From IMG/VR virus record IMGVR_UViG_3300022926_001241, positions 1 to 39,298 of that record: a DNA stretch of 39,298 nucleotides, one strand, 5' to 3'. The notes beneath the pieces are model-generated. The model did no database searches and was not told the origin of the DNA. It saw only the letters and a program-made list of their open reading frames with translations. A program made the translations under genes and the position numbers. This DNA comes from a virus. Positions 1-39,298 of this stretch are shown here, piece by piece. Within the stretch, counting starts at the first letter, position 1; every line of letters starts with the position of its first letter.

Positions 1-2
1 CT

Positions 3-2804
3 AATCTCACAGCCACTTATGCGTTTAACTCAGCAGTTGAAGGGTCACAAACAGCATTTGAAATTGTTAGTGCTTCAAGTGCCGGACAACAATACATTTA
101 TGAAGTTAATCCTAAACCTAACAGCAACTTTAATATGTTGTATAGAAATGATAATCTAGGAAATGGTAGTAACAACACAGGATTCTTCTTACACTTTAAG
201 CAGGGAAGTTTACAAAGCGTTGATATTAATTTCCAAGAAAGTATTCCTAACAGAGTGTATAATGTTAATGTTAACAACATCAACAATAGTGATGTATGGT
301 TATATAGTTTAGATAAAAACGGAAACTTTGATCAGCTATGGTCACCGGTACCAAGTGTTGGTGCTACAAATATTATCTATAACCAAACAATTAATAAAAA
401 CATATATCAAGTAAGCACCAGAGCAGGCGATCAAGTTGATCTTATATTTGGTGACGGATCTTTTGCTAATGTTCCACAGGGAAGATTTAGACTTTATTAT
501 AGAACAAGTAATGGACTAAATTACAAAATATCACCTGATGAATTAAAAGGTATCATTATTCCAATTAATTATGTTAGTCGTTCAGGAAGGACAGAAACAA
601 TTAACATTCGTGCTAGTTTACGTTATACAGTAACAAATGCTACAACCAGAGAAACAGTTGATGACGTAAGACAAAAAGCACCACAACAATATTACACACA
701 AAACAGAATGGTCACAGGTGAAGACTATAATATTCTTCCGTACACTCTGTTCAATTCAGTGTTAAAAGTTAAAGCAGTTAATAGAACAAGTTCTGGGATT
801 TCAAGATACTTAGATGTTATTGACACAACAGGAAAATATTCAAGTACGAATATTTTTGCTCAAGATGGTATGTTGTATAGAAGTGAATCTCTTGATTCAT
901 TTAACTTTGTGTTTACAACATTAAATGACATTTATAAAGTAATTAATAATCAAGTAAAACCACTGTTAAGTATGAAAGAATCTTTACAATTCTTTTATGC
1001 TAATTATGATACATTGGCATTATCCAATACGCAGTGGAAAAAATCGTTAGATGACCAAGGTATTACCGGATACTTTTATGATAGTACCGGAAAGATTTTA
1101 CAGATTGGCAATTATGTTGCTGACAATAAACAATACATCAAGCAAGGAAGTATTGTTAAGTTCTCAGCAGGTTCTGGAAATTACTTTGATGCTAGAAACA
1201 TTATAAAAACAGGAACACCAAAAAATAAAGGTGACAAATATTATATCTATGCTCAGGTAATTGAAGTATTAGCAGACGGCACCAATGGTGGACAAGGCAA
1301 CTTATCCAATGGTAGCGGCCCGATAACATTTAACCAAACAGTACCAACAGGTGCTGAAGCAATACAGATATTTCCAGTATTTAATAATAACTTAGAACAA
1401 TCAGTTATTAATACGATGGTATCTTATACACAAGCGTTTAAAGACTTTGGTCTAAGATATGATCTAACAACTAGTAAATGGACAATTATTCAACCTGAAG
1501 ATTTAAATACTGGTGAGTTTGACTTAGATTACGCAGGAAATTCTACCAACCAAGGACTTGATGCTAGTTGGATAGTTAGATTCCAGGTAGTAGGCAAAAC
1601 ATATTCAGTTTATTATAGAGGATTACAGTATCTATTTGAAAGTATACAAGAAACAAACTTTTACTTTGACAACAAAGTAAAAATATATGATCCTAAGACT
1701 GGGTTTACAGTTAAAGATCAAATTAAAGTATTAAAAACAAACACAAATCCAGATGATAATAATTCTTTAGATCTAGATTACATTTGGCACATATATGACA
1801 ATGTTGTTGAAGTAGATGGTTACTCAAACCCAAATAAAATTTTAATAACATTTCCTGATGCCAATGATGATGGCATTCCAGACAATCCTGAATTGTTTGA
1901 ATTACTAGTTGATCCAGATAATAATGTTGAAAACAAATATGTCTATTTTGAAAATACATATGGTTATGATAACTTTGTAATTCAAACACCGGTTGACAAC
2001 AGTTTAGTTGAAGCAGGATACAGCACTGCTAATGAAATTAGAACTGAAGCAACATTGTATCAAAACGGGCAATTATTTTATGTAATTCCTGAAGATAAGT
2101 TTTATAAACTAACAGTAACAGGTTCAACGTACACAGTTAATCAGGTTACAGGATACACAAGTAAAATTGGTAGACAAGGTTTATATTTTCAATATAGACA
2201 TAGTTCACCAAATAACAGACGTATTGATCCAAGCCCAAATAATATTGTAGATATCTATATATTAACTAAGACTTATGCTGATGATTATCTAGCATGGATT
2301 AAAGATGTTACAGGAAATATTAGTGAACCTGTAGCACCAACCCCAGAAGTATTAGGTACAGACTACAGTGCCTTAGAAAATTATAAAACAGTGTCAGACA
2401 CCATCATTTATAATCCTGCTAAGTTTAAACCAATCTTTGGTGATAAAGCAGAAGCAAAATTAAGAGCAACTTTTAAGGTAGTTAAGAATGCCGGAGTTGT
2501 TGTTAGTGACAATGATGTTAAAACTTCTGTAGTGGCCGCAATAAACAAATATTTTAATGTAGCTAATTGGGATTTTGGTGAAACATTTTACTTTAGTGAA
2601 TTAAGTGCTTACCTACACAGTGTACTAGCACCTAATATTGCTAGTGTAACAATAGTACCATCAAGCCCATCAGAAGAGTTTGGTAGTTTATTACAGATAA
2701 ACGCAGAGTACAATGAAATTATTATTAGTGCCGCAACTGTTGACAATGTTGAGATTATTCCAGCAATTACAGCGGCTCAACTTAATCAAGTAGTTTCTGC
2801 TTAA
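3..2804 (+). CDS. T4 gp6-like baseplate wedge protein (5'-partial)
   Basis: This is a structural protein of the contractile-tail baseplate; T4 gp6 joins neighbouring wedges around the hub. The reading frame is open from the left edge, so the gene starts outside the window and 933 codons are visible; the first ATG in frame (135) is not the real start. Family signs are a segment near visible residues 148-175 (VDLIFGDGSF then RLYYRTSNG), the conserved RQKAPQQYYTQNRMVTGEDY stretch around 218-240, and a C-terminal block with NKYFNVANWDFGETFYFSEL followed by SVTIVP, which matches the gp6/J-like C-terminus. It is longer than T4 gp6 (about 660 residues), with a large middle insertion (roughly visible residues 300-750). 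It lies 21 bp before the giant structural gene, as gp6 precedes gp7 in T4. The gp6 assignment is from motif recall, not from a search. Confidence 0.75.
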   Translation, partial: NLTATYAFNSAVEGSQTAFEIVSASSAGQQYIYEVNPKPNSNFNMLYRNDNLGNGSNNTGFFLHFKQGSLQSVDINFQESIPNRVYNVNVNNINNSDVWLYSLDKNGNFDQLWSPVPSVGATNIIYNQTINKNIYQVSTRAGDQVDLIFGDGSFANVPQGRFRLYYRTSNGLNYKISPDELKGIIIPINYVSRSGRTETINIRASLRYTVTNATTRETVDDVRQKAPQQYYTQNRMVTGEDYNILPYTLFNSVLKVKAVNRTSSGISRYLDVIDTTGKYSSTNIFAQDGMLYRSESLDSFNFVFTTLNDIYKVINNQVKPLLSMKESLQFFYANYDTLALSNTQWKKSLDDQGITGYFYDSTGKILQIGNYVADNKQYIKQGSIVKFSAGSGNYFDARNIIKTGTPKNKGDKYYIYAQVIEVLADGTNGGQGNLSNGSGPITFNQTVPTGAEAIQIFPVFNNNLEQSVINTMVSYTQAFKDFGLRYDLTTSKWTIIQPEDLNTGEFDLDYAGNSTNQGLDASWIVRFQVVGKTYSVYYRGLQYLFESIQETNFYFDNKVKIYDPKTGFTVKDQIKVLKTNTNPDDNNSLDLDYIWHIYDNVVEVDGYSNPNKILITFPDANDDGIPDNPELFELLVDPDNNVENKYVYFENTYGYDNFVIQTPVDNSLVEAGYSTANEIRTEATLYQNGQLFYVIPEDKFYKLTVTGSTYTVNQVTGYTSKIGRQGLYFQYRHSSPNNRRIDPSPNNIVDIYILTKTYADDYLAWIKDVTGNISEPVAPTPEVLGTDYSALENYKTVSDTIIYNPAKFKPIFGDKAEAKLRATFKVVKNAGVVVSDNDVKTSVVAAINKYFNVANWDFGETFYFSELSAYLHSVLAPNIASVTIVPSSPSEEFGSLLQINAEYNEIIISAATVDNVEIIPAITAAQLNQVVSA

Positions 2805-2825
2805 TGATCAAATAAAGAGAACAAT

Positions 2826-5800
2826 ATGGCCGCAAGAAAGAGTAAAAATCTATTACCTAACGTATTTAGAACTAGTGCGAATGAAAAGTTTTTAAATGCC
2901 ACAGTAGATCAATTAGTTAGCGAACCTAAACTAAAAGATCTTTACGGATATATTGGTCGTACATTTGCTCCTACATTTAAAAAAGGTGACAGTTATGTTA
3001 CTGAAGATTCTGCTCGTAGACAAAACTATCAATTAGAACCAAGTACCATAGTCACTAATGACGATGGCGACAGTGTTTTCTTTTCTAGCTATTTAGATTT
3101 CCTAGATAAAATCAAATACTATGGTGGCTATAGTGACAAACATAGTAGACTGTTTAACAGTGAATATTATAGTTTTGATCCTAAAATATCTTTAGATGCT
3201 TTTGTTAACTTTGGACAATACTATTGGTTACCAAATGGACCTAGTACTGTACAGGTTAATACAACTGGAGTTGAGTTAGAAAAAAATTATGTTGTTTCAA
3301 AAAATGACAACACTAATCAATATGATTATCTAGATGCTGGAGTTAAAAATAATACAATAGTTTTAGCCAGAGGCGGAACATACACATTTGAAGTTGATCA
3401 AAGTTCAGAGTTTTGGATACAACGTGAATTAGGAATCGATGGCCGTTTAAATGCCACACCGACTATTAGTTCTCGAGACATATTAGGTGTTACTAATAAT
3501 GGTGCTACATCAGGCACAGTAACATTTAATGTACCACAATCAACAGCACAAGATAGATTCTTAAAAATGCCTAAAGTAGCAGAGGTAGACTACGCAGTAC
3601 CGTTTGCTTATGCTCAAGCACAAAATAGATTTCTTTCAGACTTCTTAAATGATTTTCCTGAGTACGTTGGTATTGCTGGAGCACTAGATGGAAAAACAGT
3701 TATCTTTGTAGACCAAGATCAATTAACTAACTTTCAGGAAGATGAAGTTTGGTTAGTTGCTGGTGAAACAGACAGCATCAGTATTACCTATGACAAAGGT
3801 ACTCTTGTGCCACAGGATGTTAGATACAATGTTTGGAATATTCAATTAATACCTGTTGGTGATGAACAATTAATCAATATCTACCCTGGACTTGAAGTAG
3901 CACAAGAAGAAAAGGTTTATGTTAAGTATGGTCTTGGTAATGCTAATAAAGAATATTATAAAGAATATGATGGCTTCTTCCATCAGACACCACTGATAAC
4001 AGCCCCTCGAGATACATTATATATACAAGATGGTTCAAGAGGAGACATCTACACCACAATTAAAATTGTTGACTATAATAATTTTCAAATTGACGTTGAA
4101 AATGATATTCTAGGCAAAGAAGAATACACTTCACCAAATGGTATAGTGTTTACTAACGGATTAAAAATTCAATTTGATACTGATGTTACTCCAGCATCAT
4201 ATCAAGAAAAAACATATTACGTTGCTGATGTAGGAACTGGCATCAGACTAGTTGATGAAGACATAATGGTAACACCAGAATCTTACAATGATGAAATAGC
4301 AACAAACTATCCATTAAAACAATTAGTTCTTGATAAAGCAACCACAACTGCGATTTCAGCAGGTGAAATAATTACAGTTGGTAGTAGTACCATTGAAGTC
4401 TATACAGAAATAGCAAGTGGTTCTATTAAAATTACAACGTTTGACAGTATCAATGATATTAATAGAGGTGAAACTGTTTCGGGTACAGGTATTGCTAGTG
4501 GCACAACAGTTTATGATGTATTTGCTGACACAGTGTTTCCAGAATATATCACTATTAAAAGAAGTGCTAAAGATTGTAATGCCTGGTCTAGAAACAACAG
4601 ATGGTTCCACGTTGATGTTATTAAAGCAACGTCGGCATATAATGACGAGCCTTTAATTTTAGATCAAGAGTTACGTGCTAAAAGACCAATCATTCAATTT
4701 GATGAAGATCTACTGTTGTTTAACTATGGTCGAATTGGCAAAAACCATATTGATATCTTAGATACTACATTTACAGATGCTTTCAATGAATTTGAAGGTA
4801 AGGTATTAGACACAGCATTTGGAGAAACATTGTTTGATGGAATGCGAGTAGTGTTTGCGTCTGACACTGACCCATTAGTAAGAAATAAAGTTTATCAAAT
4901 TAACTTGGTCCAGTTTGAAGTTGATCCTGTAACAGAATTACCAACAGGTGACACACACATTAAACTTGTTAAAGCAGATGATGGTGATGTAGAACAATAT
5001 GATTCTTTAGTTGTTCGCAAAGGAATAAACAAAGGTAAACAATATTGGTTCAATGGTTCTGAATGGGCAGAATCTCAGCAAAAAACTTTATTACAACAAG
5101 CACCATTATTTGATGTATTAGACGAGAATGGCGTTTCATTGAGTAATACTCAGTACTATCCAAGAACTACCTTTGCTGGTACTAAATTATTTGGCTATAC
5201 TGAAAATACATCCGGAACTGATGATTCAGTGTTAGGATTCCCACTATCGTATAGAAGTTTCCAAAGTCAAGGTGATATCAGATTTACTAATTATTTCAAC
5301 ACAGATAAATTTGATTATGTAACTGGCCAAACAGTATTAACAAAAAATATTAATACTCTAGGATTTTTACAATCCATAGTAGATAGAACAACATTGACTC
5401 AGAAAAATACCTGGCTTCGAATTATTGAACATAGCAAACAATATCAAACATTTGATTTTAATTATTCAGGAACTAACACATTTAAGTTAGATATTACTCC
5501 ACATGCACAAGACATTCATGGTACATCAAACACAATACCATATATTAATGTTTTTAAAAATAATGAATATCTAAGTCAAGATAAATGGTCAATTGATTTG
5601 AATAATATTGTTACTATAACTGATACCCTTGTTGATGGCGACAATATTGATATCGAAGTTTACAGTAATCAGAACAGTAAACAAGGCCACTATAAAATAC
5701 CAACTAATCTAGACCTTAATGCTCAGAACGTTAATGTTGATTCGTTAACACTAGGACAAATAAGAAATCACGTTGTTTCTTTAAGCAGAAATAGTACAAA

Positions 5801-8800
5801 TGTTGAAGGAAACATACTTGGTGCTTGTAATCTGCGTGATATTAACATAAAATCACAGGGCGGCAGTATTCTTCAACATAGCGGATCAATACCATACGGT
5901 CAGTTATTTTTAGTCGACGAAGAAGCAAACTTTGTTGATGCAATGAGATTTGCTCAAAGAGAATATACTAAATTTAAAAATAAATTTTTAGAGTTATCTG
6001 TAAGTCTAGACGATATTGATCCAACAGATCCAATATCTAGCGTTGATTTAATCTTAACTCAACTTAATATTAATAAAACATCAAGTCAGCCATTCTTTTA
6101 TAGTGATATGGTACCATATGGTTCTGTAAAAAATACTATCACATATACAGTATTTGATCCATTAGTTACTAATTATGAGATTACAAATGTATTTTCATCA
6201 ACAACATTAAGTAATCAGGCTATTCTGGTTTATCTCAATGACGAACAGTTAATAATTGGATGGGATTACGATTTTGAAAGTGATAGACCGGTCGTAACTA
6301 TTAACTCTGAAAATATTACACTTGCTGTAGATGATGTTATTACTATAATCGAATACGCAAATACCGACGGAAGTTACATTCCAGAAACTCCAACAAAATT
6401 AGGAACATATCCAAAATTTATTCCTGAAATTTATGAAGACGACACGTACCAAACACCAATAAATGCTATTCGCGGCCATGATGGTAGTATTACTCCGGCA
6501 TTTAATGATTATCGAGATGACTTTTTACTTGAATTAGAAAAACGTATCTACAATAATATCAAAGTTGGTGAACCGTCTACATGTAGAGACATTCTAACAG
6601 TCAGACCTGGTAAATTTAGATCCAACGGTTACACATATAAAGAATTATGGAATATTATATCTAAGGGATTCTTAAATTGGGTTGGAACACATAAAATTAA
6701 TTTTAGTGAAAATTCAACGTTTCAAAGTAATGCTCCATTCACCTGGAATTACAACAAGTTTGTTGATAGATTAGATGGTGAATATTTGCCAGGAAGTTGG
6801 AGAAGCATTTATCAGTATTTCTATGATACAATATATCCACATACACGCCCTTGGGAAATGTTAGGGTATAGTAGAAAACCTGAATGGTGGGAAAATGAAT
6901 ATGGCCCAGGACCATACACTGGCGGAAATACTTTATTGTGGGAAGATCTGGAGGCAGGTAGAATCAAAGGTGGCCCAAGAGCAACAGTTGATCAAGGATA
7001 TGGTGTAGGCATTGATCCAATTTATATCAGACCAAGGCTGACAGAAGTTATCCCAGTTGACGCTAATGGATACCTACTCAGTCCAGAGAAAATTATTGCT
7101 AAGGCTGTAAGTCCAAAAAGTGCGGCAAGTTCCTGGGCGGCAGGAGAAATGGGTCCAGCAGAATGGGCCTGGAGAACTAGTAGTGAATTTCCGTATGCTA
7201 TGAACCTAGCAATGGCGTTGGCTAAACCAGCTAACTACTTTGCTCAATATATTGATACATACAGATTACAGTATAATACGCAGTTAAGACAATTATTAAA
7301 TCAAAATAAACAGCATATACAACAAAATGATATATTGTTCAACGGCGATAGAGATGTTAATAATAATGTTATTAGAAGTGCTGGGTATTTAAATTGGATT
7401 GCTGAGTATCTTAGAATGTTAGGAATCAATCCTTCAACTAAGATTAATAATTTACTTGATAATTATGAAGTTCGATTAGCATATAAAATGGGAGGCTTTA
7501 GTGATAAAAAATATCTTAAAGTCTTAGCAGAACAAAGTTCACCGACTAGTACCAATGATAGTGTTTTAATACCTGATGAAAACTATAATGTTGATCTGTT
7601 AAAATCAACACCTATATCCAGATTGACATATAGTGCTGTTATCGTTGAAAAAACATCAAATGGCTTTAGTGTTAGAGGGTATGATTTAAGTTCACCGTAC
7701 TTTACAATTATTCCAAGTGTGGTTAACAATCGTGCTTCAAAAATCACAGTGTTAAATCAGACTGGTACAATATATAGAGATTTCCAAAAATCTAAAATAA
7801 CAGTCCCATACGGATATGAATTTAAATCTAAACAACAGGTAGTAGACTTTTTAGTTAGTTACCAAAGATACTTAGTAGCTCAAGGATTTACTTTTAATGA
7901 TAGAGATGGTGATTTAGGTGAAACAAGAAATTGGCTATTATCAGTCAGAGAGTTTTTACATTGGATACAGCAAGGATGGAAACAAGGTAGTATCATCGTA
8001 CTAAGTCCAATAACAAATTCATTAAAAGTTACCACTAAAGGTAATATAGTTGACGAAGTTACAGACAGTCAATTTGGAAGTAAAGTTGTTGATCAAAACT
8101 TTAATCTGATCAAAAGGACAGGATATAAATCATTCAGAACAGCAGAAGGATTTAGAATAACACTATTGTCAGATAGTATGTTAGCGTTTGCTGAACTTAA
8201 TTTAGTGCAGTATGAGCATGTGTTAATATTTGATAATTCAACAGTGTTCAATGACGTTATATATCGCCCTGAACTAGGTAACAGACAATATAGGCTTAAA
8301 CTTATTGGACAAAAAACTGCTGAGTGGGATGGTAGTTTACATGCTCCAGGTTTTATCTACAACAGTGATGTTATTGATCAGTGGAACTCAGGAAAAGATT
8401 ATCTTAAAGGCGATCTGGTAGAATACAAAGATTTAAGATATGTAGCATTAAAAAATACTCCTGCGTCAATTAATTTTGAATTTAATAATTGGAAACAATT
8501 ACAACCAGGTGAAATAAATTCCGGACTACTTAAAAACTTCTCAACAATAGCAGTTGGCTCACAAAGTTTTTATGACAGTTATGGTAAATTAAAAGATAAT
8601 AATCAACTCGAATACAGCCATGGATTGATTGGGTTTAAACCAAGACAATATCTAGATGATTTAGGATTAAGCCTCACCTCACAGATTGAATTCTATAAAG
8701 GTTACATTAAACAAAAAGGTACAAAAAATGCTGTAGATGCGTTAACGAACGCATCATTTAATAACCAATTGAGTCAATTGAGTTTCTTTGAAGAGTGGGC

Positions 8801-11800
8801 TGTTCGTACTGGTGAATATGGATCATTAGATAATAATCCGTATTTAGAAATACCTTTAGATGAAAAATCAATTTCAGTTAATCCGGCAACTATTAGATTC
8901 GTTAATGATAGTGAAAACAATCTAGCAAATGGTAAAACAATATTTAATAAATCACAATTATATAGATCAACCACTGGATTCACTGGTAAGATTGCGTTAA
9001 ACAGAGATGAACATAGTGACTATGATAATGACATTTTAACAGCAGGATATGTTAATATTGATGACGTTGATGCTACTGTATATGATATCACTACAAACTA
9101 TAATAGTTTAAATGAAAAGATTGATGATATTGGAACAGGATACACTATCTGGACAGCTCGTGATTTCAATGGTAACTGGAATGTGTATAGAATCAGTGAA
9201 ACAGATAATCATGCTATTAAATTATCAAACGCATTAGATGGATTTATTACTTGGACTTTTGATAAACAACATCAGCTAGGTGAAAATGATATTTTCCTAG
9301 TTAAAGGCTTTGATAATCAATTTGATGGGTTCTATCAAGTATCTAAAGTTTTAGATCTCAACAGAGTCAACGTTAGATATCAAGGTAATATAGCAAATCT
9401 TGCTAGTGTAAATGATCAGACTGGAAAAGGTATGTTTTTTGGTCTAGACAGTATGCGATTCTATTACATGGAAGATGCTAGAGTATTTGGATTAGAAAAA
9501 CCTTTACACAGATGGCGAGCAGGTGACACTATTTGGATTGATGTTGATGCCGCAACAACTACAGCTAACGGACAATCGTATTCAGTACCAAAAGATACTT
9601 GGAAAGTTTATGAAAAAACTATGCCATGGGATTATGATCATACACTATTAAAATCTAGTGGAGACTACACAAGTAATGATGAATTTGGCAAGAGTGTTAA
9701 ATTAAGTTATGATGGTTTATTAGCAGTGGTAGGTAGTCCTAGAGCTAACACTGCTCCATATTATGGTATTGGTGTAGAAGAAGAAACTGGACAAGTTAAT
9801 ACGTTCGATAAAGGATTTACCGGTTCGTTTGTTACAGGCGCAACGTTACAATCAGACGTAGGTAATGTATCTGTAACTGTAAGAGAATATGGACATTGTG
9901 TTGATCAGGCAATTGGTAAAGTTGCTGTAGGCGCTCCAGGAAGTTATGGTAATATAGGTTTTGCGTTTGTTTATAATAGACCACAAGGAACTACATCATT
10001 CCTTAGAGCACAACCATTATGGTCGGGAAATGTTAATGCTACTGGTGATAGATTTGGATCAAGTATTAGTTTAGATGAGCATGGTAGATGGGCATTTGTA
10101 GGTGCTCCAGGAAATGATAAAGTATATGTTTTTGGCTTAAACAATAATATTACACCTGAATCTGAGGTTCTGTCTATTAATGATAGAGTAACCTTAGAAT
10201 TAAGTGGAACAGTGTCGGCTAACGTAGGTGATATTATTACACAGCCTAACACTAGTAGTACCACTGTTGTAGCAGATACTAGTTCTGGTGCTAATGTAAT
10301 TATTGGATCATTACAAAATATTACAACAACAGGAGGTAATATTTTTATTAATGCTGTTGACTCAGGATTAACAGTAGTGGGATCAACCAGTGAATCAAAC
10401 ATCAATATTATTACAACATCATTTACACCAGAGATAAATGGCGTTGCTGAAAGTTTACATGTTAGTAACTCAAAACGAGTATTCATACCTGATCTAGATT
10501 ACACAGTCAGTGGAAACACTATTACATTCTCAGATAATCTTGAACAAGAGGTTTACGTGATTGCTCAGCAACCTTACTACACTTTAGTAGAAACGATTCA
10601 AGGACCTACAGGAAGTAATTTTGGTGCTAGTTTAGATTCAAGTTTAGATGGAGCTCAGTTAGGTATTGGTGCTCCTAATGACACTGTAAACGTTGCTGTA
10701 TTCAGTGACGGCACAACATCAGTTACAAAATCAATTGAAGTAGGTGTTGATACTGCTAATGTATCAGTTAATGGAAATGTTTTACCTAGAACTTCATATA
10801 CCGAATATGATGGCGCAGGCAGTGTGTATGTGTATGACAGAGTTATCGAAGCGTTTAAAACAACAGGCTTGTTAGATTATACAACTACTGGTAATATTAA
10901 TACTGTACACCGAGTAACAATTAACAATGAAGAAGTTCATGATTATTTCCTACCAAGTGGGGTTGGATCTAATACTATTAGATTTATTAATCCTCCACAG
11001 AGTGGACAGATAGTTGAAATTGAAACAAACAAATTTAACCTATTAGAAAAGCTAATTGGAGTTGATAGTTTAGACGGAAGCCTGACAGCAATTCAAGAAG
11101 GCACAGCGTTTGGTACAGATTTAACAATTTGTTCTAATAACTGTGCGATTTATGTAGGTGCTCCATATTATGATAATGGTACACAATATAGTAGTGGTGC
11201 TGTTTGGAAGTTCCATAACAGAGGTAGACTATACGGAACCAATACTGCGTATGCTATAAATCCAACATTTAGTATTGGTGATTCGATTAGATTAGACAAT
11301 TTTGAAGTTACAGCAACAGGAACAGATTTAGATAGTTTAGTAGATGATATCAATGATGCTAATATTCTTGGCGTTACGGCAACAAACGAGAATGGAGTAT
11401 TAAGATTAGACTCAGACAGAACTGTTGCTAAAAACTTACTACGTATCAGATCAGGAAACACGGTATCAGGTAGCGAAGGTATTATTGCTGATGCTGATAT
11501 GAAGATATTTGCTTATATGCAGATTATTGTTAATCCGTATGGAGCACCAGGTGAATACTTTGGTAATAAAGTTGTTCTAGCACAGAATGCCTACATGTTG
11601 GTAATTTCGAGTGAAAGAGGGTCAACAAGATCTTATGCAACATTTGATGAAAATACAACAACACTTGATGACAACAGTACAGCATTCTTTGACACTATCA
11701 CCGGAAGTGGCAGTGTTTACATTTATGAGTTATATGATGATCCAAGAGATGAAGTCGAACACCCAGGACGTTATGCGTTTGCTCAACAACTTAATCTTCC

Positions 11801-14800
11801 TGATATCGACGGAAATGTGTCAACTATTAATGATCGATTAAATTCAGGTGACCGATTTGGAGCGGCCATTGATATCATTGGTGATTCAATTATAGTATCT
11901 GCCCCCGGAGATGACGCAACATTAACTGACGCAGGCAGTGTTTACATATTTAAAAATGAAAACATGACCAGAGGCTGGAATCTAATCAGATATCAGGATG
12001 ACAGGGTAGACATAAACTCAGTTAACAGAATGTACTTATATGACAGTAGATCAAATATTATTCTAAATAATTTAGAATTTATTGATCCTGCTAAAGGAAA
12101 GATATTAGGTCAAGCAGATCAGGAAATTACATATAAAACTGAATATGATCCTGCTGTATATAATAAAGGCGCAAAGGCAAATACCAGCTATTATTGGAAT
12201 CAAAATCAGGTTGGTAAAGTTTGGTGGAACTTGTCATTGGTTAGGTTTGTAAATTACGAACAAGGATCCTCAACATATAGAACAATTAACTGGGGTAAAC
12301 TATTCCCTAATAGTGTTATTGAAGTTTGCGAATGGGTTGAAAGTGATGTACTACCAAGTCAATATGTTGATGCTGGGTACGACGGAGTTCCAAAATATGA
12401 TGGTAATACTAACTATGTTGAAATACCTCGTGTAGACCCAGTAACAAATATTATTGCTAATAAGTACTATTTCTGGGTTAAGGATAAAACATCAGTAGAT
12501 CCAACAGATCCAACAAGAAAATTGCCAATTAAAACGGTTGCTGATTATATTGAAAATCCTAAGTCACAGGGTATTTCTTATGCGGCTATTATCAGTGATG
12601 ATGCTATAGCATTATATAATGTTGCTCAATATCTGTCAGGACAAGATACTAAATTACACATTGATTATGAAAATCAAAAAAATGATAATTTAATCCACAG
12701 TGAATATGAACTAATACAAGAAGGAAATGCTACAGACCAAATTCCTCAACGAATTTTAGATAAGTTCATTGACAGTTTATCAGGTATTGATAAAATAGGT
12801 CAACTGGTTCCAGATCCAACACTAAGTGTTGCTGATAGGTATGGTATTGCTCGTCGACCAAGACAGAGTATGTTTGTTGATAGATTACGAGCTATGAAAG
12901 ATTTGGTTACTTATGTTAATAATATTTTAATTAAAAAACCAATAGCAAAACAATATGATCTAACTCAACTAAACTCTGAAGAAGAAAAACCTAACTTTAA
13001 ATTAGGTGAATACGACCTAGCAGTAGACACTGAAGAAAATCTACTTTATATCGAAACGGTTTCTTTATCAGCAGGGTATAAAGTTTTAGTAAATCAAAAT
13101 ACTGAACAAAGCAATCTTTGGACATTACATGAATTACAAGAAGATAAAACATGGAACTTAGTTAAAGTACAAAGTTTCAAAACAAGTTTATTTTGGGAGT
13201 ATGTTGATTGGTACGCCGATGGATATAGTCCAGAAGAAGTAATTGAGTATTCTGTTGAGACTCTACCAGACGCATTAAAACTATCAGCAAGTCCAGGTGA
13301 TGAAATTTTAGTTAAAGTTACTTCAGCCGAGGGTGGCGTTTGGAATTTATTAACAGTAACAGATACAGGGGAATATCAAGTTGTTGGTATACAAAACGGT
13401 ACCATTAAACTCAGCAATTCTTTAGGTAATTTCGCTGATAACAACATTGGACTAGGTAATCAGGGATATGATACTAACAGATTTGATCAATCACCTAATA
13501 TTGAAATCAGATATATTCTAAATGCTCTTAAAGATGACATATTCATCAATGAGTTACAAGGAGAGTTTAATAACTTATTCTTTGTAATGATGAATTATAT
13601 GTTCACTGAACAAAACTATGTTGATTGGATCTTTAGAACTAGTTTTGTTAGTGTTTCACATTTCCTACGTGAACTGAATCAACCAGCAAATTATATTAAA
13701 GATAATTTAACTTACTATGAAAACTATATCAATGAAGTTAAACCATACAGAACAAAAATACGTGAATACTTAACCAGTTATTCAAGTAATGACACCTTTG
13801 AAGGAAGTGTTACAGACTTTGATCTAGCACCATATTATGATCCAGACACAAAAGTATTCCGCTCACCAAGTGGAGAGATAGTTAATAAAGATACACAGTT
13901 ATGGGCAACTGGTTATTTAACAACAAATAATCAATTGATTAACAGTGATTATACAAATTGGTATAACCACAGAAACTTCCATATTGAAGAAGTGATTATA
14001 GTTGAAGCAGGTAGTGGGTATTCAACACCGCCAGCAATTACTTTCCAAGGCGGCGGCGCTACAGTTCAAGCAACTGCTACAGCTACTATAGATGGCGACA
14101 CAGGTGCTATAACAGCAATTAATATAGTTACTCCGGGTAAAGGTTATTACGAAACTCCAACAATTATAATCAATGGTAGTGCTACTGTAGAAGCCAAAGC
14201 ATACGCAACAATTAATAATAATCAGTTAAGATTGTTTGATACAACTATTAAGTTTGATAGAATTAACTACACCAGCGACGTAGTTGAATGGACAGAAAAT
14301 ACAACGTTTACAGCAAACACTATTGTAAGTTACAATGGTATTGGATACAAAGTCCTTTCAAACATTACAACCAATGATACGTTTGTTACCAGTGATTATG
14401 AAATTTATAGTTCAAGTAATTTTACAAACGCAAATGATAGAATCATGGCATACTATAATCCAACTAACACTATGCCAGCAAAAGATTTAAATCAATTGAT
14501 TTATGGCATAGAGTACCCAGGTGTACAAATTCAAGGATTAGACTTTACTCAACAACCAGGCTTTGATGGAATACTTTGGGCTAATGTTACATTTGATTCA
14601 GACATAACAGTCAGTGTTGGCGACGTTATATCACAACCTGAATCAGATATCATGCTAACATTTAATACACCAATTACAGCAAACATTGGTCAATTTGTCA
14701 CACAAACATCAAGTGGTGCTAATGCTACGATATATGGAAATACTATTGCGTCAGGACAACAAGGAAATGTCAGTGGTGTTGTAGCGTACCTAACTAAAAA

Positions 14801-16028
14801 CAACGACTTTGAATTTGACAATATTGGAATAATTGACATTGATGGTGTAAACCAAAGCTCATATGTTTTTGACACAGATACTGAAACTTGGGCTAACGTA
14901 GAAATTAAACCATTAGAAGTTACCATTGGTAATCATGTTGAAGTAGAATATCCAGTTACTGATCCGACAATAACAGTTACTCGTGTATATTCAAATACTA
15001 AGATACAAGGTACTTACACAACAACAGCAGACTTTATAACTTCTAATACAAGTATTAGAAACGGAAATATTTTAATTAACAACGTTTGGCAATCAACATA
15101 TCCAACAACAGTTGACTTTATTAGCACAACAGCAAAACCATTTGATTCATTAGGTTTTGACACAGTTGAGTATACAGAAGATGGTATTCCACTAGTAAGT
15201 CAAAATGCTCTTGACACAGTGATTAGAAGTACATACACTGACTCATCACTAGGAACCAGAGCAGAAGACATTAATGTGGACGGCGGCGAGTATGTAGATA
15301 CATATTCAAGTCATGCTCCAGAAGAACTAGTACCAGGCATTACGTTTGACACATTAGATCTAAAAGTTTATACCAAGATCAATGGTAATGTTGATGTGTT
15401 AGGTTATAGAATATTTAATAATATGGTAAGAGACAATACTTACTTACGTATATCTGACTACTATACAACTCCGTTAGTACAAGATTTACTAATCACAGAT
15501 ACACAGATTTATGTTCAGGATGTAACACTTTTAGATGTTCCTAATTTAGATGAAAACTCACCAGGTGTGATATTCATCGGCAGTGAAAGAATTACATATT
15601 GGACTGTAGATACTGCTACTAATTCAGTTGGACAAATTAGACGAGGAACACAAGGTACTGCGGCACAGAATATTCATCAAGTTGGTGAACTAGTACACAA
15701 TGCTGGACCAAGTCAAGTGGTACCAAACACAGTACACACCACTGATACATTAACATCAAACTTAACAGTTAATGTAGGTAATGTTTATACTAAAACTATT
15801 ACAGTTGGTACTGAATTGGAAGAAACAGAAGTATGGTACAATGCTGGCGCTAACGTAGCAACAGATGGAACGGGCTTTGAAGGAGCAACAACAGCACAGG
15901 TTAACTTCTTAAAACTTTACCCAGCAACCGAAACGTCTGTCATAGAATCATTACCAAACGAACTGGTCACAGAAGCGGTAAATAGTGTAATAACAACAGA
16001 AGATGATGATCCAATAATCAGGGAATAA
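2826..16028 (+). CDS. Giant 4,400-residue virion protein with FG-GAP beta-propeller, likely baseplate-associated
   Basis: This is a single uninterrupted frame of 13.2 kb. The ATG is preceded by a purine-rich AAAGAGA site. The N-terminus (NEKFLNATVDQLVSEP, residues about 19-34, then YIGRTFAPTFKKGDSYV) resembles very large structural proteins of marine myophages. Residues about 1283-1420 are rich in Trp, Tyr and Gly. Seven FG-GAP-like repeats occur near residues 2280, 2353, 2407, 2597, 2759, 2908 and 3008; each has a (F/Y)G start and most have a V(G/S)(S/A)P-type turn, which fits a seven-bladed integrin-like propeller. A Gly-Tyr-rich beta segment lies at about 3728-3798 (GSGYSTPP then GKGYYETP). 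The C-terminal region has FIGSERITYW and RRGTQGTAA near 4250-4280. Its place after gp6 is that of T4 gp7, but T4 gp7 has only about 1,030 residues and I see no firm homology. No signal peptide or membrane segment is evident. Confidence 0.7.
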   Translation: MAARKSKNLLPNVFRTSANEKFLNATVDQLVSEPKLKDLYGYIGRTFAPTFKKGDSYVTEDSARRQNYQLEPSTIVTNDDGDSVFFSSYLDFLDKIKYYGGYSDKHSRLFNSEYYSFDPKISLDAFVNFGQYYWLPNGPSTVQVNTTGVELEKNYVVSKNDNTNQYDYLDAGVKNNTIVLARGGTYTFEVDQSSEFWIQRELGIDGRLNATPTISSRDILGVTNNGATSGTVTFNVPQSTAQDRFLKMPKVAEVDYAVPFAYAQAQNRFLSDFLNDFPEYVGIAGALDGKTVIFVDQDQLTNFQEDEVWLVAGETDSISITYDKGTLVPQDVRYNVWNIQLIPVGDEQLINIYPGLEVAQEEKVYVKYGLGNANKEYYKEYDGFFHQTPLITAPRDTLYIQDGSRGDIYTTIKIVDYNNFQIDVENDILGKEEYTSPNGIVFTNGLKIQFDTDVTPASYQEKTYYVADVGTGIRLVDEDIMVTPESYNDEIATNYPLKQLVLDKATTTAISAGEIITVGSSTIEVYTEIASGSIKITTFDSINDINRGETVSGTGIASGTTVYDVFADTVFPEYITIKRSAKDCNAWSRNNRWFHVDVIKATSAYNDEPLILDQELRAKRPIIQFDEDLLLFNYGRIGKNHIDILDTTFTDAFNEFEGKVLDTAFGETLFDGMRVVFASDTDPLVRNKVYQINLVQFEVDPVTELPTGDTHIKLVKADDGDVEQYDSLVVRKGINKGKQYWFNGSEWAESQQKTLLQQAPLFDVLDENGVSLSNTQYYPRTTFAGTKLFGYTENTSGTDDSVLGFPLSYRSFQSQGDIRFTNYFNTDKFDYVTGQTVLTKNINTLGFLQSIVDRTTLTQKNTWLRIIEHSKQYQTFDFNYSGTNTFKLDITPHAQDIHGTSNTIPYINVFKNNEYLSQDKWSIDLNNIVTITDTLVDGDNIDIEVYSNQNSKQGHYKIPTNLDLNAQNVNVDSLTLGQIRNHVVSLSRNSTNVEGNILGACNLRDINIKSQGGSILQHSGSIPYGQLFLVDEEANFVDAMRFAQREYTKFKNKFLELSVSLDDIDPTDPISSVDLILTQLNINKTSSQPFFYSDMVPYGSVKNTITYTVFDPLVTNYEITNVFSSTTLSNQAILVYLNDEQLIIGWDYDFESDRPVVTINSENITLAVDDVITIIEYANTDGSYIPETPTKLGTYPKFIPEIYEDDTYQTPINAIRGHDGSITPAFNDYRDDFLLELEKRIYNNIKVGEPSTCRDILTVRPGKFRSNGYTYKELWNIISKGFLNWVGTHKINFSENSTFQSNAPFTWNYNKFVDRLDGEYLPGSWRSIYQYFYDTIYPHTRPWEMLGYSRKPEWWENEYGPGPYTGGNTLLWEDLEAGRIKGGPRATVDQGYGVGIDPIYIRPRLTEVIPVDANGYLLSPEKIIAKAVSPKSAASSWAAGEMGPAEWAWRTSSEFPYAMNLAMALAKPANYFAQYIDTYRLQYNTQLRQLLNQNKQHIQQNDILFNGDRDVNNNVIRSAGYLNWIAEYLRMLGINPSTKINNLLDNYEVRLAYKMGGFSDKKYLKVLAEQSSPTSTNDSVLIPDENYNVDLLKSTPISRLTYSAVIVEKTSNGFSVRGYDLSSPYFTIIPSVVNNRASKITVLNQTGTIYRDFQKSKITVPYGYEFKSKQQVVDFLVSYQRYLVAQGFTFNDRDGDLGETRNWLLSVREFLHWIQQGWKQGSIIVLSPITNSLKVTTKGNIVDEVTDSQFGSKVVDQNFNLIKRTGYKSFRTAEGFRITLLSDSMLAFAELNLVQYEHVLIFDNSTVFNDVIYRPELGNRQYRLKLIGQKTAEWDGSLHAPGFIYNSDVIDQWNSGKDYLKGDLVEYKDLRYVALKNTPASINFEFNNWKQLQPGEINSGLLKNFSTIAVGSQSFYDSYGKLKDNNQLEYSHGLIGFKPRQYLDDLGLSLTSQIEFYKGYIKQKGTKNAVDALTNASFNNQLSQLSFFEEWAVRTGEYGSLDNNPYLEIPLDEKSISVNPATIRFVNDSENNLANGKTIFNKSQLYRSTTGFTGKIALNRDEHSDYDNDILTAGYVNIDDVDATVYDITTNYNSLNEKIDDIGTGYTIWTARDFNGNWNVYRISETDNHAIKLSNALDGFITWTFDKQHQLGENDIFLVKGFDNQFDGFYQVSKVLDLNRVNVRYQGNIANLASVNDQTGKGMFFGLDSMRFYYMEDARVFGLEKPLHRWRAGDTIWIDVDAATTTANGQSYSVPKDTWKVYEKTMPWDYDHTLLKSSGDYTSNDEFGKSVKLSYDGLLAVVGSPRANTAPYYGIGVEEETGQVNTFDKGFTGSFVTGATLQSDVGNVSVTVREYGHCVDQAIGKVAVGAPGSYGNIGFAFVYNRPQGTTSFLRAQPLWSGNVNATGDRFGSSISLDEHGRWAFVGAPGNDKVYVFGLNNNITPESEVLSINDRVTLELSGTVSANVGDIITQPNTSSTTVVADTSSGANVIIGSLQNITTTGGNIFINAVDSGLTVVGSTSESNINIITTSFTPEINGVAESLHVSNSKRVFIPDLDYTVSGNTITFSDNLEQEVYVIAQQPYYTLVETIQGPTGSNFGASLDSSLDGAQLGIGAPNDTVNVAVFSDGTTSVTKSIEVGVDTANVSVNGNVLPRTSYTEYDGAGSVYVYDRVIEAFKTTGLLDYTTTGNINTVHRVTINNEEVHDYFLPSGVGSNTIRFINPPQSGQIVEIETNKFNLLEKLIGVDSLDGSLTAIQEGTAFGTDLTICSNNCAIYVGAPYYDNGTQYSSGAVWKFHNRGRLYGTNTAYAINPTFSIGDSIRLDNFEVTATGTDLDSLVDDINDANILGVTATNENGVLRLDSDRTVAKNLLRIRSGNTVSGSEGIIADADMKIFAYMQIIVNPYGAPGEYFGNKVVLAQNAYMLVISSERGSTRSYATFDENTTTLDDNSTAFFDTITGSGSVYIYELYDDPRDEVEHPGRYAFAQQLNLPDIDGNVSTINDRLNSGDRFGAAIDIIGDSIIVSAPGDDATLTDAGSVYIFKNENMTRGWNLIRYQDDRVDINSVNRMYLYDSRSNIILNNLEFIDPAKGKILGQADQEITYKTEYDPAVYNKGAKANTSYYWNQNQVGKVWWNLSLVRFVNYEQGSSTYRTINWGKLFPNSVIEVCEWVESDVLPSQYVDAGYDGVPKYDGNTNYVEIPRVDPVTNIIANKYYFWVKDKTSVDPTDPTRKLPIKTVADYIENPKSQGISYAAIISDDAIALYNVAQYLSGQDTKLHIDYENQKNDNLIHSEYELIQEGNATDQIPQRILDKFIDSLSGIDKIGQLVPDPTLSVADRYGIARRPRQSMFVDRLRAMKDLVTYVNNILIKKPIAKQYDLTQLNSEEEKPNFKLGEYDLAVDTEENLLYIETVSLSAGYKVLVNQNTEQSNLWTLHELQEDKTWNLVKVQSFKTSLFWEYVDWYADGYSPEEVIEYSVETLPDALKLSASPGDEILVKVTSAEGGVWNLLTVTDTGEYQVVGIQNGTIKLSNSLGNFADNNIGLGNQGYDTNRFDQSPNIEIRYILNALKDDIFINELQGEFNNLFFVMMNYMFTEQNYVDWIFRTSFVSVSHFLRELNQPANYIKDNLTYYENYINEVKPYRTKIREYLTSYSSNDTFEGSVTDFDLAPYYDPDTKVFRSPSGEIVNKDTQLWATGYLTTNNQLINSDYTNWYNHRNFHIEEVIIVEAGSGYSTPPAITFQGGGATVQATATATIDGDTGAITAINIVTPGKGYYETPTIIINGSATVEAKAYATINNNQLRLFDTTIKFDRINYTSDVVEWTENTTFTANTIVSYNGIGYKVLSNITTNDTFVTSDYEIYSSSNFTNANDRIMAYYNPTNTMPAKDLNQLIYGIEYPGVQIQGLDFTQQPGFDGILWANVTFDSDITVSVGDVISQPESDIMLTFNTPITANIGQFVTQTSSGANATIYGNTIASGQQGNVSGVVAYLTKNNDFEFDNIGIIDIDGVNQSSYVFDTDTETWANVEIKPLEVTIGNHVEVEYPVTDPTITVTRVYSNTKIQGTYTTTADFITSNTSIRNGNILINNVWQSTYPTTVDFISTTAKPFDSLGFDTVEYTEDGIPLVSQNALDTVIRSTYTDSSLGTRAEDINVDGGEYVDTYSSHAPEELVPGITFDTLDLKVYTKINGNVDVLGYRIFNNMVRDNTYLRISDYYTTPLVQDLLITDTQIYVQDVTLLDVPNLDENSPGVIFIGSERITYWTVDTATNSVGQIRRGTQGTAAQNIHQVGELVHNAGPSQVVPNTVHTTDTLTSNLTVNVGNVYTKTITVGTELEETEVWYNAGANVATDGTGFEGATTAQVNFLKLYPATETSVIESLPNELVTEAVNSVITTEDDDPIIRE

Positions 16029-16034
16029 GAAACA

Positions 16035-17201
16035 ATGACTATAAGAATTAGCCAATTAAGTAACGTCAGCGTAATACAAGGTAATGTTTTATTACCATTG
16101 GTAAGTAACGCAACTGGTACACTTTCTACAGTGAAAGGCACTGTTGACGACTTAAAAACATTTATTGTAGCCGACACAGAAGCAAACATAGCAGTTGCTA
16201 ATGTTGGTATGGTTGGTTATGTTGATGCGGTAACCACAGCATGGACAGCGAATGCAGTAGCACAAGAAACAAAAATTAATTCTTTAAATGCTAATGCCAT
16301 TTCACAACAGTCTTATATTGCGTCATTGGAAGCACAAATAGATGCTATTGATATTAGTTTAACAAATGCCAACGTTGCTGATTTAACAACATCAACAACA
16401 CTAGCAAACACAATACAATCAGCACAAATTGATAGTATAGTAAGTGACATAAGTGATATTACTGATGGTACAGCAACATTTGGTAACTTAGTACCAAGTG
16501 CTAATGTAACTTATAATTTAGGATCATTGACAGCACAATGGAATGATTTATATCTAAGTGGATCAACAATTTATTTAGGTGGTGCTGAAATTAGTTCAGA
16601 TGGTTCAACAATAACAACATCACTGCCTATAGAATCTTCAGCAGTAACTACCACTGGTAATGTATCAGCTGACTACGGTTTATTTGCTAACGTAGTTGCT
16701 ACACACACAGAAACAACTCAAATTACAGGCAACCTAACGATACAAGGAACAGAACCTCAACCATTATCATTAATAATTAACCCTAGTGATAGTGCTTTCC
16801 CAGGGATTAGATTCCCTGACTTAGCCGAAGTGTTTGAAGGTAACTTAGGACTGTATCCACAACTTAGTTTAAAAGCACCTACCAATGGTAGATCATCAAT
16901 ATCAGCGGCCAACTCTGGAAATGTTAGTTTAACAAACTCAATTGAGATTGGACAAGAAGCAAACATTACTGTTTACAATGGCAGTGAAAATTCAGTGTCG
17001 TGGTTATTTGCCAATGATGGTAACATGACATTCCCTGATAGTACAGCACAGTCAACAGCCTACACAGCCTCTTTCACTAACGCTACTCCTAGTTCTGCTA
17101 GTGACACGGGTACAAAAGGTGATATACAATATGACGCAAACTATGTTTACATTTGTGTAGATACAGACACATGGATTAGGTGTGCTAGGACAGCGTGGTA
17201 A
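16035..17201 (+). CDS. Fibre-like virion structural protein
   Basis: 388 residues, starting 6 bp after the giant gene, with AGGGA about 10 bp upstream of the ATG. The N-terminus (MTIRISQLSNVSVIQGN) looks like an attachment segment. Residues about 70-150 are rich in Ala, Asn, Ser, Thr and Ile, with a heptad-like pattern that would suit a trimeric coiled coil. The middle has YNLGSLTAQWNDLYLSGSTI, a motif common in marine-phage fibre proteins. The C-terminus carries GTKGDIQYDANYVYICVDTD followed by TWIRCARTAW, a small beta domain often ending phage fibres. By position and composition it is a tail fibre or baseplate-attached fibre subunit, perhaps involved in host contact. There is no catalytic motif, and the exact role is unknown. 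Confidence 0.6.
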   Translation: MTIRISQLSNVSVIQGNVLLPLVSNATGTLSTVKGTVDDLKTFIVADTEANIAVANVGMVGYVDAVTTAWTANAVAQETKINSLNANAISQQSYIASLEAQIDAIDISLTNANVADLTTSTTLANTIQSAQIDSIVSDISDITDGTATFGNLVPSANVTYNLGSLTAQWNDLYLSGSTIYLGGAEISSDGSTITTSLPIESSAVTTTGNVSADYGLFANVVATHTETTQITGNLTIQGTEPQPLSLIINPSDSAFPGIRFPDLAEVFEGNLGLYPQLSLKAPTNGRSSISAANSGNVSLTNSIEIGQEANITVYNGSENSVSWLFANDGNMTFPDSTAQSTAYTASFTNATPSSASDTGTKGDIQYDANYVYICVDTDTWIRCARTAW

Positions 17202-17875
17202 ACTACATGGTTAATAATGAAATAAATAAGAGTATGGACAATAAAATGCTAGAAAATCAAACTCAAAAAGTGCCTAATGAAGTGGGTGGTGTACACCTAC
17301 AAGGTCACATTAAGATCTTCGATCCTGAAACAAAAGAAATTTTTGTTGATAAAAGAAACGCTATTCACTATGAAAATATGAGTGAAGCATTGGCACTTAG
17401 TGTAGCAAACAAAAGCACTAATTTCATTACAGAAATGCACTTTGGCAATGGCGGAACAACTGTTGACCCAACAGGTGTTATCACATACTTACCAACAAAT
17501 ACCAATGTACAGAATGCTGATTTATATAGTCCACAATATTATAAAATTGTTGATAATACAAACACAGCAAATACAGATTCAACCAGAAATAAAATTGTTG
17601 TAACACATACGCCTGGACAAATTTATACAGATATTGTTGTAAGTTGTCTATTAGATTATGGTGAACCAAGTGGCCAAGCAGTGTTTGACAACAGTCAAAA
17701 TTTAAATGGTAATTTTGTATTTGATGAATTAGGACTTAAAGGATATAGTTCTAGTGGAGTTGGCACAGGAAAATTATTAACACATGTGATTTTTAGTCCT
17801 GTACAAAAATCATTAAATAGATTAATACAAATTGATTATACAGTTAGAATACAAACACTAACTAACTTAACATAA
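17195..17875 (+). CDS. Virion-associated protein, function unknown
   Basis: Up to 226 residues. The start is uncertain. A GTG at 17195 overlaps the previous stop and has AGGA 4 bp upstream. ATGs at 17207, 17234 and 17246 are in frame, and a weak late-promoter-like box (17221-17228) would favour 17246. The conserved-looking part begins at about residue 30 with GHIKIFDPETKEIFVDKRNA followed by IHYENMSEALA, then a beta-rich body with a Thr/Asn-rich surface. Similar proteins occur near the tail-fibre genes of marine myophages, so a baseplate or fibre-associated role is likely. I do not recognise an enzymatic motif. The stop is followed 15 bp later by the next fibre gene. Confidence 0.55.
   Translation: MVNYMVNNEINKSMDNKMLENQTQKVPNEVGGVHLQGHIKIFDPETKEIFVDKRNAIHYENMSEALALSVANKSTNFITEMHFGNGGTTVDPTGVITYLPTNTNVQNADLYSPQYYKIVDNTNTANTDSTRNKIVVTHTPGQIYTDIVVSCLLDYGEPSGQAVFDNSQNLNGNFVFDELGLKGYSSSGVGTGKLLTHVIFSPVQKSLNRLIQIDYTVRIQTLTNLT
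17221..17228 (+). promoter_or_regulatory. Weak T4-type late promoter-like box (AATAAATA)
   Basis: AATAAATA lies inside the 5' end of the 17195 ORF. T4-like phages use TATAAATA, and marine relatives NATAAATA, as the late promoter read by the gp55 sigma. If used, transcription would begin near 17234, pointing to the ATG at 17246 as the start. It could be a chance match in AT-rich coding sequence. Confidence 0.25.
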
Positions 17876-17890
17876 TGCTAGGAAAAGAGA

Positions 17891-19300
17891 ATGGCGTACA
17901 CTATAACTAAAACAGACGGAACAACGTTAGGAACTATAACAGACGGTACCATAAACACCAGTTTTACTAGTCTAACATTGATTGGTCGTAACTATGCGAA
18001 CTATGGAGAATTAATTGCTAACGATTTAGTTGCTCTGGTTGAAAACTTCGCTTATAGCACAAGTCCAAGTAATCCATTATCAGGACAGTTATGGTGGAAC
18101 ACATCAGACAAAAGATTACGTGTTTATACTGGCACAGAATTTAAAGTAGTTTCTAGTTGTACAGCACAGACAACAGCACCATCAACAACTATCGCTGGTG
18201 ATTTATGGTGGGACACTGCTTATAATCAATTATATATCTATAATGGTACTAGTCCATACAGTGCTAGTGGTTGGATTCTAGTTGGTCCACAAAGAAATAA
18301 CAGTGGAGCAGTTTGGGAACAGATTTCAGATGGTACACTTTTACATGATGTTGTTAGTGTTAAATTAAATGGTGTACGTCAGGCAATTTACAGTACAGAC
18401 AGTGAGTTTACTCCAGCAAATGCCATTGTTGGATTTAGTTCAATCAAACCAGGTACTAATGCTAATACTAGTGTTGGTTCAGGAAGTTTCTGGGGATTAG
18501 CAAATAACAGTTCATATTTAGGTGGTCAACCACCCGCAAGTTATTTAAGATCAGATACCAACGACACAACCTCTGGTACACTTAGTATTTTAAATGATAC
18601 AGGTCTTGCGGTAGGTGTTGACAGTGATTTAACTTTAGTTGTTAATGGTACAGATATTGAAGTTAAAAATAAAAATTCAAATGGTGATATAAATTTTTAC
18701 AGTAATGTTAGCGGAACAAATACATTAACATTGGGTGTAGATGGGTCTACTGGTAAACTTATTGCTAAATCCTTAACACTAAGTGATACAACAACGTCAA
18801 CATCGGCGTCAACAGGTGCGTTAATAGTTAGTGGCGGTGTTGGTATAAACGAAAACTTAAATGTTGCTGGTACTGGCACAATCACAGGTAACTTATATGC
18901 TCCAACACAATCAGTTGGTACAGCAGATACGACAGTAGCAACTACAGAATTTGTAATTAATAACTCAGGATTCTACAAATATAAAATCTACGATGGTTCT
19001 AATAGCCATTTATGGATTAATGATAGCGGTACAGCAACAGCAAACCTAGTACTTGATGGTACTGCTGTAATGTCTGCTACAGCAGGTGGAGTTCATTTAG
19101 AAAGTGGCGCAACATCAGATACACAGCCAGATACATATAATGGCACAGGTAATGCCGCAATAGCAACTACACAATTTGTTAAAACAGCAACAACTTGGTG
19201 GGACGGAAGTGCTAAATTTGTAAGTACAGCTGAACCAGATCCAGGTGTGAATGATATAGGTTCTAACGATGGTGATTTTTGGTTCCAACGCGAATCATAA
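17891..19300 (+). CDS. Tail fibre-like protein A
   Basis: 469 residues, with a strong AGGAAAAGAG ribosome site just before the ATG. The N-terminal domain (about 1-150) has DGTINTSFTSLTLIGRNYAN and two Trp-rich GQLWW / GDLWW repeats. It is clearly paralogous to the N-terminus of the next gene, so both probably attach to the same virion site. The middle has a fibre repeat (YLGGQPPASYLRSD, near 215) and TGALIVSGGVGINENLNVAG (about 305-325), typical of beta-helical or triple-stranded phage fibres. Near the C-terminus the motifs VATTEFV and IATTQFV mark repeated units. It lacks the self-processing C-terminal domain seen in its neighbour. Likely a host-recognition or side fibre; the receptor is unknown. 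Confidence 0.65.
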   Translation: MAYTITKTDGTTLGTITDGTINTSFTSLTLIGRNYANYGELIANDLVALVENFAYSTSPSNPLSGQLWWNTSDKRLRVYTGTEFKVVSSCTAQTTAPSTTIAGDLWWDTAYNQLYIYNGTSPYSASGWILVGPQRNNSGAVWEQISDGTLLHDVVSVKLNGVRQAIYSTDSEFTPANAIVGFSSIKPGTNANTSVGSGSFWGLANNSSYLGGQPPASYLRSDTNDTTSGTLSILNDTGLAVGVDSDLTLVVNGTDIEVKNKNSNGDINFYSNVSGTNTLTLGVDGSTGKLIAKSLTLSDTTTSTSASTGALIVSGGVGINENLNVAGTGTITGNLYAPTQSVGTADTTVATTEFVINNSGFYKYKIYDGSNSHLWINDSGTATANLVLDGTAVMSATAGGVHLESGATSDTQPDTYNGTGNAAIATTQFVKTATTWWDGSAKFVSTAEPDPGVNDIGSNDGDFWFQRES

Positions 19301-19308
19301 GATAAATA
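19301..19308 (+). promoter_or_regulatory. Late promoter box GATAAATA
   Basis: GATAAATA lies in the 31-bp gap between two fibre genes, 23 bp before the ATG at 19332. It matches the NATAAATA late promoter of marine T4-like phages. The predicted RNA start near 19314 leaves a short leader that keeps the AGG ribosome site, which is what a working late promoter should look like. Confidence 0.6.
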
Positions 19309-19331
19309 ACATATATAATTAGGTAATAAAA

Positions 19332-20780
19332 ATGTCATATACAATTACTACTACAGCAGGATCAACGATAGCATCGGTAGCAGACGGTACCGTAAATACC
19401 ACCTCAACCAGTTTAACCATGATAGGTAAAAACTATGCTGGTTATGGTATTTTTCTAAACGAAAATTATGTCAAACTGCTTGAAAACTTTTACAACTCAT
19501 CAGCACCAGTGTCACCATTAGCAGGTCAACTTTGGTATGATAGTACAAATAGTTTATTAAAAGTTTACAATGGTTCACAGTGGAAACCAATTTCAAGTTC
19601 AGCAAGTGGTAGTTCACAACCAAGTGCGCCAATTACAGGTGACTTATGGTATGACTCAGCAAACGCACAATTAAAAGTATGGAGTGGATCAACTTGGATC
19701 ACAGTAGGTCCTAGTTATACAACATCATCAGGTACATCAGGAACAGTCGTTGAAACAATTCTTGATACTGGTGCGGCCAGTCATGTTGTTGTTAAATTTT
19801 ATATTAGTAACACCGTAGTTGCTATTCTAAGTAAGGATTCAACATTTACTCCAGGTACAGGTATTTCAGGATTTAGTACAATCGTTCCGGGCTTTAACTT
19901 GTCAACAAGTATTGCTGGTGCGTTGTTTACAGGTACAGTTACTACTGCGTCAACACTTCAAGGTGTTCCAGCAAGTGATTTCCTAAGAAGTGATCAAGCA
20001 GATACTACAGCATATCAACTAGGTGTTGGTAGTTTACAGGTTGCTTCAGACTTAACTATTGCTTCTAGTTCAGGTGATATTAATATTACCAATGGAACGT
20101 CCGACAAAGATATTAATCTATATGTTAACAAAGGTGGTGTAAGTACTAAAGCACTTGAGATTGATGGTGCTACTGCTAAACTTACAACATCAAATGATTT
20201 AACAGTTACAGGCGCAAGTACACTTACTGGTGCTGTGACACACTCAGACACTACAGCACTAAACGGAATAACAACGATATCAGCACAGGTACTTCCTGTT
20301 TCTGATAACACTATTGAAATTGGATCTAGTAGTTATAACTTTGCTAATGTATGGGCAACAACATTCCGTGGACAAGCAATCACAGCGTCCTACGCTGACT
20401 TGGCTGAACGTTTTGAAGCAGACGGCGTGTACGAGCCAGGCACAGTTGTTGAACTAGGCGGCGACAAAGAAGTAACATCGGTTAAACAAGCATTAAGTGA
20501 TGCTGTGTTTGGCGTGATATCAACAGCGGCAGGATTCTTAATGAATGGTGACGCCGGAACAAATGAAACTCATCCTCCAATCGCTATGTCAGGACGAGTA
20601 CCAGTTAAAGTAACAGGAAGAGTAAATAAAGGCGATAGATTAGTGTCAGCTGGTAACGGCCTGGCAAGAGCGGCAACAAATGACGAAATAACAGCGTTTA
20701 ATGTCATTGGTCGTGCTTTAGAATCTAAGGAAAATGACGGGTTAGGCGTAGTAGAATCTATAGTTAAGATAAATAATTAA
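19332..20780 (+). CDS. Tail fibre-like protein B with peptidase G2/IMC-like C-terminus
   Basis: 482 residues. The N-terminus (about 1-140) repeats the architecture of the preceding fibre: DGTVNTTSTSLTMIGKNYAG and GQLWYDS / GDLWYDS units. The fibre body carries LQGVPASDFLRSDQADTT, equivalent to the repeat in fibre A. The C-terminal 130 residues contain SYADLAERFEADGVYEPGTV followed by SGRVPVKVTGRVNKGDRLVS. These are hallmarks of the C-terminal domain of many phage fibres (peptidase G2 / intramolecular-chaperone type) that helps trimerisation and may cut itself off. An AGG site precedes the ATG, and a late promoter box sits 23 bp upstream. The last codons overlap the next late promoter box. Likely a host-contact fibre. 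Confidence 0.7.
   Translation: MSYTITTTAGSTIASVADGTVNTTSTSLTMIGKNYAGYGIFLNENYVKLLENFYNSSAPVSPLAGQLWYDSTNSLLKVYNGSQWKPISSSASGSSQPSAPITGDLWYDSANAQLKVWSGSTWITVGPSYTTSSGTSGTVVETILDTGAASHVVVKFYISNTVVAILSKDSTFTPGTGISGFSTIVPGFNLSTSIAGALFTGTVTTASTLQGVPASDFLRSDQADTTAYQLGVGSLQVASDLTIASSSGDINITNGTSDKDINLYVNKGGVSTKALEIDGATAKLTTSNDLTVTGASTLTGAVTHSDTTALNGITTISAQVLPVSDNTIEIGSSSYNFANVWATTFRGQAITASYADLAERFEADGVYEPGTVVELGGDKEVTSVKQALSDAVFGVISTAAGFLMNGDAGTNETHPPIAMSGRVPVKVTGRVNKGDRLVSAGNGLARAATNDEITAFNVIGRALESKENDGLGVVESIVKINN
20768..20775 (+). promoter_or_regulatory. Late promoter box GATAAATA
   Basis: A second exact GATAAATA, overlapping the last codons of fibre B. Transcription from it would start near 20781 and give a leader of about 83 nt for the next gene, containing the twin palindrome and the AGGA ribosome site. 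Confidence 0.6.
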
Positions 20781-20799
20781 TATAGAATTTAACTTCTTT

Positions 20800-20826
20800 C
20801 TACTTTAAGTAGACTACTTTAAGTAG
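20800..20826. repeat. Twin 13-bp palindrome in leader
   Basis: CTACTTTAAGTAG occurs twice (20800-20812 and 20814-20826), separated by a single A. Each copy is palindromic apart from its central base, so the RNA can fold into two small hairpins or one longer stem. It lies between the late promoter box at 20768 and the ATG at 20864. No U-run follows, so it is not a terminator. Possible roles are a 5' stabilising hairpin or a protein-binding site. Confidence 0.6.
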
Positions 20827-20863
20827 CTCTTAGATACACAAATAATTTTTAGGAAATAAAAAA

Positions 20864-21844
20864 ATGGCATACACATCAGGTGGTTTGATACAATCGTTAG
20901 ATTATAACCTCTTAGCTTGGGCCGGAAACACTTCAGGTACATACACTAGCACCCCAAATAATGTTGCGTATGTATGGGGAGTTGGCAATGGTGACTCGGG
21001 TTATGGTCAAACAGTATCACAAATTAATGCTGTCACAGCAGGTGATGACGTAACAGCTACACAATGGGCAGGCTTAGTTTCAACAGTAAACAAAGCACTA
21101 GCACACCAAAGCGGCACAGGTGCTCAACTAGCAACAGGTAGTAACATTGGTATTACTTCAGGTGCTACTATTGAAGCATTTGCTAACGTAGTAACAGCAG
21201 TAACAACAATTAACACAAACAAAGATAGTTTTAACAGCACACGTGGTTCTACAACAACTGGTAGTAACCTAGATAATACTTGGAGCTCAGGTACTCCTAC
21301 TACACATCAAAAAACACACACAGTGACTTTTGCTAGTGCTGATCATGCTCGTTACTTCTTTAACGCAGGTGGCAGACTTAACTTAGACCTATCTACAGCG
21401 AGTGGTACTGATACTGCTAAAGAAACAGCATGGACTAACTTGTTAAACAACGGTGTTGGTACACTTAGTTTAGATGGTAAGTCTAGTTCAAGATCAGGCA
21501 CTGGTTACACAGTAACCACAAACGGTCTGGCAATTGGTTTCTGGGACTTAACTGGTACTAACCAAACAATCTTAAGATTAACAGACACAGTAGCGGCTTA
21601 TACTGCTAACTATGTTGATATCAAAGCCAAAGTCACAGGTGATGCTGGCAGTAATGGCGGCCTAGGTACAGTAATTACTTTCACAGTTGATTACAATGAC
21701 GGTGCGGCTGACAGTTCATACAACGTTGGCGGTACAGCAAATGATACAATTAGCATGACAATGCGTAACAGAATTGACATAGTTAATCCAGAAGAAACAT
21801 ACTTAGCAAATTCCTGGGGTACTCCAGTAGTAGCAGATGTTTAA
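20864..21844 (+). CDS. Virion structural protein (fibre-like)
   Basis: 326 residues, rich in Thr, Ser, Ala, Gly and Asn, with no membrane or catalytic features. It starts at an ATG with AGGA 9 bp upstream. Segments such as SLDYNLLAWAGNTSGTY (near the start) and SADHARYFFNAGGRLNLDLS (about 157-176) resemble a structural protein found near tail fibres in T4-like cyanophages and other marine myophages. It has its own late promoter box and long leader, which suggests strong late expression. It ends the virion module: an intrinsic terminator follows the stop. Probably a virion or fibre accessory protein; the specific role is not known. Confidence 0.6.
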   Translation: MAYTSGGLIQSLDYNLLAWAGNTSGTYTSTPNNVAYVWGVGNGDSGYGQTVSQINAVTAGDDVTATQWAGLVSTVNKALAHQSGTGAQLATGSNIGITSGATIEAFANVVTAVTTINTNKDSFNSTRGSTTTGSNLDNTWSSGTPTTHQKTHTVTFASADHARYFFNAGGRLNLDLSTASGTDTAKETAWTNLLNNGVGTLSLDGKSSSRSGTGYTVTTNGLAIGFWDLTGTNQTILRLTDTVAAYTANYVDIKAKVTGDAGSNGGLGTVITFTVDYNDGAADSSYNVGGTANDTISMTMRNRIDIVNPEETYLANSWGTPVVADV

Positions 21845-21852
21845 GTAGTTAC

Positions 21853-21881
21853 TTGACAAACTATTGAAAGTATAGTAGAAT
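21853..21881 (+). promoter_or_regulatory. Sigma70-type promoter
   Basis: A perfect -35 TTGACA (21853-21858), a 17-bp spacer and a -10 TAGAAT (21876-21881) give a near-consensus host sigma70 promoter for the downstream operon. The predicted start (about 21888) falls inside the left arm of the terminator hairpin. Confidence 0.7.
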
Positions 21882-21910
21882 AAAAGCACCTAAAATGGTG
21901 CTTTTATTTT
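21882..21910 (+). terminator. Intrinsic terminator of the virion module
   Basis: Nine-base-pair stem AAAAGCACC / GGTGCTTTT (21882-21890 with 21897-21905) with loop TAAAAT, followed by ATTTT. It lies 38 bp after the stop of the last virion gene. It directly abuts the -10 of the promoter at 21853-21881, so a transcript starting there would lack most of the left arm and should not terminate. Confidence 0.8.
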
Positions 21911-21939
21911 GACCTCAACAAAAAGAGATAATTACATAT

Positions 21940-22254
21940 ATGTCGACTCCAGAACAAATAGTAGATCAAATTAAGGTAGCCACAGACTACCAAAAGAATA
22001 AAAAACAACTTAAAGAAAAAATCTTAACGGATCTTCATGTGACCTATAATGGTGGCTTATTTTTAATAACCACAGATTTAATTAGTTTTCTAGCAACATG
22101 GACTAATGAAGAACTATTCTTAGAAGATGTTTATAACAATCCTATTAAAGTTAAAAGAGAAGAGCTATTAACCAAAGCCAAAGAGTGCTATCAAGCAGTT
22201 ATGAATGAGTGGCATATCGAACATGAAAAACTCAAACGTGTCAGAAAAATCTAA
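21940..22254 (+). CDS. Small conserved-looking phage protein, unknown function
   Basis: 104 residues, first gene after the sigma70 promoter, with AAAGAGA about 12 bp before the ATG. The protein is charged, with a helical N-terminus (about 1-35), a central hydrophobic segment (GGLFLITTDLISFLATW, about 39-55, too polar around it to be a clear membrane helix) and a Lys/Glu-rich helical C-terminus. I recognise no domain. Its end overlaps the start of the next gene, so the two are probably translationally coupled. Small proteins of this kind occur between the fibre and accessory genes of marine myophages. Confidence 0.6.
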   Translation: MSTPEQIVDQIKVATDYQKNKKQLKEKILTDLHVTYNGGLFLITTDLISFLATWTNEELFLEDVYNNPIKVKREELLTKAKECYQAVMNEWHIEHEKLKRVRKI

Positions 22255-23005
22255 AGGCGTATTAATATTTGCTAAAAACACAGAAACAATAGATTACGTT
22301 GCTATTGCCCGTCGTGCTGAACAATTAATTAATCATTACCTAAATTTACCAGTAACTATAGTGGAACCTACTGTAGAATCTACTACTAATGTTAGATACA
22401 ATATTGATTCTAACAAATTTGAACAATGGAACAACAGTGGTAGATATCAAGCATATGAGTTATCACCATATGATCAAACAATATTGTTAGATTCAGACTA
22501 TCTAGTAATGGATGATAATTTATTAAAAATACTTGAAGTTACAGATGATTATAAAATTGCTGGCAGTAATGACTATATCAATCAGCCAACGTCTAACAGT
22601 ATTGGAAAATACAGTTTAGAAAGTTTATGGGCAACTGTTATTGTTTTTAATAAAACACCAAAGAGCAAAATGTTATTTGATCTCGTTAAGCGTATAGAAA
22701 AATATTATGCATACTATTCTAAACTATATAACTTTCCTCGCGGTAACTATAGAAATGATTATGCTTTCACTATTGCTGACAATATGTTAAATGGATATAT
22801 ACAAGACAGCAGTAACTATATTCCTTGGGCTATTAAAACTGTTAACCAACAGGTTAATAATATAGTTCTACGAGATAATCAATTGATAATTAAAACAAAA
22901 GATCAAGGCTATGTAATTCCAAAACAAAATCTACATATAATCAGTAAAGAGTTTTTATTGAGCGACCAGTGTGAGCAATTAATCAAGGAAGCCACTAATG
23001 CGTGA
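22223..23005 (+). CDS. GT-A-like putative glycosyltransferase
   Basis: About 260 residues. Candidate starts are ATG 22205, ATG 22223 (used here) and GTG 22238; all overlap the preceding gene and none has a strong ribosome site. The fold cue is an N-terminal beta-alpha start (GVLIFAKNTETIDYVAIARR, about 12-31) and, at about 80-98, LSPYDQTILLDSDYLVMDD. This contains a D90-S-D92 motif, the usual metal/nucleotide-sugar site of GT-A glycosyltransferases. No signal or membrane segment is seen. It is paralogous to the next gene (GFLTFAQNTTDVDY aligns with its N-terminus). Donor and acceptor are unknown; the clustering with further sugar-type genes supports glycan synthesis. Confidence 0.6.
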   Translation: MKNSNVSEKSKGVLIFAKNTETIDYVAIARRAEQLINHYLNLPVTIVEPTVESTTNVRYNIDSNKFEQWNNSGRYQAYELSPYDQTILLDSDYLVMDDNLLKILEVTDDYKIAGSNDYINQPTSNSIGKYSLESLWATVIVFNKTPKSKMLFDLVKRIEKYYAYYSKLYNFPRGNYRNDYAFTIADNMLNGYIQDSSNYIPWAIKTVNQQVNNIVLRDNQLIIKTKDQGYVIPKQNLHIISKEFLLSDQCEQLIKEATNA

Positions 23006-23804
23006 ATTTAAAAGTCAATTTGGGTTTTTAACCTTTGCTCAGAATACTACAGATGTTGATTATCTAAATTTAGCCTACGAACAGGCAAAAAATATTAAAC
23101 AAACACAGAAGTCAAATGAGTATGCTGTCGTAGTAGACTCATCTACAGCAAAGTTAGTTACAGAAGAACATAGGCAAGTATTTGATCATGTTATAGAATT
23201 AACTATTGATTATGCTAATAATGAAGATTGGAAATTAAGTAATGAATGGCAAGCATTTTGGCTTACACCATTTAAAGAAACAATTAAACTAGAAAGTGAT
23301 CTATTGTTTACTGGTGATATCAGTCATTGGTTACCTGCTTTAAGATTAAAAGAAATCTGCCTAAGTTACCATTGCCGTGATCATCACAACAACATAGTTG
23401 AAGATAGTGCTTATAGAAATTTATTTAAGATTAATGATTTACCAGATGTGTATAATGGAATGATGTATTTTAGATTTAGTCAAACTGCTACAGACTTTTT
23501 TAAGACTGCCCGAGACATTTACCAAAACTGGGATCAAGTTAAACAACAACTAAAAAATTACGATAAACGACCAACCACTGATGTAGTATATGCTATAACT
23601 GCTAAAATTATTGGAGAAGAAAATTGTATAATACCAACTTTAGATTTTTTCAATTTTGTTCATATGAAACCACAAATACAAGGATGGAATGAGGATCAAC
23701 CGTGGCGGGATCATGTATTAGTAGAACATGATAATAATATGATACGTATCAATAATTTAAATCAATATCAACCAGTACACTATTATGACAAAACCTTTAT
23801 CTGA
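22998..23804 (+). CDS. GT-A-like protein, paralogue of the preceding gene
   Basis: 268 residues, starting 8 bp inside the previous gene. GFLTFAQNTTDVDYLNLAYE (about 9-28) and the WQAFWLTPFKETIKLESDLL segment (about 84-103) align with the equivalent parts of the upstream paralogue. The first Asp of the DxD-type site is replaced, giving E99-S-D101. The substitution may keep metal binding or mark an altered or lost activity. A further segment NGMMYFRFSQTATDFF (about 154-169) is where related families hold acceptor-side residues. Cytosolic, with no targeting signal. Role inferred as glycosyltransferase or a non-catalytic partner. Confidence 0.55.
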   Translation: MREFKSQFGFLTFAQNTTDVDYLNLAYEQAKNIKQTQKSNEYAVVVDSSTAKLVTEEHRQVFDHVIELTIDYANNEDWKLSNEWQAFWLTPFKETIKLESDLLFTGDISHWLPALRLKEICLSYHCRDHHNNIVEDSAYRNLFKINDLPDVYNGMMYFRFSQTATDFFKTARDIYQNWDQVKQQLKNYDKRPTTDVVYAITAKIIGEENCIIPTLDFFNFVHMKPQIQGWNEDQPWRDHVLVEHDNNMIRINNLNQYQPVHYYDKTFI

Positions 23805-24159
23805 AACAGACATATCCTTATGTAAAGCCTGGGAAATGGTTAAACCAATCAATGTGGTTGAAGAATATCGTGCTTACTACAATGAACAGGGCAAAGTACA
23901 GTTCCTAGCCGCTAATACATTTCCTGAAGGAGACAACTGGATTAACATAACCAGAGAGTTTTATGTTGCTCAGAAATTTAATTTCTCGTGGGTCATTGAC
24001 GGTAAATTAGTTGAAAAGTTACCAACAAATAAACATTATTTTAGTTTGACTCAAGGTATAAAAGATGTTAAAATAGTAAAGAATCATGCTGGAATAGTCA
24101 TTGATGACAATGAAGAATATCCAGATGTGGATTACTATGGAATTGAAAAACATATCTAG
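23785..24159 (+). CDS. Hypothetical protein between glycosyltransferase-like genes
   Basis: 124 residues, starting 20 bp inside the upstream gene and overlapping the downstream one. The sequence is mixed alpha/beta and acidic towards the end (DDNEEYPDVDYYG). No cysteine cluster, nucleotide-binding or membrane motif can be seen, and I do not recognise the family. Its position between putative glycosyltransferases, with overlapping ends, suggests co-translation and perhaps a partner role in the same pathway; that is inference from context only. Confidence 0.5.
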   Translation: MTKPLSETDISLCKAWEMVKPINVVEEYRAYYNEQGKVQFLAANTFPEGDNWINITREFYVAQKFNFSWVIDGKLVEKLPTNKHYFSLTQGIKDVKIVKNHAGIVIDDNEEYPDVDYYGIEKHI

Positions 24160-24964
24160 AATAATGTGTGTTGGTCCTAGTAGGATCAATGAAACTATGG
24201 TTACTTTAAGTTTTGACAGTAACCTAATCCCACATATAGACAAGACATATATTTTTAGTCCTTATTCACAAGAAACATTTGATAATCTATTTGAGCAATT
24301 TAGTATAGACTCTAGTAAGTTTACAATTTTAGATGATCAATATTTTGAACAGTATTATAATTTAACATTCTGGAGAGATAAAAATTGGTTTAAGCAACAG
24401 GCATTTAAGTTATGTGCGTTAGATCATTTTGATAGTGATGTATTTTTAATACAAGATTCAGATATTGTTTTGCTTGAACCATTTGAATACATTAAAAACG
24501 ATAAACTTAACTTTAAAGCAGAAGATGTATGGAACCCATTTCAGGAAATTTATGCTCAATGGGTAGAAAAAATAATTGGCATGAATAGAAAAGAAAATGT
24601 TAGTTTAGTCAATGAACTTATGCCTTATTTTAAAAGTGATTGGGTCGAACTTAAACAGCACATAGAAGATAAGCATCAAACAGATTTTTTGAGTGCTATT
24701 GCTAATTTAAAAACCTTTCATGAGGATCAATGGTTTAGTGAGTACGAACTATTGGGTATATATAAAACACATTTAGACAACAACTGGTTTTGTACTAAAT
24801 GGCAAAGTCAACCTCCAATCGATAGTTGGGAAGACTTTTATAATGTTGATTGGAAACAACACCATAGTATTAAGTTTCATACTAAGCCATTGAAATTTAT
24901 GACAGTACAAGAAGCATTAGATATAACAAAACATATTAAAGAAAACTATGTCAGAAATAATTGA
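24137..24964 (+). CDS. DUF6492-like putative glycosyltransferase
   Basis: About 275 residues. The frame extends up to 24101, but starts at ATG 24137 (used) or ATG 24164, just after the upstream stop, are more plausible. The central segment CALDHFDSDVFLIQDSDIVL followed by LEPF (about 93-116) has a D107-S-D109 motif at the end of a beta strand. The downstream LKTFHEDQWFSEYELLGIY segment is typical of acceptor-side loops in DUF6492-type and other GT-A-like proteins. Residues near the C-terminus (SIKFHTKPLKFM) may be another conserved patch. Cytosolic, with no targeting signal. The donor sugar and acceptor cannot be read from sequence. It overlaps the next gene by 17 bp. Confidence 0.55.
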   Translation: MELKNISRIMCVGPSRINETMVTLSFDSNLIPHIDKTYIFSPYSQETFDNLFEQFSIDSSKFTILDDQYFEQYYNLTFWRDKNWFKQQAFKLCALDHFDSDVFLIQDSDIVLLEPFEYIKNDKLNFKAEDVWNPFQEIYAQWVEKIIGMNRKENVSLVNELMPYFKSDWVELKQHIEDKHQTDFLSAIANLKTFHEDQWFSEYELLGIYKTHLDNNWFCTKWQSQPPIDSWEDFYNVDWKQHHSIKFHTKPLKFMTVQEALDITKHIKENYVRNN

Positions 24965-25841
24965 TATCGCAGATTTAGATTGTGTTTATCTTAGTTATGA
25001 TGAACCACAAAAAGAAGAGTTTTGGATTAAGATTCAAAACATGGTACCTTGGGCTGTTCGTGTAGACGGAGTTAAAGGATCAGATGCCGCACATAAAGCC
25101 GCGGCTGATGCCAGTACTACAGATAGATTTATTCTAATAGATGGCGACAATTTACCTGATCCAAACTTTTTTAATCTACAGTTAGAGTTAGATAATGACA
25201 ATAAAGACAGTGTGTTCCGTTGGAGGGCTCGGAATCATATTAACGGTTTAATGTATGGCAATGGTGGACTTAGTTCTTGGACCAAAGAATTCATATTTAA
25301 TATGAAGACGCATGAGAACAGTGATGGCGACGATGAAACTAATGTAGAGTTTTGTTTTGATCCTTTATATTGGCCAATGAATGATTGCTATTCAACAACA
25401 TATCCCAACCAAACTCCTTTCCAAGCATGGCGAGCAGGATTTAGAGAAGGTGTTAAGATGTGTCTGGATCGTGGTACTAAACCTACAGTAGAAGAGTTTA
25501 AAGAAAAAGCACACGGACGTAATTTAGATCATTTAACGATTTGGCATAACGTAGGCCGTGATGTTGAGAATGGTATATGGGCCATGGCTGGTGCTAGACA
25601 AGGCACAGTAATGACTATGCTAAGTAACTGGGATCATCGAGAAGTACAATGGTTTGATAACTTAGCAAATCTATGGAGTGAGTTACAATCTGACGATGTA
25701 GAAACAATAGCACGTGACAATGGTAAAGAACTTAGTAGGTTGGATCTAGCAGTAGTAGAACTAACAGCAGAACAAAGTAAATTTTTTAAGCACCATTACA
25801 AAAGTCAATTTACCAATACTGGTATTATGGACAGAGAATAA
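24948..25841 (+). CDS. GT-A-like marine-phage protein (putative glycosyltransferase)
   Basis: 297 residues. The N-terminal half reads like a family-2-type sugar transferase: DCVYLSYDEP (about 11-20), RVDGVKGSDAAHKAAADAS (about 38-56) and RFILIDGDNLPDP with a D65-G-D67 motif. HINGLMYGNGGLSSWTKEFI (about 96-115) follows. Similar proteins are common in marine myophages. The same blocks reappear, altered, in the last gene of the window (VKGRVAAYQAAAK; NPINGLEYGHMAMIAYN), so the two are paralogues. The C-terminal part (about 170-297) is helical and less recognisable. It closes the first half of the island; 51 bp separate it from the radical-SAM cluster. Confidence 0.6.
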   Translation: MSEIIDIADLDCVYLSYDEPQKEEFWIKIQNMVPWAVRVDGVKGSDAAHKAAADASTTDRFILIDGDNLPDPNFFNLQLELDNDNKDSVFRWRARNHINGLMYGNGGLSSWTKEFIFNMKTHENSDGDDETNVEFCFDPLYWPMNDCYSTTYPNQTPFQAWRAGFREGVKMCLDRGTKPTVEEFKEKAHGRNLDHLTIWHNVGRDVENGIWAMAGARQGTVMTMLSNWDHREVQWFDNLANLWSELQSDDVETIARDNGKELSRLDLAVVELTAEQSKFFKHHYKSQFTNTGIMDRE

Positions 25842-25885
25842 TATATCTAAGGCTATATATAGGCTTAAATACTAATAGAAATATC

Positions 25886-25893
25886 GATAAATA
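25886..25893 (+). promoter_or_regulatory. Late promoter box GATAAATA before the radical-SAM cluster
   Basis: The third exact GATAAATA, again between genes. It touches the first possible ATG of the radical-SAM operon (25893). T4-type late initiation would start at about 25899, leaving the ATG at 25905 nearly leaderless. It suggests that the five radical-SAM genes are transcribed late, with virion genes. Confidence 0.5.
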
Positions 25894-27305
25894 TGGAAAA
25901 ATCAATGACTAAGAGTACATTTCTTTCTGACGCTGAAAGAATTAAAGAAAAATTAGATTCTGTTAGCCCTAGTTTATGTTTAGCTAAATGGCAACAGGTA
26001 AGTTTACATTTACCAACAGGATTAAATAACTCTTGTTATCATCCTCCTTTACACGAAATAGATGCTAAGCCTTTAGAGTTCCATCCTAGTCGTTTACACA
26101 ATACAGAACATAAAAAACAACAACGTAAAAAAATGTTAGAAGGTGCTCGTCCTAAAGAGTGTAACTACTGCTGGCACATGGAAGATTTAGGAGAAATGTC
26201 AGACAGACATTATCGTTCTGGTGAGCCCTGGGCCGCTGAGCATTTTGATAACATTGTTAATAATCCATGGGATCAAGATGTAACACCTAGTTATGTAGAA
26301 GTTAATTTTAGTCATGCTTGTAACCTAGCATGTAGTTATTGTTCACCACAGTTCTCAACTGAATGGGGCAAAGACATAGAACGTTGGGGTGCTTATCCTA
26401 CTTCAACACCACACAACGATCCTGAACATTTTAAAGGAAGACGCAAGCCAATTCCAGTCAGAGAAGAAAATCCCTATGTAGAAGCATTTTGGAAATGGTG
26501 GCCTGAACTATACGGATCACTTAAACATTTTAGAATGACTGGCGGTGAGCCATTAATGGATAAGAATACACATAGGGTATTTGATTATATTTTAGCAAGT
26601 CCTAAAAGTGATTTACATGTAGACGTAACATCAAACTTTTCTGTAGAACCTAAATTATTTGAAGACTATCTAGGCAAAGTAAAACAACTTTGTAAGGGTG
26701 AACGTATTGAACACTTTATGCAGTATGTGAGTATAGACACTGGTAATCCAGACCATGCTCAATATATAAGACATGGTCTTATGCCTCAACGATTTCATAG
26801 TTACCTACATCGGTACCTGGTAGAAGTTCCAGAAAGGAATAGTTTAACATTTATTATTACAATGAATAATTTAAGTTTGTTAGGTCTACAACGGCAATTA
26901 GAAGAAATTTTAGAATTGCGTAGAATGTATAGTTCAACATACCAACGTGTCTGGTTTGATACTCCTGTGTTAAGAACACCAAGTTGGCAGAGTTTACAAA
27001 TACTACCAGCAAGTTATAGTCGTATCTTAGAGAACGTAATTAAATGGATGGAGTTAAACAAATTAGAAGAAGGTAGTGATAAGTTTGACGGATTTAAAGA
27101 TTATGAGATACAAAGACTACGAAGAGATTTCGAATGGATGAAGAAAGGTAAAAAGTTAAGTAAAAAATATTTGTATGAGCAACGAGCTGATTTTTATAGA
27201 TTCTTTAATGAGTATGATAAAAGACGTAAAACAGACTTTCTAGCAACCTTCCCTCAGATGAAAGAGTTCTGGCAAGAGTGTAAGTGGCATGCCGAAAATT
27301 CATAA
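25893..27305 (+). CDS. N-terminal-twitch radical-SAM enzyme 1
   Basis: 470 residues; an in-frame ATG at 25905 with GGA 7 bp upstream is an alternative start. The radical-SAM cluster motif CNLACSYC (C143, C147, C150; CX3CX2C) is followed by RMTGGEPLM, the SAM-binding GGE segment. Before the core is a four-Cys module (C29, C48, C90, C93: SLCLAKW, NSCYHPP, ECNYCW), the layout of the N-terminal 'twitch' radical-SAM family, which probably binds an auxiliary 4Fe-4S cluster. A strand NSLTFIITMNNLSLL (about 314-328) lies in the TIM-barrel half. Such enzymes cut SAM reductively to make a 5'-deoxyadenosyl radical; the substrate is unknown. It is the first of five paralogues and overlaps the next by 17 bp. 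Closest in type to enzyme 2 (single Cys, then H-P). Confidence 0.85.
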   Translation: MEKSMTKSTFLSDAERIKEKLDSVSPSLCLAKWQQVSLHLPTGLNNSCYHPPLHEIDAKPLEFHPSRLHNTEHKKQQRKKMLEGARPKECNYCWHMEDLGEMSDRHYRSGEPWAAEHFDNIVNNPWDQDVTPSYVEVNFSHACNLACSYCSPQFSTEWGKDIERWGAYPTSTPHNDPEHFKGRRKPIPVREENPYVEAFWKWWPELYGSLKHFRMTGGEPLMDKNTHRVFDYILASPKSDLHVDVTSNFSVEPKLFEDYLGKVKQLCKGERIEHFMQYVSIDTGNPDHAQYIRHGLMPQRFHSYLHRYLVEVPERNSLTFIITMNNLSLLGLQRQLEEILELRRMYSSTYQRVWFDTPVLRTPSWQSLQILPASYSRILENVIKWMELNKLEEGSDKFDGFKDYEIQRLRRDFEWMKKGKKLSKKYLYEQRADFYRFFNEYDKRRKTDFLATFPQMKEFWQECKWHAENS

Positions 27306-28635
27306 CGAAACAGATCTAGAATATAAACGCAGAGTAATAGATATCAAGTCTGAATCATTCTGTGGTGCTAAATGGTACAATGCTACCATATGGCTAGGTT
27401 CAGGACAAACTACTAGTTGTCACCATCCTTTACCACACCAGGTAACAGTAGAAGAAGTTAAAGCAAATCCCAAAGCATTACACAATACCTATAGAAAAAA
27501 ACAAGAACGCCAAATGATGAAAGATGGCGAAAGACCAGCAGGTTGTGAATACTGTTGGAAAATTGAAGACATGGGTACTGATAAGATATCAGACCGTGTA
27601 GATAAAACAAGGATATACACAGATGAAGAATTGGATGAAGCATACAATGCCCCTTGGACACAAGATATTGACCTTAGAACTTTGGAAATTGCTTTTGATA
27701 GGACTTGCCAGCTGGCTTGTAGTTATTGCAATCCCGCTTTTAGCAGTGCTTGGGTTCGCGATATTAAGCAACACGGTAGTTATACCAACTTGGTTAGTGA
27801 CGGTCGCAACCACTTTACTCATACTCACGATAGCAGTCAACTTTATACTATTCATCAGCATAATCCTTATGTTGAAGCCTTCTTCAAGTGGTGGGAATCA
27901 GACCTACACAAAACACTTAGAGAACTTAGAATAACAGGTGGTGAGCCATTGATGTCAGGATACACTTGGAAATTATTAGATTGGTTTAAAGAGAACAAAG
28001 GTAAAAGTCAAACACGTCTTGCTATTAATAGTAATCTTGCTATGGAACAAGATAAAATAGATCGTTTACTAGAAGCCGCTGGTGACGTTGAATTAGACTT
28101 ATATACAAGTTGTGAAGCAACATACGATCATGCTGAATATATTAGAGATGGTTTAGATTATCAGCAATGGCTACAGAATGTTGAATATCTATTAGAAAGT
28201 AAAAAGTTACGCGGACTACATGTGATGTGTACAGTCAACAGTTTATGTTTGATCTCACTACCTTACTTGTTAAAACAAATAGTTAAATGGAAAAAACAGT
28301 ACGGACAAGATGCTGTTAACTTCACTCTAAACATTCTACGCTTTCCTAGTTTCCAATCACCTTTAGTATTAGACAAAGAGTTTAGGATAGCTCAGGCCAA
28401 CAGACTAGGAATATTTAAAACAAACTATGGCGAATGGCTACATGAGTTTGAACATAATCATATAGATAGATTAATTGACTATTTACAATTAGTAGATAAA
28501 CCACATTCAGATGCGTTTGAAGAACAGAAACTATTAAGCGATTTTAAAAACTTTTACGAACAATACGATGAACGCAGAAACAAAAACTTTACAGAAACGT
28601 TTCCTGAACTAGAGGAATGGTACAATGGCTTATAA
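27289..28635 (+). CDS. N-terminal-twitch radical-SAM enzyme 2
   Basis: 448 residues, starting 17 bp inside enzyme 1. The core motif CQLACSYC supplies C140, C144 and C147; RITGGEPLM follows. The N-terminal module has C25, C44, C86 and C89 (SFCGAKW, TSCHHPLP, GCEYCW), matching enzyme 1 in spacing and in the single Cys-His-His type, unlike the Cys-Cys type of enzymes 3-5. Similarity along the whole length, including NPYVEAFFKWW before the GGE segment (NPYVEAFWKWW in enzyme 1), makes 1 and 2 a clear duplicate pair. Cytosolic, expected to be oxygen-sensitive and to need a host reductant. The substrate is unknown; two diverged copies could act on successive positions of one substrate or form a heteromer. 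Confidence 0.85.
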   Translation: MPKIHNETDLEYKRRVIDIKSESFCGAKWYNATIWLGSGQTTSCHHPLPHQVTVEEVKANPKALHNTYRKKQERQMMKDGERPAGCEYCWKIEDMGTDKISDRVDKTRIYTDEELDEAYNAPWTQDIDLRTLEIAFDRTCQLACSYCNPAFSSAWVRDIKQHGSYTNLVSDGRNHFTHTHDSSQLYTIHQHNPYVEAFFKWWESDLHKTLRELRITGGEPLMSGYTWKLLDWFKENKGKSQTRLAINSNLAMEQDKIDRLLEAAGDVELDLYTSCEATYDHAEYIRDGLDYQQWLQNVEYLLESKKLRGLHVMCTVNSLCLISLPYLLKQIVKWKKQYGQDAVNFTLNILRFPSFQSPLVLDKEFRIAQANRLGIFKTNYGEWLHEFEHNHIDRLIDYLQLVDKPHSDAFEEQKLLSDFKNFYEQYDERRNKNFTETFPELEEWYNGL

Positions 28636-29899
28636 CTACAATTCATCAGAACCAGTAAAAATAAGTTTAGATCAATTAACTGACCGTGAAAAGTTTTTGT
28701 TAACAGAATCTAAAACGTTTTGTATGTATCCTTGGATACACTTACATAGTTATCCAACAGGTGATGCTTATCCTTGCTGTCATGCCGAAATGCCTGAGAA
28801 ACTAGGTAACTGTCAACAGCAGTCAATGAAAGAAATATGGTCTAATGATAAGACTATTAAGTTACGTGATGACATGCTGAATGAAAGAGAAAATCCTGCG
28901 TGTACTAGATGTTATGAACAGGAGAAGTCAGGTTTCTTTTCGGGACGTAAGTCAGCAAACAAACATCATGGCCATCATATTAAAAAAGGTGTTGACTTAG
29001 ATCCTCCGTTTGAAATGACATATTGGGATATACGTTTTAGTAACTTATGTAACTTATCATGTCGTAGTTGCGGACATATCTTTAGTAGTTCCTGGTATCA
29101 AGATCAAGTTAAACTTGCTGGCGAAGGGTGGGGCAAATCAAATAAGCCTTTGTTTTGGGCAGGCAGGCATGAAACAGATATGATCGAACAGTTAATGGAA
29201 CACCTAGACTATGTAGAGCAAATATATTTTGCAGGTGGTGAACCATTGATGATGGATGAACACTATGTTATTTTAGAAGAATTAGAAAAGCGTAAACGCT
29301 TTGATGTAAGATTAATCTACAATACAAACTTTACTAAAACAAAACTAAAAGATCGTTATGTGTTTGACTATTGGCGTAAGTTTGATTCAGTAGCAGTAGG
29401 TGCTAGTTTAGATGCTATGGGACCACGTGCTGAATATATTAGAGCAGGCACAGACTGGGCAGAGGTAGAAAAGAATAGACAGTTGATGTTAGAACAATGT
29501 CCTAATGTTGACTTTTATATTAGTCCTACATTGAGTATACAAAATGCACTACATTTGCCTGACTTTCATAGAGAGTGGGTAGAACGTGGATTTATTAAAC
29601 CTCAGGACTTAAATGTTAATATCTTGCAAGACCCTGCGTGGTTACGTATTGATATTGCACCTGAACAATATAAAGAAAAGATACGTGCTAAGTATGAACA
29701 ACACTTAGAATGGCTACGACCTTTAGACAAGTTAAATAGAGCAACAGTGGGATTTGAATCTGCACTAAACTTTTTAGAAACAGACAACACTAAGTTACTG
29801 CCTAAGTTTTGGGAACGAATGACAGAGTTAGACAAGATTAGAAACGAAAACATATCAGAAGTAATACCGGAGTTAGATGAAATACGAATCAATAATTAA
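28625..29899 (+). CDS. N-terminal-twitch radical-SAM enzyme 3
   Basis: 424 residues, starting 11 bp inside enzyme 2. Core motif CNLSCRSCG (C142, C146, C149) and YFAGGEPLMM. The N-terminal cluster module has C33, the pair C51-C52 and C93/C96 (TFCMYPW, YPCCHAE, ACTRCYEQE). The FCxxPW and CC signature resembles SPASM/twitch cluster sites but lies before the radical-SAM core, as in the N-twitch family. It belongs with enzymes 4 and 5 rather than 1 and 2. The C-terminus RNENISEVIPELDEI resembles the endings of its neighbours. No transmembrane or RiPP-recognition domain can be seen. The substrate is unknown. It overlaps the next gene by 23 bp. Confidence 0.85.
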   Translation: MAYNYNSSEPVKISLDQLTDREKFLLTESKTFCMYPWIHLHSYPTGDAYPCCHAEMPEKLGNCQQQSMKEIWSNDKTIKLRDDMLNERENPACTRCYEQEKSGFFSGRKSANKHHGHHIKKGVDLDPPFEMTYWDIRFSNLCNLSCRSCGHIFSSSWYQDQVKLAGEGWGKSNKPLFWAGRHETDMIEQLMEHLDYVEQIYFAGGEPLMMDEHYVILEELEKRKRFDVRLIYNTNFTKTKLKDRYVFDYWRKFDSVAVGASLDAMGPRAEYIRAGTDWAEVEKNRQLMLEQCPNVDFYISPTLSIQNALHLPDFHREWVERGFIKPQDLNVNILQDPAWLRIDIAPEQYKEKIRAKYEQHLEWLRPLDKLNRATVGFESALNFLETDNTKLLPKFWERMTELDKIRNENISEVIPELDEIRINN

Positions 29900-31466
29900 A
29901 CTGTTGTCTATACAGTATACGGTGCACTCAGTTGACGGAACAAAAGATTTAGTCAAACAATTACGCACAATACAAAAAGAAAAATACGAAGATAATGAAC
30001 GTATCGTTATTAGTATGCCTGACATTTCAACTTTAAATGATCTACAGAACATTATTAATAGTTTAGATATATCAAATTTCTTTGTTATGATTGTTACAGA
30101 AGACAAAAATGTTGTTAATGAAATTGAACGTGTTACACGTGAGTTTAGCTACGACCCTATTCCTTTTACAGCAGTGTTAGTTAACGGAGATCAATATAAG
30201 ATAATTAATCAAGCACAGCAGGAAACAGATCACTCAACATTAGAATCTAGAATTAAGAGTTTAAATTTACCCAATGAAAACTTTTGTGTGCTACCTTGGG
30301 TAGCATTAGAAATACAACCAAGTGGTGAACATGCTGTTTGTTGTCTAGCAGAAGAAACAATCAAAGATGAAAAGGGTGATATTTTAACAGTAACAAAAAA
30401 CTCTTTAGATGATGTGTTAGATGCTCATTCAATGAAGCAACTTAGACGTGACTTTTTAGCAAATAAAAAACCAAAGACCTGTGCTAAATGTTGGAGAGTA
30501 GAGGACAGTGGCGGAGTCAGTAAACGATTAAACACACTAGACAGATTAAAACACTTAGGTATTGCGAACCAAACCTGGACGGAAGATCGTAAAGAATTAT
30601 TAATGTATGATCTTAAAGTAGGTAACATCTGTAACTTAAAATGTCGTATATGTGGCAGTTATTCATCCAGTCAAATTGCAACAGAAGAGTTACCAAAAGA
30701 AAATAAAAAATCTAGTTATGCTTACAAAACAATAGAATTAGGAAGATGGCCAAGAGAACAACTCCACTTCTGGGAGAAGTTAATCGAACATAGTCATGAA
30801 ATACGTTATCTAGAATTTACAGGTGGTGAACCTTTTTTAATTAAAGAACACTTTGAGTTTTTAGAAAAGTTAGTTGACCTGGGTATTGCAGGCAATGTTG
30901 AAATACATTACAACACTAACGGCACACAATACCCAGAGAACGCTATTAATATATGGAAACATTTTAAGTTAGTTGAAATAGCATTTAGTATTGATGATGT
31001 TAAAGAACGTTTTGAGTACCAACGTAAGAATGCCAAGTGGGACGAGGTTACGGAAAATGTTAATAAGTTTAAACAATTAAAAAAGGAATTAGGTAATATT
31101 CATTTACAGGTATGTTCAACTATTAATGTGTTTAATGTAATGTATCTTGAAGGACTAGCAAACTGGATTGACGAGCAAAAGTTTGATAATGTATACTGGA
31201 ATATGTTACACGAAGAAGAGTCGGTTAGTATACGAAGTCTACACCCATTGGCTAAAATACGTGCTATTGCAAAGCTATCATTAGCAAAGGTAAGCAGTCA
31301 ACATAAGAAAGAGTTTGAAAATGCTATTAATTTTATGGAGCAAGGTGCTAGTAGCAATGGAGAAACATTGTTGAAAAAAATTAAGCAAAAAGATGAAATA
31401 AGAAATGAAAACCTTTGGGATCATCATCCTGAACTAGCAGACGCAATAGGCTATGAACGAACCTAA
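29877..31466 (+). CDS. N-terminal-twitch radical-SAM enzyme 4 with extra N-terminal domain
   Basis: 529 residues, the longest of the five. Residues 1-125 are an added alpha/beta-looking domain (strands such as RIVISMP at 42-48 and FFVMIVTED at 68-76, with intervening helices) absent from the paralogues. Its function is unknown; it could bind the substrate. After it come C137, C155-C156 and C202/C205 (NFCVLPW, AVCCLAEE, TCAKCW), the N-twitch cluster module. The core is CNLKCRICG (C252, C256, C259), then LEFTGGEPFL. The C-terminus (RNENLWDHHPELADAI) resembles enzyme 3. It starts 23 bp inside enzyme 3 and overlaps enzyme 5 by 14 bp. The added domain makes it the best candidate for giving the cluster its substrate specificity. 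Confidence 0.85.
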   Translation: MKYESIIKLLSIQYTVHSVDGTKDLVKQLRTIQKEKYEDNERIVISMPDISTLNDLQNIINSLDISNFFVMIVTEDKNVVNEIERVTREFSYDPIPFTAVLVNGDQYKIINQAQQETDHSTLESRIKSLNLPNENFCVLPWVALEIQPSGEHAVCCLAEETIKDEKGDILTVTKNSLDDVLDAHSMKQLRRDFLANKKPKTCAKCWRVEDSGGVSKRLNTLDRLKHLGIANQTWTEDRKELLMYDLKVGNICNLKCRICGSYSSSQIATEELPKENKKSSYAYKTIELGRWPREQLHFWEKLIEHSHEIRYLEFTGGEPFLIKEHFEFLEKLVDLGIAGNVEIHYNTNGTQYPENAINIWKHFKLVEIAFSIDDVKERFEYQRKNAKWDEVTENVNKFKQLKKELGNIHLQVCSTINVFNVMYLEGLANWIDEQKFDNVYWNMLHEEESVSIRSLHPLAKIRAIAKLSLAKVSSQHKKEFENAINFMEQGASSNGETLLKKIKQKDEIRNENLWDHHPELADAIGYERT

Positions 31467-32763
31467 GAACAGACCTGCTACCTTGTGTATGGCTCCTTGG
31501 ACACATACATATCTAAGTCCACAAACAGAAAGACGTATGTGCTGTGCTAGTCGTGAAGAAGCACAAAACTTTGAACAATACATAGATACCAAAGCCGGAA
31601 CAGGCAAGTACATTCCTATTACCTTAGAAGAACACTGGAATTCAGACCATATGAAGTCAGTGCGTAAGCGTATGATGGCAGGCGAAACCTTGCCAGAGTG
31701 TGACGTGTGTAATAGTAAGTTATTAAACACAGACGTTTACCGTAGTTATTTTGACCACTTGTTTTCCAGTAAATACTATGCAAAGATATGGGAAACCACA
31801 GACGAGGATGGGTTTACAACAATGCAACCTGTGTCGTGGGACTACCGTTTTAGTAACCTTTGTAACTTCAAGTGCCGTACTTGTGGAGATATGTTGTCCA
31901 GTGCTTGGGAATCAGAACAAAGACAACATAATATGATTAACTGGCATAATCCTAAAAACAATTGGATGAAGCCAGAAATCAAAAAGGATATCGAAAAGTT
32001 TCAAGACACGCAAATTGAGCAAGAGTTTGCTCAAGCAGTAGAAGAACATAGAGTTGAAGAAGTCTACTGGGTAGGTGGGGAACCTTTAATGTACGAACAA
32101 CACTGGACGTATATGAATCGAATTATCCAACTCGGTGATGGAGCAAATGTATATGCAAGGTACAATACAAACCTCAGTCGTGTGGCTCATCGTGGCATTA
32201 GCCTCTTCAATGATATTTTACCTAATCTACGTGATTGGCAAATCTGTGCGTCAATTGATGGAACAGAAGAGATTGGAGAGTACATTAGAACAGGTCTCAA
32301 ATATAATCAATGGGTTGAAAATTATGATCAAGCAGTTGCGACAGCAAATACGAGCCGCCAAGTTCGTGTCGATTTTACTGCGACATTACCAGGACTCTTC
32401 GAAGTCAAACGAATCCAAGACTTCGCAGAAAGCCGCGGGACGGAAGTCCTCGCAAAAGTAATTTTTAGTTTTACGCCGGACATTATTCTAAGTCCACTAG
32501 CACTTCCTAAAGAATTATTACATCCATGGGTAGACGAAATTGTAAATACTCTACCCAATGGTGCTATGAAAGATGTAATGTTACAACTTAAAAATAGACC
32601 TACGTTTGCTGAACAATGGCCAGATCAATATGAACAAGGTCTACGTAAAGGCAAACAAAGAATATTACAACTAGAACAAATTAGAAACGATAAACTTACA
32701 CTGCGTGATATACTATCAAATAGACAAGCAGTATTAGAATGGTGGGATTCAATTGGAAGTTAA
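31453..32763 (+). CDS. N-terminal-twitch radical-SAM enzyme 5
   Basis: 436 residues, overlapping enzyme 4 by 14 bp. N-terminal module C12, C30-C31 and C83/C86 (TLCMAPW, RMCCASRE, ECDVCN). Core CNFKCRTCG (C137, C141, C144) and VGGEPLM. Its type is the CC form of enzymes 3 and 4. DNA from about 32120 to 32480 stands out by codon choice: six CTC leucine codons and several GCG, CGC and GTC codons in a gene otherwise using TTA/CTA, GCT/GCA and CGT/AGA. This points to a recombined segment from another phage lineage. The frame is intact across the patch, so the enzyme is probably functional. The next gene starts 11 bp inside this one. Confidence 0.85.
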   Translation: MNEPKNRPATLCMAPWTHTYLSPQTERRMCCASREEAQNFEQYIDTKAGTGKYIPITLEEHWNSDHMKSVRKRMMAGETLPECDVCNSKLLNTDVYRSYFDHLFSSKYYAKIWETTDEDGFTTMQPVSWDYRFSNLCNFKCRTCGDMLSSAWESEQRQHNMINWHNPKNNWMKPEIKKDIEKFQDTQIEQEFAQAVEEHRVEEVYWVGGEPLMYEQHWTYMNRIIQLGDGANVYARYNTNLSRVAHRGISLFNDILPNLRDWQICASIDGTEEIGEYIRTGLKYNQWVENYDQAVATANTSRQVRVDFTATLPGLFEVKRIQDFAESRGTEVLAKVIFSFTPDIILSPLALPKELLHPWVDEIVNTLPNGAMKDVMLQLKNRPTFAEQWPDQYEQGLRKGKQRILQLEQIRNDKLTLRDILSNRQAVLEWWDSIGS

Positions 32764-33895
32764 AGTTACTCTACGCAATCCGTTAAACAAGCAAGATACC
32801 TTAGACTATTACATAGTTCCTAATGATACACAGTTAGCACAGGACTGGGTATCTAGTCTAGAAGAAATAGTCAAAGACAATCTACATTTAGAAAAAAATT
32901 ATTGCTTTCTAGGATTTCCAAAAACACAAAGAACACTTGATTTGTTGTGTGATGAACTTAATAAACATGTTATGACAATTAACATGTTTAACTACTCAGG
33001 TCTTTGGCAAAGTAAGGGGCTAGAACCTTACATAATTTTCACACATTACACTCCAGATCAGGTAAGATGGCCTGCAGAGTACGGTGTTAAGAACGGATAC
33101 GTATACGAGGAATCAAGAGTAAACACAAGGGTCGGCCTCTTTATTAAAGATGAAGTAATGAATGAGTTACATAACCACTTTGAAGTACTTCAAGGCACAG
33201 TAGAACACCCAAGTCCGTATTATGATTTAGCTAACGACGAAACAAAGTATGCAATAAGACAGTTAAACAATTTATGTCACGAGATAGAAAGTTTAATATT
33301 AAGTCAGAGACAGGATTATCTAGAACCTGAGTGGGTTAGACCTAGTCAAATTACAACATTCTTTAACGTAAATAGAAAGCATTTAACAGACGAACACAGA
33401 CAAGGCTTTTTAACAAATGGTTATGATCGTAAGTTTGGGCATGTCTACATGCACTGGACGCAAATAGGTAAAACACTGTTTGAAGTATTTCGTGATGAAG
33501 GTGCGCCAGATCTAGATGAAGCAACCTGTGAAGCAATAACACACCTACAATATTATTCGGGAGAGTTTGACGTAGAGTGGGCAAAGGATGTTGTAAGAAA
33601 TAATAATTGTCCTTGGCATGATGAAGAACAATTACTATTTGAAAACTGGTTATTAAAAAACAGCTTTGACCCTCGAGATACAAAATTAAGTTTAGGGTAT
33701 TTGCATCTAGGACAGATTGATTTAGAACGTAGTTTCGGTACACAAGATCAACAGGCTATTTGGAACAGGCTAAGTAATTATCTAGACATATATAAAATTG
33801 AAGTTAACGGATACACAGCAACATATGACTATTGTTGGAGTGACGAAGATTTTAAACAACAACAAATGAAGAGATTAGGTTATGAAGTGGATTAA
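32753..33895 (+). CDS. Unknown 380-residue protein after the radical-SAM genes
   Basis: The frame starts at a TTG (32753) that overlaps the previous stop, with GGTGGGA just upstream as a possible ribosome site; no ATG lies near. The sequence is soluble and acidic, rich in Trp, Tyr and His. Segments that look conserved are ESLILSQRQDYLEPEW (about 180-195), VYMHWTQIGKTLFEVFRDEG (about 232-251) and LGYLHLGQIDLERSFG (about 321-336). No cysteine cluster, DxD or nucleotide-binding loop is visible. I do not recognise the family. Its place inside the same overlapping operon makes a partner, substrate carrier or second-step enzyme for the radical-SAM proteins possible; that is inference from position only. 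Confidence 0.6.
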   Translation: MEVKVTLRNPLNKQDTLDYYIVPNDTQLAQDWVSSLEEIVKDNLHLEKNYCFLGFPKTQRTLDLLCDELNKHVMTINMFNYSGLWQSKGLEPYIIFTHYTPDQVRWPAEYGVKNGYVYEESRVNTRVGLFIKDEVMNELHNHFEVLQGTVEHPSPYYDLANDETKYAIRQLNNLCHEIESLILSQRQDYLEPEWVRPSQITTFFNVNRKHLTDEHRQGFLTNGYDRKFGHVYMHWTQIGKTLFEVFRDEGAPDLDEATCEAITHLQYYSGEFDVEWAKDVVRNNNCPWHDEEQLLFENWLLKNSFDPRDTKLSLGYLHLGQIDLERSFGTQDQQAIWNRLSNYLDIYKIEVNGYTATYDYCWSDEDFKQQQMKRLGYEVD

Positions 33896-33983
33896 AAATT
33901 TAATAAACAAGATTAAGTTAGAATTACGTTATCGTAAAAAACTGAAAGAGCTAAGGAAGAAGGATCCTTTCATCTACAAATGA
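33882..33983 (+). CDS. 33-residue cationic micro-protein
   Basis: A short frame with ATG at 33882, overlapping the end of the previous gene by 14 bp, and a TGA sharing ATGA with the next start (33980). The peptide begins MKWIKNLINKIKLELRYRKK and ends KLKELRKKDPFIYK. It is a very basic amphipathic helix with a fixed-looking DPFIY tail. The neat overlaps at both ends argue that it is a real gene. Short proteins with a similar Lys/Arg helix and DPFIYK-like ending are, as far as I recall, seen in marine phages and bacteria. The function is unknown. It has no Cys, so a classic sactipeptide role is unlikely, though other radical-SAM chemistry cannot be excluded. Confidence 0.55.
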   Translation: MKWIKNLINKIKLELRYRKKLKELRKKDPFIYK

Positions 33984-34162
33984 GTGAAGAAATCAAAAGT
34001 CCATGTATAGGTGTTTGCAGTCAAAATCCAGTAACTAAACAGTGCTTTGGTTGCCAACGTACACCAGAAGAAATAGAAAAGTGGTGGGATTATACAGAGG
34101 AAGAAAAACTTGCATTATTAGAAGAATTAGAAAAGAGATCAGATGAGTTATTTGGGGATTAG
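33980..34162 (+). CDS. DUF1289 Fe-S-type small protein
   Basis: 60 residues. It has the DUF1289 signature: C9-x3-C13 (SPCIGVC), C22-x2-C25 (QCFGCQRT) and the EEIEKWWDYTEEEKLALLEE tail. Four cysteines can bind a metal or Fe-S centre. DUF1289 proteins are small bacterial proteins of unclear function. Here the gene shares ATGA with the micro-ORF before it and overlaps the carbamoyltransferase by 20 bp, so it is expressed with the radical-SAM and carbamoyltransferase genes. A role in cluster supply or electron transfer to the radical-SAM enzymes is possible but only inferred. Confidence 0.75.
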   Translation: MSEEIKSPCIGVCSQNPVTKQCFGCQRTPEEIEKWWDYTEEEKLALLEELEKRSDELFGD

Positions 34163-35627
34163 TTCAGGCTTTCATGATGCTGGTATAACTGTTATTGATG
34201 ATAACGGCGATATTGTATTAGCAAGTCACAGTGAACGTTATTCAAAAAAGAAAAATGATCACTTGTTAAGTGGAGAGCAATTCCGTGAATTTGACTACGG
34301 ACAACTAAAAAAGATTAGTTACTATGAACGTCCTTGGTTAAAACAACTACGTCAAATAAGAACAGGACAAGGTATAGAGTGGGATAAACTCACTGTACGA
34401 CAAATACTCGAACAGCAAATTCCTAAAAACATTTTTAATAAAATAAAATCAGTTCCTGTGCAAACAAACAATCATCATTTATCACATGCGGCCGCTGGTT
34501 TTCAAACTAGCCCTTATAACGATGCTACTGTTGTAGTTATTGATGCTATAGGCGAGTTTGATACTATTAGTATATGGTCAGCAGAATATGATAGTAAAGG
34601 TTATGCCAAATACAAAAAGTTATGGACACAGAAGTATCCTCATTCAATGGGCTTGTTTTATTCAGCGATGACTAAACGTGCAGGACTTAGACCTTTAGAT
34701 GAAGAATATATTTTAATGGGTATGGCCGCTTATAGTTTACCTAAGTTTGATATGATCAATGACTTTGTAGAAGACCGTGCTGAAATTAAATTCAAAGAGA
34801 ACCTGCACCTAGGTTGTGATGACTATGATCCTAAAATGTCTGACTATCAAGTTGCCGCTTCAGCACAAAGCGTACTAGAAACTTTACTACATGAAGTTAT
34901 GGCACGTGCTAGAAAAATAGGACGTAGTAACAATTTAGTTTATATGGGCGGTGTTGCTCTTAACTGTCTAGCCAATGAACACATAGGAGCATACTTTAAA
35001 AATATTTGGATTATGCCTAACCCTGGCGACTGTGGATCTAGTCTAGGAGCCGCGGCTTTGGCTTATGGTCGTAAGGTTAATTGGGTGCATCCTTACCTAG
35101 GCACAAACATCAAGGGCAAGTATCCTGTTAATGCTGTATTAGACGAATTGTTTAATCGTAAGATAGTAGGAGTAGCAAGTGGTCGTGCAGAGTTTGGCCC
35201 AAGAGCTCTAGGCAACAGATCATTACTAGCAGACCCAAGAGGTCCAGAAATAAAAGATCAAGTAAATGAAATTAAACGTAGACAAAAGTTTAGACCTTTT
35301 GCACCTATCATCTTAGAAGAGTTTGTTGATGAGTATTTTGAAATGCCTACAGGATTTCCAACAAGTCCTTATATGCAGACAGTGGCTCGTTGTAAAAAGC
35401 CAGGAGAGTTTCCTGCTATTATACACAAAGATGGAACCAGTCGTGTACAAACAGTTCCTAAAGATAGTAACTCAGGTGTAAGACAACTGTTAGAAAAATG
35501 GTTTACCTTAACAGGTTGTCCTATGTTACTTAATACAAGTTTGAATATCAGAGGTGAGCCGATGGTTAATGATCGTAGTGATGCTGATCGGTTTGAAAAA
35601 CTCTACGGAGTTAAGGTCTGTAGTTAG
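34143..35627 (+). CDS. NodU/CmcH-family O-carbamoyltransferase
   Basis: 494 residues. Enzymes of this family activate carbamoyl phosphate with ATP to carbamoyl-adenylate, then move the carbamoyl group to a hydroxyl of a sugar or antibiotic. Visible marks are the N-terminal LGISSGFHDAGITVI (H11), NNHHLSHAAAGF with H111, H112 and H115 (metal/nucleotide site of the ASKHA-like domain), EYILMGMAAY (about 189-198), MGGVALNC (268-275) and NPGDCGSSLGAA (293-304). In the C-terminal YrdC-like part come GRAEFGPRALGNRSLLADPR (347-366) and LLNTSLNIRGEPMV (462-475). It is somewhat shorter than typical members, mainly at the C-terminal end, but all motifs are present. The acceptor is probably a glycan made by the neighbouring glycosyltransferases. 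It converges with the next gene, the stops overlapping by 4 bp. Confidence 0.88.
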   Translation: MSYLGISSGFHDAGITVIDDNGDIVLASHSERYSKKKNDHLLSGEQFREFDYGQLKKISYYERPWLKQLRQIRTGQGIEWDKLTVRQILEQQIPKNIFNKIKSVPVQTNNHHLSHAAAGFQTSPYNDATVVVIDAIGEFDTISIWSAEYDSKGYAKYKKLWTQKYPHSMGLFYSAMTKRAGLRPLDEEYILMGMAAYSLPKFDMINDFVEDRAEIKFKENLHLGCDDYDPKMSDYQVAASAQSVLETLLHEVMARARKIGRSNNLVYMGGVALNCLANEHIGAYFKNIWIMPNPGDCGSSLGAAALAYGRKVNWVHPYLGTNIKGKYPVNAVLDELFNRKIVGVASGRAEFGPRALGNRSLLADPRGPEIKDQVNEIKRRQKFRPFAPIILEEFVDEYFEMPTGFPTSPYMQTVARCKKPGEFPAIIHKDGTSRVQTVPKDSNSGVRQLLEKWFTLTGCPMLLNTSLNIRGEPMVNDRSDADRFEKLYGVKVCS

Positions 35628-36790
35628 TTACGGATAGTGTCAATTAACGTACCAAGTCTGTGACTGAGGTCGCTTTCTAATACAGATCTATTGTGTAATA
35701 AAGTTGGTTCAGCCTCAAGATACATATCGTGTAATTTATCTAAAGGCATACGAGCAAGTTCCTCACTCAACTTCATAACAGCCTGAAAGCGTTCGTTAGT
35801 ATCTTCAATCTCATCATAACTTTCGTCCCAGATATGACCAAACGTAGCATAACCTAGTTCACGTAGATGTTTTAAATGTTGATGTTCTGCTACACAGATA
35901 AATGGCTGACAGTGTAGGATAGGTTTAAGAGTTTTTTCAGTAATAAACTGACCTTCACTAGAGTCAACATCAATAAATGTTTCTAGCACAATATTAAAGT
36001 AACTGTCCTCATAAAGTTCTATAGGTGTTACTGCATAGTTGTTTCTTTCATCACTGCTAAGTTCGTCAACAAAGAATGGTCCTGCTTGAATAAAGTCGTT
36101 AACTCTAGGCTGTTGTTCTGCTAACCACTCATTGTATAATGGTAAACCATCATAGTCGTCCTGTTCGCCTAGTTGTTCTTGACAATAACTAAAATAACCG
36201 TTTTTATGTAGCCCTTTTGCCCATAGATTACTCATAAAAACTTTACGCCAGAGCTTGTCAATACGCACAAGAGCAGTAAAATGCTTACTACGACGCTTAA
36301 AATGCGTCTTAGGCACCGTTGTAAAGTCTACAGAACGTCTATACATATACTCTAACTCTGGCCAATAATGTGTATATTTGTAGTCTGTGGCCGCACTGTT
36401 ACCACTAACAACTGCCACATTGTGATAGTCATATTGCTTACACAGTTCGGTGATTCTACGACTTATCATTTTTGGATTGTCTGCTTCGTGATAAAAGAAA
36501 ACTATTTTGAATCCTTTTTTAAATGCTTTAGGATTGATCAATTTAAAATAATCAAAAGTAAAATCAAACCAACCAATGTTCATAGGATACCAAGCACCGT
36601 TGGGTGCATTAGGTGTGTGATAAATGTCTATGTCTATAGAACTTTCTTTAGCATAATAAAAAATTCTAGGATAGTCTAAGTAAGGAGAGGATGTATCCCA
36701 GCCGCCTTCACGATAGTGTTCTCTGGTGATGCCATTTGGTATTGGCCTGCCAGTGCCTTCTTCAAAGTTATCAATTGCTAAAGTAATCAT
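35624..36790 (-). CDS. ITEKT-motif putative glycosyltransferase 1
   Basis: 388 residues on the - strand, second gene of a two-gene unit. The C-terminal block (about 282-340) reads FITEKTLKPILHCQPFI, then LRELGYATFGHIWDESYDEI. A TEK-type segment followed by PFI and DESYD blocks recurs in phage and giant-virus proteins annotated as glycosyltransferases; the TEK motif recalls GT10 fucosyltransferases, so a GT-B-like fold is plausible. The N-terminal half (about 1-230) has alternating beta strands (KIVFFYHEA, VAVVSG) as in a Rossmann-like domain. No targeting sequence. Its first 20 bases overlap the end of the upstream paralogue. The activity is not proven by sequence. Confidence 0.55.
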   Translation of the reverse strand: MITLAIDNFEEGTGRPIPNGITREHYREGGWDTSSPYLDYPRIFYYAKESSIDIDIYHTPNAPNGAWYPMNIGWFDFTFDYFKLINPKAFKKGFKIVFFYHEADNPKMISRRITELCKQYDYHNVAVVSGNSAATDYKYTHYWPELEYMYRRSVDFTTVPKTHFKRRSKHFTALVRIDKLWRKVFMSNLWAKGLHKNGYFSYCQEQLGEQDDYDGLPLYNEWLAEQQPRVNDFIQAGPFFVDELSSDERNNYAVTPIELYEDSYFNIVLETFIDVDSSEGQFITEKTLKPILHCQPFICVAEHQHLKHLRELGYATFGHIWDESYDEIEDTNERFQAVMKLSEELARMPLDKLHDMYLEAEPTLLHNRSVLESDLSHRLGTLIDTIRN

Positions 36791-37871
36791 TGATTTGTCC
36801 TAACATATTTTCAAGCTCTTGCCACAACAGTTTTTCAAAGTTACCTTTGTAAAAATGCTCATAGTTGTATTTTATAATAGGTAAACAGTCTAGCCATAAC
36901 TTATGTTTTTCGGCCGAGGTATAACTGTCTAACTGTTTCATTAGTTTACCAATGGCAGTATACCGCTCAAAGTCATCTTCTATAAAGTCATAACTTTCGT
37001 CCCATATACTGCCAAAAGTCATAAAGCCGTATTGTTTCAAATATGCTAAACTATAAGCAGGTGCTGTTAGTATAAAAGGCATTTGTAGTGCAATAGGTTT
37101 AAATGTTTTTTCAGTAATATGATGTCGTTTCCCTGTAGCCACAGTTTCAGTTACGTGATAAAATAAACTTTCGCAAGATTCTTTTATCTGTGTTAACTTA
37201 TAACTTGACATCTCCTGTGTTTCTTCGTTACGAAATGTTCTTGGCAAGTCAGCTTCTTTTAATACATGTACAATGTCTGGATAGTTTTTTGACATTGATC
37301 CGGCAATATCTAATATATCTTCGCCTTCTACAGGACATACTTGTGGTGCTGATATGTGATTATGCCATAGATCATTCTTAAGCATGTGATATAACATAGC
37401 CACACGATGTTTGCGTTTACCGCCAATAATGCGATTAGGTGATATAAATGTTTTCTTTATAGTACGATCAGCAGGGGGTGTAATATTAAATGTCCTATTA
37501 AATCCTCGAAACCAATCTAATGCGGCCCACCCGTGAAAAAAATAATAAAATTGCTCCCCACCGAGATATTCTTGAGCCCAATTAGCATTTTCACTATCAC
37601 GCTCACTGGTAACCATAGCAAACTTTTTTGTTCCACAATATTCTTTTATTTTACTAAATGTTGATTTGTGTAAGTTGGGCTGGATAGGTTCTTGATCAAA
37701 TAGATACAAATAATTTCCACGGTTCTCGTTTCCGTTAATATATACTACGATACTATCAGGATCACTAGACCCAAACGGATCATGAACTGCTAGTTCAAAA
37801 TTTCTATTTTTACTATTAGAAGCAAAGTATGGAAAAAACACAGTTTGATAAATTTCGTCTATTCTAATCAT
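36771..37871 (-). CDS. ITEKT-motif putative glycosyltransferase 2
   Basis: 366 residues on the - strand and paralogous to the following - strand gene: HITEKTFKPIALQMPFIL (251-268) and YGFMTFGSIWDESYDFIEDD (281-300) align with its C-terminal block. The N-terminal half includes NYLYLFDQEPIQPN (53-66) and KFAMVTSERDSENANW (83-98), consistent with a nucleotide-sugar-binding Rossmann domain. Its ATG (37869-37871) overlaps the ATG of the divergent + gene by two bases, so its promoter must lie inside that gene; no clear promoter or ribosome site was seen. The pair forms the only - strand unit in the window and looks like an inverted cassette inside the glycan island. Confidence 0.55.
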   Translation of the reverse strand: MIRIDEIYQTVFFPYFASNSKNRNFELAVHDPFGSSDPDSIVVYINGNENRGNYLYLFDQEPIQPNLHKSTFSKIKEYCGTKKFAMVTSERDSENANWAQEYLGGEQFYYFFHGWAALDWFRGFNRTFNITPPADRTIKKTFISPNRIIGGKRKHRVAMLYHMLKNDLWHNHISAPQVCPVEGEDILDIAGSMSKNYPDIVHVLKEADLPRTFRNEETQEMSSYKLTQIKESCESLFYHVTETVATGKRHHITEKTFKPIALQMPFILTAPAYSLAYLKQYGFMTFGSIWDESYDFIEDDFERYTAIGKLMKQLDSYTSAEKHKLWLDCLPIIKYNYEHFYKGNFEKLLWQELENMLGQINDYFSN

Positions 37872-39298
37872 GTTTGATGTTTTTTATATTGGTAACAAAC
37901 CAAATATCGTTCCTCATGAACGCGAAGTTTCATCTATTCAACAAGCACAAGAACTAAGTCGTACTCGCTATTGTTGGCTCATCAATACTTATACTGATTA
38001 TTCAACCTGGGACTTTCTTTGGGAACCTGTTCCTTGGGAGTCTAACCAACGTCATGCGTTTCCTAGTCAATGGCAACGTGATTCAGAAACATACCTAATA
38101 CCTAAACAAGATCACACAGACGTAAACTATAGAACAGACATTAAAGTAGAACGTAATTCAGCATCAGCAGACGTTGTAGTTATAGATCATATGGATAATA
38201 ATGTAAATCTTACAACTTCTAGTATAGAATCTAAAGCAAATATTGTAAAATATACAAAATTTGTAGATAATTATTTAGATACGCTGTTAAGAATTGCACG
38301 TACTACAGATTCTGAACACTTATGGATATGTAGCAGTGTCTGCGACTACACAGACTTTGACTTTACCTGGCATCCAGATCCTTGGCAGAGCGAAATGCTA
38401 CATGTATTCCCTAGTGGCGATCAAAAGTTTGGTGATACATTCTATATGCACGTTCCTACATTTAAAGCAAACGCAGACAAGTGTGAACTGTTAGACTGGT
38501 ACAACAATAACTTTACTCAAGACCAAATAGTGCCAAGACATAAACTACCGTTGGTCAAACACTTAGAAGACAGCCACGTTGATGCACTACCAGAAAGTCA
38601 ACAAGAGCCATTGGTAGTATACACTAACGAAAACTTATGGTTTACTCCTGTACCTAATATACCATTATGGCGTAAGAAAACAAGAACAATAACTCCTCTT
38701 GACACTAGAGGGTGCAGTGTTATAGTTCCACGTGATGCTCTAGGTGATATTAAAACACAGTTATGGGACTACGAATATGTTGATCGCAGTTACCAAACAC
38801 AGAGGAAGTCTGATCCATTAGATGTTGTGTTTATAGAAAACGGTGAAGTAAATGCTGAAGAAAACTTCTTACATCTAGAGAGTTGCCTCATGCAAAAACC
38901 TAACAAATTGAAGCGTGTAACGAACGTAAAGGGCCGTGTAGCCGCTTATCAGGCCGCGGCTAAGGTCAGTAGTACCCCGTGGTTTTTTGCTGTGTTTGCG
39001 AAGCTTAAAGTAGACGAATCGTTTGATTGGTCTTGGCAACCAGACTGCTTACAGCAACCAAAACATTATATATTCCATGCCCGTAATCCTATCAATGGAT
39101 TAGAGTATGGACACATGGCCATGATTGCTTACAATAGAAAACTAGTATTAAGCAATCAAGCACCAGGTTTAGACTTTACCTTAGACCAACTACATGAAGT
39201 AGTTCCAATACTATCAGGTGTGGCTAACTATGCTGATGATGAGTTTATGGCTTGGCGTTCGGCATTCCGTGAAGTAATTAAACTTAAACATGCACTTG
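37870..39298 (+). CDS. Large marine-phage GT-A-related protein with internal repeats (3'-partial)
   Basis: The frame begins at ATG 37870 and stays open to the right edge (476 codons), so the gene continues outside the window. It begins MFDVFYIGNKPNIVPHE. Three diverged copies of a Trp-rich unit occur at about 34-78 (RYCWLINTYTDYSTWDFLWE then PVPW), 149-197 (HLWICSSVCDYTDFDFTWHP then DPW) and 369-425 (TPWFFAVFAKLKVDESFDWS then WQPD). After 315 comes a block like the 24948 gene (VKGRVAAYQAAAK, NPINGLEYGHMAMIAYN), but the site equivalent to that gene's D-G-D reads VFAK, so the metal site may be lost. Known family members are widespread in marine phages and often called glycosyltransferases. GATAAATT 15 bp upstream is a possible weak late promoter. 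Confidence 0.65.
   Translation, partial: MFDVFYIGNKPNIVPHEREVSSIQQAQELSRTRYCWLINTYTDYSTWDFLWEPVPWESNQRHAFPSQWQRDSETYLIPKQDHTDVNYRTDIKVERNSASADVVVIDHMDNNVNLTTSSIESKANIVKYTKFVDNYLDTLLRIARTTDSEHLWICSSVCDYTDFDFTWHPDPWQSEMLHVFPSGDQKFGDTFYMHVPTFKANADKCELLDWYNNNFTQDQIVPRHKLPLVKHLEDSHVDALPESQQEPLVVYTNENLWFTPVPNIPLWRKKTRTITPLDTRGCSVIVPRDALGDIKTQLWDYEYVDRSYQTQRKSDPLDVVFIENGEVNAEENFLHLESCLMQKPNKLKRVTNVKGRVAAYQAAAKVSSTPWFFAVFAKLKVDESFDWSWQPDCLQQPKHYIFHARNPINGLEYGHMAMIAYNRKLVLSNQAPGLDFTLDQLHEVVPILSGVANYADDEFMAWRSAFREVIKLKHAL

Follow-up and report, generated by a model that had tools for sequence, protein, structure and literature searches.

In pelagimyophages, the host recognition cluster is a variable island next to the tail fibres that contains glycosyltransferases and radical-SAM cassettes, and the glycosyltransferases were interpreted as modifying the O-chain; the cluster is hypervariable, has no fixed synteny, and is flanked by VrlC and the neck gene gp14 (PMC7029224). 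The cultured Vibrio phages K566 and K567 (255 kb) have radical-SAM genes of the N_Twi type that are interleaved with GT8 and GT4-like genes. Other points of comparison are the O-carbamoyltransferases TobZ and NodU, and BtrN and other sugar enzymes of the twitch radical-SAM type. Also, a phage carbamoyltransferase was shown to carbamoylate 5-hydroxymethylcytosine (5hmC), and it co-occurs with thymidylate synthase and dCMP deaminase (PMC8670742).

We analyzed a stretch of 39,298 nucleotides from a virus in IMG/VR (the window; record IMGVR_UViG_3300022926_001241). A preliminary description had pointed out an island of glycan-type genes beside the tail-fibre genes, and every gene that it named was found within positions 21940-39298 (Table 1). 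The island is an operon of its own and is strongly conserved; it encodes glycosyltransferase-type enzymes together with five distinct radical-SAM enzymes, and in most cases a carbamoyltransferase as well. It starts with a promoter at 21853; its downstream end is beyond the window, and its last gene (g17) is cut. Most likely, this is a sugar-building operon beside the tail-fibre genes of an uncultured group of giant phages, which makes a decorated sugar structure during infection.

Table 1. Features of the island and of its boundary with the fibre genes (positions within the window)
Feature	Position	Strand	Evidence
w07, last fibre-like structural gene, upstream island boundary	20864..21844	+	in 78/80 g6-set loci; immediately upstream of g1 in 77
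Sigma-70-type promoter, TTGACA-17-TAGAAT, in gap after last fibre gene	21853..21881	+	11/12 matches
Intrinsic-terminator hairpin, probable end of fibre operon	21880..21907	+	-14.5 kcal/mol, z -5.65
g1, 104 aa, first gene of island	21940..22254	+	in 78/80 g6-set loci; cultured phages gave no match
g2, GT8-like glycosyltransferase candidate, LLDSDYL motif	22205..23005	+	motif in A4/A7; 80/80 loci
g3, paralogue-like glycosyltransferase candidate, KLESD motif	22998..23804	+	
g4, 124 aa	23785..24159	+	
g5, DUF6492, accessory of this phage	24101..24964	+	Pfam 4.6e-6, over cut-off
g6, GT-A enzyme, IDGDN (DXD-type) motif	24948..25841	+	HHalign 99.8% to g17 GT-A domain
rS1, N_Twi radical-SAM enzyme	25893..27305	+	NF033640 289.9 bits; own lineage
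rS2, N_Twi radical-SAM enzyme	27289..28635	+	NF033640 298 bits; own lineage
rS3, N_Twi radical-SAM enzyme	28625..29899	+	NF033640 391.9 bits; own lineage
rS4, N_Twi radical-SAM enzyme, N-terminal extension	29877..31466	+	NF033640 336.1 bits; own lineage
rS5, N_Twi radical-SAM enzyme	31453..32763	+	NF033640 289.2 bits; directly before g12 in 76/80 g12-set loci
g12, 380 aa, barrel like that of cyclophilins, interrupted by a helical domain	32753..33895	+	AF2 model
DUF1289 small protein	33980..34162	+	Pfam 2.4e-16
TobZ/NodU-type O-carbamoyltransferase, optional part	34143..35627	+	Pfam N and C domains, phrog_1601, TobZ
ITEKT protein 1, recurrent accessory family	35624..36790	-	
ITEKT protein 2, same family as ITEKT protein 1	36771..37871	-	
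g17, repeat protein with GT-A C-terminal domain, truncated at window end	37870..39297	+	AF2 model of L003 homologue

As in the pelagimyophage cluster, the island lies beside the fibres and after a giant structural protein (4400 amino acids). The giant structural protein of the island-bearing phages matches jumbo phages such as PA5oct, Atu_ph07, and SCTP-2. Unlike the pelagimyophage cluster, the island has a core whose gene order is fixed, and its five radical-SAM genes are orthologous. We collected 160 related loci from IMG/VR, and the order fibre–g1–g2–g3–g6–rS1–rS5–g12–g17 was the same in 154 of 159, a recurrence beyond chance. Queries with g1, g6, g12, and g17 against 50,697 phage records gave no matches. 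We considered a cellular origin and rejected it: g12 was found in just two MAG contigs from a collection of 84,980 species, and both look like mis-binned phage. Among 398 Pseudomonadota genomes, sampled around a MAG with phage-like contigs, three had N_Twi_rSAM proteins over the family's cut-off, and one of these three is that central MAG itself. We also rejected the freshwater moraphages (PMC12619734) as the clade in question; these are predicted to be phages of Bacteroidota, and no link was shown.

The preliminary description had the island expressed late, along with the fibres. This is contradicted by the sequence between the last fibre gene and g1, where both the window and most relatives have a terminator and a sigma-70-type promoter. 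Among 61 distinct fibre–island gaps from relatives, 38 have an intrinsic terminator (0.1 expected) and 28 have a host-type sigma-70 promoter with at least 10 of 12 matches (1.3 expected), at the same position. Given both elements, the island is not co-transcribed with the fibres. Only the fibre genes show an upstream enrichment of late-like TATAAATA motifs. Because its promoter resembles sigma-70 promoters and not late ones, the operon is probably expressed before the fibres or apart from them (the type of promoter is not proof of timing).

These signals bear on the idea that the phage attaches the glycan to its own fibre or to other virion proteins, by the same pathway and with only the acceptor differing. 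The fibre gene w07 adjoins g1 in 77 of 80 g6-set loci, the core enzymes all appear to be cytosolic (we saw no clear membrane segments in the core proteins, with rS2 as a borderline exception), and we did not recognise lipid-carrier or flippase genes, all of which would suit a virion acceptor. But the terminator and promoter split the island from the fibres, the enrichment of late-like motifs is confined to the fibre side, and the related genes of K566 sit near LpxC and PagP (see below). We consider a virion acceptor rather unlikely.

We then asked which of the proteins are glycosyltransferases. The description of putative GT-A enzymes holds for g6 and its homologue g17, whose GT-A identity is supported. 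The IDGDN motif is invariant in g6, a protein with over 500 relatives in IMG/VR, and HHalign detects homology between g6 and the C-terminal region of g17 (99.8%). The AlphaFold2 (AF2) model of the g17 homologue from locus L003 (pLDDT 90.2) has a GT-A fold and resembles B4GALNT1 (Z = 11.9, rmsd 2.8, 139 residues). The GT-A/Rossmann nucleotide-sugar fold is thus predicted by the model for g17 and by homology for g6; no clear classical DXD motif was seen in g17. For g2 and g3, a GT-A identity is likely. When we compared them to Pfam's glycosyltransferases, 2 of 42 members matched Mannosyl_trans3, with a best value of 0.0054, which is not significant. The two ITEKT proteins were also described as putative glycosyltransferases; no such relationship was detected by comparing 57 homologues to Pfam or the family's profile to PDB. 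We sought a counterpart of g5 in nine relatives and found none.

The five radical-SAM proteins score 289-392 bits against N_Twi_rSAM (NF033640), whose curated cut-off is 170 bits. The CX3CX2C motif is intact in each of them and in all orthologues checked. As in N_Twi_rSAM, there are extra invariant cysteines near the N terminus (C33, C52, C93, and C96), which fit one auxiliary cluster. In a tree, the proteins fall into five lineages with 5 changes of label (the minimum is 4, and shuffled labels averaged 66.6). Judging from this tree, the five genes are five old orthologous lineages, which argues for a fixed multi-step set. We know of no substrate that has been assigned to N_Twi_rSAM. The closest solved radical-SAM structures include BtrN, viperin, and BlsE. 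The profile matches the twitch domain of BtrN (1.1e-4), but the similarity is weak and the twitch domain is N-terminal in the island's proteins.

Most SPASM/Twitch enzymes act on peptides. This counts against a glycan product, as does the lack of significant glycosyltransferase matches for g2, g3, and the ITEKT family. The radical-SAM enzymes might instead epimerise or cross-link a phage or host peptide, with the sugar enzymes serving that peptide. A profile match to SkfB (1.3e-4) and the predicted fold of g12 would be consistent with this. The AF2 model of g12 (pLDDT 91.7) resembles cyclophilins over 135 residues (Z = 9.9, rmsd 3.4), a match that comes from VIA-align alone; neither Foldseek with the model nor the sequence against PDB gave anything significant. 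The inserted helical domain of g12 has invariant His, Glu, and Cys residues. However, the island's accessory genes are mostly of sugar type, and we think that a peptide substrate is improbable. The more specific idea of a RiPP with g1 as its precursor does not fit the conservation profile of g1, which has no leader/variable-core pattern and no conserved cysteine.

The carbamoyltransferase has both of the Carbam_trans domains expected of the TobZ/NodU/CmcH type (Pfam; N domain, 1.9e-34; C domain, 2.9e-51) and matches phrog_1601 (1.9e-96) and TobZ (4.8e-40). It shares the FHDA motif with TobZ and NodU, but the position of Trp408 is Val or Ile. The preliminary description had placed this enzyme at the centre of the pathway. 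In fact, it is an optional and dispensable accessory (present in 37 of 52 loci).

Could the carbamoyltransferase act in hypermodification of phage DNA, for example by carbamoylating 5hmC? It belongs to the same superfamily as the proven 5hmC enzyme and is also phage-borne, and the partners of that enzyme, thymidylate synthase (TS) and dCMP deaminase (PMC8670742), are also found near the island in relatives. But the two carbamoyltransferases are just 24% identical, and both the diagnostic residues and the partner TS differ. The proven enzyme has C and T at positions 421 and 423 (TobZ numbering), while G421 and R423, which are typical of the sugar type, are kept in 51 of 51 carbamoyltransferases from the clade. 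We predict from these residues that the island's enzyme is of the sugar type. The island-linked TS copies in relatives have Asn177 (dUMP-type) instead of Asp177 and lie beside DHFR; the motif PFNIASY is present in seven mapped relatives and, across a wider set, in 8 of the 9 copies that we checked. TS-family genes are absent from several relatives of 225-340 kb, including some of 317-340 kb. A divergent TS-like gene does occur in one relative (G418), at a distance of 86 kb, which would suit DNA modification. Overall, DNA modification is disfavoured and is the least probable of the explanations that we considered. The preliminary description had reached the same view, and the residues, the TS type, and the large relatives without TS give stronger grounds for it.

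Beyond the point where the window ends, relatives have genes for DegT, an epimerase, TS, and DHFR. Sugar-type genes dominate among the accessories, and sugar-nucleotide genes in relatives include DegT (3.8e-86), NAD epimerase (4.8e-41), and CTP_transf_like (2.2e-16). (Other accessories were labelled as SGNH-like, amidinotransferase-like, or 2OG-oxygenase-like from motifs by eye, and Pfam does not support these labels.) DegT, the carbamoyltransferase, and the amidinotransferase-like accessory are reminiscent of aminoglycoside clusters. Together with the similarity to BtrN, viperin, and BlsE, this might suggest that the operon makes a diffusible compound, resembling an aminoglycoside or a nucleotide, which acts on the host or on competitors. 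However, we recognised no export or resistance gene, and the fixed linkage to the fibre gene would have no obvious reason, so we view a small molecule as very unlikely.

In K566, radical-SAM genes of the N_Twi type are independently combined with two GT8s (8.2e-8 and 2.5e-12) and one GT4-like gene; a few kb beyond lie LpxC (1.3e-40) and a gene annotated as PagP. The radical-SAM proteins of K566 and K567 are about 23-27% identical to the island's, and two are over the NF033640 cut-off; g12, g6, and g17 were not detectable in this cluster. A glycan is favoured by the accessory sugar genes, and by K566, which pairs radical-SAM enzymes of this type with GT8s next to LpxC. As the preliminary description proposed, the reading with the best support is a glycan pathway, given the GT-A enzymes, the sugar-type carbamoyltransferase, and the sugar-nucleotide genes in relatives. 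On balance, we think that the island is a single cytosolic phage-encoded operon for the assembly and tailoring of a glycan, with its own promoter of the host sigma-70 type.

In such a pathway, g2, g3, g6, and perhaps g17 (GT-A or GT8-like) would put together a short sugar chain. Each of the five radical-SAM enzymes would carry out one fixed radical step, such as an epimerisation, deoxygenation, or dehydrogenation; the closest models are in aminoglycoside tailoring, of the BtrN/NeoN type. Accessories that vary between phages (the carbamoyltransferase, SGNH-like, DegT, epimerase, and nucleotidyltransferase proteins) may add the last decorations. The acceptor could be a host envelope glycan or a cytosolic lipid-linked precursor, which might lead to masking of the receptor or a change of serotype. 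We infer that an acceptor of this kind is slightly more likely than an adhesin of the phage itself. For a complete envelope pathway, a polysaccharide polymerase or flippase would be needed, and we recognised neither in the loci that we read; also, the constant linkage to the fibre gene could mean that the fibre is the acceptor.

Five radical-SAM enzymes in a fixed order are unusual within a virus. More broadly, we tentatively suggest that this fixed assembly line, together with g12 as a new cyclophilin-like partner and the GT-A repeat protein g17, might carry out sugar or glycopeptide chemistry that is new to viruses and is tied to host recognition, in a clade of giant phages that is mostly uncultured. 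With the conserved set, the proteins to express are clearly defined, and the N_Twi_rSAM family gains a context that bears on its function. If we are right, then a common module of aquatic giant phages would be an unstudied biosynthetic pathway that is tied to host recognition.

All of the genes named in the preliminary description are in the window, an IMG/VR virus record of 39,298 bases, from 21940 onward. Upstream of this island, the window encodes fibre-like proteins, a protein of the baseplate wedge (phrog_10646, 4.7e-218), and a giant structural protein of the virion with 4,400 aa (phrog_10938). With a 2,000-residue part of the giant protein as the query, we found jumbo phages such as PA5oct, Atu_ph07, SCTP-2, and Phosso at ~30% identity. 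These matches, and the length of up to 354 kb of contigs that carry the module, make it probable that the window is one part of a jumbo myophage genome.

Profile searches of IMG/VR with g12 and g6 each found over 500 relatives. We kept only the best 80 of each, so the statistics describe the nearest relatives; the two sets share some contigs. Where at least four core genes were present, order (last fibre gene, g1, g2, g3, g6, the radical-SAM genes rS1 and rS5, g12, g17) and strand were consistent in 154 of 159 of these nearest loci. Among the best 80 for each profile, g12 is directly preceded by rS5 in 76 loci, and g6 has the last fibre gene at most 8 kb upstream in 78. The carbamoyltransferase is an optional part of the island, outside the core: among nearest relatives, it is present in 37 of the 52 loci that have both g12 and g17, and g17 directly follows g12 in 13 loci. 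Searching with the carbamoyltransferase found 19 loci, most with the same arrangement. By tblastn, g1, g6, g12, and g17 had no matches among 50,697 phage records. The DUF6492 gene (g5), which overlaps g4 and is absent from nine mapped relatives, is a phage-specific insert. Homologues of g12 also occur on two contigs assigned to MAGs of Pacearchaeota and Rickettsiales (L205, L206), which resemble mis-binned marine myophage contigs; no radical-SAM core genes adjoin g12 within the stretch read.

Coordinates of features in the window and in related records
Feature	Record	Position	Remarks
Sigma-70-type promoter	window	21853-21881	TTGACA-17-TAGAAT
Terminator hairpin	window	21880-21907	-14.5 kcal/mol, z -5.65
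DUF6492 gene g5	window	24101-24964	
rS3-rS4 fusion	L040	5614-8169	
g12 fusion	L033	13546-15177	
Divergent TS-like gene	G418 (L224)	140020-140748	
Radical-SAM/GT cluster (L225)	K566, OZ196521.1	161548-172827	

The preliminary description had the island expressed late alongside the fibres, which is contradicted by a terminator and a sigma-70-type promoter between them. Of 61 distinct gaps that separate g1 from the last fibre gene, 38 contain an intrinsic terminator (dinucleotide shuffles: 0.1 expected) and 28 a sigma-70-type promoter with at least 10/12 matches (1.3 expected); the window has both. Four other classes of gap (including fibre-fibre, giant protein-fibre, and g12-carbamoyltransferase) had zero or one. 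A T4-late-like motif (TATAAATA, at most one mismatch) was enriched upstream of fibre genes (20/37 vs. 6.8; 27/45 vs. 14.8) and not at g1 (9/61 vs. 12.4). The island is a separate transcription unit with a predicted host-type promoter, which by itself does not set the time of expression.

All five radical-SAM proteins of the window far exceed the NF033640 cut-off and contain CX3CX2C; none of the long orthologues that were checked has lost it (74, 116, 130, 119, and 97 sequences for rS1 to rS5). Another four cysteines (C33, C52, C93, and C96 in rS3) are invariant across 26 aligned members, as would be expected for one auxiliary 4Fe-4S cluster. When 111 proteins from the window and 24 other loci are placed in one tree, rS1 to rS5 fall into five old, distinct lineages (label changes: 5; minimum 4, shuffled mean 66.6), so they did not arise by recent duplication. 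Most simply, they would have five different fixed jobs. On several contigs (L005, L007, L012), rS3 and rS4 form a single open frame of ~850 aa, which suggests that both enzymes may act jointly.

For a homologue of g17 (L003, 609 aa), the AlphaFold2 model (pLDDT 90.2) matches GT-A nucleotide-sugar enzymes. Its top Foldseek matches are K4 chondroitin polymerase and WrtF, and VIA-align lists GT-A and related nucleotidyltransferases at the top, including human B4GALNT1 (Z 11.9, rmsd 2.8, 139 residues). g6 is homologous to the GT-A domain of g17 (HHalign 99.8%) and has an invariant IDGDN; g17 has no clear DXD. g2 and g3 have DSD/ESD-type motifs and no significant Pfam match. The ITEKT proteins could be assigned to no family, either by Pfam (57 homologues) or by a profile search against PDB. 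The model of g12 (pLDDT 91.7) has no significant Foldseek match; VIA-align lists cyclophilins (Z 9.9, rmsd 3.4, 135 residues), a likeness of fold that does not imply a function. Its helical insert carries many invariant residues (H140, E144, C175, H176, E177, E179). On one contig, g12 is fused with a GDSH-motif (SGNH-like) domain. Clear membrane segments are absent from the core proteins, with rS2 a borderline case. Extra genes in relatives include a DegT aminotransferase, an NAD epimerase, and APS-kinase-like and CTP_transf_like genes.

DNA is an unlikely target, as the preliminary description also held. A phage carbamoyltransferase that acts on 5-hydroxymethylcytosine is known (PMC8670742), but the TobZ-like enzyme of the window is just 24% identical to it. 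At positions 421 and 423 (TobZ numbering), relatives' carbamoyltransferases keep residues of the sugar type (51/51), with Val or Ile at 408. The TS-family genes of relatives lie downstream of the island beside DHFR, on the opposite strand in most mapped relatives; the island-linked ones have PFNIASY (Asn177, dUMP type), and several 225-340 kb relatives have no TS-family gene. In the 302-kb module-carrying record G418, a TS-like gene at a distance of 86 kb is divergent: it has PFALQQY instead and is possibly a pyrimidine hydroxymethylase.

The analysis shows the gene content and order, the lineage structure, the promoter and terminator, and the GT-A fold. We infer, with somewhat better than even confidence, that the island makes a sugar product, and as the acceptor we slightly favor the host envelope over a virion adhesin. 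In pelagimyophages, an island linked to the fibres carries glycosyltransferases and radical-SAM cassettes (PMC7029224). In the cultured Vibrio phage K566, N_Twi-type radical-SAM genes (two above the NF033640 cut-off, three below) are interleaved with two GT8 genes and one GT4-like gene, and LpxC (1.3e-40) and an annotated PagP lie a few kb beyond. Both cases independently favor a sugar as the product and give weak support to the envelope as the target. The window's island is of the same kind as the fibre-linked glycan islands of marine phages, but unlike those known, it has a fixed five-enzyme radical-SAM core. K566 may serve as a laboratory model.

Follow-up and report, generated by a model that had tools for sequence, protein, structure and literature searches.

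The window, meaning the whole 39,298-base stretch analysed here, is a single contig from the IMG/VR virus records. Five complete open reading frames on its plus strand, RS1 to RS5, overlap one another in succession by 17, 11, 23 and 14 bp and are followed by a sixth cassette gene. These genes and their neighbours are as follows.

19332–20780, plus strand: tail-fibre-like protein, a host-recognition landmark (phrog_19602 tail fiber, Peptidase_G2 domain)
22205–23005, plus strand: conserved upstream gene, possibly GT-A-like (LDSD motif), in 75 related sequences
22998–23804, plus strand: conserved upstream gene, possibly GT-A-like, in 75 related sequences
24101–24964, plus strand: upstream gene, possibly GT-A-like (sequence motif QDSD)
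24948–25841, plus strand: GT-A-fold protein with a DGD motif, probable glycosyltransferase (AlphaFold pLDDT 88; GT-A best, Z 9.4)
25893–27305, plus strand: RS1, N-twitch radical-SAM enzyme of class 1 (NF033640 289.9 bits; orthologue clade of 81 loci, all cysteines kept)
27289–28635, plus strand: RS2, N-twitch radical-SAM class 2, sister of RS1 (NF033640 298 bits; clade of 81 sequences)
28625–29899, plus strand: RS3, N-twitch radical-SAM class 3 (NF033640 391.9 bits; clade of 78)
29877–31466, plus strand: RS4, N-twitch radical-SAM class 4 (NF033640 336.1 bits over residues 134–522; clade of 74)
31453–32763, plus strand: RS5, N-twitch radical-SAM class 5 (NF033640 289.2 bits; clade of 65)
32753–33895, plus strand: sixth cassette gene adjoining RS5, cyclophilin-like barrel with a helical insertion (fold predicted with AlphaFold and VIA-align)
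33980–34162, plus strand: small cysteine-rich DUF1289 protein (PF06945, E 2.4e-16)
34143–35627, plus strand: NodU/NolO-type carbamoyltransferase (PF16861, PF02543, phrog_1601)
35624–36790, minus strand: member of the family commonest as a cassette insert (87 related inserts), possibly a GT-B glycosyltransferase
36771–37871, minus strand: relative of the 35624–36790 gene (same family in alignment)

In a profile search the NCBIfam model NF033640 (N_Twi_rSAM) matched RS1 to RS5 almost end to end with 289–392 bits, all above the curated cut-off of 170 bits, and each of the five proteins contained one CX3CX2C motif, one GGEP segment and four N-terminal twitch cysteines. A preliminary description of this DNA had reported five complete N-twitch radical-SAM genes overlapping by 11–23 bp and sharing these three elements, and all of this was borne out. 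Its division of the genes into two types, the first two versus the last three, also agreed with the twitch motifs and with the tree presented below: the second twitch cysteine occurs as CY in RS1, as CH in RS2 and as CC in RS3 to RS5, and CNxxCRxCG is present in RS3 to RS5 and absent from RS1 and RS2. By sequence criteria RS1 to RS5 are real members of the N_Twi_rSAM family and are predicted to cleave SAM; the name of the model assigns no reaction, and the model neither separates five orthologue classes nor describes an ordered cassette. RS4 carries about 125 extra N-terminal residues (window 29877–30270), and regions resembling them precede the N-twitch domain in two related sequences (L257:5130–6707 and L268:5719–7278).

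A phylogeny with N-twitch homologues and a survey of gene neighbourhoods in viral contigs, both proposed in the preliminary description, gave consistent results. The scan of viral contigs for cassette relatives confirmed at least 545, of which 80 were taken, and cassette frequency is therefore a lower bound; the contigs compared are uncultured and partly redundant. RS1 to RS5 fell into five separate clades with about one member per locus in a tree of 410 proteins, in which RS1 and RS2 were joined with a support of 1.0 and RS3 and RS4 with 0.79, the latter pair grouping with RS5. Mean identity was 57–68% within a class and 19–33% between classes, and RS1 to RS5 themselves share 17–33% identity. 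Given this low identity between classes and the separate clade of each, recent tandem duplication was ruled out, and RS1 to RS5 are, judging from their divergence, ancient paralogues whose classes long predate these phages. The strict order RS1-RS2-RS3-RS4-RS5 was found in 57 loci, the remainder being mostly truncated by contig ends. All five classes were present in 83 of the 89 loci spanning the GT-A gene to the sixth gene (53/56 in the first set and 30/33 in a set anchored on the sixth gene), counts that are not independent, as 11 contigs are common to both sets by name and some are near-identical. Two of the six exceptional loci (L071 and L082) hold genes of the missing class outside the strict clade, and the other four have lost or replaced RS3, the class most often absent or exchanged. 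The ordered recurrence of the five classes is far beyond chance.

The three radical-SAM cysteines and the four twitch cysteines were kept in all of 379 orthologues, and the median pairwise ω (dN/dS) of the classes was 0.057–0.097, a rough measure obtained by the Nei-Gojobori method for pairs with dS < 2; these values clearly point to purifying selection. The kept cysteines and low ω ruled out decaying copies and, together with the conserved order, indicate that the radical-SAM genes were kept by selection. The earlier view that the genes are intact and selectively maintained thus stands; its wording that they arose by a duplication after which they might have decayed does not, given the age of the classes.

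The sixth gene followed RS5 directly in 59/59 loci of the first set and in 77 of the 80 loci of the second, one ORF intervening in the other three. Its product was modelled by AlphaFold with a pLDDT of 89.7. In a VIA-align comparison against the PDB cyclophilins made up nearly all of the top rows (Z up to 9.8 over 131 residues), after which Z fell to about 7. A Foldseek search of the same model against the PDB gave no significant match, and VIA-align is the one method from which the cyclophilin-like reading comes. The matching predicted viral structures were unnamed proteins of uncultured Caudovirales and one protein of Agrobacterium phage Atu_ph07, and these suggested no function. The conserved residues of the protein include His, Glu and Arg. 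We read it as a probable cyclophilin-like barrel into which a large helical segment is inserted; such a fold alone gives no function and would point to peptides as much as to sugars. The preliminary description mentioned neither this conserved gene nor the conserved neighbours, and the bacterial counterparts described below were also absent from it.

The gene at 24948–25841 sits immediately 5' of RS1 or within a few genes of it, and relatives were found in 81 sequences with a median identity of 67%. Its modelled product aligned to B4GALNT1 with Z 9.4 and carries the DGD motif at residues 65–67; it is a probable glycosyltransferase for which sugar transfer is predicted, the GT-A fold also being common to nucleotidyltransferases. 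Long members of this family (606–968 aa) with no PHROG match were seen downstream of the cassette at L217:16392–18212 and L208:10100–13006. Neither of the products of 22205–23005 and 22998–23804 had a Pfam or PHROG match, and the 24101–24964 gene was absent from most relatives. A NodU-type carbamoyltransferase lies 3' of the cassette in most loci. On the 5' side there are a baseplate wedge gene, a gene for a 4400-aa virion structural protein and tail-fibre-like genes, which places the cassette in a T4-like host recognition cluster.

Genes inserted between those of the cassette vary among relatives. The commonest belong to the family of the 35624–36790 gene, for which no meaningful Pfam or PDB match was found, and lie mostly between RS1 and RS2. 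Others are sugar-nucleotide epimerases or dehydratases (L029 and L050), an APS-kinase-like protein (L018) and, elsewhere in the scanned set, a DegT aminotransferase, hexapeptide transferases and a Stf0 sulphotransferase. A SAM synthetase, MetK, is encoded inside the cassette of L031 and L058 (431 bits against a cut-off of 309 for the L031 copy), and a nucleosidase lies between RS4 and RS5 in L024, L025, L031 and L058, which scored below the curated cut-offs and is assigned to the MTA/SAH nucleosidase (MTAN) superfamily, not to an exact substrate. MTAN also removes 5'-deoxyadenosine, which arises as a by-product when radical-SAM enzymes turn over and is inhibitory. IscU and two A-type Fe-S carriers were each found in 7/17 long relatives, namely in seven of the eight records of at least 225 kb, and a search of the long relatives for a cysteine desulphurase gave weak matches only. 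Because relatives carry genes for SAM synthesis, a nucleosidase, IscU and A-type carriers, the chemistry is probably real, and these genes argue for working radical enzymes.

Each long viral record contained 6–21 N-twitch matches, and the additional genes of the same phages adjoin core genes (terminase, gp46, helicase-like) away from sugar clusters. The record of L056 (346,856 bases) held 21 N_Twi_rSAM matches together with IscU and two A-type carriers. Such extra genes stood at matching places beside terminase-like and gp46-like genes in L257, L258, L262 and L268.

The best matches in a bacterial genome collection, L087 to L090 and probably L091, appear to be phage contigs that were placed in metagenome-assembled genomes by binning; L087 to L090 are read in this way because the same phage neighbours are present. 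RS5 precedes RS4 in L087, L088 and L090. Cellular relatives of the N-twitch genes occurred in Bacteroidota, Elusimicrobia, Bdellovibrionota and others. A Bacteriovoracaceae contig (L096:4040–16036), which looks chromosomal, carries eight N-twitch genes that fall in the RS1, RS2, RS3, RS4 and RS5 clades and adjoin obgE- and rpmA-like genes; no sugar genes were found beside this cluster. Five Bdellovibrionota genomes had 9–20 N-twitch matches each, not all over the cut-off, and two of the five had homologues of the sixth gene. One member of this group (L270) has a GT-A-family gene followed by an N-twitch gene and two more radical-SAM genes, and another (L271:16386–18293, minus strand) encodes a 635-aa fusion of a radical-SAM domain (about residues 12–183) with a GT-A-family domain (400–628). 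Elsewhere among bacteria the N-twitch genes have neighbours of mixed kinds.

Among isolated phages no close relatives were found: the matches were confined to Vibrio phages, with an identity of about 23%, and a fragment from a marine single cell reached 32% in that search. The isolated Vibrio phages K566 and K567 resemble the present one in having N-twitch genes (six matches in K566). Homologues of the sixth gene and of the GT-A gene were not found in K566, and a tblastn search with these two genes against isolated phages gave no match.

Phages with several radical-SAM genes were noted in 2017 and 2020 (PMC5332604, PMC7029224, PMC7678222). In pelagimyophages, which are T4-like, the host recognition cluster occupies the tail-fibre region and contains numerous glycosyltransferases besides radical-SAM cassettes (PMC7029224). 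It was described as hypervariable, with the radical-SAM cassettes as additions, whereas five radical-SAM classes and the sixth gene form a conserved backbone here. Another report describes a T4-like virus, TARA_ERS488813_N000010, with 12 radical-SAM genes and an A-type Fe-S carrier, and other Fe-S-rich ocean viruses that carry IscU (PMC5332604); its passages on these viruses give counts and the Fe-S context without orthologue classes, gene order, SAM supply or a GT-A link. The Lake Baikal population VP_139, T4-like and with 35% GC, has radical-SAM, methionine adenosyltransferase and MTA/SAH nucleosidase genes, which were interpreted as PQQ and SAM-cycle auxiliary genes (PMC7678222); we liken it to the present phage group by its description. 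For one similar population Methylophilaceae have been proposed as hosts. A prior description of the five classes as an ordered unit was not found in the open-access literature, subscription papers and preprints lying outside the search. Given that the same literature yielded no phage process described as using this gene set, an undescribed radical pathway, as the preliminary description had proposed, is the natural reading, and the MetK, nucleosidase and Fe-S genes support its premise of working enzymes. That the steps form a single sequential pathway would be a further supposition.

The earlier proposal had left a sugar, a lipid or a peptide as the substrate. We favour a sugar because of the gene context, in which GT-A, epimerase, aminotransferase and carbamoyltransferase genes are found, and propose a conserved glycan-tailoring unit in the tail-fibre region of a T4-like phage, in which the five N-twitch enzymes act on sugar; we put this at close to an even chance. 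In its favour are the ordered cassette, the intact cysteines and low ω, the flanking GT-A and NodU genes, the sugar-enzyme inserts, the SAM-supply, nucleosidase and Fe-S genes of relatives, the GT-A/radical-SAM links of Bdellovibrionota and the company of glycosyltransferases and radical-SAM cassettes in pelagimyophage host-recognition clusters (PMC7029224). The five enzymes, presumably expressed late, would cleave SAM, and the 5'-deoxyadenosyl radical would act on sugar residues, each enzyme taking a separate position or carrying out a separate step, which might be an epimerisation, a dehydration, a deoxygenation or the making of a C-C bond. The glycan would be assembled by the GT-A protein and variable extra transferases and carbamoylated by NodU, with the cyclophilin-like protein as an obligate partner assisting RS5. 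The product would probably decorate the tail fibres, or else the host surface so as to exclude other phages. The twitch region of the profile weakly matched that of BtrN (E 0.0009), one of the twitch-domain radical-SAM enzymes that act on sugars or cyclitols; the stretch concerned lies C-terminally in BtrN and N-terminally in the RS proteins. Several findings speak against a glycan: the GT-A fold shared with nucleotidyltransferases, the cyclophilin-like fold of the sixth protein, the Bacteriovoracaceae cluster without adjoining sugar genes, the extra N-twitch genes beside core genes, the mixed neighbourhoods in other bacteria and the loss or replacement of RS3 in four loci. The wider claim is that five different N-twitch enzymes, joined by a cyclophilin-like protein and an enzyme of the GT-A type, form an undescribed pathway that builds or remodels a single surface glycan, or else a modification of the virion, and that Bdellovibrionota and a very common group of T4-like water phages, some of which bring SAM and Fe-S supply, have related sets; it is tentative and in our judgement somewhat short of an even chance.

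The main rival is that the enzymes modify structural proteins such as tail fibres after translation, introducing epimerised residues or thioether or C-C crosslinks, with the cyclophilin-like protein as a peptide-binding helper. Peptides or proteins are the substrates of many twitch/SPASM relatives whose function is known, and the weak profile similarity to peptide maturases, the fold of the sixth protein and the adjoining tail-fibre genes would fit. However, within the window the overlapping RS genes leave no gap and no precursor-like small gene between them, the recognisable inserts are largely sugar enzymes, and the auxiliary cysteines, four of them conserved, are N-terminal, unlike those of the SPASM maturases, whose C-terminal SPASM domain with two auxiliary clusters was not found in RS1 to RS5. 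We consider protein modification unlikely, though a serious candidate. It is improbable that there is no joint pathway at all and that N-twitch genes are multiplying accessory genes with small separate roles, linked to their neighbours only by descent. In favour of this, long records have 6–21 copies each, many of them dispersed among core genes, and the RS3 distances are weakly correlated with those of the other classes, but five distinct classes stay together and ordered across diverged contigs despite turnover of the genes between them, and RS5 and the sixth gene are practically never apart.

It is quite improbable that the enzymes serve takeover or the evasion of defences by making a small molecule that diffuses or by modifying nucleotides or DNA. 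NodU-type carbamoyltransferases do have substrates other than cell-surface glycans, and the radical-SAM core is weakly similar to that of viperins, but the tail-fibre location and the sugar-enzyme inserts argue otherwise, and viperin-like antiviral enzymes were ruled out by scores of at most 39 bits with NF038283, far below its cut-off of 180. A boost to a host pathway, with the cassette as a set of auxiliary metabolic genes for the SAM cycle or PQQ on the model put forward for VP_139, would account for the comparable gene set described there (PMC7678222) and for the MetK and nucleosidase genes in relatives. In an NCBIfam search none of RS1 to RS5 matched PqqE at E 0.001, and 17 long relatives had no match to a PQQ alcohol dehydrogenase, which ruled out PQQ biosynthesis. 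Given that the SAM genes of L031 and L058 are located inside the radical-SAM cassette, service to the cassette enzymes rather than to the host explains them better, and a host-pathway boost is highly improbable.

Radical-SAM enzymes are costly and oxygen-sensitive, yet five distinct ones are held in a fixed order and single records carry up to 21 members of the family. As the phages keep such costly enzymes, some with genes for Fe-S assembly and SAM synthesis, the modification would be important enough to pay for during infection. Each of two scans gave more than 500 relatives as a minimum, and the system is thus abundant in nature. The T4-like water phages that carry it, uncultured and forming a large group, apparently have in the cassette a dedicated, previously undescribed chemical assembly line, whose role is probably to decorate a surface sugar. 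Its product, once known, would reveal new sugar or protein chemistry and part of phage-host recognition, and would assign roles to an enzyme family that is large, as yet unnamed and present also in Bdellovibrionota.

The usual T4 late-promoter octamer, TATAAATA, was absent from window positions 1–39298, with 7 expected by chance, which leaves late expression a supposition. The heptamer ATAAATA was enriched before the tail-fibre-like genes of relatives (40/66 versus about 4 expected).
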